From assembly GCF_947498095.1 (NCBI RefSeq), contig NZ_CANMJE010000007.1:1-64000 (forward strand): a stretch of DNA of 64,000 nt, in the 5' to 3' direction. Numbering within the stretch: position 1 is the first letter of the stretch; every line of letters starts with the position of its first letter. The notes beneath the pieces are model-generated. The model was not told where the DNA came from. It worked only from the letters and a program-made list of their open reading frames with translations, and searched no databases. This stretch comes from an uncultured Shimia sp. Its GTDB lineage: Bacteria; Pseudomonadota; Alphaproteobacteria; Rhodobacterales; Rhodobacteraceae. The translations under genes were made by a program, and so were the position numbers. Positions 1-64,000 of this stretch are shown piece by piece.

Positions 1-45
1 GAAACCATCATACCAATGGAACCCAGGCCGATCATGCACTAACAA

Positions 46-360
46 TCAACTTGGACCCGTCAGATAGGGCTGCTCATGTCGTTCACCGTTGATTTTCACG
101 AAAACTTCGTCGAGATGCCAACGCCAGTTCGAGTAGCATCGCATCCGGCTGACCCGTTTTCTGCGTATTTCAGCAGCAAACATAAGACCAAACCTACTCC
201 ACCAAAACCGTACAGTTTCATGGCTCACATCAATGCCCCGTTCGTGCAGAAGGTCCTCTACGTTTCGTAATAAGAGTGGAAATCGGACGTAAAGCATCAC
301 CGCCAAACGTATGACTTCCGGACTGGTTTTGAAGTACCTAAAAGGAGAGCATTTTGTCAT
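46..360 (-). pseudogene. IS6-family transposase, 3'-truncated
   Basis: The reading frame gives 104 residues, of which about the first 93 look like the N-terminal half of an IS6/IS26-type DDE transposase: the opening MTKCSPFRYF, the HTH-like stretch ending in HETVRFWW, and the first catalytic Asp in WHLDEVFVKINGE (D84). IS6 transposases are normally about 230 residues with two more acidic residues, and these are missing. After GERH the sequence turns into unrelated residues and stops, so the element is truncated and should be inactive. No partner terminal repeat was seen in the first 45 bases. Its 5' end abuts the 3' end of the neighbouring secreted-protein gene, so the insertion may have trimmed that gene. 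Confidence 0.8.
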
Positions 361-369
361 CCGGCAACG

Positions 370-699
370 CTAGATCTCCACCTTGCCCTTCACAACCGAG
401 TTTCTTCTGACATCGCCTTCAAACCTCAGTTGCCCCCCACTCGCAGAATTTGCAATCCAGTCGGAATCAAAGACCAGTCCATCATGCGATCCAATTATTG
501 GGTTGATTAAGGCGTTCGCAGGGTTAAGTACTCCGCCTAAAATGCTTCCTTCGATAAGAGTTCGGGCGCATCCCAAACTCAACCCAGGCTCGGACACCAC
601 ATCGCAATAGCTTTGTGCTGTGGCGGGCACGGTACTGGTGAGGAAAAGACCCGTAAGTGCCGAAGAGCGCAGTAGTGCTGCTTTTATTTGACGTTTCAT
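370..699 (-). CDS. small secreted protein of unknown function
   Basis: A 109-residue protein beginning with a clear Sec signal peptide (MKRQIKAALL, a hydrophobic core, then cleavage after TAQ). The start at 699 is chosen over an upstream in-frame start because an AGGAAG ribosome site lies just before it and the signal peptide begins there. The mature part has two Cys residues and is rich in Gly, Ser and Asn with no recognised domain. The stop codon lies only about 10 bases from the truncated IS6 transposase start, so the natural C-terminus may have been lost to the insertion. Function unknown; exported location is the only firm inference. Confidence 0.6.
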   Translation of the reverse strand: MKRQIKAALLRSSALTGLFLTSTVPATAQSYCDVVSEPGLSLGCARTLIEGSILGGVLNPANALINPIIGSHDGLVFDSDWIANSASGGQLRFEGDVRRNSVVKGKVEI

Positions 700-844
700 T
701 CTGGCTTCCTTCGGACAATAACGGCTTACAAAGATTTTGCACTTGCCGCGGAAAAGAAAGCATTTTGCGCGCGCGCTCAAACTTGCATTACTAATGTTGC
801 ATTCACACATTCTACTATGGCTATAGGGGCTACAAGGTCCATTG

Positions 845-3187
845 TTATTCTTTAACCGACCGTTCTTGATCCGGTGTATCTTGTTTGACTGTAAGATCGC
901 GCAAATTAACATCCCGTTGAGGAAAGGGAATCTCGATACCCGCTTTTGACAGGTCTACGTATATTCGAAACAAGAGGTCAGATTGCGTCGACAGCATGGT
1001 GTCGACATCGCGCAGGTAACACCGCAGCTCGAAATCCAGAGAACTATCCCCCAACCCGCGAAACAGCACACTGGGAGCCGGATATTGCACCAAACTGCCT
1101 TCATCGGCCGCTGCCGTTTCAAGAATTTCTTTGGTTTTCTCGAGATCGCTCCCGTAGGCAACACCAACGGGGATAATCAAGCGCCCCATGCGGGAAGACA
1201 GGGTCATATTCTTGACCGCCCCCCCAATCAAGTCCTGATTGGGCACAATGACGTCGTGTTTGTCGAAAGTTGAAATCTGTGTTGATCGAACTGCAATCTT
1301 TTTGACGATACCTGAATGGCCTGATACCTCGATCCAGTCCCCTTCGGCGATAGGGCGTTCAATGAGTAGGATGATGCCTGACACGAAGTTCGACACAATT
1401 GTTTGAAGTCCGAACCCAATGCCAACCGACAACGCCCCTGCCACCACGGCTAAGTTGGACAAATTCAGCCCGGCAACGGATACGGCAATCAGCGCAGATA
1501 AAGTCATCCCGACATAGCCAAGCCCCGTAATCAACGCATTCTGCGCACCGACATCCATCTTGGTACGGGGTAGGACAGTCTCGCGAAGGCCTCGTTGCAT
1601 CCAGCGAGTGAGGACGACTCCAACAAAGAAAACGAAGACCAGTGAGAAAATGACGCCTAGCGACAAGCGAATTCCGCCAACATCTGCCCCCACAGTAAGT
1701 GTTCGCCAGACTTCTAAAACGTCCGAGGGCCGCGCGCCCCATGTGATTGCCAATACTGGCAGCAAAAGCGTGGCAATCAAAAGACCCACGAAGAATGGCA
1801 ACAATGGCAGCGTCGTCTCGGTCTCGGCGCTGCCTTTACTGATCAGAGCGCGGATGCTGCCTGTTAAGATCGAATACAGGAAAAGTGCGATACCCAAACT
1901 TGCGGCGGTCATGACCATGGCGTCGGATATTTGCCTTGAAAGGTAGACATAGCCCAGCAGCACGAGCGGAACCGAGATAAGCGCCGCGGCGCGTAAAACG
2001 AAAACGATAATCTTGTTAAGGCTTGAAAAATCTTCAGTAGACGGCGACGCTGCCTGGTCGCCCGGCACAGCGACACCCAGCTTACCGGCATGCAAAAGGC
2101 CCGCTAAGCGCCATAACAAAACAGCGGCGACAACGATGATTGGCGCGGCAACAACCGAGATTGTTTCGGGGCTGCGAAATGAATCCGAACCCAAAGTTTC
2201 CGAGAACCGTTCGATCCCTTCGACAAAACCCAGCGCCTGACACAACCTTAAACCCGTTAGCGCCTTTTCATCATCCATCCGAAGCAATCTCCGGCTTGGT
2301 GCGAAAGGTGAAAATAACGTGTGCCCAAGCCAATTGGAAAACACGAGTAGGAATAGAATCTGCAATACAAATTGGCCGGCGTAGTCTGCTGCCGATGCCC
2401 TAACGCCAAGCACAGGCAAGATGCCTGCAATTGCGACAATTCCGAATAGTGGAACAATAAGGCGTGAAAGGCTCGACATTAAAGCCCAAAAGAATCGCAA
2501 AGCACCAGAACTGCCTTCGAATTTTTTGTCAAAGAAACGCCCAACCAATGAGCGCATATAAAAGATCAAAAACAGACCTAAAGTCCCAAGGAACCCGGCA
2601 AGAGATAGGCGTTCCAGACGGGCGTTCTTGAATTCCTTGCGGCTCATTGCTTCGGTCAACTCGTTGCCAGCGCCAGCACCGTAGCTCTCGATCTCGCCAA
2701 TGCCTCTCACAATGGTGTTGGGCCAAAGGACGCTTGGGAAACGTTGAAAAAGTCTTTTCCGGTCTTTTTCGCGTATCAACTGATCCACCTCGTGGATGAG
2801 CAGTTCTACTTGACTCAGGCGGGCTTGCGCTTCGCGGATTGGTTGGGTTGCAAGCCTGAGTTTTTGTGCAAGCGCTTTTCTCTTTTGGGCCAACCCTTCA
2901 GTTTCCGCGCTTACATCATCTGCAACCGGCCCCAGTGCTGACAACTGCACCTCGATCACTCTGGCTTCGATGTTCCCGGAATCAACAATGTCAAACATTT
3001 GTTGCCGAAGGTCGTCCAAATCTTTCCGCAGCACGCTAAGAGCTTTAGCAGATGCTCGCCCAGTCTTCAGCGCTTCTTCGGCGCGTTGGGTCAGAGTCTC
3101 CTGTGCGCTAATGGCATCTGCGTCTTGCGCCAAAGCAACCGTTGTAGAGGACACAAAAAGAAGTATGGCAAATAGCAAGCGGCGCAT
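845..3187 (-). CDS. large MscS-family mechanosensitive channel (DUF3772 type)
   Basis: A 780-residue inner-membrane protein. It has a signal peptide (MRRLLFAILL... to ALAQ), a long periplasmic coiled-coil-rich region to about residue 190 containing a DUF3772-like segment, then about ten membrane helices and a C-terminal MscS module. The pore helix and beta domain are clear: SVGIGFGLQTIVSNFVSG, then LIERPIAEGDWIEV and VPNQDLI. Such MscK/YbdG-like channels open under membrane tension and release solutes during osmotic downshock. The start at 3187 is supported by a GAGGAG site and the signal peptide; an earlier in-frame start would add 12 non-signal residues. It appears monocistronic. Confidence 0.9.
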   Translation of the reverse strand: MRRLLFAILLFVSSTTVALAQDADAISAQETLTQRAEEALKTGRASAKALSVLRKDLDDLRQQMFDIVDSGNIEARVIEVQLSALGPVADDVSAETEGLAQKRKALAQKLRLATQPIREAQARLSQVELLIHEVDQLIREKDRKRLFQRFPSVLWPNTIVRGIGEIESYGAGAGNELTEAMSRKEFKNARLERLSLAGFLGTLGLFLIFYMRSLVGRFFDKKFEGSSGALRFFWALMSSLSRLIVPLFGIVAIAGILPVLGVRASAADYAGQFVLQILFLLVFSNWLGHTLFSPFAPSRRLLRMDDEKALTGLRLCQALGFVEGIERFSETLGSDSFRSPETISVVAAPIIVVAAVLLWRLAGLLHAGKLGVAVPGDQAASPSTEDFSSLNKIIVFVLRAAALISVPLVLLGYVYLSRQISDAMVMTAASLGIALFLYSILTGSIRALISKGSAETETTLPLLPFFVGLLIATLLLPVLAITWGARPSDVLEVWRTLTVGADVGGIRLSLGVIFSLVFVFFVGVVLTRWMQRGLRETVLPRTKMDVGAQNALITGLGYVGMTLSALIAVSVAGLNLSNLAVVAGALSVGIGFGLQTIVSNFVSGIILLIERPIAEGDWIEVSGHSGIVKKIAVRSTQISTFDKHDVIVPNQDLIGGAVKNMTLSSRMGRLIIPVGVAYGSDLEKTKEILETAAADEGSLVQYPAPSVLFRGLGDSSLDFELRCYLRDVDTMLSTQSDLLFRIYVDLSKAGIEIPFPQRDVNLRDLTVKQDTPDQERSVKE

Positions 3188-3555
3188 GGTCGTCTCCTCA
3201 ACGATCTCGGGGTGCTCAAACAATCTGGGGAAGAGACCATTCCTGTTCAGTCAAATGTCTACCTGTCTTGATTGAGGTGTCAATTCGCAGTAGCTGCAAA
3301 CAGCTGTTCGTGCTGCACATTACTTTGGGCATACATGGCGTTCGGTTCCTGGTGGAACACAGATGGCAATGCAAGCGAAAATCACTCTTGTTTTCTTGGC
3401 CTGTCGCCCGTTGAATTTGGAAAATGTGTCTCTATTCCAATACAAGAGACATCAATTGGAACGCAGGACGTTCACTTGCCGGAACTCTTAATCAGCAACT
3501 TGCCGATCTAATGCGAAGGACGGGTTAGGCGCATTGCCCCAAACCGTCCAGCCTT
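3188..3555. other. intergenic, no gene seen
   Basis: About 370 bases with only short chance reading frames. A stretch near 3283-3320 (GCAGTAGCTGCAAAC and a following GCTGTTCGTGCTGCAC) weakly resembles the degenerate interspersed sequence seen elsewhere in the window. It must also hold the promoter of the MscS-type gene. Confidence 0.5.
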
Positions 3556-3852
3556 TTAAGCAGAGCCTTCGTTTGTCAAAGACATAATGGCATCCGTAGC
3601 TCCATCACTATATGCGATGCACTGCCACGGCGCTGCATCCGGACCAACGCCAACTTTGACTAAAGTCCCCGCTTCAGAGAACTCGGAAGACAAAAGACGG
3701 ACTTCACTGTTGCCGGTTGCCTGAGCAACCGCCGCTAAACAAGCTTTATCCGCAGGTGTAACCGATGACATCGCCGAGCCTGTATCTTCTACACATGCTG
3801 ACAAAAAAGTGCCAACGATCACACAAGAAGCCAGTTTAAGTGCTGTGTTCAT
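3556..3852 (-). CDS. small lipoprotein of unknown function
   Basis: A 98-residue protein with a type II signal peptide: a hydrophobic stretch followed by the lipobox LSAC, with the lipidated Cys at residue 20. The mature domain of about 78 residues contains the pattern ACLAAVAQATGNSEV and ends with QCIAYSDGA, a layout common to small alphaproteobacterial lipoproteins with one internal disulphide (two Cys). A strong AAAAGGAA site precedes the start. It is the first of three same-strand accessory genes ahead of the DUF805 gene, separated by more than 100 bases, so an operon is not certain. No function is recognised. Confidence 0.75.
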   Translation of the reverse strand: MNTALKLASCVIVGTFLSACVEDTGSAMSSVTPADKACLAAVAQATGNSEVRLLSSEFSEAGTLVKVGVGPDAAPWQCIAYSDGATDAIMSLTNEGSA

Positions 3853-3965
3853 GTTTATTCCTTTTCTGGGTTTTACGAAGTTATTTTTGGTAGAACGTGT
3901 TTAATCGACGACGAAAACGATGGGGCCTGCAAAATTTAAGGCAGCATGCCGCCGAGACATCTAAG

Positions 3966-4739
3966 TCAATTGCATTGGTTGTATTGGTAGTCTCCGTATT
4001 CGAGCCAATTCTTGTTGCCATCTTTGAAAACGAGGAACTCGGACCGATCTTCTCCCAACAGCGCGACCACAAAACCCCGTGGCGGTTGTGCATTACCAAA
4101 GTAGCTATAGGCCGTCATCGCGCGCATGGTCTCGCCGTTGACTGTCACGATCGCGTCCCATTCGCCATCTGCCTTATCAAGAATCAGGTACTCGATCTGC
4201 CGCTTTACTTGGCCACCGCCGCAGTACACCACCCCCTCTGGGGCCTCCATGGTGTTGTTGCCTGTTCGGAGTGCAGAATCGCAAGAGGACCGCAGTGATC
4301 GAATCGCCTTGCCTGAACCCTTAAGGTCAAAAAGCCCATAGCTCACATCTTGATCCACCATGGATAGATTGAGGACGGCGTTGGCTGCAATCTGATCAAG
4401 TATGAACTGGTAGTCAGCTGAGTTTTGGAACACAACTTCGACAGGGTAGTTATCGACAATCCGCAGGGTGGCGTTCCCATGACCCGCTTGGAAAGATCCA
4501 ACTTCTGTCGAGCCATTTTTCATAAACCTAATTGAAAGGCTTTGCTTTTTGACGATTTCTTCGCTGTCGGCATATCCAACAGGTGCAAAGCGCAATCGGT
4601 CACATTGCAATTCCAGCGTCATGTCGCCTGCCTGAACAAACGCATTCGGGGTCTGGCCACCGCTGTATCCCCATTCAGCAAATGCAGGTGCAGCGGAGAT
4701 GCAAAACATTAGACATCCAGAAAGAAAAGTATTTTTCAT
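3966..4739 (-). CDS. secreted protein, paralogue of the protein at 6847-7626
   Basis: A 257-residue protein with a Sec signal peptide cleaved near AFAEWG. It has no domain I recognise. The mature protein shares long blocks with the gene at 6847-7626, including LELQCDR, RFMKNGSTE, IVDNYPVE, NAVLNLSMV, MEAPEGVVYCGGG, TVNGET and RAMTAYSYFGN, so the two are clear paralogues, by eye about 65 percent identical. The conserved Cys residues (ELQC, SSC, YCGGG, NQC) suggest disulphides in the periplasm. An AGGAG site precedes the start. A DUF805 gene lies upstream on the same strand, and the second copy also has a DUF805 gene nearby. Confidence 0.75.
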   Translation of the reverse strand: MKNTFLSGCLMFCISAAPAFAEWGYSGGQTPNAFVQAGDMTLELQCDRLRFAPVGYADSEEIVKKQSLSIRFMKNGSTEVGSFQAGHGNATLRIVDNYPVEVVFQNSADYQFILDQIAANAVLNLSMVDQDVSYGLFDLKGSGKAIRSLRSSCDSALRTGNNTMEAPEGVVYCGGGQVKRQIEYLILDKADGEWDAIVTVNGETMRAMTAYSYFGNAQPPRGFVVALLGEDRSEFLVFKDGNKNWLEYGDYQYNQCN

Positions 4740-4970
4740 TCTTAACTCCTAAAAAACTCCGACTAATGAGGTGATAACGGTTCTACAGTGTAGAGGTAAA
4801 AGTGATTGATCACCCGCTCCTACGACAGGGCAATCGCTTTTGGATTTTGATCTTGCCCAAACGTGAATATGTTAGGGGCGAACCGTGCGTTCTCGTTGGG
4901 CTCGTAGGCTGAAAATGGCGATTAAAGCGCCTATGGCGACCTGTCAGTTCCAAAACGATTTCCCCTGATC

Positions 4971-5483
4971 CTACGACGGTGCGCCATATTCATTCGTCCC
5001 TTCCTGTGAGGGGCGCGAAAGCCACCAGATCATCAAGACCGAAAGGACGAGTTGTATCGCGTACATGACCATCAAACCGGTTGCACCGAGAAAGGCTGCT
5101 GGTTCTTTCAAAGTCTCAGGGTCTTCAACGCCAGTTTCGAGCGCTGAAAAAACTGCAACCCCTGTCAGCAACATGAACATCATTGCGAAGCTGAAAGCCA
5201 TTGGAAGCAAAAGGTACCATCCAGGACGACCTGTATCATGTAATCGGCGCCACCCTGCGGCAAGCATGGGAAGCAAAATTGCCAATTGGAAAACCGAGTT
5301 CAGCAAGTTCGATCCCTGTCCCGTTTCCGGATCAGTGCCAAAAAGGGCCTCACTGAGTACCGCCAACCCGACGCTGACAAGGACTACGAACAGAACAAAC
5401 CACCAATACTCTGACCTCTGCGCGCGGCCCGAAAACACAACATACTTGGACAGGCAGGTCTTGACCGATTGCGTGAAACCCAT
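4971..5483 (-). CDS. DUF805 family inner-membrane protein
   Basis: A 170-residue membrane protein with the DUF805 hallmarks: an N-terminal KYVVFSGRAQRSEYWWF segment and the LAAGWRRLHDTGRPGWY motif after the second helix, followed by two more hydrophobic helices. The family, like E. coli YhaH/YhaI, has no established biochemical role. A GAGGAG ribosome site precedes the start. The intact gene is a useful reference for the frameshifted copy at 10214-10721, with which it shares the same N-terminal motif and the GWRRL-DT-RPGWY block. The secreted-protein gene follows 230 bases downstream on the same strand. Confidence 0.9.
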   Translation of the reverse strand: MGFTQSVKTCLSKYVVFSGRAQRSEYWWFVLFVVLVSVGLAVLSEALFGTDPETGQGSNLLNSVFQLAILLPMLAAGWRRLHDTGRPGWYLLLPMAFSFAMMFMLLTGVAVFSALETGVEDPETLKEPAAFLGATGLMVMYAIQLVLSVLMIWWLSRPSQEGTNEYGAPS

Positions 5484-5687
5484 TTTTAAACTCCTCGTGT
5501 TGCTCTCGCAGTTCTATTTTACACCCTGAAAGCTTTACGAAAAACAGCGGCGATGCAAGTTTCATGTGCAGATGGGAGGTTCAGACTGGGAAACCGAACG
5601 GAAAATGATTTACTTCAATCTGCGTGTCCCCAAGCCGGGATGTGTCCCCTCACACTTCAAGTCGAATTCTTAAGTCAAAGGTATCCA

Positions 5688-6455
5688 ATGTCACAGCCCG
5701 CATATCTACATCTGGTTTTGGGAGAAAGTGCCGGAGGTTGTCTACGCGCGGCAGTTGCAACTTACGGCCTGACAGGGCACGTGCATGTGTTCGATGATGA
5801 TCTGAGCCATGGTCCGTTGAACGACAAGCAAGTGCGGGCGGCGTATTTCGGAGCGCTTTTCCAAAACTATGGCCAGTTGCCTGACGATCCGCTTCCTTCA
5901 CTAGCCGATTTCGACAACCTCTCAACCCAGTTGACGCAGGATGATAAACCAGAAGTTTGTGTTTGGGCGGGCGAGAATGCATCGGAACGGACGTTTCTGG
6001 AGATGGCATGTCATGGCCTGCGCGATTTCAAGGGCGCAGTGATGCGTGTCGGCGCGACAGGCCTGAAGTCACCTCCCTATATTGGGCCACAGACTCCGGC
6101 TTTATTGGCGCGCCTGTTTGATCGACGAGAAGAAGTAGACATGGCTACCCGAGCAGCACTTTCGTCGGCCTATCTGCATCAGCGAGACAGCGGAGCAACA
6201 CTGCGCAAATGGGAAGCAGGCAAGATCATCGGGGTTTCCGATGACTACTATGACAGCCTGCTGTTGGCATGTTGTCCACCAGAATGGATTTGTGCCGCAC
6301 ACGTGATTGGTACAGCGATGGGTCGCAGCGATGAGCATAATTTGTTGAGCGATGTATTTCTGTCGGGCAGACTTCAGCACCTGATCGCGAAAGGCCTGAT
6401 TGAGGCATCTGGTCCACAGACGAGTCTGCGAGACTATAGTGTGCGACTTACTTGA
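5688..6455 (+). CDS. DUF1835 / DUF3658 domain protein
   Basis: A 255-residue cytoplasmic protein. The N-terminal half fits DUF1835: it opens with LHLVLGESAGGCLRAAV and continues with VHVFDDDLSHGPL, the conserved DDLSxGPL-like motif. The C-terminal half fits DUF3658, with a helical segment of about 80 residues. Members are widespread single-gene accessory proteins of unknown activity. The start at 5688 is chosen because homologues begin a few residues before the HLVLG block and an AAAGG lies upstream; an ATG at 5640 would add 16 residues. It lies between the two inverted paralogous gene sets and has no obvious partner. Confidence 0.8.
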   Translation: MSQPAYLHLVLGESAGGCLRAAVATYGLTGHVHVFDDDLSHGPLNDKQVRAAYFGALFQNYGQLPDDPLPSLADFDNLSTQLTQDDKPEVCVWAGENASERTFLEMACHGLRDFKGAVMRVGATGLKSPPYIGPQTPALLARLFDRREEVDMATRAALSSAYLHQRDSGATLRKWEAGKIIGVSDDYYDSLLLACCPPEWICAAHVIGTAMGRSDEHNLLSDVFLSGRLQHLIAKGLIEASGPQTSLRDYSVRLT

Positions 6456-6846
6456 CCCTTCCGCGCTTCACGGTACGCGCCTGATCATCGAAGGCGCCGT
6501 ACGGCATCTGTGGTGGTGTCAGGCCAATTCGAACCAGTCTCTACAAGACCAACATCACTGTCCTTTATGCCGCGCAAAGACCGCGCCAAGCATTGTCAGA
6601 TTAAAATCATTCGCTATACTTTTCGAGTGAATTTCGGGCTGGTTTCAATTTCTGATGTTTGGTGAAAGCCAATCAAATATGGAAATTTGCCCAATCCATA
6701 AAAGGATTGGAGCGGGAGAAGCGGCCTCACAAGTTTAATCTGACAGTGCCATCCGGAAGCATCGCAGCCCGAAAATTGTCTGGACACATGCCAAGAGTGT
6801 GAGGTTTTATTTGTACTTGGTTAGGACAAACGAAGGGGACCCAAAG

Positions 6847-7626
6847 ATGCTCACCGCCGTACGACGTGTTCTGCCCGTGACATTCGCCTGCTTCGCAGCC
6901 GGCACTGCGGCTCAGGCAGAATGGAGCTTCAGCACGGGGATGTATCCCAACGCCTTCATCCAGACCGACAAGGCAACGCTTGAACTGCAGTGCGACAGAG
7001 TACGCTTCGCGCCCGCTGGCTACGAGGACTCTCAGGATATTGTCTCCAAGCAAGGTCTATCGTTTCGCTTCATGAAGAACGGCTCGACCGAGACCGGCGC
7101 ATTCCAGGCGGGATCTGCGAACGCTGACATCTCGATCGTCGACAATTATCCTGTCGAAATCCAGTTCCTCGATCAAGGCGATTACAAATTCGTTCTGGAC
7201 CAGATCGCACAAAACGCAGTTCTGAATCTTTCGATGGTCGGACAGGATATCACCTATGGGATTTTCTCTCTGAAAGGTTCGTCCGCGGCGATCAAGTCGC
7301 TGCGTGCGGCGTGCAGTTCCGGGGCGTCTTCGACTCAGACCATGGAAGCCCCCGAGGGCATCGTGTATTGCGGCGGCGGCGCCGTTCAACGTGTCATCGA
7401 ATACGCCATTCTGGCACAGCCGGACGGCCAGTGGGATGCCATCGTGACCGTCAATGGTGAGACGACCCGCGCGATGACCGCCTACAGCTACTTTGGGAAT
7501 TCCCAGCCACCGGCAGGCTTCCAGGTGGCACTCTTGGGTGAAGACCGGTCCGAATTTCTTGTCTTCAGCGATGCAGGACGGAACTGGCTCGAGTTCGGCG
7601 ACTACACCTACGAACAGTGCAATTGA
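6847..7626 (+). CDS. secreted protein, paralogue of 3966-4739
   Basis: A 259-residue exported protein with a signal peptide ending in AQAEWS. It is collinear with the product of 3966-4739 over its full length, including four conserved Cys positions and the MEAPEGIVYCGGG block, so it is a second family member rather than a fragment. The start at 6847 is set by an AAGGGG site and the signal peptide. Two further small exported proteins follow in the same direction with short gaps (42 and 5 bases), suggesting a three-gene operon. By eye, third-position GC is higher here than in the copy at 4 kb, so the copies have diverged in composition. Function unknown. Confidence 0.75.
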   Translation: MLTAVRRVLPVTFACFAAGTAAQAEWSFSTGMYPNAFIQTDKATLELQCDRVRFAPAGYEDSQDIVSKQGLSFRFMKNGSTETGAFQAGSANADISIVDNYPVEIQFLDQGDYKFVLDQIAQNAVLNLSMVGQDITYGIFSLKGSSAAIKSLRAACSSGASSTQTMEAPEGIVYCGGGAVQRVIEYAILAQPDGQWDAIVTVNGETTRAMTAYSYFGNSQPPAGFQVALLGEDRSEFLVFSDAGRNWLEFGDYTYEQCN

Positions 7627-7668
7627 GCAGTAAGGTTGCGCAGGACAATCGAAAAGAGGGAGGCGGAC

Positions 7669-8190
7669 ATGAGCTACCGAGGCTGGAAGTTTTTCGAGCA
7701 CGTCAATAACGGAAAATGGACCGGAACACTCTGTGTTGTTGCCGCGGCTTTCTGCGCAGCCTCGGCGAGCGCCCAGGATCTGTCCGATTTGCCCGGCCAA
7801 TTGCTGGAAAAGGTCGAGGCCGCCCAACAGGCATGTTCGGATTTCGAGAACGGTCAGTTCGCCCTCGAATTCGGAGCTGTACAGCGCGTCGACCTTGATG
7901 GCGACATCTATAGGGACTGGGTTCTGAACGAAGCCGGGTTTGCCTGTTCTTCGGCAGTATCTCTCTATTGTGGTACTGGCGGTTGCATGTCTCACTTCCT
8001 CGTCGAGGATCGCATGTTCTCGCTTCTCAATCAGGGATGGGACATGGCGAACATCGGCCCGTTCCGTGTGCTTCTGGCGGACGTACACGGCTCGCAATGC
8101 GGTGGCATCAACCCCACGCCCTGTATCGTGGCCAACGCGTGGGATCCCGAGGAGAAAGTCTGGCGCAGCACTGTCGCACAGTGGGAGTAG
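7669..8190 (+). CDS. secreted protein of unknown function
   Basis: A 173-residue protein with an N-terminal signal sequence (hydrophobic core after NGKWTGTLC, cleavage near ASAQ). The start at 7669 is chosen for the excellent GAGGGAGG site; an in-frame start 11 codons upstream lacks one. The mature part contains six or more Cys residues, including a CGTGGC motif, and a DLDGDIYRDWVL stretch typical of secreted proteins with a calcium-like D-x-D-G loop. No family is assigned. It sits between the paralogous secreted protein and a small lipoprotein and is probably cotranscribed with them. Confidence 0.65.
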   Translation: MSYRGWKFFEHVNNGKWTGTLCVVAAAFCAASASAQDLSDLPGQLLEKVEAAQQACSDFENGQFALEFGAVQRVDLDGDIYRDWVLNEAGFACSSAVSLYCGTGGCMSHFLVEDRMFSLLNQGWDMANIGPFRVLLADVHGSQCGGINPTPCIVANAWDPEEKVWRSTVAQWE

Positions 8191-8195
8191 AAAAG

Positions 8196-8519
8196 ATGAT
8201 CCGCCTCGAAAAGGTGATGTCCGTCATCGCTGGCTGCGCTGTTGCACTGGCCCTGACGGGATGCGTCGAAGCGTCCCCCGAAGTCGCGATCAGCGAACCA
8301 GACCCAGAACTGGTCTTTGTCCGCGGCTACCGCGGTACCGGGGACGAATGCCAACTGGTCGGCGAAACCGCATTCACGGTCGATTTCCTCGACGATGCGG
8401 CCGATCTCGTGGCCTGCCCGACAGGAAGCGCTGCGATGTCAAGCCTGATGTCCGAAACCGGGGCGCCGATCGTCACTCAAACCAACAGCTTCACGCTCTT
8501 CAGTATTGGAATCCGCTAA
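8196..8519 (+). CDS. small lipoprotein of unknown function
   Basis: A 107-residue protein with a lipoprotein signal: basic start MIRLEK, a hydrophobic run and lipobox ALTGC. The start at 8196 lies five bases after the previous stop and has GGGAG upstream; an internal ATG at 8217 is a possible alternative that would keep the lipobox. The mature domain is acidic, with three Cys residues and no recognised family. Tight spacing to the preceding exported protein suggests the two are made together and may interact in the periplasm or outer membrane. Confidence 0.6.
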   Translation: MIRLEKVMSVIAGCAVALALTGCVEASPEVAISEPDPELVFVRGYRGTGDECQLVGETAFTVDFLDDAADLVACPTGSAAMSSLMSETGAPIVTQTNSFTLFSIGIR

Positions 8520-8637
8520 ACTGGAGACAGAACAAAGACGTTGAGCAGTCCGCAAAGACGAAGATTGCAGAGTAAAGGGCAAAAAAGTGATGGCAGCGAA
8601 ACGCGTTGGTTGTTTTCTTTGGGCCGAGAATTGAGTG

Positions 8638-9249
8638 ATGAAGATCATGATTTGGATATTGCTCGGCCTGTTCGTGGGAGCTTGCTCCACTCTTTGGATA
8701 ATGAAGCAACGCGCTCATTGGCTGGCTTCCCTCGAGTTTCAACTCAATCCGCCGCCCGTACCAGCATCAGTCCTTACCGCAATTCGGCAAGCTGAAAGCA
8801 GGTCGTATGCACAAAGATCATTTCTTCGTCGACTGATGGAGGAGGCGCAGGACGTCCTAGTTTTTGCTTCCCCCCAAACGGCGTACAAGATGAACTTTTC
8901 CGTTGGCCGATATCGGATCAAAGCGAGTAGTATCGAGGCAATCCTGCCTTGGGCCATTGCGCAGCGTTTCGTCGTTCTTCAGGACACAAGCCCAACCGCC
9001 TTTGCTCACGCACTCGCATATTTCGCGGAACAACCCGCACTGAATGACTGGCAAGCGGCAACGTACCTCGAATGGCTTAAACAAGATCACCCGTTGCTGG
9101 CTGACGATTCGTGGTCGGATATAGCGGTAAAACCGGCACTCGTCGCAAAGCTTTATTCCGGCTACATGGGTGCAGGCGGAACCTGGGATGATTGGCGCGA
9201 AGACCTTACCCCGGGACCGGTTGCCGTAGAACGTTTGCGTTTGAAATAA
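8638..9249 (+). CDS. membrane-anchored protein of unknown function
   Basis: A 203-residue protein with an N-terminal hydrophobic helix (residues 3-20, including VGACSTLW, which could act as an uncleaved anchor or a poor lipobox) followed by a soluble, mostly helical domain with no Cys. The ATG at 8638 follows a GTG three bases earlier; neither has a strong ribosome site, so the start is moderately certain. No domain is recognised. It is separated from the upstream lipoprotein gene by about 120 bases and is convergent with the next gene. Confidence 0.6.
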   Translation: MKIMIWILLGLFVGACSTLWIMKQRAHWLASLEFQLNPPPVPASVLTAIRQAESRSYAQRSFLRRLMEEAQDVLVFASPQTAYKMNFSVGRYRIKASSIEAILPWAIAQRFVVLQDTSPTAFAHALAYFAEQPALNDWQAATYLEWLKQDHPLLADDSWSDIAVKPALVAKLYSGYMGAGGTWDDWREDLTPGPVAVERLRLK

Positions 9250-9346
9250 GACCCAGTTTTGAGCGAGACTTTTGCATGGCCACAATGAATTGCTAAGTTT
9301 GGTCGTTGAGATAACACTCAAGGCTACGCGAAACGAACTGCCTCGC

Positions 9347-10093
9347 TCAGTCCAAACGCCGCCAGCTTGGATCGAGAGCCTTTAGCCTTTGGACAGTTCC
9401 CGCACCGTGAGCCGCGCCATAAAGCACAACAACACTCCCTGAAGCAATTTCGATGGCCTCCGCCAGATGCTGGTTTCGCCAGTCGATCGTGACCCGCGTG
9501 ATTTGCGTTACATCCGCAGTCGGCATGACAAATTCCCCGATCGGAGTGGTCAGGTTTTCCTCGCTGATCTCGAGAGGGCCAATCAAGGTTTCATATGCAT
9601 CCGCAAGCTCCGCCACCGTGAGGTCGACGTTGACATCCTTGCCTCCAGGAAAGCCTAGGAATTGCGCGTTATCCTGCGCCACCAAGCCACCGGATGCATT
9701 CTCCGCGTAAAAGGTTGGTGAGGGAAGAAAGCCAAGCATAGCCCGCGCCCTGCGCTTGTCGTCAAGCGTAGCATCATCAAAGTCGATGAACTCATAGAAC
9801 AGATCCATGCCATGCGCTTTGAGGTGTTTCACTTCGCCCGCCACGGCTTCATAGAACGCGGGCTCAGCTTGATGGATCATCGGAATGAAGTGGAGAGATC
9901 TTGATCCGTTTGCGAACGTGAATACCTTCGCGCTGGATGCCGATCCATCCACGTAAAACTGTTCCTCGGAGAGCACGTTTATGTCGCCTTCTGGCCCTTC
10001 TGGCAGGGTCCCGGGAGTGACGTGCTGAGACGCTCCTGCAAAAGATACCCAAACGGCCATAGCTATAGTTGCGACACCGGTTCTCAAAAACAT
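9347..10093 (-). CDS. exported TraB/GumN-like protein (tentative)
   Basis: A 248-residue protein with a signal peptide starting MFLRTGVATIAM. The mature part begins with a strand VFTFANGSRSLHFIPMIHQ and ends with VVVLYGAAHGAGTVQRLKAL. This arrangement, an early His-containing strand and a late G-A-A-H motif, resembles the TraB/PrgY/GumN (Tiki-like) fold, which in some members is a metal-dependent protease. The match is from pattern only and I hold it loosely. The start at 10093 has AAGGAG upstream. The gene is divergent from the broken DUF805 copy. Confidence 0.55.
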   Translation of the reverse strand: MFLRTGVATIAMAVWVSFAGASQHVTPGTLPEGPEGDINVLSEEQFYVDGSASSAKVFTFANGSRSLHFIPMIHQAEPAFYEAVAGEVKHLKAHGMDLFYEFIDFDDATLDDKRRARAMLGFLPSPTFYAENASGGLVAQDNAQFLGFPGGKDVNVDLTVAELADAYETLIGPLEISEENLTTPIGEFVMPTADVTQITRVTIDWRNQHLAEAIEIASGSVVVLYGAAHGAGTVQRLKALDPSWRRLD

Positions 10094-10213
10094 CTCACAT
10101 TTCTCCTTTGGCCGGTGGCGCCCGCCCGAGTATTGGCAGAAAGCCGGTACTCGGGCAAGATCACGAAGAGCCAATCCAAGACCGGCCACGTCTCCGGCGG
10201 CGGGAGGGAAAAA

Positions 10214-10721
10214 ATGGGATTTGCAACTGCAGTTCGGACTTGTCTGTCTAAGTACGTGTCGTTTTCCGGCCGGGCATCGCGCCCGGAGTATTGGTGGTTC
10301 CTCCTATTTGTGGTGCTTAGTTCCATCGTACTCGGAATACTTGATGGAATTTTGTTCGGTGTGGACACAGAGACTGGCGAAACCCAAGGCGCTTTGGCAA
10401 CTGGCTATGTTCATTCCGCTTCTTGCGGCAGGTTGGCGTCGACTACAGGACACCGCGCGACCCGGCTGGTACATTCTCTTACCAATGCTCGTGTCACTGG
10501 TTTCCGTCGGCGGACTGTTCCTGGGCATCTTCACCTTTGGGGTCATGGAACAGAATGTCGCCGATCCTGACAGCCTCCGAGGACCGGCCGCAGTGTTGGG
10601 TCTTACCGGTTTTGTCGTGATTGCAATCGTTCAGCTTGTGCTGACCCTTTTGATGCTATGGTGGCTGACACGGCCGTCCGATCCAAGCGCAAACGCTTCT
10701 GGTTCGCCTGCGGCAAGCTGA
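10214..10721 (+). pseudogene. DUF805 family gene, frameshifted copy
   Basis: Reading from the ATG at 10214 gives the DUF805 N-terminus (CLSKYVSFSGRASRPEYWWF), then the frame is lost near 10380-10400. The remaining family sequence, FIPLLAAGWRRLQDTARPGWY and three later helices, continues in another frame to a stop at 10721. The total of 508 bases against 513 in the intact relative at 4971-5483 implies a net loss of about five bases around the linker after the second helix, where the intact copy has GSNLLNS. It may be a real pseudogene or a sequencing error; the gene is otherwise well preserved. Confidence 0.8.
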
Positions 10722-10966
10722 TCCATCCAAGATTTTGGTGATAGACTAGCAGGCCCAATCTGAGCCTCAAAGTTTCCCAAGGTTGGGTGGATTGTGATTC
10801 CGTATCAATGGCTGCTCGGCCCGCACTGCCGTCGTACGCCCGACTTGTCACGCTGCACGGCGAACGAACGGCCGGTTTGGCGAAGCTGCGTTGCGGCGGG
10901 AACGCGCTCGGGGGAGCGTCGCGCTTGACCCACGCCATCACCGGCTACGTCCGCATACCGCGCATT

Positions 10967-11062
10967 GCACCAGTTCGAGTGAAGCGCAGCAATCGTCGCG
11001 ATGGGCTCATAGCCGCCATTCGCCGCGTTTCGTTTCAAGGTCTGCTATGCGGACAAAGCGAC
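10967..11062 (+). repeat. degenerate interspersed intergenic repeat
   Basis: This is the clearest copy of a recurring intergenic sequence. It has an ATGGGCTCATAGCCGCCATT block (11001-11020) followed by AAGGTCTGCTATGCGGAC (11037-11054). Related stretches occur near 18233, 34632, 46755, 48716, 50420 and, inverted, at 55274. It lies inside the gene-free space 10722-11514. I see no other gene in that space. Confidence 0.55.
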
Positions 11063-11514
11063 CGTTTATCGTTTAGTGGTCAATGACAACTCAAAGCCCA
11101 TTGCTGCCATTGAGTTGAACCTCCGGATGTCGCGGTACGGCCCGCCATGCAAGCACATTGTTGCAACTGCGAAACCATGCAATTGGTGAATTTGCACAAC
11201 GCTGACGAAACAGGTGGTCAGGGAGTTGGCGCCAAGGCCACATTCGCGTGGTTCACGGTCGCACTGAAAAGCGTCATCGGCAAGAAGCGAACACACGTCG
11301 CATTTCAAGAAGTCTTTGCTCGTGAACCAAGCATGATCTCGCGGTTTGAGTTCTTACAAACATCAGAAAACTCATCTCCGTTGCCCCGAATTTTAATGAA
11401 AGGCAGTCCAGCTTTGTAACCGAGATCAAATCCACAAAGATCCACCAGAAAGGCTGTTCTGATACGGTTTTCGTACTAAGCTTATCGGAAGAAAAGGTCG
11501 CGAAAGGAAATCTG

Positions 11515-11862
11515 ATGAAACTAAAGTGCCTGACAGCCGTTCTGAGCCTCGGCTTAATTGTCCCCAACTTTGCACTCACTGCTTCTCCTGACCCTGTAGA
11601 GTTGATGAACAACTGTGAACGCATAGCTTCCGGGCGCCTCGGCGTTCCCGCGGAAGACGTAAGGGTTGACCTGCAAACTGCACGAGTTGATGGTTCAATT
11701 CCTGTCAATGGTTTCGTTATGGGTTACGATGGCAGTGAGTTGACGTTTCAATGCAATTTTGACTCAAAAGGGAAACCAGGTGATTTTTGGAACTCAAAGG
11801 ACATTGTCGGTTGCCCTGGCGATTTGTCTGAAGCGGACCGTTGGCTGTTTCCAGGATGCTGA
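11515..11862 (+). CDS. small secreted protein of unknown function
   Basis: A 115-residue protein with a signal peptide (MKLKCLTAVLSLGLIV... to ALTAS). The mature domain holds four Cys residues and the block CERIASGRLGVPAEDVRVD, which resembles the small periplasmic domains seen in other Roseobacter lipoproteins such as the one at 3556-3852. The start has a good AAAGGAAA site. It is followed by a very short membrane-protein frame and another secreted-protein gene on the same strand. No function is known. Confidence 0.65.
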   Translation: MKLKCLTAVLSLGLIVPNFALTASPDPVELMNNCERIASGRLGVPAEDVRVDLQTARVDGSIPVNGFVMGYDGSELTFQCNFDSKGKPGDFWNSKDIVGCPGDLSEADRWLFPGC

Positions 11863-11916
11863 GTACCAGCGACAAGCCAACTGTTGGACTCGCACACTCT
11901 TGAAGGAGTTTGGCTG

Positions 11917-12030
11917 ATGCATTTTGACTTGGCACATGCTGCGATCATCGTGATCGCGCTCTTGCTTACAAACCTTGCACTTAATGCCAGTGGGGTTGTC
12001 GGAAAAGAAGACGAAAAGCGCTGGAACTGA
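11917..12030 (+). CDS. 37-residue single-helix membrane protein
   Basis: A short frame, ATG at 11917 to TGA at 12030, encoding 37 residues: a short polar start (MHFDLAH), one hydrophobic helix of about 18 residues (AAIIVIALLLTNLALNAS) and a charged tail ending KEDEKRWN. An AAGGAG ribosome site lies nine bases before the ATG, and the helix followed by a charged tail is typical of real small membrane proteins. It lies 54 bases after the secreted-protein gene and could share its transcript. No family is recognised; chance occurrence cannot be excluded. Confidence 0.5.
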   Translation: MHFDLAHAAIIVIALLLTNLALNASGVVGKEDEKRWN

Positions 12031-12168
12031 AAACGTTTCCTTGCGTATTTCGTGGTGGTTTTTGTAATCAATCTTGTTTGGCCTATCTAACTCATCGTAA
12101 CGTCAAAGTATCTGTCTGCCTCTAAAAAGGGGGGCGACATTTGGCAATCAATGAACGGAGAGACTTGA

Positions 12169-12714
12169 ATGAAAAAGATCATCGCGACATTTGCCGTGTC
12201 TGCCATGTTGGCGGGACCTATGGCGTCCACCTCTGCCAACGCCCTAAGCGACGACGAAAAAAAGGCACTGGCTGCAGCCGCAATTCTTGGGATTGCTGCT
12301 CTTGCGCACAACAAAAACCACTACCACGAAGGCTATCAACCGAAAGATGCGGACTCAACGGCGCAGTTCGAGCGGGGCTATCGGGATGGTCTGCACAATG
12401 AACGATATGACTCACGGCACAGCGGCGAAAATTACGCGCAAGGTTATGATGCCGGGCAAAAAGAGAGACAAAACCGTTTGTCGCATAAAACCAGAGATGT
12501 GCACGGGACCAAAGTTCCCACTGCAGCCATTCGCAGTTGCAAAGATGAAGTTGCATCCAGTTTGAATGTGGGCAAGCACGACGTTCACTTAATCAAAGCC
12601 GGTCAGGAAGGATCTGACAATTTCTACATTGAAATGGCGGCAGGTCATAAACACTTGATTTGTGGATCGAGTGGTGCAGGTAAAGTCTTCAACTTGCGCA
12701 ACGGGCGCCTCTAA
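12169..12714 (+). CDS. secreted protein with Gly-Tyr repeat region
   Basis: A 181-residue exported protein with a signal peptide cleaved near SANALS. After a short Ala-rich helix, residues 50-105 contain two imperfect repeats of the form E-x-GY-x-x-G-x-x-x-E (FERGYRDGLHNE and YAQGYDAGQKER). The C-terminal 70 residues form a compact domain with Cys pairs (SCKDEV and LICGSS), similar in layout to other small secreted Roseobacter proteins. A GGAGAG site precedes the start. The gene is convergent with the SdiA-regulated-like gene. Function unknown. Confidence 0.65.
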   Translation: MKKIIATFAVSAMLAGPMASTSANALSDDEKKALAAAAILGIAALAHNKNHYHEGYQPKDADSTAQFERGYRDGLHNERYDSRHSGENYAQGYDAGQKERQNRLSHKTRDVHGTKVPTAAIRSCKDEVASSLNVGKHDVHLIKAGQEGSDNFYIEMAAGHKHLICGSSGAGKVFNLRNGRL

Positions 12715-12770
12715 TGCGCTTACAATTGGGCGAGGGGTGCGTCCGTGCATCCCTTGTTCCGCGAGTTGAT

Positions 12771-13706
12771 TTACTCGTTGATTAGGGCCAGCCTAATAAA
12801 ACTTGATTTCTTCCCAGCGTCCGAAACCAGGAACAACTCACTACCGTCCTCATTAAGTGAAATCCCTTCAATACCTTTTAAGTCCGGCAGCTTTCTTGTG
12901 TGAGGCACAATTTCAATTCTTTGGGCTGTCTTTGACTGAAGGTCATACAAAAAAACACATTCGCCGCGGTCACTGGCCATCCATAGGGCATTGCGGTTGG
13001 AATCGTAAAATAGCCCGGAAATGTCCAATTTGTGATCCTTGAGACCTTTGACATGGAAGCCAAGATCCTTCTTCAAGACCGTATGGTCAACAATGCGGTC
13101 AAGATCAGATGAGATCTCCAGTAGCACCCTCGGCTGTCCTTCTTTTACGACAAAGACGCGTTGGCGAGCGCGGTCTACAGCAATCCCCTCCAGACCCTTG
13201 TTTTGCGCATTTGATGCAAAGTGCTTCGCCACGGCATCAAAACCTTTGAGCTTCGAAATCGGCAAACTATGCGGGCTCCCCGTTGCGTTTGAGTTCAACC
13301 AAACGAGCGAGTTGCTCTGTTCGTGGACCATCAAGACAATCCCGCTGTCCCATCCTCTGGCGACGCCTTCTATACCTCGTATGTCGTGAGAAATGGCGAC
13401 CTGTGCACTTAGAGTCTCGGCTTGCAATGCGATCAAAGCAGCAGTGCCATCGCTGACAGTCCAGAAAAGTCCGGGTTCTTCTCTAGCATCCAGACCCGAG
13501 GGTTCCGCCAAGCCTGCCTTGGGCATGTAAAGTGTTTCCTGGGATAGGAACTTTAAGCGCGGCGCCTCATCTGCGGCGGCAAGTGTAGCACTAAGAAACG
13601 CAATACAGAGAGAAGCTAGATATCGCCGCAATTTGAACCTCGCCCAGACGTTAGTGGTAAAAGCCACTGGTTGAACTATTGTCTTTAAATGTAGAGAAAA
13701 CCGCAA
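12771..13706 (-). CDS. exported SdiA-regulated-like beta-propeller protein
   Basis: The frame of up to 311 residues resembles the SdiA-regulated (YjiK-like) family: repeated W/F-x-V-S-D-G and G-I-E-G-I-A motifs (LFWTVSDGT, GLEGIAVD, ALWMASDRGE, GIEGISLNEDGSELFLVSD) form a propeller. Its role is unknown; relatives are called esterase-like or phytase-like without proof. A signal peptide core (YLASLCIAFLSATLAAADE) lies 28 residues in. There is no ATG ahead of it: the frame opens with TTG at 13706, and a TTG at 13631 just before the signal peptide is more plausible, because the divergent gene begins at about 13732 and a promoter needs room. Confidence 0.75.
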   Translation of the reverse strand: MRFSLHLKTIVQPVAFTTNVWARFKLRRYLASLCIAFLSATLAAADEAPRLKFLSQETLYMPKAGLAEPSGLDAREEPGLFWTVSDGTAALIALQAETLSAQVAISHDIRGIEGVARGWDSGIVLMVHEQSNSLVWLNSNATGSPHSLPISKLKGFDAVAKHFASNAQNKGLEGIAVDRARQRVFVVKEGQPRVLLEISSDLDRIVDHTVLKKDLGFHVKGLKDHKLDISGLFYDSNRNALWMASDRGECVFLYDLQSKTAQRIEIVPHTRKLPDLKGIEGISLNEDGSELFLVSDAGKKSSFIRLALINE

Positions 13707-13731
13707 AGATGAAAGAAAGGCTACCTATCTT

Positions 13732-13986
13732 GTGAGATGCCTTGTCGCAAAACTCTTTTTGAGCATGTATCTACTTGCCGTGTTTTTGTTTTTAGTGGGC
13801 CACTTTGGATGGTTCGGTCAGGCGCGTGACCCTTTATCCGGAGTGTTTTTGGTACCACTCGGAGCACCTTGGGTTTTCATCTTTTCCAGGATGCCAATTG
13901 AAGCTCCGTTGCTGGTGGGCCTGCTGAGTCCGTTGTTGAACCTTGCTCTGATAATCTCCCTTTGCAAGTATCTCAGGAAGAGATGA
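13732..13986 (+). CDS. small membrane protein
   Basis: An 84-residue, strongly hydrophobic protein with three predicted membrane segments and a basic C-terminus (CKYLRKR). The frame opens with GTG at 13732, with AAAGAAAGG about a dozen bases upstream; an ATG at 13765 inside the first helix is less likely. It is divergent from the propeller gene and lies 51 bases before the PTP-like gene, so it may be the first gene of that operon. No family is recognised. If cotranscribed it could be a membrane partner of the exported phospho-proteins downstream. Confidence 0.55.
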   Translation: MRCLVAKLFLSMYLLAVFLFLVGHFGWFGQARDPLSGVFLVPLGAPWVFIFSRMPIEAPLLVGLLSPLLNLALIISLCKYLRKR

Positions 13987-14037
13987 GAGACTTGTCCTGA
14001 CCAGATCCCAGAAAGAGCCCGAACTGGAGAATGCACC

Positions 14038-14718
14038 ATGAAATCTAGAATCCAAAACTTGTTCCGTGCCGGCGTCGTAGTCCCCGCTGGTCTGTTGTTT
14101 CTTGGGTTTGCCCAACCTGTACTGGCGTCAGAGTTCACCGATCGAGATGCCGGGCTGAACAAAAAACAAATGTTGGCAAGAACAGGTGACGCATCCATCG
14201 AAGGTATGGCCTTCGTCAGGCCCGTGCTGAGTGGCGTACTCTATCGTGGCGGCTTTCATGGGGGCGACAAAAGCAGATCTGGCCTGAGCGGCACCCAACG
14301 GACAGAGCTTTGCGAAAAGGGTTTTTCCAAAGCGTTTTATGCGGATTTTGGGACCAAGACCAAATATGGGGACACCACCTGTTCCGAGGGCAAGTTGAGT
14401 TACGCCAAGGCGCGATCCTCCAGCCCGTCCACCGTGATGAAATCCATTCACGAGGTCATAGAAAACCCGCAGAAAGGACCTGTCATGGTACATTGCATGT
14501 GGGGCGTTCACGCCTCCGGAGCGCTCTCGGCCATGGCCTTGGTTCAGTTTTGTGGTTGGTCCGAAGATCGCGCCAAAACCTATTGGAACGAAGCTAGGAA
14601 CAACGCGCCTTGCTCTGGGGGGTGTGACAGCTGGATCGACGGAAAGTTCAAGAACTTTGAATTTGACGCGGCTCTGAAAATCTCAGACGCCCAGAAAGCA
14701 CAGATTTGTCCGAAATGA
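14038..14718 (+). CDS. exported protein-tyrosine-phosphatase-like protein lacking the loop Arg
   Basis: A 226-residue protein with a signal peptide cleaved near VLASEF. The body follows the bacterial dual-specificity phosphatase plan: GVLYRGG near residues 66-72, a middle domain, then the strand-loop-helix VMVHCMWGVHASG with Cys153. The signature should be H-C-x2-G-x2-R-S/T, and every position fits except the Arg, which is Ala159 here. That Arg holds the phosphate, so the protein may be a pseudophosphatase or act by another route. Six further Cys residues, including PCSGGC, suggest periplasmic disulphides. Its stop overlaps the next start as ATGA, so the pair is translationally coupled. Confidence 0.7.
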   Translation: MKSRIQNLFRAGVVVPAGLLFLGFAQPVLASEFTDRDAGLNKKQMLARTGDASIEGMAFVRPVLSGVLYRGGFHGGDKSRSGLSGTQRTELCEKGFSKAFYADFGTKTKYGDTTCSEGKLSYAKARSSSPSTVMKSIHEVIENPQKGPVMVHCMWGVHASGALSAMALVQFCGWSEDRAKTYWNEARNNAPCSGGCDSWIDGKFKNFEFDAALKISDAQKAQICPK

Positions 14719-16160
14719 CTTTTCCGAGTACAGCCCGATTTGCAATCGTGTTTGGTGTCAGCTGGATGCTCGCAGCCGTGAGCTGGGCCAGCGAAAAAGT
14801 TCTCGGGAACGCGACCGAGTTCAAAAGCCCGAATGGCCTTAATGAGCGGTGCATCGAAATTGAACGCATCCCCGGCGGCCATTTTCACAAGAAAGATGCC
14901 GAACAAGAGGCCGCCTACTGTGGGATTGATTTCTATGCTTCAACCGTCGCGCTTTGTCCAAAGACCTGGAGCACAAGCCCAGGTATGATGGTCTATGATG
15001 TCAGTTCGGGCGAATACGAGAACAACCGCGAAGGGTTTGAACGCAAGGCATGCCGTGAAGGCAAATCTGCCAGCCGACATGCCGAAGATGTGCTGGCGAA
15101 GTACAAAACTACGATGAATGCGAAAGGAACCAGCGGGACATTCGCTCCTTCTTCGCTGCTCTACTACCATTTCTCGCGTTACTTCGACATGACGGTCAAA
15201 GTACCCGTCGCGGTTTGGCGATCAATGGATGCGACCGAACATCATGAAGAGGTGGTAACAGCTGGCATGGTACTGTCCAGCGGGAAACACGGTGGCCGAA
15301 TGAACCACGCTGGCTGGCAAATGTACGCTAACGCGGTGCAAAACCCAAAGGCCTATCATCCGACGGATGATCTCTTCACAGCAGACCGCAAGCAGGTATA
15401 TGGCGTGTTGGTGTCCAGTCCCGGCCATAGATACGGATCGGAGATCAACGGCACGCGCAAGTCCGGATGGGGTAAGGGGCAAAATCTGGACTTTCAGGAA
15501 ACACCTGCTTTTCTCGCCCTTCGTTCAGACAAGCCGTTGAAGCAGGCCATTGCTCATGGGCTGAAAACAGGACGCAAAGACAAGCGGATTAACAAAGACC
15601 TAGGACCTGATGTGTCAGAGCAGCAAATGGTTTTCTGGATGAAGGAGCTGACTGAAATTGTTCTGTTGGATTTTATTTTCAGCCAACAGGATCGTGTCGG
15701 CAACATCGATTTCATCCCGCATTATTACTGGGTCGAAGACGCCAAATTGAAACACAAGAAAGCCAACCATCACAAACCAGGTGATGATACCGTGCCGGAG
15801 AGCGCGATTCTGCTGCACCGCACTAATTTGAATGACAACGACGCGGGCGGAAGAGTGGCCTATGCCAACTACACCAAGTCCACGAAGATGCTTGAAAAAT
15901 TGCGCCATATGAACGGCCAGACCTATCAGCGGCTGATGGCTCTTGATGCGGATTTCAAATCTGACGGGCCTGTAGCGCGATGGCTCGAAACCTCATTGGG
16001 TTTGGCAGAGGCCGAAATCAAACAGACCCGCAAGAACACGGCGCTCGCCGCGGATATTCTGCGTTCCAGTTGCGAGGCAGGAAACCTCTTGTTTGATCTC
16101 GACCCTGAGGCGTTTTTTGTAACTGGATCCAGCTCTGCTAAGGACATTGCATGTGATTAG
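14715..16160 (+). CDS. exported protein with Fam20-like kinase motifs
   Basis: A 481-residue protein with a signal peptide (cleavage near SWASEK). No domain is certain, but residues 310-410 carry an order of motifs like the secreted Fam20/atypical kinases: a helix LTEIVLLDFIFSQQDR with the candidate catalytic Asp at 326, an N at 330, a spacer, then the strand AILLHRTNLNDNDAGG where D374 or D376 would be the metal-binding Asp of a DNG-type motif, followed by KMLEKLRHMNGQTYQRL. A Lys for ATP binding is not obvious. It could equally be a kinase-fold protein with another activity. The ATG at 14715 overlaps the preceding stop. Confidence 0.5.
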   Translation: MTFPSTARFAIVFGVSWMLAAVSWASEKVLGNATEFKSPNGLNERCIEIERIPGGHFHKKDAEQEAAYCGIDFYASTVALCPKTWSTSPGMMVYDVSSGEYENNREGFERKACREGKSASRHAEDVLAKYKTTMNAKGTSGTFAPSSLLYYHFSRYFDMTVKVPVAVWRSMDATEHHEEVVTAGMVLSSGKHGGRMNHAGWQMYANAVQNPKAYHPTDDLFTADRKQVYGVLVSSPGHRYGSEINGTRKSGWGKGQNLDFQETPAFLALRSDKPLKQAIAHGLKTGRKDKRINKDLGPDVSEQQMVFWMKELTEIVLLDFIFSQQDRVGNIDFIPHYYWVEDAKLKHKKANHHKPGDDTVPESAILLHRTNLNDNDAGGRVAYANYTKSTKMLEKLRHMNGQTYQRLMALDADFKSDGPVARWLETSLGLAEAEIKQTRKNTALAADILRSSCEAGNLLFDLDPEAFFVTGSSSAKDIACD

Positions 16161-17091
16161 ACCTGTAACGCTCTGTATTGCACTGGTTGTCTACCTCGCT
16201 GGGTTTGGCGCGGTGATCGGCGAACCTCTGAAGGTTGTTGTCATATCCGACTTAAACGGCTCTTACGGGTCTGCGAGCTATGCCCCACGCATTTCCGTTG
16301 CCGTGCGCCGCATTGTCGAACTTAAACCCGACCTAGTGATTTCGACCGGCGATATGGTGGCTGGACAGGCCACACCAAACCTAAGCGAAAAACGAGTGCG
16401 AGCCATGTGGCGCGCGTTTCATGCTACGGTCAGCGACCCTTTGAAAGAGGCTGGCATCCCCTTTGTCGTGACGCCGGGAAATCATGACGCGTCGGCTTAT
16501 GGTGGTTTTGAAAACGAACGGCGAATTTTCGAGGAAGAATGGAGCAATCGGCGCCCGGACCTTGCGTTTAGCAAGTCTGGTTCCTTCCCCTTCTTTTATG
16601 CATTTGATCTCAAAGGCGTGCGTTTCATTTCTCTGGATGCAACGACCCTCGGTGCCTTGCGCGGAAATCAAATGGATGCGCTCGCAAAACTGACAAAGGA
16701 GAAGAAAACGGTCGTCACGTTCTCACACCTCCCTCTCTGGCCGGTTGCCATCAATCGTGAACGCGAGATTATTGGGGATCCGATGCTGGAGGAACTCTAC
16801 AAGAAGACGGGCGTTGACCTTCACCTTTCGGGTCACCACCACGCCTATTATCCAGCCCATAAGGATGGTGTCCTCTATGTTGCCCAAGCCTGCTTGGGCA
16901 GCGGCGCACGGCGTCTAATTGGCACATCAAAGCGCAGCGCGAACGCCCTTACCTTGGTTGAGATCGAAGATGGAAACATAAGTATCAGCGCCCTTGCAGC
17001 ACCTGATTTCAGAAAAGAAGTTCCGCTCTCATCACTGCCTAAAAAAATCGTTTCGCCATGGGCAACGCTTACCCGGATTGACCTTCCTTAA
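16153..17091 (+). CDS. exported calcineurin-like metallophosphoesterase
   Basis: A 312-residue protein with an N-terminal signal or anchor helix (to GAVIGEP). The metallophosphoesterase motifs are present in order: SDLN (D33), GDMV (D67), GNHD (109-112), FSHLP (H192) and GHHHAYY (227-230). The first motif is usually D-x-H; here Asn replaces that His, which may alter metal binding. The substrate is unknown; a periplasmic phosphomonoester or diester is likely. The GTG at 16153 is preferred because AAGGA lies eight bases upstream; a TTG at 16147 is possible. The start overlaps the kinase-like gene, so all three genes form one coupled unit. Confidence 0.85.
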   Translation: MIRPVTLCIALVVYLAGFGAVIGEPLKVVVISDLNGSYGSASYAPRISVAVRRIVELKPDLVISTGDMVAGQATPNLSEKRVRAMWRAFHATVSDPLKEAGIPFVVTPGNHDASAYGGFENERRIFEEEWSNRRPDLAFSKSGSFPFFYAFDLKGVRFISLDATTLGALRGNQMDALAKLTKEKKTVVTFSHLPLWPVAINREREIIGDPMLEELYKKTGVDLHLSGHHHAYYPAHKDGVLYVAQACLGSGARRLIGTSKRSANALTLVEIEDGNISISALAAPDFRKEVPLSSLPKKIVSPWATLTRIDLP

Positions 17092-17096
17092 AGCCG

Positions 17097-17837
17097 TCAA
17101 CTCTCAACCCGGGCCTGCACCTCTTGCGGCAAGGCATTCAGGATTGCGCCTTCAAACTCTGTTTGTGGCAACTTGGCCGGGGCTTTGACCAGGATTCGAA
17201 CACTCAATTTGGCCGGATTGCTAGTCCGATTGATGAGAGCAACGTGGTACTTGCTGAGAACTTCCTCGACCGCCTCAATCGCGGTCGAAAGTACCGCGTC
17301 ATCGTTGCCCTTCAAAACGATTTCGTATCCTTTTGATTGCCCACTGAACCAGATTAACCCCCAGCCCACTATCGTCAAAAGCACCGCGCTGAAGGACAAC
17401 CCCAAACCAACGGTCAGCCCCAGAAGCGTCACGAACATGACCTGTACCGTGTCTTCGTTTTTGTCCATTGAGTTGCGGAAACGCAGGAGTGCGCCCATGC
17501 CAAAGACCACAAAGCCTATAATGTATCCATGATGGACAACTAGAAAACCTACTGCCATGCCAATGAGACCGTAAAGCAGGATCAGAAAGGGTTTGGACAG
17601 ATCTTCGACTGTCTGCCTGTCCCTCATGCGCTTGGGATGCCATGCCAAACTAGCGGCCAGTGCCAGTGCCAGCGCAATATCCAGCGTAAAAGCGAGTATT
17701 TCTACAGGTTCAGCCCAAAGCAACTCGCCCTCAAGTGAAAGGTTATCACTCGGCGTCGGCAGCACTTGTGCGCTCACACCCAACGAAGTTGTAAGTATCC
17801 CTACCAAGGCCCCAAATAGAGGAAATAAAAAAACCAT
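17097..17837 (-). CDS. DUF4956 / MgtC-like membrane protein
   Basis: A 246-residue inner-membrane protein with about five helices (residues 3-24, 48-66, 84-104, 106-124, 132-165) and a C-terminal soluble domain of 80 residues. The segment VVFGMGALLRFRNSMDKNEDTVQ is the conserved loop of DUF4956 and related MgtC-type proteins. DUF4956 genes are often found beside VTC-domain and CotH-like kinase genes, so its position facing an exported kinase-like gene is suggestive. An ideal AGGAGG site precedes the ATG at 17837. It is convergent with the phosphoesterase, with only five bases between stops. Confidence 0.65.
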   Translation of the reverse strand: MVFLFPLFGALVGILTTSLGVSAQVLPTPSDNLSLEGELLWAEPVEILAFTLDIALALALAASLAWHPKRMRDRQTVEDLSKPFLILLYGLIGMAVGFLVVHHGYIIGFVVFGMGALLRFRNSMDKNEDTVQVMFVTLLGLTVGLGLSFSAVLLTIVGWGLIWFSGQSKGYEIVLKGNDDAVLSTAIEAVEEVLSKYHVALINRTSNPAKLSVRILVKAPAKLPQTEFEGAILNALPQEVQARVES

Positions 17838-18438
17838 GGTGCCTCCTGTTTGTCAGCTGATCTTGCGGTCATCTTTGCACCGGCGCAACCAAACAATGGC
17901 TCGGCAAATCATCAAGAACAAATGATCTGAAGAAAGATGCCTATGTCGCTCTATCAAATCCATTTGGTTTGTTGGAAGTGTTAGCGTCCCGGCTTTGGAT
18001 AGTGGCTTACCCGGTCCGGCGAAGGTCTCGGGCAATTTTAAGGCAATTGCCTGATGGTGCAACGTCATTCCGATTCCCAATTTGAACGCGAACCGCAGCG
18101 CAGCCGATTTTGTGCAATCAAACCGGTTTTTGGTTGCCCTTAACACCATGGCTGACACAAAACCCAATTTTAACGAGACCAAAGTCTGCTCTCTGTGCTT
18201 TGCAGTGCTTAGAAATGGATGCAGCAATCCTCATTTTGGGCTCATAGTCGCCATTCGCTGCGGCCGGTGCCAAGGTCCGCAGTGGGCCGTTAGCAATCAA
18301 ACCCGGCAACTAAGCTGTGTTCGACAACGGCGGTATCGCCCTCTCGATTTGAACCTTTCAAACCGCCGACGTCCTCATGGGCATTGCTTTAGGCAGAACC
18401 CCCTGGCGTCTTCCCGGGCTGCGTGACCGACAGCACCC
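17838..18438. repeat. gene-free space with a degenerate interspersed repeat
   Basis: Six hundred bases with no convincing gene. At 18233-18290 there is a copy of the interspersed sequence (GGGCTCATAGTCGCCATTCGCTGCGG, then AAGGTCCGCAGTGGGCCGTT). This space separates the accessory chromosome from the terminase end of the phage-like element, so one element boundary should lie in it, but I see no repeat that marks the junction. Confidence 0.45.
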
Positions 18439-19914
18439 TTAGCGCCTTTGACGCTCCCTACGCCGCTCGCGGCGTTGGACATTAATCGGGTGTTCACGCC
18501 CAAGGGCCCGATTGAAGCCGTTTCCTTTGGACCAGTTCAAGAACTGGCTAAAACTATCCACCTGGTCATCATTACGCCCGCGTGGAAAGGACTGGAGTTC
18601 ACGCTTGAAGGCAGGCAGCCACGGAGCATCTGCCGGCAAATAAACTTTGCCTTCTTCCACCGGTGCACAAGCCGATTGAAAGCGTGTTTCCTTGTCTTTG
18701 TCGGGCCGGACGCGCTCATAGCGGCGTCGATCATCCCGGAACAACTCGTCCAACAGAGGTCTGCCGGTCGCGGCATCCTCAATCAAGACACGGTCTGGAT
18801 CCCACTGACCCACCAACTGCAAGTTCTTTGACTTGAGATCGGGATAATCAAGCTGCCCACGCCAGACATCAAGGAGGTACCATGCGTTTTCTCTAAAACC
18901 CCAAGTCGTGCAAACCGAGAAGTCAGATCTCGGATCCGCTGATGTGCCCGTATCCCAACTTTGAACGACCAATTGATACCAGTTGCGGGCTTCTGCCCGA
19001 TCATAGGCGTTGAACCATTCCCAACGAAGAGGGGATCCATCAGGCGCAATTGGGTTCTGCTGATACTGACAGTTGAAGATCGCCGAGCCCATTTCACGGC
19101 GCATTCGATCAAGGGTGGTTTGGTTGAGGCGCGAGGCAAAAAGAAGTTCACCAGGATTGCGACGGTGCACGCGAGTGGCGCTCAATGGGACCACTTCCGG
19201 AACTTCAGCAATCGCAGGCAGGTTCAGGTGGCGATAGGTGCCTTTGTCCAACAGGTACCCCGGTGGATCCATCTCATGCAGACGCTGAGCCACCATCACA
19301 ACACGGCCCTCAGCAGGATTGTCAAAGCGCGACAGCAAAGTGCCTTCAATGAACTCCTGAGCCCGGGTGAGCTCCGCCTCTGAGTTGGCATCACCCGCCT
19401 TCAAAAGATCATCAATGATGATGTAGTCAGCCCCATGCCCCGTCACCGAACTGCCAATGGAAACAGCCTTGCGGCTGCCGCCTTTCGTGGTCCGGATCTC
19501 TTCAGAAGTGTTGCCCTTCTTTGCCAGCCGGGTCTGTGGAAACATCGCTTGATACCAGCGCGTAGCCATTACACGGCGACAATCTTCGGAATGCTTGCGC
19601 GCCAGATCAAGACCATAGCTCGCCACAATGATCTTGGCCGACGGATAATGCCCCAGCAAAAAGGCCACATACGCGACAGCCACCGTTACTGATTTCAGGC
19701 ACCGGGGCGGGATGTTGATCACCAGGCGTTTGTTCCCACCCACACGCACGACATCAAGCTCATAGCACATTGCGCGCACGTGCCAGGCGGGCTCAAACTT
19801 GTCATTTGCCCCATGATGGAGAGTGTCAAACACCTTCCACACGAACGGAAAGAAGTTCTCCCTGCAAATCTCACGAGACGCCTGCAGGATCATTTTTGGA
19901 TCAAGACTCTCCAT
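18439..19914 (-). CDS. terL: phage large terminase subunit
   Basis: A 491-residue protein with both terminase halves. The ATPase part has a Walker A-like PPRCLKS (residues 69-75), where the usual G-K-S/T is replaced by L-K-S, and a Walker B ADYIIIDD (162-169). The C-terminal nuclease part begins at QSWDTG with the first metal-binding Asp at 321. The enzyme would cut and pump DNA into procapsids, yet no portal, protease or capsid gene follows, so it is an orphan. The start at 19914 gives the normal N-terminus (MESLDPKMILQASRE) and overlaps the DUF5681 gene by 14 bases. The Arg-rich tail is unusual. Confidence 0.88.
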   Translation of the reverse strand: MESLDPKMILQASREICRENFFPFVWKVFDTLHHGANDKFEPAWHVRAMCYELDVVRVGGNKRLVINIPPRCLKSVTVAVAYVAFLLGHYPSAKIIVASYGLDLARKHSEDCRRVMATRWYQAMFPQTRLAKKGNTSEEIRTTKGGSRKAVSIGSSVTGHGADYIIIDDLLKAGDANSEAELTRAQEFIEGTLLSRFDNPAEGRVVMVAQRLHEMDPPGYLLDKGTYRHLNLPAIAEVPEVVPLSATRVHRRNPGELLFASRLNQTTLDRMRREMGSAIFNCQYQQNPIAPDGSPLRWEWFNAYDRAEARNWYQLVVQSWDTGTSADPRSDFSVCTTWGFRENAWYLLDVWRGQLDYPDLKSKNLQLVGQWDPDRVLIEDAATGRPLLDELFRDDRRRYERVRPDKDKETRFQSACAPVEEGKVYLPADAPWLPAFKRELQSFPRGRNDDQVDSFSQFLNWSKGNGFNRALGREHPINVQRRERRRERQRR

Positions 19915-20356
19915 CAGCCATCTCCCAATGCCTGAGGTGCTCACCTTCATCTTCGCAAGCGGGCTCTTCAGTTGCCGGCTCATCTGCAAAAAAGTCCCGC
20001 AGAATGTCATAGTCGACAGGCTTAGGCTCTTCCGTTGCCATCTCGGTTTCGGCGCCGTCAGTCTCAGCACTAAAAAGCTCCAGATCGAGCTTGAGAATGG
20101 CCATCTGTGCTTGCTTGTCTCCCTTGAGCCCATTGGCCATAAGCTGCTTGGCCATCGCCTCCGCTTTGGATATGCGAACTTCACGATTGCCTTCGCGCAC
20201 TGTAATCTTGCTATTCAGTTCACGTTTCAGGCTGGCGCGGACGCCTTTTGCCCCTTTCGGACGCCCCTTGGCATTGCCAGACTGGCCCTTCTTAAACTGG
20301 CCGCTCTTGGGTGGTTTGGCGTAGCCCACCTCATAATCCTTTTTCTGATCAGACAT
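19901..20356 (-). CDS. DUF5681 protein, likely terminase accessory
   Basis: A 151-residue protein with the DUF5681 signature near its start, FKKGQSGNAKGRPKGAKG, a basic Gly-rich segment, then a helical part and an acidic tail. DUF5681 genes usually precede large terminase genes in alphaproteobacterial prophages, as here, so a small-terminase or DNA-recognition role is a reasonable inference. The start at 20356 has AAGGAG upstream and overlaps the methyltransferase stop by eight bases. A second DUF5681 protein of different sequence lies at 55377-55703 in the island. Confidence 0.85.
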   Translation of the reverse strand: MSDQKKDYEVGYAKPPKSGQFKKGQSGNAKGRPKGAKGVRASLKRELNSKITVREGNREVRISKAEAMAKQLMANGLKGDKQAQMAILKLDLELFSAETDGAETEMATEEPKPVDYDILRDFFADEPATEEPACEDEGEHLRHWEMADGES

Positions 20357-21743
20357 TGGCCAACTCCTTATCGAGTGTCTGTGTTGTTTGCGCTGCACGC
20401 TCATCAAAGCCCTCGCCCGTCTGAGCATGAACGGCTTTCTCACCGGTCATTGCCTGCCAGCGGCGGATAGCAACATCAACGTAAAGCGGATCCAACTCGA
20501 TCAGACAGGCCTTGCGGCCGGTCTTTTCCGCGGCGAGCAAAGTGGCTCCTGATCCACCAAATGCATCCAGCACCACATCGCCGCGGTGGCTCACATCCAT
20601 GATGGCATCCACCACCAGCTGCGTTGGCTTCACCGTGGGGTGATCGGCCAAATCCGCATCGCGCCCTTTGCCAAAGCTGTTCACGCCTGCGTAGTCCCAG
20701 ACATTGGTGCGATTGCGCCCATGTTTCCCCAGTTCCACATTATTGACGTGCACGGCACCAGGATTCTTAAAGATGCAAATCATTTCATGTTTGGAACGAT
20801 AAAGGCTGCCCATACCGCCATTGTTTTTGTTCCAGACGCAGAGGTTGATCAGGTCCAACCCACTAGCTTTACCTTCGCTGATCAACTCTTCAACGTGACG
20901 CCAATCCATGCAGATCATCACAACGGCACCCTTAACGAGGCGCTTCACCAAATGGGTAATGCTCTCCCGCAAGAATGCGCGGAACTCGCCATTGGTCATT
21001 TCGCCTGATGCCATGGCAAACTCACGGTGTTCGCTGGCATTGCCGGAACGCACATGGCCCTGCACAGGAACATTGTAAGGTGGATCCGTGAAGACCATCT
21101 TGGCTTCGGCACCATCCAAAGCCCGCTGGAAACTGCTGCTCTCAAGAGAATTGCCGCAAAGAATGCGGTGATTGCCAAGCGTCCAAATATCTCCAAAGCG
21201 GGTCACCGCTGGCTTTGTCTGATCCGGCTCTTCTACAGTTTCACAGGTTTGGGGCGCGTCTTCACCCACTCCGCCAATGATGATGTCGATCTCCGGCATT
21301 TCAAAACCGGTGACGCCAAGATCCAGATCAAGCACGCCGTTCAGGCTAAGGTCCATTAACTCGGTCAACTCTATCTGCAGGGCTGGCTCATTCCAGTCCG
21401 ACAACTCCGCCAGCTTGTTGTCGGCGATGCGCAAGGCACGCACTTCTGCATCAGACAGATGATCCACCACCACAGTCGGGACAAAACTGAGGCCAAGGGC
21501 CTTAGCGGCCTCATAGCGACCGTGCCCCGCAATAATCACATCGCGCCCATCCACAAGGATCGGGGTGACAAACCCAAACTGCGCGACAGACGCTTTCAGC
21601 TTGGCAATCTTCTTTGCGCCATGAACACGGGAATTGTTCGCATAAGGTTTGAGGGTGGATATCGGAGACTGAATAACTTTATCAGCCATCCAGATGGTTT
21701 GCGAAGCATTGTTCGCGTTGTTTTTCTTAGGCAGGGTGCGCAT
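20349..21743 (-). CDS. ParB-domain DNA adenine/cytosine N-methyltransferase
   Basis: A 464-residue two-domain protein. The N-terminal 110 residues form a ParB/Srx-like domain (ISTLKPYANNSRVHGAKKI, then VIIAGHGRYEAAKALGL). The rest is an N4/N6 amino-methyltransferase with DPPY at 220-223 followed by FGGSG at 395-399, the beta-class order. Such fusions occur in prophages, where they methylate phage DNA against host restriction. No cognate endonuclease is present. The ATG at 21743 has GGAGA upstream; the longer frame to 21845 adds residues with no family look. It heads a three-gene operon with DUF5681 and terL. Confidence 0.9.
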   Translation of the reverse strand: MRTLPKKNNANNASQTIWMADKVIQSPISTLKPYANNSRVHGAKKIAKLKASVAQFGFVTPILVDGRDVIIAGHGRYEAAKALGLSFVPTVVVDHLSDAEVRALRIADNKLAELSDWNEPALQIELTELMDLSLNGVLDLDLGVTGFEMPEIDIIIGGVGEDAPQTCETVEEPDQTKPAVTRFGDIWTLGNHRILCGNSLESSSFQRALDGAEAKMVFTDPPYNVPVQGHVRSGNASEHREFAMASGEMTNGEFRAFLRESITHLVKRLVKGAVVMICMDWRHVEELISEGKASGLDLINLCVWNKNNGGMGSLYRSKHEMICIFKNPGAVHVNNVELGKHGRNRTNVWDYAGVNSFGKGRDADLADHPTVKPTQLVVDAIMDVSHRGDVVLDAFGGSGATLLAAEKTGRKACLIELDPLYVDVAIRRWQAMTGEKAVHAQTGEGFDERAAQTTQTLDKELANV

Positions 21744-21888
21744 TTGGCGTCTCCATTCGATCGAACCGCAACAGCGGCAGGTTTCAAAATGGATCGCTGG
21801 ATACTTAGGAGAGAGCATACGATAGCAACTCCCCGGATTCAGCAATCCGGTTCGTTACCCCTTCGAATGCTCTCTGCGGGAATATACC

Positions 21889-21913
21889 TTCCCTGTGAGT
21901 GCTGCCTAGGGAA
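21889..21913. promoter_or_regulatory. inverted TTCCCT / AGGGAA pair in the divergent promoter region
   Basis: TTCCCT (21889-21894) and AGGGAA (21908-21913) face each other in the space between the ParB-methyltransferase and DUF2924 genes. The same TTCCCTG word makes up the periodic repeats after the recombinase gene. A second imperfect pair, GGGAAC and GTTCCC, follows at 21909-21927. This region (21744-22197) otherwise holds no gene and must contain both promoters. Confidence 0.45.
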
Positions 21914-22197
21914 CCTTTTTCGTTCCCCCTATTAAGCAGGGTATGCAAACAGAATAGCCATCAACAAGACCGCACGCAACCCCAAATGAACAAGAAAGAA
22001 AAAGGTAACCATTTGATTTGTTGACAAATAAATCGATACACGACACCGATCGCCGCCCTGCAAACTGACGCAAATTCGCCACTGCAGAAAGAACTGGACT
22101 ACCTGCCCAGACCACGCAGTACTGCTCTCACGCCCGAAAAGATCGGGCTCTCCTCAGTACCGGCACGCCACTGCCCTGCCAAACTGAGGAGACACAA

Positions 22198-22620
22198 ATG
22201 ACCCTGCATACCCTCGAAGAGATTTCGCATCTGGACCGCGACGGCCTGTCTGCCGCATGGCGCGATTTGCATGGCAGTGCGCCGCCACCCCGCTCAAGCC
22301 AGGTGTTCATGCGCCGCGTCCTGAGCTTTGAAGCGCAGGCCCAACAACAGGGAGGTTTACCAAAAGCTCTGTTGAAGGAGCTGGGCAAAGCGGCCAGCAA
22401 GCCGGTCGGGAAGACAACTACAGCATCACGCCTCAAACCCGGCGGGCGGTTGCTCAGGGAATGGAACGGTGTCACCCAGGTGGTGGATGTCACCGAAGAC
22501 GGGTTTCTCTGGAACGGCGAGACTTACCGCTCCCTCTCAATCATCGCCCGCACCATCACGGGCAGCCACTGGTCCGGCCCCCGTTTCTTCGGCCTCAACA
22601 AACCGGGAGCCGGTAAATGA
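22198..22620 (+). CDS. DUF2924 protein, recombinase partner
   Basis: A 140-residue protein with the DUF2924 pattern: an N-terminal helix (LDRDGLSAAWRDLHGSAPP), RRVLSFEAQAQQQGG, and a C-terminal GGRLLREWNG...GETYRSLSIIARTITGSHWSGPRFFGL, the most conserved block. DUF2924 genes are typically placed directly before large serine recombinases in alphaproteobacteria and are presumed to help or regulate them. A strong GAGGAG site lies before the ATG. The stop overlaps the recombinase start as ATGA, so the two are coupled. Confidence 0.88.
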   Translation: MTLHTLEEISHLDRDGLSAAWRDLHGSAPPPRSSQVFMRRVLSFEAQAQQQGGLPKALLKELGKAASKPVGKTTTASRLKPGGRLLREWNGVTQVVDVTEDGFLWNGETYRSLSIIARTITGSHWSGPRFFGLNKPGAGK

Positions 22621-24305
22621 GCCAGACCCGGAAAATCCGCTGCGCCATCTATACCCGCAAATCCTCCGAAGAAGGTCTCGATCAGGACTTCAACTCATTG
22701 GACGCCCAGCATGAGGCCTGCGCAGCGTATGTTGCCAGCCAGAAGCATGAGGGCTGGAAGCTGCTGCCCACCCGCTATGACGACGGTGGCAAATCCGGTG
22801 GCACGTTGGACCGCCCGGCCTTGCAGCAGCTGTTGGCAGATATAGACGCCGGTCTCATTGACATGGTGGTGGTCTACAAGATTGATCGGCTGACACGCTC
22901 GCTGGCCGACTTCGTCAAACTGGTCGACCGCCTCGAAGAGGTAGACTGTTCCTTTGTTTCCGTCACCCAGGCCTTCAACACCTCTTCTTCCATGGGGCGT
23001 CTCACCCTGAACGTGCTTCTTTCCTTTGCCCAGTTCGAACGCGAAGTGACCGCCGAGCGTATCCGCGACAAGATCGCGGCGTCCAAAAAGAAAGGTCTCT
23101 GGATGGGGGGCGTGTCGCCGCTGGGGTATGATGCCCATCCCGATCCGAACACGCGGGAACTGGTGATCAATGATATAGAGGCCGAGACCGTCCGACGTAT
23201 CTTTGATCTTTATGACGAGTTGCACTGCTTGAATGCTGTCATGAGGCGGAGCGACGCCGAGGGGCTGGCCTCCAAGCGCCATGTGTTTTCTACAGGGCGC
23301 GTCCAAGGTGGGCGCCCGTTCAGTCGCGGGCAGATCTATCACATCCTGCGCAACCCAACCTATCTCGGGCGCATTCGCCACAAAGACAAGAGCTTCCCCG
23401 GGCGGCAAGCAGCCATCATCAGCCAAGGCCAATGGGACCGGGTGCAGGACAAGCTTGAGGCCACCGCAATGCGCCGTCGCGGTGGAGTCGGCCCCAAGAC
23501 CGTCACTTCCGCAACACCAACTGCACCGCTTCTCGGAAAGTTGCGCGATGAGTCCGGTGATATCCTGACTCCCTCCCACACGCAGAAGGGCAAACAGCGT
23601 CATCACTACTATGTCTCGAACCGTCTGATCTCCGGCAGGCCCGATCCCGCCGGCTGGCGACTTCCCGCAAAGGCTTTGGAGAACGCCGTGACGAAAGCCG
23701 TCACAGATCACTTGCGCACCGCTGCCCAGCGCCATCAGGTGCTGACCGCTTCGGATGCGCTCACCTCATCGACGGCGGTCGAAGCGGTTCGGGTTCTCAT
23801 GGGGGAGATAGAGGCTGGTGGGATAAAGACCATTTCCAGCCTTCTCGTTTCCGGCACCATCACCGATGGACGGTTGCAACTGCACCTCGCAACCGGCCCA
23901 CTCGCCAAGCACCTGAACCTAACCGAGGCAGATTTGCATGAGGCTCTCTGCTACATTGATGTCCCCTTCACCATCCGACGACGGGGTGTCGAGATGAAGA
24001 TTGTGGCCGGGGAAATGGCACCCGCCCGCGATGCCACTCTGATCCGGGCCTTGCGCAACGCCCATAATTGGGTGGCGCAGATGAAGACCGGAGCCTCCGT
24101 CAAACAGATCGCCAGCACGACAACCATCTCGGAAAGCTACATCACCCGCATTATCCCGATGGCGTTTTTATCACCCCGAATCCAGCAAGCCATCCTCTTG
24201 GGGTCGCAACCTGCGGAACTGACACTGGAAACCATCGCGCGCAGCAAACTGCCAATAGACTGGTCTGCCCAAGAGCAGATCTTCGGATTTACCAAAACTA
24301 CGTAA
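22617..24305 (+). CDS. large serine recombinase
   Basis: A 562-residue site-specific recombinase. The resolvase domain has the catalytic Ser in CAIYTRKSSEEG (S16) and the conserved YKIDRLTRS and FNTSSSMGRLTLNVLLSFAQFERE blocks. It is followed by the recombinase domain (FSRGQIYHILRNPTYLGRIRHK) and a long C-terminal part; the usual Cys-rich zinc ribbon is not evident. A HTH-like region (GASVKQIASTTTISESYITRI) lies near the end. These enzymes integrate and excise elements at short att cores. It is the only recombinase of the 18.4-24.3 kb element and probably mobilises it. Periodic repeats begin at the first base after its stop. Confidence 0.93.
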   Translation: MSQTRKIRCAIYTRKSSEEGLDQDFNSLDAQHEACAAYVASQKHEGWKLLPTRYDDGGKSGGTLDRPALQQLLADIDAGLIDMVVVYKIDRLTRSLADFVKLVDRLEEVDCSFVSVTQAFNTSSSMGRLTLNVLLSFAQFEREVTAERIRDKIAASKKKGLWMGGVSPLGYDAHPDPNTRELVINDIEAETVRRIFDLYDELHCLNAVMRRSDAEGLASKRHVFSTGRVQGGRPFSRGQIYHILRNPTYLGRIRHKDKSFPGRQAAIISQGQWDRVQDKLEATAMRRRGGVGPKTVTSATPTAPLLGKLRDESGDILTPSHTQKGKQRHHYYVSNRLISGRPDPAGWRLPAKALENAVTKAVTDHLRTAAQRHQVLTASDALTSSTAVEAVRVLMGEIEAGGIKTISSLLVSGTITDGRLQLHLATGPLAKHLNLTEADLHEALCYIDVPFTIRRRGVEMKIVAGEMAPARDATLIRALRNAHNWVAQMKTGASVKQIASTTTISESYITRIIPMAFLSPRIQQAILLGSQPAELTLETIARSKLPIDWSAQEQIFGFTKTT

Positions 24306-24377
24306 TCCCTGTTCGAAACTTAAGCTTCCCTGATCAGCGCTGAAAATTCCCTGTTCCGCGATTCAAATTCCCTGTTC
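24306..24377 (+). repeat. four TCCCTGTTC-type repeats at exact 21-bp spacing
   Basis: The 9-base word TCCCTGTTC starts at 24306, 24348 and 24369, and a one-base variant (TCCCTGATC) starts at 24327, giving intervals of 21, 21 and 21 bases, two helical turns. The last two copies share a longer AATTCCCTGTTCCG core. This phasing places all copies on one face of the DNA, as in iterons or arrayed recombinase/operator sites. They begin directly after the serine recombinase stop codon. Confidence 0.7.
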
Positions 24378-24378
24378 C

Positions 24379-24408
24379 GGTGTTTAGGGAATTTGCGCCC
24401 TAAACACC
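24379..24408. repeat. perfect 11-bp inverted repeat after the 21-bp array
   Basis: GGTGTTTAGGG (24379-24389) and CCCTAAACACC (24398-24408) are exact inverted copies around an 8-base centre. There is no T run after it, so it does not look like a terminator. It sits at the end of the periodic array and may be part of the same protein-binding site. The rest of the space to 24662 has no gene. Confidence 0.65.
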
Positions 24409-24466
24409 TGTAAACGCTCGCATAAACTCCTCCAAATTTGAAGGAATCGAGCGGATTTCGTCCAAA

Positions 24467-24495
24467 TTCCCTGTAAAATGGCTCATAACAGGGAA
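24467..24495. repeat. inverted pair of the TTCCCTGT word
   Basis: TTCCCTGT (24467-24474) and ACAGGGAA (24488-24495) form a perfect 8-bp inverted repeat with a 13-base centre. It is the same word as in the 21-bp array but in opposed orientation, which would suit a dimeric site. Confidence 0.55.
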
Positions 24496-24662
24496 ACACA
24501 CACCAAACCTCACCGGCGAAATTGGGTCTCTGAGACTCTCAAGAATAATCCCGGAAATGCAGCGCCACGGTGCGTCTCAGTTCAAACCGCATCCTTGCAA
24601 CCGACGGAAATCACGCCACTAATCACAACCAATTCTGCAGGGAAAACTGAGACCGGGGTCGG

Positions 24663-24752
24663 TGGCGGAGGAGGTGGGATTCGAACCCACGGAAGGCGTT
24701 AACCTTCGTCGGTTTTCAAGACCGGTGCATTCAACCACTCTGCCACTCCTCC
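24663..24752 (-). tRNA. tRNA-Ser (anticodon UGA)
   Basis: On the minus strand the sequence starts GGAGGAGTGGCAGAGTGG and ends with CTCCTCC, discriminator G and an encoded CCA (24663-24665). The anticodon arm reads CCGGTCTTGAAAACCGG-like with TGA as anticodon, decoding UCA. A long variable arm (ACGAAGGTTAACGCCTTC) marks it as a class II serine tRNA. The length is 90 bases with CCA. It follows the recombinase repeats and precedes the SPOR gene, and marks the return to core chromosome. Confidence 0.95.
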
Positions 24753-24951
24753 GACCTGCACTGATTAATCCGCTACGTTTGATTCTGAAACCCCCAGAAA
24801 AGGGGATTTTTCGCCGATATGGGAACACGTGCTTTTCTTGCGTCCCCCTTGCCGCTAGACTGCGCTCAACTCATGCCCGCTGAATTCGGGCAGAAGGCCG
24901 AAAAAACGGCAAGTAGAGCGGCAATGACCGCTGACAGGCAAAGGGCGGATC

Positions 24952-25818
24952 ATGACGTTAACTTTCAAACAACACCGGAATGGCACCGGCAGATTTGCTG
25001 TGATTGCTTTCGCCGCGTTTGCAGTGACGGCTTGCGAAGAAGGCGTCGACCTTTCGATGCTTAAGCCGAAGACGGATACTGAGACCGCCGACGCAAGCAC
25101 ACAGACCACCAAGTTGGTTGAGCGTGACGTTGAAGCTCCGGACGTCTTTTCGGTGACCGAAGCCGGCCTCTGGGATGGGCGACCATCCTTGGGTGGGGTA
25201 TGGGCCGCACATCCCGATGTCAAAGACCCTGAACGCGTGATCATTCGCAACCAGAGCAACGGCAAGTTTGTGATTGGTGCGCTGTTCCGCCGTGAACGGG
25301 ACATGCCCGGTCCGCGCGTTCAGATTTCCGCAGATGCCGCAGATGCCTTGGGTATGTTGGCCGGACAGCCTGTCGAGCTGAACGTAACGGCGCTGCGTCG
25401 CGAAGAAGTCGCAGATGAGCCAGAGGCGATGGAAACAAGCGCCACGGCAGCCGCAGAAGTCGAAGAAGAGGTGTTGGACCCCATCGCCGCGGCAAGCGCT
25501 GCAGTCGCCAGTGCCGAGGAAGAGGTCAGACCGCCAGCGCAAGAGGTGACGGCAGAAACCGCACCCAAGCCGGTGTCATCCAATCTAGACAAGCCTTACA
25601 TCCAAATTGGGATCTTCTCGGTCGAGGCCAATGCCAAGAATGCCGCCGACCAGATGCGCAACAATGGAATGGTGCCGCTTATCAAAAAGCTGGAAAGCAA
25701 AGGCAAAACGTTCTGGCGCGTGATCGTCGGGCCGGCTGCCTCTAAGTCCGAGCGCACCCAGATCATGAAACAAATCAACGCCACCGGATTCACCGACGCC
25801 TATGCGGTTTCCGGCTAG
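24952..25818 (+). CDS. SPOR-domain lipoprotein
   Basis: A 288-residue envelope protein. It has a lipoprotein-like signal (FAAFAVTACEE, Cys near residue 28), an RlpA-like segment of about 75 residues (PDVFSVTEAGLWDGRPSLGGVW and later VQISADAADALGML), an Ala-Glu-rich linker and a C-terminal SPOR domain (PYIQIGIFSVEANAKNAADQM to FTDAYAVSG), which binds denuded peptidoglycan at division sites. It precedes a D-Ala-D-Ala carboxypeptidase by 21 bases, which fits a role in septal cell-wall metabolism. An AAAGGGCGG sequence lies before the ATG. Confidence 0.88.
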   Translation: MTLTFKQHRNGTGRFAVIAFAAFAVTACEEGVDLSMLKPKTDTETADASTQTTKLVERDVEAPDVFSVTEAGLWDGRPSLGGVWAAHPDVKDPERVIIRNQSNGKFVIGALFRRERDMPGPRVQISADAADALGMLAGQPVELNVTALRREEVADEPEAMETSATAAAEVEEEVLDPIAAASAAVASAEEEVRPPAQEVTAETAPKPVSSNLDKPYIQIGIFSVEANAKNAADQMRNNGMVPLIKKLESKGKTFWRVIVGPAASKSERTQIMKQINATGFTDAYAVSG

Positions 25819-25839
25819 AGCCAACTGACGGAGACTCTG

Positions 25840-27024
25840 ATGGTCAGAGCATTGAACCGCCTTATCGTCGCAATGTTTGCGCTCTGTCTGACCGTTGCAC
25901 AAGTTGCAGCGTTTGAGACAAACGCCAGAGCAGCTTTTGTCATGGACCAGGGTACGGGCACGATACTGCTGTCAAAAAACGCCGATGACCCGCTGCCACC
26001 GGCTTCAATGTCCAAGCTGATGACACTCTACATGGCGTTTGAGGCCGTGCGGGATGGCCGCCTTTCGATGGAAGAGAAACTACCTGTCTCGCAACATGCG
26101 ATGAGCTATGGCGGCTCAACCATGTTTCTTGACACCACGGACAAGGTCAAAGTCACCGATCTGCTGCGTGGGATTATCGTTTTGTCCGGCAATGATGCCT
26201 GCGCGGTGATCGCCGAGTCCCTGTCTCCGGATGGCACCGAAGCCGGATTTGCCCGGTTGATGACCCGCAAAGCACGACAGATGGGTATGAACAGTTCGAC
26301 TTTTGCCAATTCCAACGGCTGGCCTGCGCCGGGTCACCGCATGTCGATGCGTGACCTTGCGATCCTCGCCAACGCGCTGATCACCGAGTTTCCCGAGTTT
26401 TATCCGATGTTTGCGGAGACCGAGTTTGAATTTGACGGTCGTGCACCCGGCAACACGCGCAACCGAAACCCCTTGCTGGGGTTGGGCATTGGCGCAGATG
26501 GGCTAAAGACAGGGCACACCAGCGAGGCTGGTTATGGCCTGGTTGGTTCAGCGCGTCAGGGAAACCGACGCGTGATCTTTGTAATCTCGGGGCTGGATAG
26601 TGCACGTGAGCGCGCTGAGGTTTCCCAACAGATCGTCAACTGGTCATTCCGGCAATTCACGGAAACCCAAGTGTTGGAAAAAGGTCAACGTCTGGGGGAG
26701 GCAGACGTCTGGATGGGAAAGGATCTGCGCGTTCCGCTGGTCGCAGCAAGCGACCTTTCGATCCTTCTGCCAGTTCTGAGTGGAGATGATGTGCCTGCGG
26801 AAATCGTTTATCACGGTCCGGTCGAGGCACCGATCGCAGAAGGCCAGGAATTGGCCAAACTGATCCTGCGCCCCGAAGGTTTGCCAGAACTCCGCGTGCC
26901 GCTGGTGGCCGAGAAATCAGTGAGCACAGGCGGTTTTGGTGTTCGACTTAAGACCGCTGCAGCCGTCCTGATGAAGCAATTTGGCATTGGATCAGAGCAA
27001 GCAGAAACCGAGGATGCTTCGTGA
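25840..27024 (+). CDS. dacC: D-alanyl-D-alanine carboxypeptidase (PBP5/6 type)
   Basis: A 394-residue exported DD-carboxypeptidase that trims the terminal D-Ala of peptidoglycan pentapeptides. The signal peptide is cleaved near VAAFET. The three active-site motifs are present: SMSK (S56, K59), SGN (116-118) and KTG (223-225). The C-terminal third forms the beta-rich stalk of PBP5-type enzymes. It is in an operon with the SPOR protein upstream and overlaps the tmk start. The symbol dacC is the usual family name; dacA would be equally apt. Confidence 0.93.
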   Translation: MVRALNRLIVAMFALCLTVAQVAAFETNARAAFVMDQGTGTILLSKNADDPLPPASMSKLMTLYMAFEAVRDGRLSMEEKLPVSQHAMSYGGSTMFLDTTDKVKVTDLLRGIIVLSGNDACAVIAESLSPDGTEAGFARLMTRKARQMGMNSSTFANSNGWPAPGHRMSMRDLAILANALITEFPEFYPMFAETEFEFDGRAPGNTRNRNPLLGLGIGADGLKTGHTSEAGYGLVGSARQGNRRVIFVISGLDSARERAEVSQQIVNWSFRQFTETQVLEKGQRLGEADVWMGKDLRVPLVAASDLSILLPVLSGDDVPAEIVYHGPVEAPIAEGQELAKLILRPEGLPELRVPLVAEKSVSTGGFGVRLKTAAAVLMKQFGIGSEQAETEDAS

Positions 27025-27647
27025 ACGGAATAGGCAGCTTCATCACGTTCGAAGGCATCGATGGGTCCGGCAAGTCAACACAGATCAAGCGTCTGGCCGA
27101 AACCCTGAAACAGTCCGGGCGGGACGTTGTTTTAACGCGCGAACCTGGCGGGTCCCCGGGTGCAGAAGACATTCGAAAACTCGTGCTCGAAGGCGACCCG
27201 GATCGTTGGTCTGCCGAAACCGAAATCCTGTTGTTCACCGCGGCACGCCGAGACCATCTTGAGCGTACTATCCTACCTGCACTTGCGGCTGGAAAAATCG
27301 TGCTTTGCGACCGTTTTGCGGATAGTACCCGGATGTATCAGGGCCTGTCGCGGGGTGATTTGCGTCATATCGTGGATCAGCTCCACAGCTTGATGATTGG
27401 GCGTGAACCCGATCTGACCATTCTGATCGATATGGACCCAGCCACGGGGCTTGCCCGCGCCAAGTCGCGTCAAACGGCCGAGGAACGGTTTGAGGATTTT
27501 GGTCAAGGCCTGCAAGAACAGATGCGCAAAGGCTTTCTGAATCTGGCACAGCAGTTTCCAGACCGGTTCCGTGTCATTGATGGCGAACAAGACGCGGATG
27601 CCGTTGCCAGCGATATCGCGAACGCCGTCCTGTCGGGGCTGGCATGA
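27021..27647 (+). CDS. tmk: thymidylate kinase
   Basis: A 208-residue dTMP kinase that makes dTDP for DNA synthesis. The P-loop EGIDGSGKST is at residues 11-20, the DRFADS motif is in the middle, and a lid-like QTAEERFEDF segment follows. The length is normal. The GTG start overlaps the dac stop (GTGA), and the stop overlaps the holB start (ATGA), so it is translationally coupled on both sides, an arrangement familiar in Rhodobacteraceae. Confidence 0.96.
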   Translation: MNGIGSFITFEGIDGSGKSTQIKRLAETLKQSGRDVVLTREPGGSPGAEDIRKLVLEGDPDRWSAETEILLFTAARRDHLERTILPALAAGKIVLCDRFADSTRMYQGLSRGDLRHIVDQLHSLMIGREPDLTILIDMDPATGLARAKSRQTAEERFEDFGQGLQEQMRKGFLNLAQQFPDRFRVIDGEQDADAVASDIANAVLSGLA

Positions 27648-28774
27648 GCGGCACCGGCGATCTTCCCGAGGCAGACCGGATCGAAGGCGCACCGCATCCC
27701 CGCGAAACACTGCAGATTTTTGGTAAATCACAGGCAGAAGCAGACTTTCTTGAAGCCTTCAATTCTAACCGTTTGCACCATGCCTGGCTGATGACCGGGC
27801 CGCGCGGTGTCGGCAAAGCCACATTGGCATGGCGCATAGCGCGGTTTTTGCTGGCCACGCCGGTTTCCCAAGGTGGTGGCCTTTTTGATGATGCCCCACC
27901 CGTCTATGATACCTTGGACATTGCCGCAGATCATCCGGTCACACGTCGCATCCTGGCCAAATCAGAGCCGGGATTGTTTTCCATTACCCGCAGCGTGAAT
28001 GAAAAGACCGGCAAACTGCGTGATATGATCGTGGTCGACGACATTCGCAAATTGACCCATTTTCTCACGCTCTCAGCCACCGAAGGCGGACGCCGCGTGG
28101 TGATCGTGGATGCAGCGGACGATATGAATGCCAACGCGGCCAATGCGCTGTTGAAAATGCTCGAAGAGCCGCCTGCCCTGACCACGATGCTGTTGATTTC
28201 TCATCAACCATCTCGGTTGTTGCCCACCATCCGGTCAAGATGCCGCGAACTACGGCTCGGCCCGCTGGGCCCTGACGACATGCGCGCCGCGTTGGATCAG
28301 GCCGATATGGGGCCTGAAGACTCTCCTGCGCTTGCCGCGTTGGCCGACGGCTCGGTAGGCGAGGCCATTCGTCTGACCCAATTGGGCGGACTTGCGATGT
28401 ATCAGGAGATTATCGCGATTTTTGCGGGGTTGCCGCGTCCTGATCGAACACGTGCTCTCAAATTGGCCGAGGCAGCTGCCACACGCGGGGCCGAAGCGCG
28501 ATTTGAAATGCTGCTGACAATGTTCGATACATTTCTTGCCCGACTGGCCCGCACGGGCGCCACTGGCAGCGCCCCGGTGCCAGAAGCCGCAGACGGGGAA
28601 ACCCAGTTGTTGTTGCGACTGTCAGAAACACCGCACAAGGCCCGCGCATGGGCCAATGTCGCACAAGAAATTTCGGGGCGGACGCGTCACGGTCAGGCGG
28701 TCAACCTTGACCCTGCCGCGCTAGTTCTAGATACGGTTTTTAAAATCACTGAAACCGCATCTTCCAGGCCATGA
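27644..28774 (+). CDS. holB: DNA polymerase III subunit delta'
   Basis: A 376-residue clamp-loader subunit. It carries the P-loop GPRGVGKAT (52-60), a sensor-like block (VVIVDAADDMNANAANALLKMLEEPP) and SRCRELRLGPL (sensor 1 / SRC motif), all typical of delta'. It works with delta and tau/gamma to load the beta clamp. The usual zinc-binding Cys cluster of E. coli delta' is not obvious, which is common in this lineage. It overlaps tmk upstream and tatD downstream by four bases each. Confidence 0.95.
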   Translation: MSGTGDLPEADRIEGAPHPRETLQIFGKSQAEADFLEAFNSNRLHHAWLMTGPRGVGKATLAWRIARFLLATPVSQGGGLFDDAPPVYDTLDIAADHPVTRRILAKSEPGLFSITRSVNEKTGKLRDMIVVDDIRKLTHFLTLSATEGGRRVVIVDAADDMNANAANALLKMLEEPPALTTMLLISHQPSRLLPTIRSRCRELRLGPLGPDDMRAALDQADMGPEDSPALAALADGSVGEAIRLTQLGGLAMYQEIIAIFAGLPRPDRTRALKLAEAAATRGAEARFEMLLTMFDTFLARLARTGATGSAPVPEAADGETQLLLRLSETPHKARAWANVAQEISGRTRHGQAVNLDPAALVLDTVFKITETASSRP

Positions 28775-29577
28775 CCGAAACTCCACAGATTACTGACAGC
28801 CATTGCCATCTCGATTTTCCCGATTTTGACGGGCAATTGGATGACATCGTTCAACGCGCGAAAGAGGCCGGTGTCACACGCATGGTGACGATCTGCACCC
28901 GCCTGCGCAATGAGCCGCAAGTGCGCGCCATTGCCGAGGCGCACGCTCCTGTATTCTACGCCGCAGGTACCCACCCGATGAGCGCGGCCGACGAACCGAT
29001 CGCCTCGTTGGAGGACCTGATAACCCTGGCTCAACACCCAAAATTTGTCGGCATTGGTGAGACCGGCCTCGACTATCACTACACTGCTGAAAGCAAAGAC
29101 ATTCAGCAGCAATCCTTGCGCATCCACATCGCGGCAGCGCGTGAAACCGGCCTGCCGCTGATAATCCATTCCCGTGACGCAGACGAGGACATGGCCCAAA
29201 TCCTCTCCGAAGAACATGCCAAGGGGGCCTATTCTTGCGTCATGCATTGCTACAGCTCTGGCCCCGACCTGGCCAAAACTGCCGTCGACTTGGGCTTTTA
29301 CCTGTCCATGTCTGGCATCGCCGCTTTCCCACGCAGTCAGGACGTGCGTGATATCTTTGCGGCCGCACCTGTGGATCGCATTCTCGTGGAAACCGATGCG
29401 CCTTACCTTGCACCGCCTCCATATCGCGGCAAACGCAATGAACCCGCCTATACCGCCCACACTGCCCGTGTAGGGGCCGAGGTCTTTGGCATGAATTATC
29501 CGACATTTGCCGCACAGACCCAATCCAATTTCGACCGCCTCTTCACCAAGGCCGCTCAGTACGCGGTGCCTGCATGA
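28771..29577 (+). CDS. TatD-family metal-dependent hydrolase (YcfH type)
   Basis: A 268-residue TIM-barrel hydrolase. The metal ligands fit the TatD family: DSHCHLDF (H11, H13), GIGETGLDYHY, PLIIHSRDAD, CYSSG in place of the usual HCFSG, and VETDAPYL near the C-terminus. Members are DNases, with roles in DNA repair or D-Tyr-tRNA processing, and this one is placed in the conserved tmk-holB-tatD operon. It overlaps its neighbours by ATGA on each side. Confidence 0.94.
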   Translation: MTETPQITDSHCHLDFPDFDGQLDDIVQRAKEAGVTRMVTICTRLRNEPQVRAIAEAHAPVFYAAGTHPMSAADEPIASLEDLITLAQHPKFVGIGETGLDYHYTAESKDIQQQSLRIHIAAARETGLPLIIHSRDADEDMAQILSEEHAKGAYSCVMHCYSSGPDLAKTAVDLGFYLSMSGIAAFPRSQDVRDIFAAAPVDRILVETDAPYLAPPPYRGKRNEPAYTAHTARVGAEVFGMNYPTFAAQTQSNFDRLFTKAAQYAVPA

Positions 29578-30374
29578 GCGCGCGGCTCACCTTTACCATT
29601 CTCGGTTGCGGCTCGTCTGGCGGCGTTCCGCGCCTCGGTGGTCATTGGGGTGATTGCGACCCCGCAAACCCCAAGAACCGCCGCCAACGGTGCTCGATGC
29701 TGATCGAACGTCAGACCGAGGCCGGCAAAACCACTGTGCTGATCGACACCTCGCCTGACATGAGGGCGCAGCTTCTGGACGCCGAAGTCGGACGCCTTGA
29801 CGCTGTGGTCTACACCCATTCGCATGCGGACCACGTGCATGGCATCGACGATCTTCGCATGGTTGTCTTTAACATGCGGCAACGCTTGCCCGTCTGGGCC
29901 GATGGCGACACTCAAAATGCGCTCTATTCCCGTTTTGGGTATGCCTTCATGCAACCCGAAGGCTCGCCCTACCCGCCCATTTTGGACATGTATACGATTG
30001 ATGGCGATGTTGAGATCACTGGCGAAGGCGGCACAATCACTCTGACACCAATCACGGTTGGTCACGGCAGCATCGACGCGCTGGGATTTCGGGTGAACGA
30101 TCTGTGCTACATGCCCGACGTGGCCGAGATCTATGACGACGCGTGGCTGCAGCTTCAGGGGCTGGACTATTGGGTGTTAGACACCCTGCGCCGCTCACCG
30201 CACCCGACGCATTCGCATCTGGAAAACTCGCTGAAATGGATTGAACAGGCTGCCCCCAAGCGCGCGGTGCTGACCAACATGCATATCGATCTGGATCATG
30301 CGACGCTCGAGGCTGAAACCCCTGACCACATCAGCGTGGCCTATGACGGGATGAAGATCGTTTATGACGACTGA
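29574..30374 (+). CDS. MBL-fold metal-dependent hydrolase (PhnP-like)
   Basis: A 266-residue metallo-beta-lactamase-fold hydrolase. It shows the N-terminal ILGCGSSGGVPR motif and the metal-binding THSHADHVHGIDDLR, with a later H in THSHLE. PhnP-type members hydrolyse cyclic phosphodiesters, but the substrate here is unknown. It is the last gene of the coupled tmk-holB-tatD series and overlaps tatD by four bases. The AEC transporter gene follows after 21 bases. Confidence 0.92.
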   Translation: MSARLTFTILGCGSSGGVPRLGGHWGDCDPANPKNRRQRCSMLIERQTEAGKTTVLIDTSPDMRAQLLDAEVGRLDAVVYTHSHADHVHGIDDLRMVVFNMRQRLPVWADGDTQNALYSRFGYAFMQPEGSPYPPILDMYTIDGDVEITGEGGTITLTPITVGHGSIDALGFRVNDLCYMPDVAEIYDDAWLQLQGLDYWVLDTLRRSPHPTHSHLENSLKWIEQAAPKRAVLTNMHIDLDHATLEAETPDHISVAYDGMKIVYDD

Positions 30375-30395
30375 TCCAGATATCCAAGGCACCTC

Positions 30396-31325
30396 ATGCA
30401 GGCGCTGATCGACGTTATCCTGCCGGTCTTTTTCGTGATTGGCTTTGGCTATCTCGCCGCCTGGCGCGGGTTTCTGAGCGAACTTCATATTGATGGCATC
30501 ATGAAGTATGCCACCAATTTTGCGGTCCCGGTTTTGTTGTTCCGTGCGATTTCGCAACTGGATCTGAGTGCCGAGTTTGACGGAGCACTTCTCAGCAGCT
30601 TTTATGCCGGGGCCATCGTGTCGTTTGCCGCTGGTATGCTTGGCGCGCGATACTTCTTTCGCCGCGATTGGGAAGACGCGGTGGCCATCGGCTTTGTTTG
30701 CCTCTTTTCCAATTCACTGCTGCTGGGCCTCGCGATCACCGAACGTGCCTATGGCGCACAAGCCCTGGCTGGGAACTATGCCATTGTCGCGATCCATGCC
30801 CCATTCTGCTATGGGGTCGGCATCACGGTGATGGAGATTGTCCGCGCCCGAGGCAGATCCCCCCTCAAGGTGGTACCAACGGTCTTGCGGGCCATGTTCT
30901 CAAACGCGCTGATCCTTGGTATTTCTTTGGGTTTCATCGTCAATCTAGGCCAGGTGCCTGTTCCCGTGACCTTCAGTGTCTCGGTCGACATGATCACCCG
31001 CTCTGCTCTGCCCGTGGCTCTGTTTGCAATGGGCGGCATCCTGTTTCGCTATCGCCCCGAAGGCGACATGCGCACCATCTTGTATTGCTGCGCTGTTTCC
31101 CTTGTTCTTCACCCCACCATTGTCTGGACGCTGGGCAGCGCACAAGGGCTGGATCGAGACAGTTTCCGCTCAGCCGTTCTGACCGCCTCAATGGCACCGG
31201 GGGTCAATGCCTATTTGTTTGCCTCGATGTATGGCCGCGCCCAGCGCGTTGCCGCCTCGACCGTGTTGATCGCGACCGCGGCTTCAATCCTCACGATCTG
31301 GCTCTGGCTCTTTGCTCTGCCTTGA
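30396..31325 (+). CDS. AEC-family transporter
   Basis: A 309-residue inner-membrane protein with about ten helices in two repeats, matching the auxin efflux carrier family. Recognisable parts are the opening LIDVILPVFFVIGFGYLAAWRG and the mid-protein SNSLLLGLAI, plus ASMAPGVNAYLFASMYG near the end. Bacterial members export or import organic acids such as malate, but no substrate can be read here. It probably shares the transcript of the upstream MBL hydrolase, given the 21-base gap. Confidence 0.92.
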   Translation: MQALIDVILPVFFVIGFGYLAAWRGFLSELHIDGIMKYATNFAVPVLLFRAISQLDLSAEFDGALLSSFYAGAIVSFAAGMLGARYFFRRDWEDAVAIGFVCLFSNSLLLGLAITERAYGAQALAGNYAIVAIHAPFCYGVGITVMEIVRARGRSPLKVVPTVLRAMFSNALILGISLGFIVNLGQVPVPVTFSVSVDMITRSALPVALFAMGGILFRYRPEGDMRTILYCCAVSLVLHPTIVWTLGSAQGLDRDSFRSAVLTASMAPGVNAYLFASMYGRAQRVAASTVLIATAASILTIWLWLFALP

Positions 31326-31398
31326 CCTCGCGGTCCCGTGACTTGCCGAATTGCACCTCTGCCCCCATCTTGGGCTTGCGCAAGAACAGGAGGCCCCA

Positions 31399-32049
31399 AT
31401 GCCCGATCCCATCCGAGTTGATGTTATCTCAGACGTTGTCTGCCCGTGGTGCATTGTCGGCTTTCGCCAGTTGCAACAGGCAGCTGAAGCCACCGACATT
31501 GAGATTGAAACCTATTGGCATCCGTTTGAGTTGAATTCTGACATGCCGCCGGAAGGTGAAAACCTGCGCGAGCACATCATGCGCAAATACGGCAGCACGC
31601 CAGAACAGTCCCAAAAGGCGCGCGATCAGCTGGCCGCCATTGGCACACCACTGGGTATCGATTTTCAATTCCGCGACGAGAGCAAAATCGTCAACACGTT
31701 TCAAGCGCATCAGCTTTTGCACTGGGCCCAGGAAGCTGGCAAATCGCAAGATCTGAAACTGGCCCTGTTCGATGCCTATTTCACCAACGGGTTGGATGTG
31801 TCTACGTCTGAGGTTCTGGCAGATACCGCTGCCTCAGTCGGCATGGATCAGTCCGAGGCGCTGCAAGTTCTTAGTGACCAGCGCTATGCCGAAGCGGTTC
31901 GGGAAAAACAAAGCTTTTGGACGTCACGCGGCGTGTCCAGCGTACCAACGATGGTGTTTGACGCGCGCCACGCGACCGCGGGCGCGCAAGGGGCAGAGAC
32001 TTTTGCCAAGGTTCTTACGCATCTGTCGCAATCAGCCGGAGCGGCATGA
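31399..32049 (+). CDS. DsbA-family oxidoreductase (FrnE-like)
   Basis: A 216-residue cytoplasmic thioredoxin-fold protein. The active-site CPWC follows DVISDVVCPWCIVG, and a cis-Pro motif VSSVPTMVF lies near residue 180, as in FrnE/2-hydroxychromene isomerase-type DsbA proteins. There is no signal peptide. The start at 31399 has an AGGAGG site; the frame extends upstream but without support. Relatives take part in oxidative-stress resistance. It is convergent with the PAP2 gene. Confidence 0.93.
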   Translation: MPDPIRVDVISDVVCPWCIVGFRQLQQAAEATDIEIETYWHPFELNSDMPPEGENLREHIMRKYGSTPEQSQKARDQLAAIGTPLGIDFQFRDESKIVNTFQAHQLLHWAQEAGKSQDLKLALFDAYFTNGLDVSTSEVLADTAASVGMDQSEALQVLSDQRYAEAVREKQSFWTSRGVSSVPTMVFDARHATAGAQGAETFAKVLTHLSQSAGAA

Positions 32050-32072
32050 AACGTTCTTAAGAGACTCAGTTG

Positions 32073-33137
32073 CTATGAGCGCCCAGATTTGCTGTCCAGT
32101 GCGACCAATCGCTTGGATAGCATCCAGACCAAGACAGCGATGAGCGCGCCGAAGTAGCCATCAATCGCGTAGTGCCAAGCCAGCATCACAGAGCCGATCA
32201 AAATGATCGACAGAAACGCCAGCATCGCGCGCCCCGCCCAGCGCCCAAAACTAAAGGCGTAGAGAGTCATCAGGACGGTTGAGGCAACATGCATGCTTGG
32301 CATCGCGGAAATCCCATTGATGGTCCCTTCGGCGACATAACCTTTCCAAAGCATTTCGTGCACATCAAGCGCCCAGATCGTGCCGCTTTGGTTGAAGGAT
32401 TTCAGAGCGTCTGTCAGGGCGACAAAGTCCGTTCCCAGCCCCATACGCTCGAAATAGACCGGCCCCGCTGAAGAGAACACCGTGGCCAGTACGTTACCGC
32501 CGAGGAACCAGACCAAAACGGTCGACACGAGGAACGTCGAAGCGGCTTGGCGATTAATTTTCGTGAAACATGCAAAGATCAGCAAGAAGTACATCATGAA
32601 GAACCACCAGTGATAGGCGACGTTGATCACGGTCGCCACCAAAGGCGTGCCCATCAATCCCAACACGAGCTTGTATGGATCCACTCCAAAGTGCAGGGCC
32701 CGATCCCATTCGGCAAAAGTCACGTCCCAAGAAAACGGCACCAACTGCGGAATTGCACTCTTTAGAAACGTGAATGACCCGATGAAAAAGACAAAGCACA
32801 TCAGCGCCAGCGACCCTGTGGCCATCCGCTCCCAATCGAGAAAAATCGACTTAGCATCGGCTATCATGCGCTGGATCGGGCGTTCTGGGCGAACGATCAG
32901 GGCCAAATAGGCAAAATGCAAAATGAGCAGCAGAGTGAGAGTAACTGGAACCAATTGAAAGCACACCGACATCAAGGCATGAAAAGTATGCAGTTCGAAT
33001 GGAATACCCAACACGCGGCTGACCAAAAAGGCTGCAAAAGTTTGCAATGCAACGCATGCAATCAGCAGCCGGTTCTTTTGAACAAAGCGCGGCACACCAT
33101 TGGAAGAGGTCTGCGCAAAGTCTGCTTGCATCGTCAT
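32073..33137 (-). CDS. PAP2-superfamily membrane phosphatase
   Basis: A 354-residue protein with about eight membrane helices. The phosphatase motifs SAMPSMHVAST and AWHYAIDGYFG near the C-terminus match the second and third PAP2/inositolphosphotransferase motifs, so it may be a lipid phosphatase or a lipid head-group transferase. Its 5' leader can fold so that the ribosome site is paired (see 33142-33169). This is the last chromosomal gene before the island: the tRNA-derived repeat begins 143 bases beyond its start codon. Confidence 0.88.
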   Translation of the reverse strand: MTMQADFAQTSSNGVPRFVQKNRLLIACVALQTFAAFLVSRVLGIPFELHTFHALMSVCFQLVPVTLTLLLILHFAYLALIVRPERPIQRMIADAKSIFLDWERMATGSLALMCFVFFIGSFTFLKSAIPQLVPFSWDVTFAEWDRALHFGVDPYKLVLGLMGTPLVATVINVAYHWWFFMMYFLLIFACFTKINRQAASTFLVSTVLVWFLGGNVLATVFSSAGPVYFERMGLGTDFVALTDALKSFNQSGTIWALDVHEMLWKGYVAEGTINGISAMPSMHVASTVLMTLYAFSFGRWAGRAMLAFLSIILIGSVMLAWHYAIDGYFGALIAVLVWMLSKRLVALDSKSGRS

Positions 33138-33141
33138 GAAT

Positions 33142-33169
33142 TCATCTCCGGTACTCGAGTTGGAGATGA
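33142..33169 (-). promoter_or_regulatory. leader hairpin that sequesters the ribosome site of the PAP2 gene
   Basis: In the minus-strand mRNA, TCATCTCC (33169-33162) can pair perfectly with GGAGATGA (33149-33142) over a 12-base loop. GGAGAT is the only Shine-Dalgarno-like sequence, placed about five to ten bases before the ATG at 33137. A hairpin covering it could limit translation. Confidence 0.45.
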
Positions 33170-33279
33170 TTATCCAAAAAAATGGGGCAAGGATGCGGCG
33201 CTATTGGGAAAGTATTGCGCTCAAACGCACCTCGGAGAACATCTCTCGAAGCTCAAAGAACCTAATGTTTTCGGAGAGT

Positions 33280-33295
33280 TGGTGCGGCCGAGAAG
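33280..33295. other. left attachment site of the island (16-bp tRNA-Leu 3'-end repeat)
   Basis: TGGTGCGGCCGAGAAG is identical to 59325-59340, the 3' terminus of tRNA-Leu(GAG) with its CCA. Bases on both sides differ. A short copy of a tRNA end next to a P4-type integrase is the standard mark of an element inserted in a tRNA gene. The integrase begins 113 bases away. Confidence 0.85.
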
Positions 33296-33401
33296 CACCC
33301 GACTACAGAAACACCGAACAACGTCAGTAGGCATTTACCTTGTAAATAAGAACTTTTCGCTTATGACGATAGGCAACGGGCGTTACTATTTTAGATTTGG
33401 T

Positions 33402-33422
33402 GGTAGACATGGCGGTAGACAA
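33402..33422 (+). repeat. candidate arm-type integrase sites, left end
   Basis: GGTAGACAT (33402-33410) and GGTAGACAA (33414-33422) are two direct copies 12 bases apart, overlapping the integrase start. A similar pair lies at the right end (59249-59268). Confidence 0.4.
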
Positions 33423-34542
33423 ATTGAGTGCGACGCGGGTCAAGAAATTGGGCCCCGGCAAGCACAGTGACGGTAAGGGGCTATACTTTTGGGTGCGCGG
33501 CGCGACCAAGACTTGGTCTCTGCGGTACACGGATGCGGACGGTCGTCGGCGTGAGAAGTCGCTCGGCGTGTATCCCGAGGTGGATTTGGATAAGGCGCGC
33601 GCGCTTCGTGATGCCGACATTGGTGAGGCGAGGGGCAAGAAGTCGCACACGGTGCGTGTGTGGTTTGGCCGCTGGCTTAAGGCCAACAGGCACGACTTGA
33701 AGGACAGCGGGCGAGCTGGGCGTTGGCTGTCGCCTGTCAAGGTGCATGTGCTGCCCGCCTTGGGTCACCGCGACCTACGCGATCTGACTTTTGACGAGAT
33801 ACTCGCCGTCTTCGATCCGATCTGGCGCACAAAAACATCAGCCAGCAAGAAGGCGCTGGACCGTCTGGGTATGGTGCTACGCTATGCCGAGACCGAATTA
33901 CCCGTCATCGATGTGCGGCTGGTGCCGCGTGTGCGTGAGCGCCTCGGGAACCAGCGCCACACCGTGACCAACATCCCCGCCATGCCATGGGCCGAGGTTC
34001 CGACCCTGTACGCGACTTTGGGCGAGACACCTACAGAACTGGCGTTGCGACTGTTGATCCTGACGGCCTCGCGATCAGCCCCGGTGCGCTTCGGGCGAGA
34101 GGAGCAGTTCGAGGATGGCGTGTGGAGTATACCGGCCGAGAATATGAAGAATAGTAAGCCGTTCAGGATACCGCTGTCAGACGAGAGCCAGCGCGTGATC
34201 GACCTAGCGCGTCCTCTGGCGCGGGATGGGTTCCTGTTCTGCGCCTATCGCGGCAAGCCCATAAGCGACGCGGCGATGGCTAAGTACCTCGCGCGCGAGG
34301 GATACGAGGCGCGGCCCCACGGCTTCCGGTCTTCGTTTCGCGATTGGTGTGAGGAAACCGACGAACCATGGCACCTGTCCGAGACATCTCTCGCCCACAG
34401 CATCGGCAGCAAGACCGAGCGGTCCTATGCGCGCTCCGACTTGCTCGATCAACGCCGCCCGCTCATGCAGCGGTGGGCGGATCACGTCACCAACGCTGAG
34501 AGCGTGCTATTGTTGGAGGCTGGAGAGCCTGCACCAAAATGA
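33409..34542 (+). CDS. int: P4-type tyrosine integrase of the island
   Basis: A 377-residue tyrosine recombinase with an N-terminal DUF4102 arm-binding domain (LSATRVKKLGPGKHSDGKGLYFWV), a core-binding domain and a catalytic domain. The catalytic residues can be followed: Arg in LTASRS, H-x-x-R in HGFRSSFRDW, LAHSIG, and the Tyr in TERSYARSD. Such integrases use the 3' ends of tRNA genes. The ATG at 33409 lies within a GGTAGACATGG sequence that is repeated at the other island end, so integrase may control its own expression. It is the first gene inside the left repeat. Confidence 0.92.
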   Translation: MAVDKLSATRVKKLGPGKHSDGKGLYFWVRGATKTWSLRYTDADGRRREKSLGVYPEVDLDKARALRDADIGEARGKKSHTVRVWFGRWLKANRHDLKDSGRAGRWLSPVKVHVLPALGHRDLRDLTFDEILAVFDPIWRTKTSASKKALDRLGMVLRYAETELPVIDVRLVPRVRERLGNQRHTVTNIPAMPWAEVPTLYATLGETPTELALRLLILTASRSAPVRFGREEQFEDGVWSIPAENMKNSKPFRIPLSDESQRVIDLARPLARDGFLFCAYRGKPISDAAMAKYLAREGYEARPHGFRSSFRDWCEETDEPWHLSETSLAHSIGSKTERSYARSDLLDQRRPLMQRWADHVTNAESVLLLEAGEPAPK

Positions 34543-34631
34543 CTCACGATCCATACTGGACACGACCGAGGGATAGGCTGCCCACTGGGTCAAAGAGGGC
34601 GGACAGCGGACGTTCGTTGCGTTTTGCTCTA

Positions 34632-34656
34632 AGGTCTGCAACGCGGACGAAGCTGC
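34632..34656 (+). repeat. degenerate interspersed repeat copy
   Basis: AAGGTCTGCAACGCGGACGAAGC lies in the short space between the integrase and the AraC-type gene. It differs from the best copy at 11037 at a few positions, mainly TAT to AAC. Confidence 0.4.
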
Positions 34657-34697
34657 CGTCGGGCCTGCCGGGATGGGTGTCTGGTTCGGCGAACAAC

Positions 34698-35738
34698 TCA
34701 GTTTTTTTCGCCGTCCTCTACTTCTTGCAATTTTCTAAAAGCGGTTGGCGTCATGCCGTTTGCGCGGCGGAAGGCTCGGGCGAAATTTGCGGCATCCGTA
34801 AACCCGAGAACTGTCGCGATATCGGAAATCGATCTACTGGTCGTGACTAGAACCTCTCTTGCGTATTGCTGCCTCACGAAGCTTATCTCGTTGGTAATAT
34901 TGGTCCCGTTCTCAGCCAGTCGTCGTTTCAGCTTGTGCTGGCTCATCGATGCGAGAGCCGCACATTTTGAAGCGCTCAGGTCAATCTGTTCGATGTGTGC
35001 CCGGAGCATTTGCCTGAAGGATTGAACAAACCCGTCGGCAGCCGAGCTGGATATCTCCTCCGTGGCTAAACTGGACGACGCAGGATTCAGTTTTAGGGAC
35101 AACCAAGACGACGGAAAGTGGATGCAGAACCCCATTCTGTTCCCCCTCATAGGATGCATCAGGTCGAATTCCGATGGCAAAACCTTGGGGTCGCTTACAG
35201 TAACTGTTACTTTCGATGGGTCCAACCGATTGCGCAAAGCCCGCCGGAGAACGGCCAGGCCGAGCGCCACCATGAATGCATCGTTCTGAGCGGGCAGGAT
35301 TTGGGGTGCAAAAGAGCGCGTTTCTCCAAAAACTGCCGTTTGGCCGACTATATTGAGATGTTCTGTGACAGAACTGGCAATCTCGTTGGACCGCGCAATA
35401 AAGATCGACAGGAAGTCTCCCACCGTTGACGCGCGCGCCTCAGCGTCCTCAAGTATCGCCCAACCCTGAACATCGAGTTTGCTTCCAACGCGGGCCCCAA
35501 AAAAGGGATCTTCGGCAGACTTGGCGGCGTTCTCGACAAACTGGTGGATGACCATGACGTGAACTGAGAGGTCGGCCTCAAAGATTGCACCCTCAGTTAA
35601 CCCGACGCTCTCAAACACTGGTTCCGGGTCAATACCGCGTTCGTGGAGTTCCGTGGCGAAGGGGCGCAAAACACTCAGCTTTACGAGTGGTAAGGTGTGA
35701 TTCATCGATTCAGCATTCGCTTTTATGTTCAGTTTCAT
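34698..35738 (-). CDS. AraC-family transcriptional regulator
   Basis: A 346-residue regulator. The N-terminal 200 residues fit the AraC-binding-like-2 / Arabinose_bd domain (VLRPFATELHERGIDPEPVF...), and the C-terminal 90 residues carry two HTH motifs (AALASMSQHKLKRRLAENG and SISDIATVLGFTDAANFARAFRRANGMTPTAFR). It is divergent from the amidohydrolase gene with a 169-base shared promoter region, so it most likely controls that gene. The start could also be the ATG at 35705; neither has a strong ribosome site. Confidence 0.9.
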   Translation of the reverse strand: MKLNIKANAESMNHTLPLVKLSVLRPFATELHERGIDPEPVFESVGLTEGAIFEADLSVHVMVIHQFVENAAKSAEDPFFGARVGSKLDVQGWAILEDAEARASTVGDFLSIFIARSNEIASSVTEHLNIVGQTAVFGETRSFAPQILPAQNDAFMVALGLAVLRRALRNRLDPSKVTVTVSDPKVLPSEFDLMHPMRGNRMGFCIHFPSSWLSLKLNPASSSLATEEISSSAADGFVQSFRQMLRAHIEQIDLSASKCAALASMSQHKLKRRLAENGTNITNEISFVRQQYAREVLVTTSRSISDIATVLGFTDAANFARAFRRANGMTPTAFRKLQEVEDGEKN

Positions 35739-35907
35739 CCTAGCGTCTCAGAACAACCAAGAGGGAATAAACTGCTCTAAATAGTCCTTATGGGGCAAAA
35801 AACTGCCGTCACCGCACCCCGAAGACAGGCAATGGTTCCGTCAATTCTTATACTGTCTCTCAGTTCAAACGCTCCGGGCACAGGGGCTAATCCAAAGGGA
35901 GATCGAT

Positions 35908-37314
35908 ATGAAGAGCATACTACAATCTGTAGCGGGTGTTTTGCTCGCGACAGCAACGGCTACGTCGGCGCTCGCTCAGGAAGAGGCTTCACCGGCACTG
36001 GTTCTATTCACGAACTGTGCGGTGTTTGATGGCCTCACGGAAACGTTGATTGAAGGGCAAAATGTTCTGATTGAGGGTAATCTGATTTCGGCTATCGGCG
36101 ATACGTCACTTGAGGCAGAAGGGGCAAACCAGATTGACTGCGATGGACGCACTTTGATGCCTGGGCTAATCGATGCGCACTCGCATCTTTACCTGAACAT
36201 CAATGGCGGTCTTGGTGCCCAAGAAGCTGCAACATGGGACGAAATCGGCGCGCGCGCGGCACATATGGCCAATGAATACCTGTATAGCGGGTTTACCAGC
36301 GTACGCGAAATGGGCGGAGGCGGATCGGGTTTAAAGAAGACAGTCGATGCCGGTCTGATCGAAGGTCCACGCATTTACCCAGCCGGTGCCTTTCTCTCAC
36401 AAACATCGGGCCACGGCGACTTTCGGTCCGCATCCATGCGCAACCCAAACTTGCCTCCCTATGCCAATGACAGCAACGCGCAACGTCTCGGCATCACGTA
36501 TGTGGCAGACGGTGTAGACGGTGTCATGGCGGCTGTCCGTCAGAACCTGTCTCAAGGGGCCAGCCAGATCAAGATGATGGCGGGAGGTGGCGTCGCGTCG
36601 GTTCTCGATCCGCTACACACACTGCAGTTCCAACCCGAAGAACTCGAAGCGGCGGTACGCGTAGCAGCCGATTGGAATACCTATGTCGGCGTTCACGTCT
36701 TCTCTGACGAGGGGATTTCGCGTGCTATTGAAGCGGGTGTAAAAAGTATTGAACATGGCTTTTTCGCCAGCCGGGAAACGCTTCAATTGATGAAGGACAA
36801 TGATATCTTCCTTGTTTCTCAGATGACCGGTATATCCCCATATCTCGAACAGAACCCCGGCCTTCAAACCAAGACGAACCAGGCGAAACTTGCTCTGGCA
36901 ACTGACTTGTCCAAGGACTTTGTCGAAAACGTTAAGGAAATCCGACCAAAAATGGCGTTCCAATCTGACATCATTTTTGCGCCCGCTGAAGGGTTCCGGT
37001 CACAAATGGATCACGAAAAGTGGTTCCACGCTGAACTCTTCGGCAATCATGCAATGCTTGTTGCGGCAACCTCTTCGGCAGGCGAACTTCTGGCATACTC
37101 GGGGAAAGCCAATCCTTACCTCGAAGGCCCTCTGGGTCTGATTGCGGAAGGCGCTTATGCCGACGTTCTTATTGTCGATGGAAACCCACTTGAAGACATC
37201 AGTGTCATCGGTGGCAACGAGAAATGGTACGACGCCGAACCGCGTCCTCGTGACATCCCGACGATGCGACTGATCATGAAAAATGGCGTGATCTACAAAA
37301 ATACTCTGAACTGA
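35908..37314 (+). CDS. exported amidohydrolase
   Basis: A 468-residue metal-dependent hydrolase with a Sec signal peptide (cleavage near SALAQE). Amidohydrolase motifs: LMPGLIDAHSHLY (metal His pair), the metal-bridging Lys in QIKMMAGGG, then VGVHVFSDEG and IEHGFF, and FQSDII for the final Asp. The first domain matches imidazolonepropionase-like / Xaa-Pro dipeptidase-like members, which hydrolyse amide bonds of peptides or cyclic imides. The export suggests it works on external substrates. The AraC-type gene beside it is the likely regulator. It ends at a terminator-like hairpin. Confidence 0.9.
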   Translation: MKSILQSVAGVLLATATATSALAQEEASPALVLFTNCAVFDGLTETLIEGQNVLIEGNLISAIGDTSLEAEGANQIDCDGRTLMPGLIDAHSHLYLNINGGLGAQEAATWDEIGARAAHMANEYLYSGFTSVREMGGGGSGLKKTVDAGLIEGPRIYPAGAFLSQTSGHGDFRSASMRNPNLPPYANDSNAQRLGITYVADGVDGVMAAVRQNLSQGASQIKMMAGGGVASVLDPLHTLQFQPEELEAAVRVAADWNTYVGVHVFSDEGISRAIEAGVKSIEHGFFASRETLQLMKDNDIFLVSQMTGISPYLEQNPGLQTKTNQAKLALATDLSKDFVENVKEIRPKMAFQSDIIFAPAEGFRSQMDHEKWFHAELFGNHAMLVAATSSAGELLAYSGKANPYLEGPLGLIAEGAYADVLIVDGNPLEDISVIGGNEKWYDAEPRPRDIPTMRLIMKNGVIYKNTLN

Positions 37315-37321
37315 CTAATAA

Positions 37322-37350
37322 GCGTGGCGGCTTCAAGACGGTCGCCACGC
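37322..37350 (+). terminator. terminator-like hairpin after the amidohydrolase
   Basis: GCGTGGCG (37322-37329) pairs perfectly with CGCCACGC (37343-37350), followed by GTTTCC. The stem is strong but the T run is weak. It begins eight bases after the stop codon. Confidence 0.6.
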
Positions 37351-37582
37351 GTTTCCGGCATCTCATACCTGAAGCAGCAGTCTAGATCGCATTTTGTACA
37401 ACAAACACTCCAAATAACAGCGTGCCGGACTCATTCCCTGAAGCGTGATGAAACCGATAACTAAAAGCAGCCATTAATGAGTGGTGCAGAAAGTGTCACT
37501 TTGGGCTCTTTGCTGTCATCAGAAGATGATTGCTGCATGGCTGCTTACGGAAGGCGAACGGCTTGTACCGCTCGCCTAAAGT

Positions 37583-38215
37583 TCAAATGTCGATCTTCTC
37601 AGCAATGCTTAGGGCATCTTCGACTTCGACGCCCAAGTACCTAACAGTGCTATCGATCTTTGTGTGGCCAAGAAGCAGTTGTACTGCTCGTAAGTTCCCA
37701 GTCTTACGGTAAATTTCAGCGGCCTTCGTCCTGTGCATCGAGTGCGTGCCGTAGCCACTTGGTTCTAAGCCAATTGCTGCGACCCAATCCCTGACAAGTC
37801 GGCCGTATTGGCGTGTTGAAATGTGGGGATGGTCGTGGAACCGACTTGGAAACATGAAGCTGCCTCTCAACATTTCTGGACTTTTGACCCAGTTGGCAAC
37901 GGAATCACGCGTGTTTTCAGTCAGTTCAAACTGAACTGGCCGCTTTGTTTTGCTTTGCACCACCGAAACACGTTCGCGCACTTGATCAGCGTTTACGAGG
38001 TCGCTCACCTTGAGACATACCAAATCGCGTCCACGCAACTTGCTATCGATCGCGACATTAAAGAGCGCCAGATCTCGCAAATTGTTTGCCAGTTCGAGAC
38101 GCGCTCGGATGGCCCAGACCTGTTTGGGTCGCAACGGGCGCTTTTGCCCGATGATGCGACCTTTGTTCCAAGCTCGTTGTTTGGGGGTGATTGCTGGAAG
38201 CTGTACTCTAGGCAT
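37583..38215 (-). CDS. short tyrosine recombinase
   Basis: A 210-residue protein that is essentially a catalytic domain of a tyrosine recombinase with a short N-terminal lead (PKQRAWNKGRIIGQKRPLRPKQVWAIR). Catalytic residues are seen: Arg in KLRGRDL, Lys in SKTKRPVQ, H-x-x-R in HSMHRTKA, His in LLGHTKIDSTVRYLGV, with the Tyr in RYLG. This 205-210-residue type occurs in proteobacterial plasmids and islands. The start at 38215 is the first family-like Met; the longer frame adds 36 residues of no known type. It probably came with part of the island cargo. Confidence 0.88.
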   Translation of the reverse strand: MPRVQLPAITPKQRAWNKGRIIGQKRPLRPKQVWAIRARLELANNLRDLALFNVAIDSKLRGRDLVCLKVSDLVNADQVRERVSVVQSKTKRPVQFELTENTRDSVANWVKSPEMLRGSFMFPSRFHDHPHISTRQYGRLVRDWVAAIGLEPSGYGTHSMHRTKAAEIYRKTGNLRAVQLLLGHTKIDSTVRYLGVEVEDALSIAEKIDI

Positions 38216-38808
38216 ATTTTGCCCTCCATACCGCCCTCCAAACCCAAGCGTCGGCATCGCGCTGACGATGGATAATAGCATAATTTCTATAACTGCTTTG
38301 GACTTGTCATGTAGGTGTACCATGCCGCGTATGCATCAGACAGCTCCGAGCCCGGAGTAGACATAGTCAACGCCGACGCTCGCAGGTGCTGCAACTCCCG
38401 CTTACCGAGACCATCAGCCACACTGCAGAAAGAAAAGCTGCCGTTCGTTACGCCCTCAGAAATTGTCCCGCCACCGGTGTTTGACTGGGCGACTATGCAA
38501 TCTTTGGCTGCAATTCCGGCAATCCGGCACTGAAAATGTCAGTCGCGCGGAACGCACCAAGGTTCTCGTACTTCTCTCTTTCAGCAGAGATCGCTGCCGA
38601 ATGCATTGCAGTGAAGGCGAGAAATGCAGGACCTTTGTCGGAGCTGAGGAATAGCCCGTGCTGTAACCTCAATTGAATTTCGCAAAACAGATGTTGGAAG
38701 GCTAACCAATCTCTAACTAGGTTCGTTGAGCGCCGAACGCCGCGAGCCGTACGTTTTAACACGCCATATCAGAGAGTTGGTTAGCGTCCTTTTGGGAGGC
38801 ACCACTCG
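38216..38808. other. gene-free space
   Basis: About 590 bases with only short overlapping frames on both strands and no ribosome sites worth noting. It separates the recombinase from the end of the TRAP transporter operon and may hold decayed sequence. No clear terminator for dctM was found. Confidence 0.4.
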
Positions 38809-40125
38809 CTAGTGCATAGAGTTTGGCAGGAACAGCACCAGTGTTGGTACAAGTACCAACACGGCCAAGCGGATGATGTCGACGACCCAGAATGGCGTGA
38901 CGCCTTTGAAGATCGTTGCTGTCGACACGTTCCCAACAACGCCTTTGAGGACAAAGACATTCAATCCGACCGGTGGTGTAATCAGGCTGATTTCGGTGAC
39001 GACGACAACAATGATGCCGAACCAGACCGGATCAAAGCCTAGGCTCGTGACCAGTGGAAAAAAGATCGGCACAGTCAGCAATAGCATCGAAAGGCTTTCG
39101 AAAACACATCCGAGGATGACATAGACGCCAAGGATCATCAGCATTACCGTCATTGGCCCCAGACCCGCAGAGGAAACCGTGGCGCGCAGCGCTTCCGGCA
39201 GGCCGGCAAGGTTCACAAAGTTTGAAAACACCCAGGCGCCGATCAGAACAGTAAACAGAGCGGCGGTCGTCTGGGCGGTTTCGATCAAGACCTGCATCGT
39301 TGCAGCAAAGCTGAGTCTGCGCCGCGAAAAAGCGATCAGAAAGGCTCCTGCCGCGCCCATACCTGCCGCCTCGGTCGGGGAAAATGTCAAATTCAGTGGC
39401 CAGAAGTCCAAAACTCCGTACAACCCGCCGATTACAATGAAGAACAACAGAAGTACCGCCCACACGCCTTTCAAAGCCTTGGCACGATCAACCCAGCTCG
39501 CGCGATCCCCGGCGGGGCCGGCCTCTGGGTTGCGCAGGATCGTGTAGCGCACTGCCGCAAGGTAAAGAACGACCCCGAGCAATCCCGGGATGATACCGGC
39601 GATGAACAATTTTCCGATGCTGGTTTCGGTCAGCAAACCATAGATAACAAGAATGACAGAGGGCGGTATAAGAATCCCCAACGTGCCCCCGGCGGCGATG
39701 GATGCCGTCGACAGGCTGTCAGCATAATTGTATTTGCGCATTTGAGGCATCGCGACTTTTGACATCGTGGCAGCAGTCGCCAGGGACGAGCCGCAGATGG
39801 CCGAAAATCCGGCACAAGCAACGATTGTCGCCATTGCCAGCCCACCTCGAAAGTGACCCATAAAGGCGTAAGATACCTGATACAATTCGCGCGACAGTCC
39901 GCCCTTATTCACGAAAAGCCCCATCAGGATGAACAGTGGGACAACCGACAGCCCGTAGTCCTGTGCGGTGTCTATGATCAACCGACCGACCATAGAAATC
40001 GAGGCACGAAACCCGCGCAGTTCAGCATAGCCGACAAACCCCACAAACCCCATTGCTATCGCAATCGGCATCCGCAGGAACACAAGGAAAAGGACCGCAG
40101 CCAGGCCAAGGATGGAAAACAGCAT
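38809..40125 (-). CDS. dctM: TRAP transporter large permease (DctM)
   Basis: A 438-residue membrane protein with 12 or so helices. It shows the DctM features PLFILMGLFVNKGGLSRELY, FSAICGSSLATAATM, the IPPSVILVIYG block, and TPPVGLNVFVLKG near the end. It is the sodium-coupled translocating subunit of a TRAP transporter for organic acids. The start at 40125 shares bases with the dctQ stop (TGATG), so the permease subunits are coupled. The longer frame upstream is a shadow of dctQ. It ends the catabolic operon on this strand. Confidence 0.95.
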   Translation of the reverse strand: MLFSILGLAAVLFLVFLRMPIAIAMGFVGFVGYAELRGFRASISMVGRLIIDTAQDYGLSVVPLFILMGLFVNKGGLSRELYQVSYAFMGHFRGGLAMATIVACAGFSAICGSSLATAATMSKVAMPQMRKYNYADSLSTASIAAGGTLGILIPPSVILVIYGLLTETSIGKLFIAGIIPGLLGVVLYLAAVRYTILRNPEAGPAGDRASWVDRAKALKGVWAVLLLFFIVIGGLYGVLDFWPLNLTFSPTEAAGMGAAGAFLIAFSRRRLSFAATMQVLIETAQTTAALFTVLIGAWVFSNFVNLAGLPEALRATVSSAGLGPMTVMLMILGVYVILGCVFESLSMLLLTVPIFFPLVTSLGFDPVWFGIIVVVVTEISLITPPVGLNVFVLKGVVGNVSTATIFKGVTPFWVVDIIRLAVLVLVPTLVLFLPNSMH

Positions 40126-40670
40126 CAGAAGTTTGCCTTTGTTGGGGAAATTACTCGCGCGACGGCACGGGCAATGAAGGTGATTGCAGTGACAAGGGTG
40201 AAAACGGAGATGAACCAACCGACATAGTGTTGTGGTAGGTTGAGGTATTCGCTGACATCGCCGTATTCGCGCGCACGTTCGGCAAGTTCCCAGACCCGCT
40301 TTGCGGGCCACAACAGAAAGATTCCGCACGCAAGATCAATTACAAAGTCGCGCAGGGCCGCAAGGCGACGGGAAAATAGCGGGTCCATAAGATCAACCAC
40401 GATGTTCGCGCCTTTCCAACTGACGATAGGCAGAGACGAAAACACGATGATGGCCATGAACAGTCGCGTTAATTCGGTTGCCGATTCAATCGGGTTGCCA
40501 AACAGGCTGCGCAAAACGACATCTGCAAATGTCATCGACATCAACAGGAACAAGATACCGGCCGCAAACCATGTCGGGGCAACGGCGATATAGCGCCAGG
40601 GACTTGTTTGTCGCAGCGACATGTCCCAGTTTTGCGCTGGATTTGAGGTTTGGTCATCTTGTTCAGTCAT
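40125..40670 (-). CDS. dctQ: TRAP transporter small permease (DctQ)
   Basis: A 181-residue membrane protein with four helices and the DctQ-type segments FADVVLRSLFGNPIESATELTRL and SLPIVSWKGANIVVDLM. It joins DctM in the membrane. The ATG at 40670 is favoured over an upstream start because the first 11 residues of the longer frame are not family-like. The stop overlaps the dctM start. dctP lies 82 bases upstream. Confidence 0.92.
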   Translation of the reverse strand: MTEQDDQTSNPAQNWDMSLRQTSPWRYIAVAPTWFAAGILFLLMSMTFADVVLRSLFGNPIESATELTRLFMAIIVFSSLPIVSWKGANIVVDLMDPLFSRRLAALRDFVIDLACGIFLLWPAKRVWELAERAREYGDVSEYLNLPQHYVGWFISVFTLVTAITFIARAVARVISPTKANF

Positions 40671-40751
40671 GATGGTGGGTCCACTGTATGAAACAAGGCC
40701 CAATGAAGGGCCTTGTTGTTGGTGTTTTGAAACGCTGAACGTGCGGTCAGG

Positions 40752-41765
40752 TCACTCGGCGGACATCTGCTCGACGATAAAGGCATGCGCGGCAACTGCA
40801 TCGACGCCCTTTGCACTGACCTCGGAGAGGACCTTTTCAATCAGCGGTCCTGTAAGTGCCTGCCACTTGGCCGCATCGTCAGCCGAGGCCTGTGTCAGTG
40901 CATTGTCGGAATTCGCGTGCAGCGATTCGATGCCAGCCGCATCGATCTGGTCCCAGGCTTTGCCCGCAGCGCGTGACAAGTTTTCGCCAAATACCTTATC
41001 CAGTGCAGCGCGATCGGCATCAGACAGCCTGTCGAATGTGTCCTGGTTCATGATGATGGCGAAAGATCCACGATAGAACCCGCCCGGAACTTCGTAAGAG
41101 TTTTTGGCAACTTCGAACAGTTTGAAGCTCTTCTTCGCCTCCATCGGCATCATCACACCGTCTGCGGCATTCGATTCCAATGTTTCATAGACTTTTGGAG
41201 CGGGCACACGGATGCCCGTTGCCCCCAGTGCAGCCCCGACATCGCCAGACACGCCGCCACCTAGTCGCAACTTCATTCCAGAAATGTCTTCAAGCGCGGT
41301 GATCTGCACGTTCGAATGCAGTACGCCCGGGCCATGGGTCATCATCGCCAGAACCTTGACGCCCTTGTGCTCATTCAAATCGGCAAAGAATGTGTCATAC
41401 GCCCGCCAGCTTGCGACCGACGCGGCCTCGGCGTTACCCTCGTAGCCCGGAAGTTCGATCATTTTCGTCGACACGAAGCGGCCAGGCGAATAGCCGTGGA
41501 AGATCCAGGTGATATCGGCCGCACCGTCAAGCACCAGGTCGAATTGCGCCGGAGGGCTGCCCAGACCATATTTGACTTCGGCACTGACCCGCCCGTCGGT
41601 GGCCTCTTCGATCATTTTGGTTAGCTCAGGCCAGATCATGGCGTTGACGCCATGCGTTGGCGGGGCCCAAGACGAAATCGTCAGTGTGGTGTCAGCGGCC
41701 TGCGCTGCCATGGATGCAATCGACATCGCGCCGGCGGCAAGACCTGTGATCAAAGTATGTTTCAT
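40752..41765 (-). CDS. dctP: TRAP transporter substrate-binding protein (DctP)
   Basis: A 337-residue periplasmic binding protein with a signal peptide cleaved near AAQAADT. DctP-type features are the opening LTISSWAPPTHGVN, the Arg in GMKLRLGGG that usually contacts a substrate carboxylate, and the following ADGVMMP. The ligand is probably an aromatic or aryl-propanoid acid, judged only from the meta-cleavage genes beside it. It starts the dctPQM unit. A 17-bp palindrome lies 77-93 bases before the start codon and is a likely operator for the IclR protein. Confidence 0.93.
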   Translation of the reverse strand: MKHTLITGLAAGAMSIASMAAQAADTTLTISSWAPPTHGVNAMIWPELTKMIEEATDGRVSAEVKYGLGSPPAQFDLVLDGAADITWIFHGYSPGRFVSTKMIELPGYEGNAEAASVASWRAYDTFFADLNEHKGVKVLAMMTHGPGVLHSNVQITALEDISGMKLRLGGGVSGDVGAALGATGIRVPAPKVYETLESNAADGVMMPMEAKKSFKLFEVAKNSYEVPGGFYRGSFAIIMNQDTFDRLSDADRAALDKVFGENLSRAAGKAWDQIDAAGIESLHANSDNALTQASADDAAKWQALTGPLIEKVLSEVSAKGVDAVAAHAFIVEQMSAE

Positions 41766-41841
41766 GATGTGTGTTTCCTCCCATTTCTTGGCGAAATTCT
41801 AGCGCTTCAGAGCACAAAAAAAATATGCTCTTGCGTCCAGC

Positions 41842-41858
41842 TGTCCGCGTGGCGGACA
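41842..41858. promoter_or_regulatory. 17-bp palindrome, candidate IclR operator before dctP
   Basis: TGTCCGC-GTG-GCGGACA is a perfect 7-3-7 palindrome placed 77-93 bases before the dctP start. The same architecture occurs at 46287-46303 at nearly the same distance from the dioxygenase start. A half site TGTCCGC is also found at 42718 just before the IclR gene. Confidence 0.65.
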
Positions 41859-41897
41859 CTTAGCGTTTTGAAGCGCGCCATATGCCCACAGACGCCG

Positions 41898-42689
41898 TTA
41901 AGGCCGACCCGAAATTTCAAGGGTTTCATATTCGGTGGCGATGTTCGCCGCAGCAAACTGCAAAGCGTCGGCATAACGCTTGATCGCCTGATCCATGTTC
42001 ATGGCCTTGGTGACCCAGATAATCGACAAGCAGCCGACCGCGCGATCATCAGTTAGGATAGGCACGGCCAGGCTGGATGTTTTGGGCCTGAATGTGTGTG
42101 GGCCACGGGTGGCGTATCCCTGTTCGGCATAGATCGTCAGGTTTTCCTCCAGCCATCTTTTTCTGAGGAACGGCATGTCTTCGGGAAGGTTTTCGGCGCG
42201 CAATAACTCGATAATCATCTCCAGCTCGCGCGAACCACAGACCGAAAGATAGGCCCGCCCCGCTGACGAGCGCAGAATGGGCAGGGAAAAGCCGACCATC
42301 CCTGGGTCCACCGACAACGGGCTGCGGCCATGGGTCGATTCCTGGATCACCATATGGGCGTCTTCATAGGTGGAAAGATCGGCTGGCCAGGCGTGGGTTT
42401 CGGTGAATTCCGCCATAACTGGTGCCGCCACCTGACAAAGGCGCGAGCGCACCGACACATTGTCTCCCAATGCCGCGGCCAAAGGCGACACACGCACCCG
42501 GGCATCGCTGGCGGAACAGAGGACATAGCCCTCTTCTTCCAGCGTGTGCAGCAAGCGATAAACCGTTGGGCGAGGCAAACCCAGCTCTGACGCGATTTCA
42601 CCCGGACGGGTTGCGCCGGCCCGGTTGAGATATCGCAGGATATTCAATCCACGCGCAAGCGCGCGGACAGTTTCAGAGTTTGCCGCCAT
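41898..42689 (-). CDS. IclR-family transcriptional regulator (MhpR-like)
   Basis: A 263-residue regulator. The N-terminal winged HTH is clear (LARGLNILRYLNRAGATRPGEIASELGLPRPTVYRLLHTLEEEGYV), followed by the IclR effector domain (STHGRSPLSVDPGMVGFSLPIL, SSAGRAYLS, LAVPILTDDRAVGCLSIIW). IclR proteins of the MhpR/PcaU type control aromatic catabolism, so it should govern the flanking hydroxylase, dioxygenase and transporter genes. It lies between the enzyme and transporter genes on the same strand. The two 17-bp palindromes in the cluster are its probable targets. Confidence 0.93.
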   Translation of the reverse strand: MAANSETVRALARGLNILRYLNRAGATRPGEIASELGLPRPTVYRLLHTLEEEGYVLCSASDARVRVSPLAAALGDNVSVRSRLCQVAAPVMAEFTETHAWPADLSTYEDAHMVIQESTHGRSPLSVDPGMVGFSLPILRSSAGRAYLSVCGSRELEMIIELLRAENLPEDMPFLRKRWLEENLTIYAEQGYATRGPHTFRPKTSSLAVPILTDDRAVGCLSIIWVTKAMNMDQAIKRYADALQFAAANIATEYETLEISGRP

Positions 42690-42736
42690 TTATCCATCAC
42701 GATCAGGGGGGCGTTCTGTCCGCCCATGATGCAGTT

Positions 42737-43717
42737 TCACCCGGCCACAACCGACTGGTCAATAGCGCCGAACACGCTGGTGCCGTCGTGGTCCAGCATC
42801 TCGAACCGGATTGTGTCGCCGGGTTGCATGAACCGGGTTGTCGGCTCGCCATCGCGAATTGTTTCAATCATACGCTTTTCAGCCAGACAGGATGAACCCA
42901 CCTCTTGGTGGTTTTCATTGCTGACAGTGCCCGACCCGATGATCGTGCCAGCCGATAGGTCGCGGGTACGCGCGGCGTGGGCGATCAGCTCGGGAAACTC
43001 AAAGTTCAGATCCGCGCCCGCGTCGACGCATCCGAATTCGTCACCGTTGTAAGTCGTGACTAGTGACAGGTTGATGCGCCCACCAGTCCAGGCCTCTCCC
43101 AGCTCGTCGGGGGTTACGCACACGGGCGAGAAGGAACTTGCGGGTTTCGACTGGAAGAAGCCAAATCCTTTAACCAGTTCTGGGCGCATGACATGGCGCA
43201 GGCTTACATCGTTGCACAGCATGATCAGTTTGATATGCGATCTGGCCTGCTTGGCCGTGCATCCCATCGGCACGTCATCTGTGACCACGGCAATTTCGCC
43301 CTCGAAATCCAGACCCCAATCGGTATCGACGCAGGGGATTGGGTCGACCGGTCCAAGAAACCCGTCGCCACCACCTTGATAGAGCAACGGGTCGGATTCC
43401 GAATTTGCAGGCATGTCAACGCCGCGCGCCTTGCGTACAAGCCGCATATGGCTGAGATAGGCGCTACCGTCCGCCCACTGGAACGCTCGCGGCAACGGTG
43501 AGGCCAGTGCCGCCGGATCATACGACATGGAATCGACGACGCCGTCCTCGAGTTGTTTTTCAAGGTTGCGCAGGGCAGGCTCGGCGGTCTGCCAGTCTTC
43601 GATCGCTTCGCGCAGTGTGGGTGCCACGGATGTGGCCAAAGTCAAACGGGAAAGATCACGGGACACAACGACCAGCGTGCCGTCGCGCCCGCCAGTTTTC
43701 AGGGAAGCAAGTTTCAT
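42737..43717 (-). CDS. fumarylacetoacetate hydrolase family enzyme
   Basis: A 326-residue FAH-family enzyme. The C-terminal domain carries the metal-binding pattern: LDFEGEIAVV (E-x-E-type ligands), KGFGFFQSKPASSFSP and GTIIGSGTVSNEN, with an N-terminal cap of about 90 residues as in true fumarylacetoacetases of two-domain bacterial type. In a meta-cleavage pathway it would hydrolyse or decarboxylate the ring-fission product or act as hydratase. Its start overlaps the hydroxylase stop (ATGA), which ties it to that pathway. Confidence 0.92.
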   Translation of the reverse strand: MKLASLKTGGRDGTLVVVSRDLSRLTLATSVAPTLREAIEDWQTAEPALRNLEKQLEDGVVDSMSYDPAALASPLPRAFQWADGSAYLSHMRLVRKARGVDMPANSESDPLLYQGGGDGFLGPVDPIPCVDTDWGLDFEGEIAVVTDDVPMGCTAKQARSHIKLIMLCNDVSLRHVMRPELVKGFGFFQSKPASSFSPVCVTPDELGEAWTGGRINLSLVTTYNGDEFGCVDAGADLNFEFPELIAHAARTRDLSAGTIIGSGTVSNENHQEVGSSCLAEKRMIETIRDGEPTTRFMQPGDTIRFEMLDHDGTSVFGAIDQSVVAG

Positions 43718-45228
43718 TTTACGGGCTCTCTTTCTATGATGGTTTTGTAAGGGGTTGGCAGGCTCATAGCTGCAATTGCTTTGATGTCTGTCTGAGTCAT
43801 GGCGCTAGCGGCGATGTATCGGTCAGGGCGCAGCAGAACGGCATTTGCCCCAATTTCGTCCAACGCATCTGCAAAGGCAGGATGCGCTTCTCCATCAAGA
43901 ACGCGCATGGCTGGCACGACATCACGGGGCAGTTTGTGACGCACCACAAGCACTGGTGCATACCCGATGGCATCATCAAGCCGCTGACCGTCACTGAGTG
44001 TCGGCTGGCTGAACAGGTGCCCGGTGTGCGGCGTGTTGCCAACCACGAGGCTGGCCAAATCACTGCGACCAAGTGGGGGCGAGGTGAACTCCATGCGAGC
44101 CTTTCCGTCGCAATCAGCTTCTGTTCGTGCCAGCGCGGTGTCGCGATCCATCGTATTGATCAAACCACCTAAGCGCACCGCCGTTTCGATGAACGTGCGC
44201 ACGTGGGGCGCGCGCTCGGCTTGATAGCTGTCCAGCAAGTCAATTCCGGTTTCGCCATTGACGCAAAGCGCCAGTTTCCACGCCAGATTGGCGGCGTCAC
44301 GGATCCCCGCGCACATGCCTTGACCCATAAAAGGCGGTGTCAGATGTGCGGCATCTCCGGCGATCATCAATCGACCTTTGCGCCAGTTCTGCGCGATTGC
44401 AGATCGAAACGTGTAGACCGCGCTCCGTTCCAGATCCGCATCCTCGGGGCCAATCCAGGGCGCAAGAAAATCCCATATGCGCGCGGTTTGCAAAACCTCG
44501 TCGTCGGTTTCGTCATCTAGAACCGTGATTTCCCACCGCCGCCGGTTTTCCGGGCTTCGGCAATAGGTCATTGGACGATCAGGGTTGCTGAACTGAACCG
44601 TGTGATCACCCAGATCGGGGCGGTCCCTCTTAAGCAATAGGTCCACGACCAACCAACGTTCGTCAAACCCCAGATCGTCCATGCCAGAACCGATGGCTTC
44701 ACGCAGCAAAGATCGAGCACCGTCACAGCCGACAACGAAATTGGCCTTAACCATTGTGCTGTGCTCGTCGCCAGCTTTGCGACAGTACAAAGTAACCTCT
44801 TCGCCCTGATCCTCGACGCTAACAACCTCAGTTTCTGTCAGAATCATCGCAGTGTCGCGGCTGGTCAGTTTGTCACGCAACAGCTTCTCAAGGTCAGGTT
44901 GGTGAAGGCGATAACTTGAATGCCACCCCTGCGGTCCAATCCCTTGCGGACGGGGCCAGTCCATCAGCAGATTTCTTTGTTGATCGACAAAGCGCATACC
45001 CGGATTGACCCGCACTTTTTCATTCAGCTGCTCGGCTACGCCTGCGGCCTGAAAAACCCGCATGGTTTCACCGTCAAAGTGCACAGCCCGGGGGAGATGA
45101 TAAATCGCCGCCTCGCGCTCGATGACAGCCACACTCACACCGCATTCGGCGAGCAGATTGGCCAGCGTCGCACCAGTTGGCCCATAGCCGACAATGGCGA
45201 CATCAAAATGTTTGGTAATCTGTGCCAT
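43714..45228 (-). CDS. FAD-dependent aromatic hydroxylase (MhpA-like)
   Basis: A 504-residue flavoprotein monooxygenase. It has the FAD-binding VAIVGYGPTGATLANLLAE, the DG motif VVGCDGARSLLREAIG and the GD motif LMIAGDAAHLTPPFMGQGMCAG. The overall pattern matches 3-(3-hydroxyphenyl)propanoate hydroxylase, which adds an ortho hydroxyl using NAD(P)H to make a catechol for the extradiol dioxygenase next door. The exact substrate is not determined. It is 14 bases after the dioxygenase gene and overlaps the FAH gene. Confidence 0.92.
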   Translation of the reverse strand: MAQITKHFDVAIVGYGPTGATLANLLAECGVSVAVIEREAAIYHLPRAVHFDGETMRVFQAAGVAEQLNEKVRVNPGMRFVDQQRNLLMDWPRPQGIGPQGWHSSYRLHQPDLEKLLRDKLTSRDTAMILTETEVVSVEDQGEEVTLYCRKAGDEHSTMVKANFVVGCDGARSLLREAIGSGMDDLGFDERWLVVDLLLKRDRPDLGDHTVQFSNPDRPMTYCRSPENRRRWEITVLDDETDDEVLQTARIWDFLAPWIGPEDADLERSAVYTFRSAIAQNWRKGRLMIAGDAAHLTPPFMGQGMCAGIRDAANLAWKLALCVNGETGIDLLDSYQAERAPHVRTFIETAVRLGGLINTMDRDTALARTEADCDGKARMEFTSPPLGRSDLASLVVGNTPHTGHLFSQPTLSDGQRLDDAIGYAPVLVVRHKLPRDVVPAMRVLDGEAHPAFADALDEIGANAVLLRPDRYIAASAMTQTDIKAIAAMSLPTPYKTIIEREPVK

Positions 45229-45242
45229 CAGGTTCCCCTCTC

Positions 45243-46214
45243 TCAGCCACGCCCACGGGTTTCATATAGCCATGGGCAATCGACTACGGGCGGCGCGCGC
45301 AACCCGTCCTCAGCGGCCTTGAGCCGCATGTCGACAAAAGGTTCCCGCCCTGACTCGGACAAGTAAAGACGGTCGTGACCCCAGAAACTGGGGCCGCACT
45401 TTGTTTCATGTGGCTCCCAGGTCGCGGGGTCGATCACGCGCCCACCCCATCCGTTTTCGACAAAGAAACCCGAGGGGCTGTTGGCGTAGAAGCTGGTCAT
45501 GTAGTCATTGGTATGGCGCCCCAGCGTATAGGCAATGCCATCCTCTTCCTGGCAGGCTAGGTCATAACCCTGACCAACGTCATCAAGGTTGTGATATTCG
45601 ACCATGAAGTGGTGAAACCCCGAATTGCCCGAGCCAACTATGGCAAAGCTGTGATGCCGCCCGTTGACGTGGAAAAAGTAGAGCGGCACTGGTTTCAGAC
45701 CATAGTCACTGACGGCAAATCCCAGCACATCGCGATAGAACGTTAATAGAGCCGTCGCATCGGGCACGTGCAACACCGCATGCCCCATTCCAAGCGGGCC
45801 GGTTTTAAAGCCGTCGATCGGCCGCCCCGGCGTAAAGGGGTCTTCGGCTTTTTGTGGGTTCCACACCAGTTCGATCCGGTTTCCCGCAGGATCGTGAAAT
45901 ACGATCAGGTCTTCGACAAACCTGCGGTCTGCCAATTCACGGCTTCCCTGCCCAACCTTATGTCCCGCATTGTCCAGCCGGGCGGCGTAATCTTGCAGGT
46001 CTGATTTCTGCGAAAGTTCCCAGCCGATGAAGGCAAGCGTTTCGCCGGGTTCATCGGATATCACCAGGCGCTGCACCAAATCATCCATCCGGAAAGAAAG
46101 TTGGCGCCCGCCGTGATCAGCGAGTTGCATGGCAAGTACTTTACTTGCGAATTGCTTCCAGTCATCCGTCCGGTCGGATCGCACACCAAGATAGCCCAAA
46201 GATTGAATTGGCAT
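45243..46214 (-). CDS. extradiol ring-cleavage dioxygenase (BphC type)
   Basis: A 323-residue two-module vicinal-oxygen-chelate dioxygenase. The Fe(II) ligands fit: His145 in GMGHAVLHV, His202 in GFHHFMVE and Glu253 in GFFVENGWG. Such enzymes open catechols next to the hydroxyl pair. With the MhpA-like hydroxylase and FAH enzyme it forms a plausible meta-cleavage route. E. coli MhpB belongs to an unrelated dioxygenase class, so this cluster is not a simple mhp operon. The start at 46214 has GGAAGG upstream. A palindromic operator candidate lies 73-89 bases ahead. Confidence 0.92.
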   Translation of the reverse strand: MPIQSLGYLGVRSDRTDDWKQFASKVLAMQLADHGGRQLSFRMDDLVQRLVISDEPGETLAFIGWELSQKSDLQDYAARLDNAGHKVGQGSRELADRRFVEDLIVFHDPAGNRIELVWNPQKAEDPFTPGRPIDGFKTGPLGMGHAVLHVPDATALLTFYRDVLGFAVSDYGLKPVPLYFFHVNGRHHSFAIVGSGNSGFHHFMVEYHNLDDVGQGYDLACQEEDGIAYTLGRHTNDYMTSFYANSPSGFFVENGWGGRVIDPATWEPHETKCGPSFWGHDRLYLSESGREPFVDMRLKAAEDGLRAPPVVDCPWLYETRGRG

Positions 46215-46286
46215 TTCATTTCCTTCCACAGCTGCGCAACCAAACTAGAAAGAGACGGTACCGGAGAGAACTTCTGTCCGGCTCAG

Positions 46287-46303
46287 TGTCCGCCAGGCGG
46301 ACA
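46287..46303. promoter_or_regulatory. 17-bp palindrome, candidate IclR operator before the dioxygenase
   Basis: TGTCCGC-CAG-GCGGACA is a perfect 7-3-7 palindrome 73-89 bases before the dioxygenase start, matching the site before dctP in arms and spacer length. A further TGTCCGG half site lies at 46275. Confidence 0.65.
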
Positions 46304-46754
46304 AGGTGTGCTCGTGGAGCGCCTTTGAAAACAGCGTTGTTTTTTGCGCAGATTGCATCTTTGCACGCAGCCTTGATCCGAAAAAATGGATCATTTCCGG
46401 TTTCTGACACCACGCTGGATTGGGGCGTGGACATGCTGCCGCCGAAACGGACCAATTTGCCCACGCGTCCGCTGTTCTCTGGCAATGGATGCTGCACGAT
46501 GCATGAACGGCTGCTCTTGTGAAACTGCACCACAGCGTTTGACAGAGTTCATAAGGTCGTGAATGGGCCTATGGCGACAGAAGGCACGGTTTTGCGAATG
46601 ACCGTTTTGTCCGCAATCTGTGAATTCGACCTTTGATCCTTGCTGCGCTCTGCACGAATGGCTGGTTTTCCCACTGCGCGGCAGCACCTAATCTTACGCT
46701 GATGCAGCATTTTCCACGCTGCGAGCGCACGCAGCAGGAAAGCCGAATTTACAG

Positions 46755-46815
46755 AATGGGCTCAAACCTGCCGTTAGCTGCGTCCTGCACTAAGGTCTGC
46801 TATGCGGGACAAACC
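46755..46815 (+). repeat. degenerate interspersed repeat copy
   Basis: ATGGGCTCAAACCTGCCGTTAGC and then AAGGTCTGCTATGCGGGAC, in the same order as the copy at 11 kb. It lies in the gene-free space 46304-46891 between the dioxygenase promoter and the oleate hydratase stop. I see no other gene in that space. Confidence 0.5.
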
Positions 46816-46891
46816 AGTCTTTCGCTGCAAGTGCGCTTCCCTCTTGCGGCCAGTCTAGTGGAAGTTCTTTGGGATGAGACGGTACAACGCC

Positions 46892-48523
46892 TTATCTGAG
46901 GATAGCTTTGGCCGTCGCCAAGTTTGTCCATGGATCGTGCTGGCCAAAGTACATCGCAGGAGGTTCTATCGAGGCGTTCACCAGCCCTTTGATCGCCAAG
47001 ATCGCCCCGAGGACGCTGTACTCGGTGGTGAACACGATCCCGTCGGGGATCTCCACAAACTGCCCAAGCAATGCGAAGTTCTGAGACCCTTCGGGAATGA
47101 CAGGTGGTCGGTCCCCTTCTGCACGAGGCAAAAACTGAGAAATGCCATAGGGCAAGCGACAGGGCACGCAGTACGAGGTGTCAAGGAGTTCTTCTTTTTC
47201 GTTCCCGTCCAGGTCGCCCCAGAGATGACCAAGGATCTCCTCCAGAATCTCGCGCCCTGTACACTCATACATTGGCTTTTTCACGAATTGCCCTTCGTTG
47301 TCCTCGCCGAGGGCTGAAACCCAGATCACGCAGGTGTCAGCGGCCTGTCCAGGATAAAAGGGTTGCCGATAGGTGTGCAGATGCAAGATCCAAGGTGAGT
47401 GCGTAAGGGGTAATGGGCTTTGCCGTCCCATCAACCGCTCTACGAGCCACTGGAACTTTCGCTCAAAAAGGCTGCCGCGAAAGGTCACAGTGCAATGCAT
47501 CATCCTGGAGAGCGATACATCCCGCAGGAAGCGTTCAGGGCGGCCCAAGTCAGATTGCTTGGCCACCAATTTCTGCCAGAGCAAGTACGCTCCGCCTGGC
47601 TTCTCCGGGGGCGACATCGAGACGGGTTGGTCGTGGGACCCATAGGCGTGGTTGGATACGATTGAACCAATCGTCAAGAATGCCCTATCGTGCGGCTGAA
47701 CCTCGATCGGGTCCATGACCTCACCGTCCGAGCTCTCCAAATGCAAGCGCTCAATCCAGCGCTGTGTGCCGTCAACTTTGAAGTCCGCGTCCGTAACGCG
47801 GCAGTTATAGTGGATTTGAACGCCTTTCACGGTCAACAAACGCAACGCCGGCAAGATGAAGGAGTGGTAATTAGTGTAGCGGGTACGCTCTAGCGAGGTC
47901 ATCTTCTCCATATCGGACATCCGATGGAAGAACAGACGCATATAGCGCCGCATCTCGACCGCCGAGTGCCATGGCTGAAATGCGAAAAGGGCGCGCCACA
48001 TGTACCAGTAGTTGCTGCGGAAAAATGCGTCACTGAAATAGTCGGTGATTTTGGCATCATCGGGAATCGACGACTCGGGTGTCGCCATCAAGCGCGCCAT
48101 CTGAACTGTCTCAATTGGGCCGAGGCCGAGGTCGTGGCCACTGTCCTTTTCGCCATCTGCATGCAGCAGGCGGACGACGGTATCGACCTGGCATTCTTCA
48201 TGGTTGCGCTCATGATCGTCGAGGCAAGAACCATGTTCGTCATAGGGGATCAACGACCAGAGCTCTTTGGTGCAGCAGTAGACCTTGTCTTCGTACATCC
48301 GGCTGCCGCGCATGAAATAGACAGGCTTGCCGTCGACCATTTTCATTGAGGCATCCATCGAGCCGCCCACCAGATCTCTCTCCGGGTTTTGTTCGAAAAT
48401 ATGGATGTTCGCTGGATCAAAACCGGCTTTCTGTACCAGATAGACTGCGGCCGATATAGATCCGAGGCCCAGACCATTAAGATATACCTTGGCATTCTTG
48501 CTGCTATCTTGCGTTTGGCTCAT
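46892..48523 (-). CDS. oleate hydratase (MCRA family)
   Basis: A 543-residue FAD-dependent fatty-acid hydratase, adding water to cis-9 double bonds to make 10-hydroxy fatty acids. Features are the N-terminal nucleotide-binding YLNGLGLGSISAAVYLVQKAG, IHIFEQN, the GGSMDAS segment, SALFAFQPWHSAVEMRRYMRLFFHR-like core (ALFAFQPWHSAVEMRRY), and WILHLHTYRQPFYPGQ and FVEIPDGIVFTTEYSVLGA near the end. The glycine motif reads GLGLGS rather than the common GGGxAG. The start at 48523 has a GAGGAG site. It is alone on its strand and likely island cargo for using or detoxifying unsaturated fatty acids. Confidence 0.92.
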   Translation of the reverse strand: MSQTQDSSKNAKVYLNGLGLGSISAAVYLVQKAGFDPANIHIFEQNPERDLVGGSMDASMKMVDGKPVYFMRGSRMYEDKVYCCTKELWSLIPYDEHGSCLDDHERNHEECQVDTVVRLLHADGEKDSGHDLGLGPIETVQMARLMATPESSIPDDAKITDYFSDAFFRSNYWYMWRALFAFQPWHSAVEMRRYMRLFFHRMSDMEKMTSLERTRYTNYHSFILPALRLLTVKGVQIHYNCRVTDADFKVDGTQRWIERLHLESSDGEVMDPIEVQPHDRAFLTIGSIVSNHAYGSHDQPVSMSPPEKPGGAYLLWQKLVAKQSDLGRPERFLRDVSLSRMMHCTVTFRGSLFERKFQWLVERLMGRQSPLPLTHSPWILHLHTYRQPFYPGQAADTCVIWVSALGEDNEGQFVKKPMYECTGREILEEILGHLWGDLDGNEKEELLDTSYCVPCRLPYGISQFLPRAEGDRPPVIPEGSQNFALLGQFVEIPDGIVFTTEYSVLGAILAIKGLVNASIEPPAMYFGQHDPWTNLATAKAILR

Positions 48524-48715
48524 TCTACTCTCCTCGAAAGTAAAACATAGTAAAGCCGTCAAAGCTGTTGGCAAGGTCGGGTTTTGTTCAGCCAACCGTT
48601 AACCCCCAGTTTATCTGATTGTTGTCGCGCTGAAGGCTTATTTGTCTCCACATTCCATACCGTTGGCTCTAGAGCGATCTTGCCGCACGAGCGAAGGGCG
48701 CGAATTTGATCTGAC

Positions 48716-48830
48716 CGTTCGGGGCTCGGAGCGGCCATTCGCTGCACGGCAGCGCCATCTGGACTAGGCTACGACCGTTTCGGGCTCATTCCTGCCGTTG
48801 GCTGCAAGCTGTTCGAAGGCCCGTTATGGA
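48716..48830 (+). repeat. degenerate interspersed repeat, two partial copies
   Basis: GGGGCTCGGAGCGGCCATTCGCTGC and then GGGCTCATTCCTGCCGTTGGCTGC are two partial copies in the space 48524-49012, which has no recognisable gene. Confidence 0.4.
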
Positions 48831-49012
48831 CCGTTAGTGACTGGTTCTGCGCCTAATAGCTGAAGCTATGATTTGATTTCCCCCGTTTCCAAGGAAAAAT
48901 AGTTGAAAAAATTTTGGCGTGGATTAGCCCAGCTCCACCTGCTCCCCCAATTCTTAGAGGGCGGGGCCTCGGAGCACACATTTTTTCCGCCTGGAAACAG
49001 TCCGGTCCTGAT

Positions 49013-49564
49013 CTAACCAGCGGTTGGTTCACTCAATATTCGGTAAATGGACATCCGGCTCACTCCCATCTGCTCAGCGATAGCACTTGGGCCAAGACCT
49101 TCGGTGCGCAGAGCTACGACTTTCTCCCGATCAATTCGACGCTTACCACCCTTGTAGACACCCTTCTGCCGGGCTTTGGCTATACCATCGGCTTGCCGCT
49201 TACGAATGAGGGCAAGTTCAAACTCTGCGAACGCCCCCATCATGTGAAGTTGAAGCTTTGCGAAAGGGTCGTCTCCATCGGGGCGAAAGGCCAAGCCTTC
49301 GGAAAGGAACTTGACCCCTGCCCCTTTGTCGGTGATCTGAGTGACGATGTCCTGCAAATCTCGAAAGTCACGAGCGAGGCGATCGATTGACCAAACCAAA
49401 ACCTCATCGCCAGCTCTGACGTACGTGAGCATTTCACGCAGTGCCGGACGCGTCCGATCCGACCCGCTCTCTTTTTCTTCAAAGAGTTGGTCAACATTTC
49501 CCAAGTCCTGTCGATCTAGTTTTTGATCGTAAGACGATACTCTGCGATAGCCGACAAGTGCCAA
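49013..49564 (-). CDS. small serine recombinase (DNA invertase/resolvase)
   Basis: A 183-residue resolvase/invertase. It begins VGYRRVSSYDQ with the catalytic Ser, continues with VWSIDRLARDFRDLQDIV and MMGAFAEFELALIRKRQADGI, and ends with a HTH_7 domain (GPSAIAEQMGVSRMSIYRIL). The TTG at 49564 is chosen, with GGAG seven bases upstream; this gives the usual two or three residues before VGYRRVS, whereas a GTG at 49585 would add seven more. No invertible segment with facing repeats was found next to it. It is probably a remnant of a transposon within the island. Confidence 0.9.
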   Translation of the reverse strand: MALVGYRRVSSYDQKLDRQDLGNVDQLFEEKESGSDRTRPALREMLTYVRAGDEVLVWSIDRLARDFRDLQDIVTQITDKGAGVKFLSEGLAFRPDGDDPFAKLQLHMMGAFAEFELALIRKRQADGIAKARQKGVYKGGKRRIDREKVVALRTEGLGPSAIAEQMGVSRMSIYRILSEPTAG

Positions 49565-49791
49565 ACCAAAACTCCAATGTAACACTTAGGTCTAGAGTTA
49601 ATATGACTATCGTAACATCTAACTTCAAGAGGCCCTGATGATACTCATATTGTGTAACAGAGAGCAGTCACGGCAGGGTGTACTCTGATGTGACGGATCA
49701 GATCGTCTGTTTTTGCGCGATGCGCATGGCAAACTCCGACCAGTAGAACCATTTACGTCGAAGGTCAGGAGCGGCGCTCCTTACAAGCAAC

Positions 49792-49822
49792 AAACCCGAC
49801 AAGCGCAAAGCTCATCGGGTTT
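49792..49822 (-). terminator. terminator-like hairpin after the glycine-zipper gene
   Basis: AAACCCGA (49792-49799) and TCGGGTTT (49815-49822) are exact inverted copies. On the minus strand the second arm is followed by GTTGCTTG, a weak T tract. It lies about 75 bases past the stop of the gene at 49898-50203. Nothing else is seen between 49565 and 49897. Confidence 0.4.
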
Positions 49823-49897
49823 GAAGCAGAGCACCAGAGAAATCTGGTGTCGGTTGGAAGGGATTAACCAATCCGGTTGTAGCAGGTTTGCCCAGGC

Positions 49898-50203
49898 TTA
49901 GCGGTGCTTGCGGTGACCTTTGGCATGGCCGTTTTTGTGGCCATTGTTGTTGTGATAATTGTGGTGGTCCTCAAAGTCGTTTCTTTGAACGGCGCCAACT
50001 ACGGCACCAACAGCTGCCCCCGTGGCCGCGCCTTGGGCGGCGTCGCCACCAGTCGCTTCGGCGGCGACGGCACCAACAACTGCACCCTTGGCGGCTTGCT
50101 TGGCGACGTGGTTACCGGCATTGGCGGGCACAGCCACGAGGCTCAATGCTGTGAGGGTTGCGACGAATGTTGCGAGAACTTTGTTTGTGCGTGTGTGTGT
50201 CAT
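49898..50203 (-). CDS. small exported glycine-zipper protein
   Basis: A 101-residue protein with a signal peptide (cleavage near PANAGN). Residues 35-70 form a glycine-zipper stretch (AAKGAVVGAVAAEATGG and AATGAAVGAVVGAV), likely a membrane-associating hairpin, and the tail is rich in His, Asn and Lys (HHNYHNNNGHKNGHAKGH), which may bind metal. The ATG at 50203 is set by the signal peptide; the longer frame upstream is noise. Function unknown. It has no close neighbours on its strand. Confidence 0.65.
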   Translation of the reverse strand: MTHTRTNKVLATFVATLTALSLVAVPANAGNHVAKQAAKGAVVGAVAAEATGGDAAQGAATGAAVGAVVGAVQRNDFEDHHNYHNNNGHKNGHAKGHRKHR

Positions 50204-50739
50204 GGTTCCAACCTTTTCTGACGTGGCGTCCCGTAGTGGCCGCCTTCTGTCATTGAATTTAGGGGAACCTGCAGCGGCGTGATTTTGGGGTTGAGACGAA
50301 AATGTTTGAGATTGAGACACGGTGAAGGCAAATGCAATGACTTTGACTTCTCTGACAACAATATCGGATTTCCCATGTGAAGAATGCCTGTGCGCCTTCA
50401 TCTTTAATGGTGGCGGTTTCCGGCCCAAAGCAGCCGTTGGTAATTCACGCAGCGTAGGTCTGCTTTGAGCCCAGACTAACAAATGCCGCAATCAGCACGA
50501 ACGGGAAATAGGGGCGGATTGCTGACATTCTTTGCAAGAAGGTAGTGGGGCAACCGTCGGGGTAAAAGCTAGTTTTCGTTGCACTAGTGCCACTGGCCGA
50601 TTTTCTGCTCCAAATTACCAGAGTTGTGAAAGAAACCATGCCGAGCGGTTCAGTCTACAGGAAACAAAAAAATGTCTGACTGACGCAATGTCGCGTTCGA
50701 GTTGCAGATTGCGGGTTGACGCGAGGCCAATTCGAAACT
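50204..50739. other. gene-free space
   Basis: About 535 bases without a supported gene. An inverted, decayed copy of the interspersed repeat can be traced near 50412-50466 (GGCCCAAAGCAGCCGTTGG and TAGGTCTGCTTTGAGCCCAG). The promoter of the glycine-zipper gene should lie near 50230-50300. Confidence 0.4.
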
Positions 50740-51021
50740 TTAGAAGTCATCAAACTCTGGGACAATGCCGAGCCTTACAAGGAAGCTTGGCATTCCAACT
50801 TCGCCACTGTTCTGATCCTCGCGAACAATATAGGCATCGGCCCCCACGCAATCTTCGGACTGAACTTCTCTTTCCGCTCTGTTTTGTGCGTCTGAAGCCG
50901 AGGTGTATTCAAATTGCTTATTGATTTTCAGGCTCGTTTGCCCATCACGCTCGGGCTTGTGTTCTACATATGTCTGGCAAATGTAGTGAACTTTTTCTGA
51001 GTTATGGTCTGATTTGGTCAT
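50740..51021 (-). CDS. hypothetical protein, 93 residues
   Basis: A 93-residue soluble protein without signal peptide. It contains the segment VHYICQTYVEHKPERDGQTSLK followed by EYTSASDAQNRAEREVQS, a layout that hints at a small DUF-like domain with a strand, a polar loop and an amphipathic helix. The start at 51021 has AAGGA upstream; the longer frame is not supported. It follows the racemase gene by 76 bases on the same strand, so it might be the last gene of that operon. No function is recognised. Confidence 0.55.
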   Translation of the reverse strand: MTKSDHNSEKVHYICQTYVEHKPERDGQTSLKINKQFEYTSASDAQNRAEREVQSEDCVGADAYIVREDQNSGEVGMPSFLVRLGIVPEFDDF

Positions 51022-51097
51022 AGCTGGATCCTTGGGCAGAGTAGTGGCGCGAGTTTTGTCAAAAAGAAAAAATGTGCCCCTCAAAGGAAGGGCAGCC

Positions 51098-52213
51098 TTA
51101 CACCAACGTTAAAGATGAGCGGCTGTGCTTCGTGGAAATCGACTTCAACAGTGGCGCGTCTCCAAGCAACCTTATGGCGATGTTGGGCGCGGCCATTGCC
51201 CGCATCAGTGCACCGTAGTTCATGTAAAATTTCACCTCGTTTCCAACATGCAAGTAAGATTTTGGGTTCGTTATTATGGTATGGTCGCTTGTCGCGCCGA
51301 CAAACCGGATACGCACAGGCATTGTCAATCCGCTGAGATCCGTATCCTGAACCCCAAGAGCAAGGATGGAACGCGCGTTCGGAGAGTTTTGTGCAACGAG
51401 ATGTCTAGCACCAAAACAAGGACTTCTGTCTGCCACAGAAGCTGGGTTTGTTTTGGTTTCGATAACCTCAGCGATAAGAACAAACGCATCTGTATAAAGG
51501 CCGGAAATTTGCTTGCCTGATACTGGGTTTACGCCCAAAAGAATGGCCTCACCCAACCGCAGTTCATTGATGCGTCCTATGTGACTTTGGCCCATCGCCC
51601 AAGGCAAGTTAGCAGAGTTCCCACCCGAAACAATTTCCAGAGGCGCTTCGCGTCTACGGTCAATTGACATCGCAAGCTTAGACAATTTGGCCATTTGTGT
51701 TGCATCGGGTACAGGACCGCCAAGACAAGCAAAATTGGCTCCGATCCCCTTGAGTGAAACACCCGGCATCCCGTCAACTTCTTTCGCAATCACGCCAAGA
51801 TGATCTGGAGAAATCCCTTCGCGCATATCGCCCATTTCGACCATCAGAATGACCCCGTGGGTTTTTTGTGTTCGGACGGCTGCTGCAGAAAGGCCAGCTA
51901 TGACGGACAATTCGGTATTGCAGCTGACTTCACAAATCGAGACGACCTGTTCCACTTGGCTTAGCATCGGCGTGCGGATCAACGTGATCGGTGCCTTGAT
52001 GCCCGATTTACGCAGCTTACCAACATTGCTGATCCGCGCATCTGCGAGGCCCAAAACCCCCCCATCAATCATCGCCTGAGCGATGGCAGCATTCCCGCAA
52101 ACGGCTTTTGTTACACCCAAAACAGCAATACCGAGAGGCTCTAGACGCTTTACAAGGCTTTGCGTGTTGTGGCGTATCTTGGCCAGATCAACTTCGATGC
52201 GGGGTGCATTCAT
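51098..52213 (-). CDS. PLP-dependent amino-acid racemase (alanine/ornithine racemase family)
   Basis: A 371-residue fold-type III PLP enzyme. The N-terminal IEVDLAKIRHN and VLGVTKAVCGN (Lys36 would hold PLP) match the alanine racemase N-terminal barrel, with GNSANL and RLGEAILLG later, as in the ornithine racemase-like subgroup. The canonical C-terminal catalytic Tyr domain is different from Alr. Its start overlaps the DUF1611 stop (ATGA), so the two enzymes are coupled. A D-amino acid is the likely shared metabolite, but which one cannot be read. Confidence 0.85.
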   Translation of the reverse strand: MNAPRIEVDLAKIRHNTQSLVKRLEPLGIAVLGVTKAVCGNAAIAQAMIDGGVLGLADARISNVGKLRKSGIKAPITLIRTPMLSQVEQVVSICEVSCNTELSVIAGLSAAAVRTQKTHGVILMVEMGDMREGISPDHLGVIAKEVDGMPGVSLKGIGANFACLGGPVPDATQMAKLSKLAMSIDRRREAPLEIVSGGNSANLPWAMGQSHIGRINELRLGEAILLGVNPVSGKQISGLYTDAFVLIAEVIETKTNPASVADRSPCFGARHLVAQNSPNARSILALGVQDTDLSGLTMPVRIRFVGATSDHTIITNPKSYLHVGNEVKFYMNYGALMRAMAAPNIAIRLLGDAPLLKSISTKHSRSSLTLV

Positions 52214-53409
52214 TCTGCAGCCACCTCTGGCTTTTGATGCAGTTCTGGAAATGCAGATAGAACGAACTGGACCAAATGCTCAGTTGGACACACAAGAGCA
52301 TCGGTGACAGGCAATTCAAGTCTTTGACTGTATGCCGTGATAGCTGTTGTGATCGCAGCCTCTGACATGCCCTCGTGATTGATCGTTAGGCCGATCACCT
52401 TGGTATCGGCAAAGGATTCTATTAGGGCAATCTCAGTTGCAGGGTCAGGCATGGGCATATCGGGAAAGTCGCACCGATGTACGCGCTCTGGAGCGTGTTG
52501 AAGGATGACCGCGTCGGGTTGGCTGCCGCGCAAAATGAATGCCGACGTGCAAAAAGCCGGATGGCTAAGGGCCCCTTGGCCTTCAATCAAGATAACATCC
52601 GGTTGTTCACCGTCAGATGCTGCGACGATGGCGCCCTCCAACTCACCACAACAAAACTGAGGCGGAACCGCGTCCATTGCCACACCATATATTGCGCCCT
52701 GCATCAGCCCTGTCTGACCGGTGCCAACAAGAACGGTTTTGATGTTCAGAGCATTCAAAGCATGTGCAAGAACGGTTGCAGTTGTCCGTTTACCTATTGC
52801 GCAATCGGTGCCAAGAACGGCAATTCGAACCGCATGGACATCCGCAACACTACCGTCAAAAAGGCGCATGTCTTTGCTGAGTTTTGGTTTGCGAATGTCG
52901 CGGATGGTGACGCCCTTAGACTTGGCAAACATTGCAATTTCAGTGTCATCACTCAGATATTCATGTAACCCGCTGACAATGTTCATGCCAAGGGCAATGG
53001 CATCCAAAACGACATCCCGGTCCGTCTGGGACAACTTGCCAGTGGACGGCGCCATTCCGTAGATCATCGTATTGGGAATCGCTGGCTCATGAATGACCGC
53101 AGCTTCGAGGGTCGGAAATATGGGCACATTGTTGATGATACCGTCCAAAATCTGGCCGCTATCTGACCCGCCATATTCGCTATCGACCACCGAAACGATG
53201 CGGTAGGCCTGCGAATGCCGGACAAGTCCATTTGCCGTTTTGCCGTCAATCTTTGAAAAATTCCCTTCGCAATACACAATCGCAGTGGGTGCTTTAGAGA
53301 TGTGTAGCTTAGGTGTGATAGCCGCTGAAGCGACCAGATTGCAGAAAGGTGTTTGTTTACCCTTGGCATTCCCCAAAGTGGTGGGCGCTGCTTCAATTTC
53401 ATGTTCCAT
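52210..53409 (-). CDS. DUF1611 protein (DgcN-like)
   Basis: A 399-residue protein with the DUF1611 plan: an N-terminal Rossmann-like part (TAIVYCEGNFSKIDGKTANGLVRHS, IVSVVDSEYGG), then a P-loop domain with GTDCAIGKRTT at 200-210 and IEGQGALSHPA. Known relatives include DgcN, a D-glutamate N-acetyltransferase working with DgcA. Here the partner is a PLP racemase instead of a DgcA epimerase. AAAGGA precedes the start. The coupled pair suggests D-amino-acid use or synthesis. Confidence 0.85.
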   Translation of the reverse strand: MEHEIEAAPTTLGNAKGKQTPFCNLVASAAITPKLHISKAPTAIVYCEGNFSKIDGKTANGLVRHSQAYRIVSVVDSEYGGSDSGQILDGIINNVPIFPTLEAAVIHEPAIPNTMIYGMAPSTGKLSQTDRDVVLDAIALGMNIVSGLHEYLSDDTEIAMFAKSKGVTIRDIRKPKLSKDMRLFDGSVADVHAVRIAVLGTDCAIGKRTTATVLAHALNALNIKTVLVGTGQTGLMQGAIYGVAMDAVPPQFCCGELEGAIVAASDGEQPDVILIEGQGALSHPAFCTSAFILRGSQPDAVILQHAPERVHRCDFPDMPMPDPATEIALIESFADTKVIGLTINHEGMSEAAITTAITAYSQRLELPVTDALVCPTEHLVQFVLSAFPELHQKPEVAAE

Positions 53410-53508
53410 AGTTAATCCTTTGCATAGCTAACGCACCGAGCTTGTCCACCGGGCAAACAAGCAGGCAGGCTTTTGGAGTCGTGAGAGCAAAACCGAAGTT
53501 TTGCAGGC

Positions 53509-54255
53509 CTAGTTTTTCAAGACGCACAGACCTTTGGATTTCTGGAAATTCCTGTGACATTCCCATCCACTACCCGATCGGTCGAGGTGAGCATTTTCGG
53601 GCAATTCAATGGCTTCACATCCGCCATTTGAAACTGAAAAGCCACGCTCACACTTCCATCCAGGTCCATAACTTGCGGCGCTAAGGTATGCGTTTTGTGG
53701 AATAACCACTGCCTCGCATTTTCCGTCATTGCGAAGGAAACCACGTTCGCAAACCCATCGTTTTCCCGAGCCGGATGCGTTCAGGTATGCGTTGTCTGGC
53801 ACAATGATTTTTTGGCACTCATCATCAATTCTCTGATACTCTCGCAGACAATGCCATCGTTCACCCGATGGAGCCAAATAACCACCTTCAGGCACCACAA
53901 CCTTCACGCAGGAAGACTCTCGAGTTCTCCGGAAGCCATGAATGCAACTCCATCCTTCTCCATAAGATCGATAGGTTAAGTATGCGTTGTCTGGCACAAC
54001 AATGGCCACGCATGTGTTTTCGTGGGGTCGAAAAGCAAAGTCACATTCCCACCCACTTCCGTAGGACTTGGCGTGCGCGTTGTCTGGCAAGACGCCAGTA
54101 GATGATTGCGCAAGTACTGGGCTGATCACAAGAAACGACAGGCAAACTGTTAATGCCCAAACCGAAATCCAGGACGCTGTGCCAAAGTGCTTTGGTATTG
54201 TAAGGCGCGCTGAAAGTGCAGCACGCCTCAGATGAAGAATGGCTCTAGGACGCAT
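53509..54255 (-). CDS. exported protein with six Cys-containing tandem repeats
   Basis: A 248-residue protein. After a long basic lead and a signal sequence (WISVWALTVCLSFLVISPVLAQ) the whole mature part is six imperfect repeats of about 32 residues with the pattern P-x-NAYL-x-GxxWxC-x-x-GF-x7-C-x-x-V. Each repeat has two Cys, likely one disulphide. Similar repeats occur in alphaproteobacterial exported proteins, but I know no function. The ATG at 54255 overlaps the preceding gene by 11 bases, so it is coupled; the third repeat departs most from the pattern (PEGGYL). Confidence 0.75.
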   Translation of the reverse strand: MRPRAILHLRRAALSARLTIPKHFGTASWISVWALTVCLSFLVISPVLAQSSTGVLPDNAHAKSYGSGWECDFAFRPHENTCVAIVVPDNAYLTYRSYGEGWSCIHGFRRTRESSCVKVVVPEGGYLAPSGERWHCLREYQRIDDECQKIIVPDNAYLNASGSGKRWVCERGFLRNDGKCEAVVIPQNAYLSAASYGPGWKCERGFSVSNGGCEAIELPENAHLDRSGSGWECHRNFQKSKGLCVLKN

Positions 54256-54598
54256 CCAAATCCAGCCCCTCAATACAGGCAACCGCAAGATCAGAGTTTG
54301 GCTTCTCAGCTCCGGGAGGTGTTGCCCAACCAGCTTCCATGACCGCCTTGCGACGGGTATATCCAGTGGCCTCTCGAATTGTTGCCAGTTTCCCGATCCG
54401 ATCAGGATCGGTAGCAGCCATATCCAGACACATAGGCACCATAGCTTTGGTAACTTCTTCGTTGGCAAAGGTTTTTGCCATTTTTGTGGCGGTACCGCCG
54501 GTTGTCCACCCGCCCCAAGAAAAGCCGAGGAAAGTCGCGGCAATAGCGCCGACAACTACGCCGTATACGGCGGGTTTAGTCCATTCAGGTAAGTTCAT
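54245..54598 (-). CDS. small membrane-anchored protein
   Basis: A 117-residue protein with an N-terminal helix (AVYGVVVGAIAATFLGFSWGGWTTGG) and a soluble part containing two Cys (PMCLDMAATDP and AVACIEG). It resembles small conserved proteins of Rhizobiales and Rhodobacterales with the pattern G-x-A-x-x-MAK-x-FA and VAP-C, which have no known function. Its start overlaps the upstream stop by ATGA and its stop overlaps the next start, so it is the middle of a tightly coupled three-gene unit. Confidence 0.7.
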   Translation of the reverse strand: MNLPEWTKPAVYGVVVGAIAATFLGFSWGGWTTGGTATKMAKTFANEEVTKAMVPMCLDMAATDPDRIGKLATIREATGYTRRKAVMEAGWATPPGAEKPNSDLAVACIEGLDLDAS

Positions 54599-54900
54599 TT
54601 TTGATCCTTTGACGGAGAAAGCGCCGCCTCACTGTTTTTTTGATTGATTGAACTCAGTTGGTCCTGCATCAGAGCGGTCTCAAGATCGCGATGATCTACT
54701 TTGAGAAGCTCAGGGTCGCCATTCCGTCCAAGAACTAAGAGGTGCGTTGCAATCCTTCGGGATGCCGTAAAACTACTCCCCTCCAGAACATCATCTTCAG
54801 CAAAAACTTCGTAATTGCCTGCAGGTAGTTCATCTTTGTGCCCGCCAATCACAAACGGGTAAATAAACGTCACAAAGGACGCGGTCGTGCTCGATGACAT
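54595..54900 (-). CDS. hypothetical protein, first gene of a coupled trio
   Basis: A 101-residue soluble protein. The segment FIYPFVIGGHKDELPAGNYEVFAEDDVLEGSSF suggests a small beta domain of a kind found in Rhizobiales hypothetical proteins; the C-terminal 30 residues are polar. The ATG at 54900 has GGAAGG upstream; a start ten codons earlier is less likely. It is coupled to the membrane-anchored gene by an ATGA overlap. No function can be assigned. Confidence 0.65.
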   Translation of the reverse strand: MSSSTTASFVTFIYPFVIGGHKDELPAGNYEVFAEDDVLEGSSFTASRRIATHLLVLGRNGDPELLKVDHRDLETALMQDQLSSINQKNSEAALSPSKDQK

Positions 54901-55376
54901 CGGCAGCCTTCCAATACGCTTGGCCCCCAAAAAGGGCTAAGACGCTGAATTTTCATGATGGAGGGAAGCAACTTGGTCTCGGCAGGCAAAACACCTGAAC
55001 AGATGAAAACGACTATCCCTTGTAAGGGACACATAGAGGATTGCTTCTGTTTTTACAATCGAAAGTAATTTCGGCAGTTGCGTTCAGGCTGTAAGCTGCT
55101 CGTTTTCGCTGAAGTGCCGGTGTTTAAGAATTGACCATTTTTCACACTGCAGAAGGCGTGAAAGAAAGTTTTCACCTACAGAATTTCAAAGGCTGCGCTA
55201 CGGCACCGGTAAACGAAATGAATGTCGGTTTTGAGCCGGAAGCAGTAATTGCCCCACTTTAACTGAACGGCAGCAAAGTCCGCATAGCTGACCTTGGTGC
55301 ACCACGCAGCGAAGGACGGCTTTCCGCCCTTAGTGACGCGTGCGCGGAGCCGCGGACGAACACGCCACCCACCTCG
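54901..55376 (-). repeat. gene-free space with an inverted interspersed repeat
   Basis: No gene is seen. At 55274-55296, on the minus strand, AAGGTCAGCTATGCGGACTTTGC is a close copy of the core at 11037, followed on that strand by other less conserved parts. Confidence 0.45.
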
Positions 55377-55703
55377 TTATTGTTTAGGAATAAGTGCAGC
55401 GAACTGGCGCACTTGCCTTGAAGTCCTACCCCCAACATCGCTCCTTGGCTTAGCCACCACAATTTGCTGATTGAGCGACACAGCCCCTGCCCGCCCGAAA
55501 GCGCGTTCGTGGGCGATCGCCAGCAATTTGATTTGCACGACGGGCTTGAGCCATCCGTCTGCCCCCCAGGCCGCATCATCATTGAGCAGGTCGCTCATTC
55601 TTCGCACGGCGATTTCACCGTTGGCCTGAATGGCATCTCGAACCTCTTTGGGCATGGCTGGCCGTCCATGTGGATTGCCCGACTGGCCTTTCTTGAACCG
55701 CAT
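55377..55703 (-). CDS. DUF5681-like protein
   Basis: A 108-residue protein opening with FKKGQSGNPHGRPAMPKEV, the signature of DUF5681, then a helical region (RRMSDLLNDD, WLKPVVQIKLLAIAHERAFGRAG). It lacks the long acidic tail of the copy at 19901-20356 and is not followed by a terminase gene. It may be a DNA-recognition or packaging accessory of the island or its helper phage. The ATG has GGGGTG upstream. It lies past the terminator of the primase operon and so has its own promoter. Confidence 0.75.
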   Translation of the reverse strand: MRFKKGQSGNPHGRPAMPKEVRDAIQANGEIAVRRMSDLLNDDAAWGADGWLKPVVQIKLLAIAHERAFGRAGAVSLNQQIVVAKPRSDVGGRTSRQVRQFAALIPKQ

Positions 55704-56066
55704 ATTTCACCCCCTGTTTCGCCCCTGTTAGCAGCGCGTCAGCCCTCTACATGCGCGAGGGCATGGTCTGTGCGTCTAATCCACGCCCCCGACCTCAATT
55801 CAGTCGACCTTCATATCATTGCGGACGAACACTCAGCATGACCTCAACTTAGCTGACTTCACTCTAGTCAAAAAGAATTTTATTAAATATGTCATATACT
55901 TAACGTATCGCTTCTCAGCGTGGCGGAGCATTTCTGGGGGCACTGGGGCGTGGGGCGATAACTTTTCATCCAGCCAGCTAAATGCACATACGTGCGTAGC
56001 GTAGTGAGTAGATATTTTTTTGTATTAGGTATTGAGAGCTATCGCCCCACGACCCTAGCCCTAGTG
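55704..56066. other. gene-free space
   Basis: About 360 bases with no supported gene, between the DUF5681-like start and the terminator of the helicase operon. It contains an AT-rich stretch (55860-55915) that may hold the DUF5681-like promoter. Confidence 0.35.
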
Positions 56067-56099
56067 AAAAACCCCGCAAAATAGGAACATTCTGCGGGG
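56067..56099 (-). terminator. intrinsic terminator of the primase-helicase operon
   Basis: On the minus strand CCCCGCA (56099-56093) pairs with TGCGGGG (56078-56072) over a 14-base loop, followed directly by TTTTT (56071-56067). It lies 37 bases past the helicase stop codon. Confidence 0.85.
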
Positions 56100-56135
56100 C
56101 GGGTGATCCCGGGGCAATACCGCATTTTGGGGCGA

Positions 56136-57542
56136 TCAAACCGCTTTGACGCCAAACGGGCGCGTTTTCTGGCGCAGCTTCAGACGTTCGACGTTGTCTA
56201 GGAGATGTTTTACCGCCTCTTCGACTTCCGTGAGGCTGGGGCGATACCCTATCTGGGGGCGATCAAGAAGGATGCGTGGCTGATGTCTATCGCCCCTTAC
56301 TCGCATCCGCCCACGCCCATCGCAGTGCGGCGCTTGGCGGGTGTGGTTGTTGACCCAAGACCGCACGATGTAGGTCAGTTTTGTGCCGTAGCTCATCGCC
56401 AATTTGTAGTTCGGCCCGCCGTGCTGTTTCAGAACCTCGCAGACAGCCGCGACGGTGACGATGCCGCCCGCGTTTAAGTCTTCGACGGTCTCTTCGATGG
56501 CGTCGTCCAGAGGGTCTTTGGCGTCTTGGGTCAGCGCGTCCTTTGCGGCGTTCTCTAGTGGCATGGACGCATTGAACTGCGACACCTCGCGGTCTTTCAG
56601 GAAATGGAAGATCGCGTCGAGGCGTTGGCCCTCTCGGGCGTCTGCCAACCAGCCCATGATCTCGGGGTGTGCGACACGCAAACCGACCGTGCTGCCCGAC
56701 AGCACCGAGAAGCGCCGATCCCCCGGCTCTAATGGCAGCGCACCCCCAAGGTTGGTGGCGAGCATGAAGCTGGTGAAGATGTCCGCGCTGTACTTATCCA
56801 CGCCCTTGGGTTCGATGGTCTCGACCCGCTTGTCTGGATCGACGAGTTCTTTCAGCTTGTTGTAGATCGTCTGCCGCGCCACGTAGTCGCTGTTCTCGTC
56901 TATCTCGCCGACAGAGATCAGCAGCGCATTGGCGAGGTGCGTGTTGAACTGTTTGGCGTTGGACCCGAAGAGGCTGGCCGCATCCATCGGCATGTGATGT
57001 CCGAGGACTTTGCCGAAGATATCGAACAGCGACCCCCGCCCCGTACCAAAGATCGGCGTATAGGACACTAGCGCGACCATACGTGCCTCTGGGTGTTGCA
57101 GCTTGTACGCCATCCAATCCAGTGCGTACTCCCAATCCTCGGGCGCGACATGGCGCACCAGAGTGACGAAATGCTCCGCGTCGGCGGGATCGCCCGCGCC
57201 TTCGGGCTGGTACGGTTTGTAGGTGTTGATGAACCCGTAGTCAGCGCCCGTTTCGGAACTGAAGCCAACGGGCAGGCGCGGGTCTAGGATCGGCGGTTTC
57301 ATTGTTGCGCGGGGGTTGCCCCGCAGCCATGTGGTCACGGGTGACGTGCGGACCTGCTCCTGCCCCCGGTATCGTACGTGGTCGAAGCGGGTCAGTTGGC
57401 CCTTCATACCCGCAACAGTGCAGAGCGGAAGATGATCTCCACCCTCAAGGTCGTACACCCCGCCCTTGGGGGCATACCAGACGAGGCGCTCTTGCAGCCC
57501 CAGTTCTTCGACCATATTTTGTTGTTCCAGTTCGTCGCTCAT
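56136..57542 (-). CDS. DUF5906 / D5-like helicase of the island
   Basis: A 468-residue protein of the phage/satellite primase-helicase class with a DUF5906 core: TPIFGTGRGSLFDIFGKVLG is a Walker A-like loop in which GTGRG replaces the common G-x-G-K-S, followed by SLFGSNAKQFNTHLANALLISVGEID with the Walker B-like end. A C-terminal region with a poly-basic HTH-like part follows. It probably drives replication of the excised island with the primase upstream. The start at 57542 overlaps that gene by ATGA. Confidence 0.82.
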   Translation of the reverse strand: MSDELEQQNMVEELGLQERLVWYAPKGGVYDLEGGDHLPLCTVAGMKGQLTRFDHVRYRGQEQVRTSPVTTWLRGNPRATMKPPILDPRLPVGFSSETGADYGFINTYKPYQPEGAGDPADAEHFVTLVRHVAPEDWEYALDWMAYKLQHPEARMVALVSYTPIFGTGRGSLFDIFGKVLGHHMPMDAASLFGSNAKQFNTHLANALLISVGEIDENSDYVARQTIYNKLKELVDPDKRVETIEPKGVDKYSADIFTSFMLATNLGGALPLEPGDRRFSVLSGSTVGLRVAHPEIMGWLADAREGQRLDAIFHFLKDREVSQFNASMPLENAAKDALTQDAKDPLDDAIEETVEDLNAGGIVTVAAVCEVLKQHGGPNYKLAMSYGTKLTYIVRSWVNNHTRQAPHCDGRGRMRVRGDRHQPRILLDRPQIGYRPSLTEVEEAVKHLLDNVERLKLRQKTRPFGVKAV

Positions 57543-58528
57543 TTTTTCTTCCCCCGGCGCTCGGCCAGCAGCCGCGCCTGTCTGATTTCGTGGCCTTCCC
57601 AACTCAGGTTGGGCGGGTTCTCATTTGGTGGGATGCCCGCCTTGACGAGCATGTCTAGGGTGCGGGTCCGCACGTCAGGGCCGCCCTGCGTCTCGACCCA
57701 ATCCAGCAGGTCGTTGGTGTCGTGCCCGTGGGTGTGCCAGCAGTTGAAGTGCCGCTTGATGTCGGTCTCGTCTGCGGGCTTGTAGCGGGTGCCATCTCGC
57801 CGCGACTGATCGGTATGCTCGTGATGCCACGGACACTCGATCTGATGCCAACCGCCGGACATCTCTTTCAGCAACATGCCGCGATCCTGTAGCCAATCGA
57901 AGACGTAATCCTCGACCGCGACACCGGGTGCGGCAGGCGTGGGCTTGTACCCCCTCACAGCGCGGTCATAGATCGCCTCTGCGACCCCCATTTGGTCTAG
58001 GAAGGTCTCCGCCTCGTAGGTCAGCGCCGGATCGAAGAACAGCAGCTCGGCGGCGTGTTTCTTGCCCAATGGTTTGGACCCCGGCAGGCGGTAGAGCCGA
58101 ACCAGATCGAGGCAGTTCGGATCGCAGTACTCGGCGGACCCGAGCGACGCCATGATGGTGGCGAACAGGTCCAAGTCTTGGCACGGCTTATCCAGCTTGT
58201 AGATGTAGGTGCTGTTGCCGGGGCTGGTCTCGATGATGGCGGACGCAGGTAGCAGTGGCCGCCGCGCCTTGGTGCCGACATCATCCAGCGCGATCACGCC
58301 CAGAGAGCGGACGTTGACGGGGCTTCGGAACGGGTTGCCGTTCTCGTTCAGTTTATCGCCCAGCATGGCCACACAGGCGTGTGTGTAGGGCGCTGTGGCG
58401 CGTGGGTGCCACTTGGTGACGGGGTAGCTCTGGCTCTTCGCTGTCCCGACCGTGCGGGCCACGATAACGTGACCCACAGGATCAGGATACAGACCAGCGA
58501 GGAACTCGCGGGTGCTGATGTCCTTCAT
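57539..58528 (-). CDS. primase-like protein of the island
   Basis: A 329-residue protein resembling the RepB-like primase or primase-polymerase group: LGVIALDDVGTKA is the probable catalytic D-D strand, and SPGNSTYIYKLD follows. The C-terminal half has a zinc-finger-like cluster, CPWHHEHTD then FNCWHTHGHD, characteristic of primases. It would start DNA synthesis for the DUF5906 helicase. The start at 58528 overlaps the 55-residue gene by ATGA. Confidence 0.78.
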   Translation of the reverse strand: MKDISTREFLAGLYPDPVGHVIVARTVGTAKSQSYPVTKWHPRATAPYTHACVAMLGDKLNENGNPFRSPVNVRSLGVIALDDVGTKARRPLLPASAIIETSPGNSTYIYKLDKPCQDLDLFATIMASLGSAEYCDPNCLDLVRLYRLPGSKPLGKKHAAELLFFDPALTYEAETFLDQMGVAEAIYDRAVRGYKPTPAAPGVAVEDYVFDWLQDRGMLLKEMSGGWHQIECPWHHEHTDQSRRDGTRYKPADETDIKRHFNCWHTHGHDTNDLLDWVETQGGPDVRTRTLDMLVKAGIPPNENPPNLSWEGHEIRQARLLAERRGKKK

Positions 58529-58692
58529 GACGCCGCCTCGCGCATATTGCTGATCTCGCCAACGTGCTCAGAGAAGCGGATCGCGTCGACGTCGCGCGAC
58601 CTCCAGCGTTTGGCCGGCCTCATCAGATCGGGGTTTTCGGCACCCTTGCAGTAGTCAGGGCCTTGAAGAGTAATAGATACAGAGTAGGACAT
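58525..58692 (-). CDS. 55-residue protein of the island replication operon
   Basis: A 55-residue basic protein with ATG at 58692 and AAGGGA upstream. It starts with a short beta-like segment (MSYSVSITLQGPDYC) and then a RPAKRWRSRDVDAIRFSEHVGE stretch. The ATGA overlap with the primase gene and the good ribosome site argue that it is real. It could be a small regulator of replication; there is no family evidence. Confidence 0.6.
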   Translation of the reverse strand: MSYSVSITLQGPDYCKGAENPDLMRPAKRWRSRDVDAIRFSEHVGEISNMREAAS

Positions 58693-58802
58693 AGGATTTT
58701 CCCTTATGTCTGCCTCCAAGTGGATTTGTGGATATTGCAGTCCCTCGGTCAGAAATGGCTGGGGGTTTCAACATCTCGATCCAGTGGAGAAATGTTGAAG
58801 AA

Positions 58803-58973
58803 TTAGGCGGCTACAGGTTTGAGGAGCGTGTCCTCGGGGTAGCGAACGACATTTGGCCCGAAGCGTACAAACTCGGGGCCTTTGCCGGCTTTGCGCCAGC
58901 GGTAAAGAGTGTGGATGTGGACGCCGAGCCGTGCTGCGGCCTCTTCGGTCGTCAATAGTTTAGGTAAAGCCAT
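58803..58973 (-). CDS. AlpA/MerR-type excisionase, 56 residues
   Basis: A 56-residue protein from ATG at 58973 to TAA at 58803, with a GAGGAG ribosome site. It is a minimal HTH_17/AlpA domain: LLTTEEAAARLGVHIHTLYRWRKAGKGPEFVRFGPNVVRY would be a winged-HTH with the W-R recognition helix. Such proteins act as excisionases or regulators of P4-type integrases. It is the first gene of the operon xis-like / 55-residue / primase / helicase. In the circular form of the island it would lie next to the integrase gene. Confidence 0.82.
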   Translation of the reverse strand: MALPKLLTTEEAAARLGVHIHTLYRWRKAGKGPEFVRFGPNVVRYPEDTLLKPVAA

Positions 58974-59324
58974 CGGTCGAGGCTCCTCTGTTCAGAGGAT
59001 GATGCGTCTGACTGGCTCCTTCACCAGCCTAGCTTCTTCACCCGCCGCAGGGCTTCTGCCGTTCAACTTAACCTTAACCGTTGATGTCGCAGCCGCGACC
59101 GTGCGTGGGTTCCTGGTGCGGTGCGACCCGCCGTGACCCGTCAATCTTTTGTCCATATGCCCGCCGACGGCGGGTTTGCACAACATCTTCTAACATCAAT
59201 AAACATTATTGTTGTGAGATCAACCCTCCACCGGCAAAAGAGGCGTGCGGTAGATATTTGGTAGACATGACACCCCTTTGAGCAGTCTAAGTCTTTGTTT
59301 TATATGAGGGCTTCCCTTCAAGTC
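58974..59324. other. gene-free right-end region of the island
   Basis: About 350 bases between the excisionase and tRNA-Leu, with no gene. It should contain the excisionase promoter and the arm side of the attachment site. Two GGTAGAYAT copies are listed separately. Confidence 0.5.
59249..59268 (+). repeat. candidate arm-type integrase sites, right end
   Basis: GGTAGATAT (59249-59257) and GGTAGACAT (59260-59268) are two direct copies 11 bases apart, about 57-76 bases from the tRNA repeat. They match the pair at 33402-33422 at the other end. Confidence 0.4.
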
Positions 59325-59411
59325 TGGTGCGGCCGAGAAGACTCGAACTTCCACGGGTGTTACCCCACAGCGACCTCAACGCTGCGCGTCTACCAATTCC
59401 GCCACGGCCGC
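59325..59411 (-). tRNA. tRNA-Leu (anticodon GAG), integration target
   Basis: On the minus strand the sequence begins GCGGCCGTGGCGGAATTGG and ends CGGCCGC-A-CCA, with CCA encoded at 59325-59327. The anticodon arm is CAGCG-TTGAGGT-CGCTG, anticodon GAG, decoding CUC/CUU. A class II variable arm is present (TGGGGTAACACCC). The final 16 bases are repeated at 33280-33295. The gene is intact, so integration restored its 3' end. Confidence 0.95.
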
Positions 59412-59722
59412 ACGCCTATAGCTTGGTGAGGCGGTCTATAGCGAGTCGCCTAAGCCTTGCCAAGCGGGAAATCGCATGGGCTTGGCCAATTTGTACAAAA
59501 CAAATGAGGGCAAAATACCGTTTTTCACAAAATGGAGAAAGCGAATGTGTTTACCGGGGCTTAACGCTTTGGCCTTCGCCAAGCACCAGCCCACAAATCC
59601 GGCGCCTCACAAAGTTTTGAGGCTGCATCGCGCTGACATGGCCTCCCCGGTCTCGGAAATCCCGACAATCGTGCTATCGTAGCCTTCAGAAGTTTCGGCG
59701 ATCCTCACAGGGAGAGACACCC
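59412..59722. other. intergenic, no gene seen
   Basis: About 310 bases between tRNA-Leu and the Tat-exported gene. It contains the promoters of both flanking genes and no supported frame. An AGGGAGAG ribosome site lies at its end. Confidence 0.45.
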
Positions 59723-60211
59723 ATGCCCTCTGCGACATTCACCCGCCGCGCAGTTATTCTCGCGGGATCCTCCGCCGCAATGTTGGGCGGCACAGGAGCG
59801 ATCGGTCCAGCGCAGGCCCAGAGTCTGAAGCCGACCAAATCCATGCGTGGTGGGGCAAACAATTACCTGCCGAACGCGCCAATCGTGAAACGCATTGGCG
59901 GTGGCGGTTTCTGGATGTCCGGCACGGTACGGCGCGCAGGCGACGGGGCACCGCTGGCCAACCAACGCATTCAGATCTGGGCTCACACCACCGAAGGCCA
60001 CGAGCGCGACCAGCGCAGCCATGGCGCCACGCTGACCGACAAGAACGGCGTCTTTCGCCTCGAGATGCCGCAGATCGTCCCGGCCTTTGGGCAGGCGCAT
60101 GGGCATCTGGCCTATGACAGTGGCGATTTCAAAACCGTGTTCCTGAGGCCCCTGATGTCGCGGTCCAGCGACACCCGGCTTGAGGCGCACTTTGTGTTGC
60201 AGCCAGTCTGA
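59723..60211 (+). CDS. Tat-exported intradiol-dioxygenase-fold protein
   Basis: A 162-residue protein with a twin-arginine-type signal (FTRRAVILAGSSAAML, cleavage near AQAQS). The mature part has a transthyretin/intradiol-dioxygenase-like beta fold: GGFWMSGTVRRAGDGAPLANQRIQIWAHT, TLTDKNGVFRLEMP and AHGHLAYD. The Tyr-Tyr-His-His iron set of true dioxygenases cannot be fully traced, so enzymatic activity is uncertain. The next gene, a ferric-reductase-like membrane protein, starts two bases after the stop, suggesting a functional pair at the periplasmic face. Confidence 0.78.
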   Translation: MPSATFTRRAVILAGSSAAMLGGTGAIGPAQAQSLKPTKSMRGGANNYLPNAPIVKRIGGGGFWMSGTVRRAGDGAPLANQRIQIWAHTTEGHERDQRSHGATLTDKNGVFRLEMPQIVPAFGQAHGHLAYDSGDFKTVFLRPLMSRSSDTRLEAHFVLQPV

Positions 60212-60213
60212 CC

Positions 60214-60828
60214 GTGATCGCATCGGATCGCCTACGCGCACTTCTGATCTGGGGCGTGCTTGCCCTCGCCCTCGTCGTGCCACTCTATGCGGCAACGCAA
60301 AGCCCGCTGCTGGCATGGCGCCGACCCATTTACATTGCCGCCGGGTTTGCCGGGATCGTGGCCATGGGATTGCTATTGCTGCAGCCTTTGCTGATGGGCG
60401 GCCAGTTGCCCGGTTTTCGCGGGCCTCAAGGACGAAGGGTACATCGATGGGTTGGCGGCGGTCTGGTGGCGTTGGTGATGGCCCATGTTGTTGGCCTGTG
60501 GATCACCAGCCCGCCTGACGTCATCGACGTCTTGCTGTTCCGCTCACCCACGCCGTTTTCTTTTTGGGGAGCCATTGCCATGTGGGCGGTTTTTGCCGCG
60601 GCAAGTCTGGCGGCCCTGCGCCGTCGGATAATGCTTCGCCCGCAAAACTGGCGGCGAGCGCACAGCCTGTTGGTGGCGGCGGCCGTCATCGGCAGCGTCG
60701 TACATGCCCTGCAAATCGAAGGCACGATGGAGACGGTTTCCAAATGGGTCCTGTGCGGATTAGTGGTGGGTGCAACCCTCATGACACTCTCCAAACGGCG
60801 GGTCTGGGGCCGGCCGTCTTCCTCTTGA
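60214..60828 (+). CDS. ferric-reductase-like membrane protein
   Basis: A 204-residue membrane protein with about six helices and the b-type haem His pattern of the ferric-reductase-like domain (RRVHRWVGGGLVALVMAHVVGLW and RRAHSLLVAAAVIGSVVHALQ). It probably passes electrons across the membrane. The start is GTG at 60214, two bases after the Tat-exported gene's stop. The two are likely one unit. lipB follows after 85 bases. Confidence 0.85.
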   Translation: MIASDRLRALLIWGVLALALVVPLYAATQSPLLAWRRPIYIAAGFAGIVAMGLLLLQPLLMGGQLPGFRGPQGRRVHRWVGGGLVALVMAHVVGLWITSPPDVIDVLLFRSPTPFSFWGAIAMWAVFAAASLAALRRRIMLRPQNWRRAHSLLVAAAVIGSVVHALQIEGTMETVSKWVLCGLVVGATLMTLSKRRVWGRPSSS

Positions 60829-60913
60829 ACCGCACAAACGCGGCACGCCCGGCCATTGACTTCCCCTGCCCTGACCGACACATCTGTGCCAACCGACACA
60901 CCGGAGATGCAAC

Positions 60914-61564
60914 ATGGTGGAATGGATCGTTCACGAAGGCCTGTTGGACTATGACGAGGCCGTTGCCTTTATGGAGGCGCGCGCCGCCGCCATTGCCAAT
61001 GGCGAGGCCGAGGAATGCATCTGGCTGGTCGAACATCCGCCGCTTTACACGGCCGGCACCAGCGCCAAGATCGAAGACCTCACCGATCCCGATCGCTTTC
61101 CGGTCTACCCCAGCAAACGCGGTGGGCAGTATACCTATCACGGGCCCGGTCAGCGTGTGGCCTACGTCATGCTGGATGTGGGCAAGCGCGGCCATGACGT
61201 GCGCAAGTTTGTGAATCAGCTTGAAGAATGGGTGATCGCGACACTCGACCAGTTTAACTTGCGCGGAGAAATTCGCTGCGGACGAGTTGGGGTGTGGATC
61301 CAGCGCGACGACAAGCCATTGACCGTCACCGGAGAAAAGCCCGAAGACAAGGTCGCCGCCATCGGCATTCGGTTGCGCAAGTGGGTCAGCTTTCACGGCA
61401 TTTCAATCAATGTCGAACCCGATCTGGAGCATTTCAGCGGGATTATACCTTGCGGCATCACCGAACACGGGGTGACGTCACTGGTAAATCTGGGCTTGCC
61501 GGTCACGATGGACGACGTCGATGTGGCGCTGAAGAAGACCTTTGGTGAGGTGTTTGGGAGATAA
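60914..61564 (+). CDS. lipB: octanoyltransferase LipB
   Basis: A 216-residue enzyme that moves octanoyl from acyl carrier protein to lipoyl domains in lipoic-acid synthesis. The family motifs are [12 protein letters not shown] (69-80), the catalytic Lys146 in [10 protein letters not shown] and the acyl-accepting Cys180 in IIPCGI. The length is normal and the CDS is complete. It is preceded by the ferric-reductase-like gene; whether they share a transcript is unclear. Confidence 0.96.
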
Positions 61565-61633
61565 GCTGGTGCGTTCCAAAGGTTGATCGAGCTTAGAGCT
61601 CTAGACATTTTTCGCGATCTGACGTCTCGAAAC

Positions 61634-62035
61634 CTAGGTTGCCTCGATGATACCTGGACGCGCGCAGATCAGGTTGGCCGCACCCAAAATGATCAGCCAA
61701 ACATTCATAGTCCACCAAGTTGCATCAAAATCGCCAGTTATCGTCCAGAATGACACAGCCATAAGTCCTGCACAAAGCATTAGGACTGCCGCGGTGACTT
61801 CAAGTTTGAACTTGCGAACTCCCTGTGCGACGCCCAATCGCGCAGCCAAGCCTATGATTGCGAATGCAACATCAATTGGAAAGAACGACCAATTCCACGC
61901 CACAACGAGGGGGTTCTGGTAGTCTGAGTACATCAAGGATGGGTCAATTGTAATCAGATCCAAAGTAAGGGCTCCGGCCAAAAGCCAGTAAACCAGCATG
62001 GCTATCTCGGTCGCAGTGGTGACAGTTTTTCTCAT
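61634..62035 (-). CDS. small membrane protein (DUF5360-like)
   Basis: A 133-residue protein with four membrane helices and the conserved-looking DYQNPLVVAWNWSFFPIDVAFAIIGL segment, which fits the YvaD/DUF5360 family. The first ATG at 62035 has TTGGGAA upstream; a TTG start four codons earlier is unlikely. No function is known. It is convergent with lipB and separate from the LysE-type gene. Confidence 0.78.
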   Translation of the reverse strand: MRKTVTTATEIAMLVYWLLAGALTLDLITIDPSLMYSDYQNPLVVAWNWSFFPIDVAFAIIGLAARLGVAQGVRKFKLEVTAAVLMLCAGLMAVSFWTITGDFDATWWTMNVWLIILGAANLICARPGIIEAT

Positions 62036-62114
62036 ACAGATTCCCAACTCAAGCAGCAGGCGTATCGCTATTGTTCACTAAAAGACATCGGGGACTAAGC
62101 CCCAAGGCCAGACC

Positions 62115-62744
62115 CTACCCCAACGCTCCCAACGCGATCCATCCGCCCCAGACGAAGATCACCAGCCCTGAGGCCAGGTCAAACCACCGGGTCAGCGCGG
62201 GCGTCATGCGGCTGCGGATCATCAGGGCCAGTTGCACGAGGAACAGCCACCACAGCGCCGAGCCGAGGAAAACACCGAGCACAAGCCAGTAGGGCGCCAT
62301 GGGGGATGAGGCGGCGGCGGCGCCAAGGCCAGCAATCATGCCGACAAAGGTCAGGATGGTCAGCGGGTTGGCCATCGTCAGCACAAAGGTCGTGGCCCAG
62401 CTCTTTAGAACTGTACGGTGGCTCGAGGTCGGTTGCACTGCTTCGGCACTGCCGCGAGCTTTAAGGAAACCGCGCACCGACATGGCACCAAGCCACATCA
62501 GCAACAGTCCGCCTCCGATCGCCATGGGCGTGGCGTAGCTGACCAGCAGACCGGTCGCGGCAAAACCCACTGCGACCAAGAGACCATAGAGACCATCCGC
62601 CGTGGCCGCGCCCATTCCTGTTGCCAACCCTGCCGCGCGCCCATCGTTCAGCGTACGGCGAATACACAAAACCCCGATGGGACCAACCGGGGCGGCGACG
62701 GCAAAGCCCATCAGGATGCCTTTGAAAAACACATCGAACAGCAT
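62115..62744 (-). CDS. LysE-family amino-acid exporter
   Basis: A 209-residue membrane protein with six helices and the LysE/RhtB signature AVAAPVGPIGVLCIRRTLNDGRAAGLATGMGAATAD, followed by LTMANPLTILTFVGMIAGLG. These proteins export amino acids or related solutes. The start at 62744 is four bases after the Lrp stop, so the two genes are cotranscribed, and the Lrp protein may sense the exported amino acid. Confidence 0.9.
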   Translation of the reverse strand: MLFDVFFKGILMGFAVAAPVGPIGVLCIRRTLNDGRAAGLATGMGAATADGLYGLLVAVGFAATGLLVSYATPMAIGGGLLLMWLGAMSVRGFLKARGSAEAVQPTSSHRTVLKSWATTFVLTMANPLTILTFVGMIAGLGAAAASSPMAPYWLVLGVFLGSALWWLFLVQLALMIRSRMTPALTRWFDLASGLVIFVWGGWIALGALG

Positions 62745-62748
62745 GGGA

Positions 62749-63204
62749 TCAGTCCAACCCATCCACCGGTATGACCGGGCTTTCCTTGACGGCCTCGAGC
62801 GAAATCAGGGTTTCGGTACGCTGCACGGCCGGCAAGGATTTGACGTGGGTCGCAAGAAACGCCTGCAACGCCGCAGTGTCTCGGGTGCGCAGTTTCATGA
62901 TGTAGGAATGCGCACCACTGATGTGGTGCAACTCCATGACCTCGTCGTGCGCGCACAGAGCGGCACAAGCCTCGGCCTCTCCGTCATAGGCCATATCGAC
63001 CAGAACAAAGCAGCATAAGCCTGCGCCTACGGCGGTTGGATCAAGATGTGCGTGCCATCCGCGAATCTCTCCAGTGGCGGCCATTCGCCGAACCCGCTCG
63101 TTGGCAGTTGAGACCGAAACCCCAACGATTTGCGCCAGTTCCGCGCTGGAACTTCGCCCGGATCTCTGCAGTGTATCGGTAATTTTCTTGTCAATTTTAT
63201 CCAT
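62749..63204 (-). CDS. Lrp/AsnC-family transcriptional regulator
   Basis: A 151-residue regulator with an N-terminal HTH (MDKIDKKITDTLQRSGRSSSAELAQIVGVSVSTANERVRRM) and a C-terminal RAM domain (HHISGAHSYIMKLRTRDTAALQAF, SLPAVQRTETLISLE) that binds amino acids. The start at 63204 gives the standard family N-terminus. It is cotranscribed with the LysE-type exporter four bases downstream and probably controls it. Confidence 0.92.
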   Translation of the reverse strand: MDKIDKKITDTLQRSGRSSSAELAQIVGVSVSTANERVRRMAATGEIRGWHAHLDPTAVGAGLCCFVLVDMAYDGEAEACAALCAHDEVMELHHISGAHSYIMKLRTRDTAALQAFLATHVKSLPAVQRTETLISLEAVKESPVIPVDGLD

Positions 63205-63400
63205 ACTCGTAAAAGTTACGGAAAAATCAGATTTGATCAACAATTATTCCAGCCAATTTGCTATTTGATCTATTTCAAAGTAATAATTTTGCGAAGACGT
63301 CACAGTTCCGCAACCGCGCGGATTTGCGCGTTGCGCTTCTGAATAACTTGTCAGAGATTGCGCCCCGGACGCTGAAATTAACCTGAGAGAGGCAAACCTC

Positions 63401-63883
63401 ATGAAAACCGTTTATGCAGTAGTCGCAGCTGCCATTGCGTTGGCCGCGCCCGCTTTTGCGGAAGGCGACGCCGCCAAAGGCGAAAAAGAATTCAAGAAAT
63501 GCAAATCCTGCCACCGCATCGAAGCACCGGATGGCACTATGATCTATAAGGGCACCAAAACCGGCCCGAACCTTTATGGTGTGGTTGGTGCTGTGGCTGG
63601 CTCCAAGGACTTCAAATACGGCGACGGACTGGTAGCCGCAAACGGGGCCGGCATCGTCTGGACCGAAGAAGAGCTTGCCAACTACATGAAAAGCGCCAAA
63701 GCTTGGCTGGACGACAATGGTTTCCCCACCAAGACGAAAATGACCTACAAGCTTAAGAAGAACGGCGAGCACATCGCAGCCTATCTGGCGTCTGTTGGTC
63801 CTGCCCCCATGGAGGAAGAAGCCATGGAAGAAACCGGCGAAGCAGCTGCTGAGCCCGCCGCCGAAGAGACCACGTCAGATTGA
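63401..63883 (+). CDS. periplasmic class I cytochrome c
   Basis: A 160-residue c-type cytochrome with a Sec signal peptide (cleavage near AFAEGD). The haem motif C34-K-S-C37-H38 lies near the mature N-terminus and Met114 in TKTKMTYKLKK is the probable axial ligand. The TMIYKGTKTGPNLYGVVG segment fits the cytochrome c2/c550 group. An Ala-Glu-rich tail of about 28 residues is unusual for a soluble c2. A strong terminator follows the stop codon. Confidence 0.92.
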   Translation: MKTVYAVVAAAIALAAPAFAEGDAAKGEKEFKKCKSCHRIEAPDGTMIYKGTKTGPNLYGVVGAVAGSKDFKYGDGLVAANGAGIVWTEEELANYMKSAKAWLDDNGFPTKTKMTYKLKKNGEHIAAYLASVGPAPMEEEAMEETGEAAAEPAAEETTSD

Positions 63884-63906
63884 TCTGACCCATTCGGTTA
63901 GGATTG

Positions 63907-63940
63907 AAACCCCGCGTCCGACGGCGCGGGGTTTTCTTTT
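63907..63940 (+). terminator. intrinsic terminator after the cytochrome gene
   Basis: CCCCGCG (63910-63916) pairs with CGCGGGG (63925-63931), with AAA before and TTTTCTTTTT after. It lies 24 bases past the stop and may also serve a convergent gene on the minus strand. Confidence 0.9.
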
Positions 63941-63945
63941 TGCCC

Positions 63946-64000
63946 TTAGCTTCTGTCGCCCTTGGTTCCCGGCGCCATGACAGCGGCGATCTCAGAGCCA
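63946..64000 (-). CDS. possible 3' end of a convergent gene (partial)
   Basis: On the minus strand an open frame enters from the window edge and ends at TAA 63948-63946, reading GSEIAAVMAPGTKGDRS. It is only 17 codons, so it may be chance, but the position just after a bidirectional-looking terminator fits the end of a convergent gene. No family can be named. Confidence 0.3.
   Translation of the reverse strand, partial: GSEIAAVMAPGTKGDRS

Follow-up and report, generated by a model that had tools for sequence, protein, structure and literature searches.

A probable satellite-type integrative element with passenger catabolic genes in a tRNA-Leu(GAG) gene of an uncultured Shimia sp.

Described satellite systems and the layout of the island

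The closest described systems are phage satellites and integrative islands of several bacterial groups, for which we draw on excerpts of the published accounts. In P4, int lies at one end of the integrated element and the xis/replication genes at the other, the two adjoining att in the circle, and P4-like satellites are described with a P4-type integrase, AlpA and a primase-helicase (PMC8628076). The Pseudomonas island I55 has the same layout, with int and alpA at opposite ends, and is transduced by a jumbo phage; together with I23 and I44 it is described as having a short direct repeat of an RNA-gene 3′ end, in their case that of tmRNA, and a variable cargo that includes phage defence (PMC12595487). 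Phage-inducible islands (PICIs) of the Gram-negative type have their own att and integrase, AlpA, and the order primase, rep, ori and sometimes terS, as well as accessory genes (PMC6092414). The PICMIs of Vibrionaceae are built on int, AlpA (PF12728 allowed) and a DUF5906 (PF19263 allowed) primase core, with a repeat upstream of int, far from the target gene; their prototype has six genes, fis as the target and int close to alpA (PMC10803314). Tycheposons are described with a border tRNA, a tyrosine recombinase and metabolic cargo (PMC10872708).

In the window, by which we mean the whole 64-kb stretch of DNA analysed (64,000 nucleotides), a 26-kb chromosomal stretch is a probable mobile element seated in the tRNA-Leu(GAG) gene. 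Our reading, to which we give a probability of roughly 0.7, is that of an integrative element of the satellite type (P4/PICI-like), att-inserted in this gene and carrying passenger catabolic genes. No description of the element was found in the titles and abstract openings of the literature searched, mainly open papers. As in P4-like satellites, AlpA is present and att would part the P4-type integrase gene from the replication genes in the circle. The preliminary description had likened this placement of int beside xis in the joined form to satellites; the placement holds (int from 33409, alpA at 58803-58973), but it is no novelty, being already known for P4 and I55. The window differs from the P4-like satellites described in that its primase and helicase are separate ORFs and in that the psu, delta, sid and epsilon families were not found among the scanned ORFs, a scan that short divergent homologues could escape.

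The order of alpA, primase, helicase, repeat cluster and terS-like gene, all genes in the same direction, resembles that of the phage-inducible islands. Among the PICI hallmark genes, int, alpA and DUF5906 were identified by profiles, the primase match was weak, and ori and terS have candidates. In contrast to PICIs, int is not at the same end as the regulator and replication module; it lies at the end far from alpA, beyond about 20 kb of cargo. The profiles also match those of PICMIs, and a direct repeat likewise lies upstream of int, away from the target gene, but the element sits in tRNA-Leu, with 24 kb between int and alpA. The island shares with I23, I44 and I55 the opposite-end layout, the short RNA-gene repeat and the variable cargo, although DUF5681 is not named in the excerpts on those islands, and with Tycheposons the border tRNA, recombinase and metabolic cargo; for Tycheposons the hosts differ and the likeness is one of description.

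Insertion site and the two ends of the element

ARAGORN predicted a single tRNA-Leu(GAG) gene (59325-59411, minus strand), which is intact and identical across 87 bp to the copies in the genomes G012, G008 and G013. Its 3′ end forms the att core (59325-59340). The 16-bp core TGGTGCGGCCGAGAAG had just two copies in the window with up to two mismatches allowed, the second being an exact, displaced copy of the tRNA 3′ end at the outer end of the island (33280-33295, plus strand); over 100 shuffles the mean was 0.06 matches, and none of the shuffles reached two. The preliminary description had placed a 16-bp exact copy of the tRNA 3′ end next to an integrase and the intact tRNA next to AlpA-like, 55-residue, primase and DUF5906 genes. 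Both ends were borne out, with an intact tyrosine integrase alongside the copy and the four ORFs at 56136-58973.

A comparison with a relative in which the PAP2 gene lies beside tRNA-Leu had been proposed as a check, and its outcome was positive in three congeners with an unoccupied site. The gap between tRNA-Leu and PAP2 is about 150 bp in G022 and about 1.7 kb in G012, while the G020 contig begins within the tRNA and runs on into PAP2. The gene order lplA, tRNA-Leu, PAP2, transporter was found in G022 and G012, and the window flanks, once joined, align with G022 and G020 with the PAP2 upstream region, core and tRNA collinear. At the level of sequence, site-specific insertion at the 3′ end of tRNA-Leu(GAG) is shown by the two att cores in direct repeat, the adjoining integrase, the arm-like site pairs on either side, the intact tRNA, the unoccupied site in relatives and a second occupied case with both ends conserved.

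The integrase (33409-34542, plus strand; 377 aa) is of the arm-binding P4 type by Pfam and PHROG 1 matches. Its domains are Arm-DNA-bind_3, Phage_int_M and Phage_integrase, of which Phage_integrase is barely over its cut-off (27.3 versus 27.1 bits). We took ATG 33409 as its start; the ORF list has a TTG at 33397. It matched at 79% a protein of G189, the genome of another genus that carries a relative of the element, whereas other full-length matches reached at most 48% and partial matches up to 56%. Since partial matches at 49%, 50% and 56% exist, 56% was chosen as the cut, above which only two of 295 genomes (the window genome and G189) had a match. Integrases matching at 45-48% (L008-L035) were not taken as family members, and the motif GGTAGAC was upstream of none of the 27 examined (L027 left out). 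A search with the integrase pair returned a single distant match, in Burkholderiales (28%), from genome contigs and none from viral contigs.

Both core sides carry arm-type sites. On the left, a pair GGTAGACA-N4-GGTAGACA (33402-33421, plus strand) overlaps the int start codon and is also present in G189, about 107 bp from the core in both genomes. This exact pattern occurred in three of 394 genomes of the host's bacterial family (reversed control, 1/394). The exact pair in G220 is possibly due to chance; the ORF downstream of it matches only weakly (E=0.017) the window's second recombinase. On the right, search and alignment located the sites GGTAGATA and GGTAGACA (59249-59267, plus strand) and a conserved att-proximal block, GTCCATATGCCC-N-GTTTGCACAAC (59149-59186, plus strand). 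The block was found in 2/394 family genomes, the window genome and G189, and in 0/394 with the reversed control.

G189 shares the integrase (79%), the att core, the arm pairs, the right-end block, alpA (45%), DUF5681 (67%) and a piece of the resolvase (86%); its core bears the T/C variant of its own tRNA, and lplA adjoins tRNA-Leu there too. Four separately searched features (integrase above 56%, right-end block, DUF5681 and resolvase above 62%) each led to the window genome and G189 only. As the integrase, the att core, the arm sites and the right-end block all recur in G189, we regard both ends as belonging to one element. Two unrelated neighbours could instead have used the same tRNA, an integrase island on the left and, on the right, an AlpA-primase element that lost its own integrase. 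The att core of only 16 bp, the second tyrosine recombinase and serine recombinase inside the island, and the reports, in PMC8628076, of occasional P4-like elements lying next to a foreign integrase would fit such a history. We give it a slim chance, as int, right-end block, DUF5681 and resolvase co-occur in one and the same other genome, and as arm-like sites of one consensus lie on both core sides in both genomes.

The element might also be a decayed island that has lost mobility and is retained for its metabolic genes. A scan of 22 stretches around tRNA-Leu in congeners, of which four were short or stopped at the tRNA, gave no sign of recent spread in the genus: none contained an element gene (alpA, primase, DUF5906, DUF5681). 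Relatives are rare, and in G189 the island is split between two pieces, which leaves its ends apart. This alternative is unlikely in our judgement; against it stand the core genes, all full-length ORFs, the exact att cores and the arm-like sites at both ends.

Replication end and a candidate small terminase

Nearest the tRNA lies an AlpA/Xis-type HTH gene (58803-58973, minus strand; 56 aa; HTH_17 and PHROG 66, 'excisionase and transcriptional regulator'), the product of which matched at 45% over 51 residues that of the correspondingly placed gene of G189. It is followed on the minus strand by a 55-residue ORF (58525-58692), with no family in Pfam and PHROG profile searches, a primase-like gene (57539-58528) and a DUF5906 helicase-type gene assigned by profiles (56136-57542, from ATG), with ATGA overlaps at the starts of the last two. 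The primase-like protein matched PHROG DNA primase at 5e-6, RepB_primase at 0.02 (under the cut-off) and a G260 protein at 34-36%; no close relatives were found in viral contigs, and its AlphaFold model (pLDDT 34) was unusable. The DUF5906 protein matched the PDB entries 6k9e/6k9c, 'Primase', at E=5.6e-9, and no close relatives were found in genome contigs. Six ATCGCCCC/GGGGCGAT repeats (55952-56296) run into the DUF5906 end and form a candidate replication origin. They are the most clustered 8-mer of the window, and no such cluster was found in the relatives examined.

Next in order is a gene for a DUF5681 protein (55377-55703, minus strand), which has two copies in G189 (67-73%), not independent of one another, and was found in just two of 295 family genomes, the window genome and G189. 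Its profile match is largely confined to an N-terminal motif (residues 2-33), and its model (mean pLDDT 62) had no fold match at E<=0.001. We read the protein as small-terminase-like because DUF5681-type genes sit just before the large terminase gene (TerL) in phage contigs. This was the case in all three contigs scanned for TerL of the four found by similarity (L121 left out), and at least at 49 of the 65 testable loci among 80 found by motif; at the other 15, the rule applied gave no ORF, and nine of these lie within 700 bases of a stretch end. In a self-match control, 56/65 downstream ORFs had a match among the downstream ORFs of the other loci, compared with 21/488 other ORFs. Repeating the viral scan with a single DUF5681 protein brought up the same contigs, and one phage DUF5681 protein, searched by tblastn in annotated phages, hit a single record, itself unannotated. 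The window protein had matches only at E 0.1-0.9 among annotated phages and no near match on plasmids. The structural proteome of a phage is not the usual place of a small terminase, and a find there counts against this reading. An excerpt of PMC8954984 lists a DUF5681 protein among those recovered in the structural proteome of a Salmonella phage. The gene is probably a packaging gene, a candidate small terminase, judging by its neighbours in phages. DUF5681 is a family of unknown function in Pfam and is named in one paper of the open literature searched.

Upstream of it, a non-coding block (55747-55779, minus strand) is a candidate pac/cos site or operator. It is identical to each G189 copy in 30 of 33 columns, while the adjoining gene matches at 74% and 69%; since the G189 copies hardly differ from one another in this block, the two amount to about one comparison. 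A helper phage was sought in viral contigs through this block, and with no exact match, no helper is named.

An ordinary prophage remnant that has lost its structural genes would also account for this set, since phages too have integrase, AlpA, primase-helicase and TerS-like genes. The same reduced core is, however, common to the G189 relatives, where no structural family was found among 20 ORFs scanned, a part of their ORFs, and we regard such a remnant as highly improbable.

Catabolic cargo, internal recombinases and possible transfer

Between the integrase end and the replication end lies a mostly catabolic cargo of about 20 kb. On the basis of profiles, it begins with an AraC-type regulator (34698-35738, minus strand) and an amidohydrolase (35908-37314, plus strand; Pfam-type and NCBIfam profiles). 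On the minus strand follow a TRAP transporter, DctM-DctQ-DctP (38809-41765), an aromatic-catabolism cluster (41898-46229; IclR regulator, FAA hydrolase, MhpA-like FAD hydroxylase and extradiol dioxygenase-like genes), an MCRA/oleate hydratase-like gene (46892-48595; NCBIfam match under the cut-off) and racemase-fold (ornithine racemase-like) and DUF1611/DgcN-like genes (51098-53409; NCBIfam matches under cut-offs). The cargo DNA (34545-55260) had no near match on plasmids. The preliminary description had called the cargo metabolic rather than virion genes; this agrees with the lack of virion structural families among the scanned ORFs of the island and needs amending for the small-terminase-like gene that is probably present.

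Two further recombinases lie inside the island, both on the minus strand: a short tyrosine recombinase (37583-38323; 246 aa; Pfam and PHROG profiles) and a serine recombinase of the resolvase/invertase type (49013-49585), common to the window and its relatives. The latter matched the copy in G189 element 3 at 87-88% and, over 79 residues, a partial copy in G189 element 1 at 86%; among 208 genomes, four others matched at 58-62% and two (window, G189) above 62%. A non-coding stretch upstream of it (49586-49694, minus strand) is kept in G189 element 3 and is a candidate res site; by blastn, the block spanning both (48963-49694) matched that element at 76%.

Mobilizable elements can carry serine recombinases and metabolic cargo, which counts for an integrative mobilizable element transferred by conjugation with a helper plasmid, and an oriT would escape the tools used. 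This explanation is very unlikely in our view: no relaxase, coupling or T4SS family was found among the scanned ORFs, and AlpA, primase/DUF5906 and the TerS-type gene point to phages.

For the satellite-type element, we infer excision, replication and packaging from its gene content. The integrase, together with the AlpA-type protein, would cut it out to give a circle with int and alpA divergent, one on each side of attP. The primase-like protein would copy this circle with the help of the DUF5906 helicase, perhaps from the 55952-56296 repeats, and multimers would be resolved by the serine recombinase. The DUF5681 protein would serve as the element's own small terminase, with the large terminase of a helper phage packaging the DNA, and the element would probably ride in a phage particle. 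The catabolic passengers would occupy two slots, from int to the serine recombinase and from there to DUF5681.

More tentatively, and with the odds somewhat against it, the element may belong to a satellite family of the Rhodobacteraceae that has a packaging site and a small terminase (DUF5681) of its own and relies on helper phages to carry 20-kb catabolic blocks, for the use of aromatic compounds, fatty acids and D-amino acids, from one genus to another; in that case DUF5681 would stand for a general class of small terminase that has no name so far. If so, catabolic clusters could travel whole in phage particles with plasmids not needed, DUF5681 would be the small terminase of many phages as well as of this element, and genomic satellites could be found through an orphan DUF5681 gene beside replication genes.

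A PADLOC search of 10 ORFs gave one weak match, to the serine recombinase (E=0.005). This gene, the second tyrosine recombinase and the DUF5681 gene were all absent from the preliminary description.

Island ends and the tRNA-Leu(GAG) site in congeners

The intact tRNA-Leu(GAG) gene lies at one end of the island (59325-59411, minus strand) and an exact second copy of its last 16 bases at the other (33280-33295); no further copy was found in the window with up to two mismatches allowed. Beside the 33280 core copy, and directed inward, is an intact integrase gene (33409-34542) with arm-binding, central and catalytic domains. Inward from the tRNA follow an AlpA/excisionase-type gene, a 55-residue ORF, a primase-like gene and a DUF5906 gene, so that both ends are as the preliminary description had read them. 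The 55-residue ORF, primase-like gene and DUF5906 gene look like one operon because ATGA overlaps are present at both joints.

A relative with the left-flank PAP2 gene beside tRNA-Leu had been proposed as a check, and such relatives were found. The PAP2 gene was present in 3 of 59 other genomes searched, all congeners: it lies ~150 bp from tRNA-Leu in G022 and ~1.7 kb away in G012, and in G020 one contig starts within the tRNA and continues into PAP2. When joined at the core, the window flanks align with G022 and G020 across the DNA upstream of PAP2, the core and the tRNA. tRNA-Leu(GAG) itself was present in all 25 genus genomes searched. The DNA downstream of it was compared in 22 of the 24 other congeners (20 plus G022 and G012, leaving out G019 and G021), with short stretches in G014 and G002 (~1.3 kb) and G016 (6.6 kb) and that of G020 ending at the tRNA. 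No match to the AlpA, primase, DUF5906 or DUF5681 proteins was observed in these 22 stretches (E ≤ 1e-3), a search that a more divergent 56-residue AlpA may escape. Weak integrase matches were seen in two, one of 35% over 68 residues (L079) and one of 31% lying 17.6 kb off, past a transporter gene (L082). Of the 22 stretches (L064, L065, L078-L097), 9 show this transporter gene, which starts there at ~0.2 to 15 kb from tRNA-Leu, and the region downstream of tRNA-Leu therefore varies among species.

A second occupied site in another genus

Integrase relatives (E ≤ 1e-20) were found in 151 of 295 family genomes, the window's own genome included. The closest, in G189, the one genome representing its genus in the comparison, matched at 79% (residues 8-365); behind it came full-length matches at 45-48%, and partial ones at 49% (G086), 50% (G222) and 56% (G101, 178 residues). 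The G189 integrase shares the context of the window's left flank (tRNA-Ser, transporter) and adjoins the core TGGTGCGGTCGAGAAG; the T in this core agrees with the tRNA of G189 itself, both window copies having C at that position. The tRNA-Leu of G189 lies 1.33 Mb from the integrase, in reversed orientation relative to it and with lplA upstream; beyond this tRNA come alpA (45%), a 757-residue protein that has an AAA_25 domain, and DUF5681 (67%). The two parts are at C1:1143486 and 2470922 (L075, L067), the left part with a truncated resolvase copy. The simplest reading would be a single island divided by a large inversion of the chromosome that broke it between resolvase and DUF5681.

Four features from different island positions were each searched on their own. 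Integrases above 56% (2/295), the right-end non-coding block (2/394; reversed control 0/394) and DUF5681 (2/295) were confined to the window genome and G189, and the serine recombinase (49013-49585, minus strand) reached at least 88% in these two and 58-62% in four others (n = 208). Arm-like sites are paired on each side of the core in both genomes, spaced by 12 bp on the left in both and by 11 bp (window) or 12 bp (G189) on the right, which we take to be the expected look of a two-armed attP. The window's left pair extends over the start codon of int, an arrangement that would fit Int autoregulation. Of 394 genomes, three contained the arm pair (window genome, G189, G220; reversed control 1/394). 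From these sequence comparisons, we infer that both island ends belong together as one element. In G220, an exact GGTAGACA-N4-GGTAGACA arm pair (C8:91846-91865, L107) lies ahead of an ORF that matches a recombinase weakly.

G189 carries a third element (C1:2.278-2.289 Mb; 2277900-2289300, L115) with a different integrase (Phage_integrase plus arm domain). The bases beside it look like a partial tRNA-Asn; ARAGORN found no intact tRNA on L115. After the integrase come an ORF without Pfam match (51% to the first half of the 757-residue protein), DUF5906, DUF5681 (72%) and the same serine recombinase (87%). Replication-type genes, DUF5681 and this recombinase therefore reappear as a set with varying types of integrase and replicase; integrase exchange is among the features reported for P4-like elements (PMC8628076). 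A primase-like/DUF5906 ORF pair is also present in G260 (34-36% and 27%).

A putative replication module and a putative small terminase

Profile matches of the primase-like gene were weak, and a PDB search gave none. Two solved structures entered as 'Primase', 6k9e and 6k9c, match DUF5906 (E = 5.6e-9); they are presumably the helicase part of the phage NrS-1 primase-polymerase. Six copies of the 8-mer ATCGCCCC fall within 55952-56296, the top 8-mer cluster of the 64 kb, and two more lie elsewhere in the window. The cluster is a candidate replication origin, but no such cluster was seen in the relatives examined.

Both G189 elements contain the DUF5681 gene (55377-55703, minus strand, in the window). 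Upstream of it, a non-coding block of 33 columns shows stronger conservation than the gene, with 30 of 33 positions identical to each G189 copy (gene 74% and 69%), which amounts to about one comparison since the two copies are nearly identical there. Searching viral contigs with a three-protein DUF5681 alignment gave four contigs. In all three scanned (L119, L120, L122) the DUF5681 gene directly precedes a large-terminase gene; the fourth (L121), with the same two ORFs as L120, was left out of the terminase scan. A motif scan of viral contigs (IMG/VR) gave at least 120 stretches, and those listed left 80 loci (L131-L210), in which the DUF5681 phage proteins start with FKKGQSGNP. For each locus the longest downstream ORF was taken (at least 150 residues, same strand, starting -150 to +700 bases from the DUF5681-type stop). 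This yielded an ORF in 65 of the 80 loci, 9 of the 15 without one having a stretch that ends within 700 bases. At least 49 of the 65 matched large terminase PHROG 2 and additional ones matched other terminase families; as a control, 56 of 65 matched downstream ORFs at other loci, compared with 21 of 488 other ORFs from the same loci. The position of the DUF5681-type genes in these phage loci is that of a small terminase. By the step from position to function, DUF5681 would be a small terminase, and the family looks like an unnamed one. Fold comparison of the protein was of no help for this step, and against it stands one DUF5681 protein listed in a phage structural proteome (PMC8954984).

Known satellites and cargo

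The succession of alpA, primase, helicase, ori-like repeats and terS-like gene resembles the one described for PICI (PMC6092414), and the location of int and alpA at opposite ends is as described for I55 (PMC12595487). The proposal that joining the ends would bring int beside xis, as in satellites, agrees with the account of P4 with int and replicase on opposite sides of att, as here (PMC8628076). By analogy, the element would work like PICI, P4 and I55, with no clear membership in any one. Least expected is that an element otherwise loaded with catabolic genes probably has a small terminase.

Several cargo names are NCBIfam matches under the curated cut-off. The 34.7-48.6 kb part holds an AraC regulator, an amidohydrolase, a second tyrosine recombinase, a TRAP transporter, an aromatic meta-cleavage-type set (MhpA-like hydroxylase, extradiol dioxygenase-like, FAA hydrolase, IclR) and an oleate hydratase-like gene; the 49.9-54.9 kb part holds a glycine-zipper protein, a racemase-fold enzyme, a DgcN-like protein and two ORFs that match no family. 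Among the ORFs scanned, neither a relaxase nor a virion structural family was seen. The earlier view of the cargo as metabolic rather than virion genes holds for structural families among these ORFs and needs qualifying for the probable small terminase. The second tyrosine recombinase (37583-38323) is short, at 246 residues, and no att of its own was recognised. ORF 53509-54555, which contains four 20-nt repeats (53686-54092), encodes a Cys-containing repeat protein that has no match in Pfam or PHROG.
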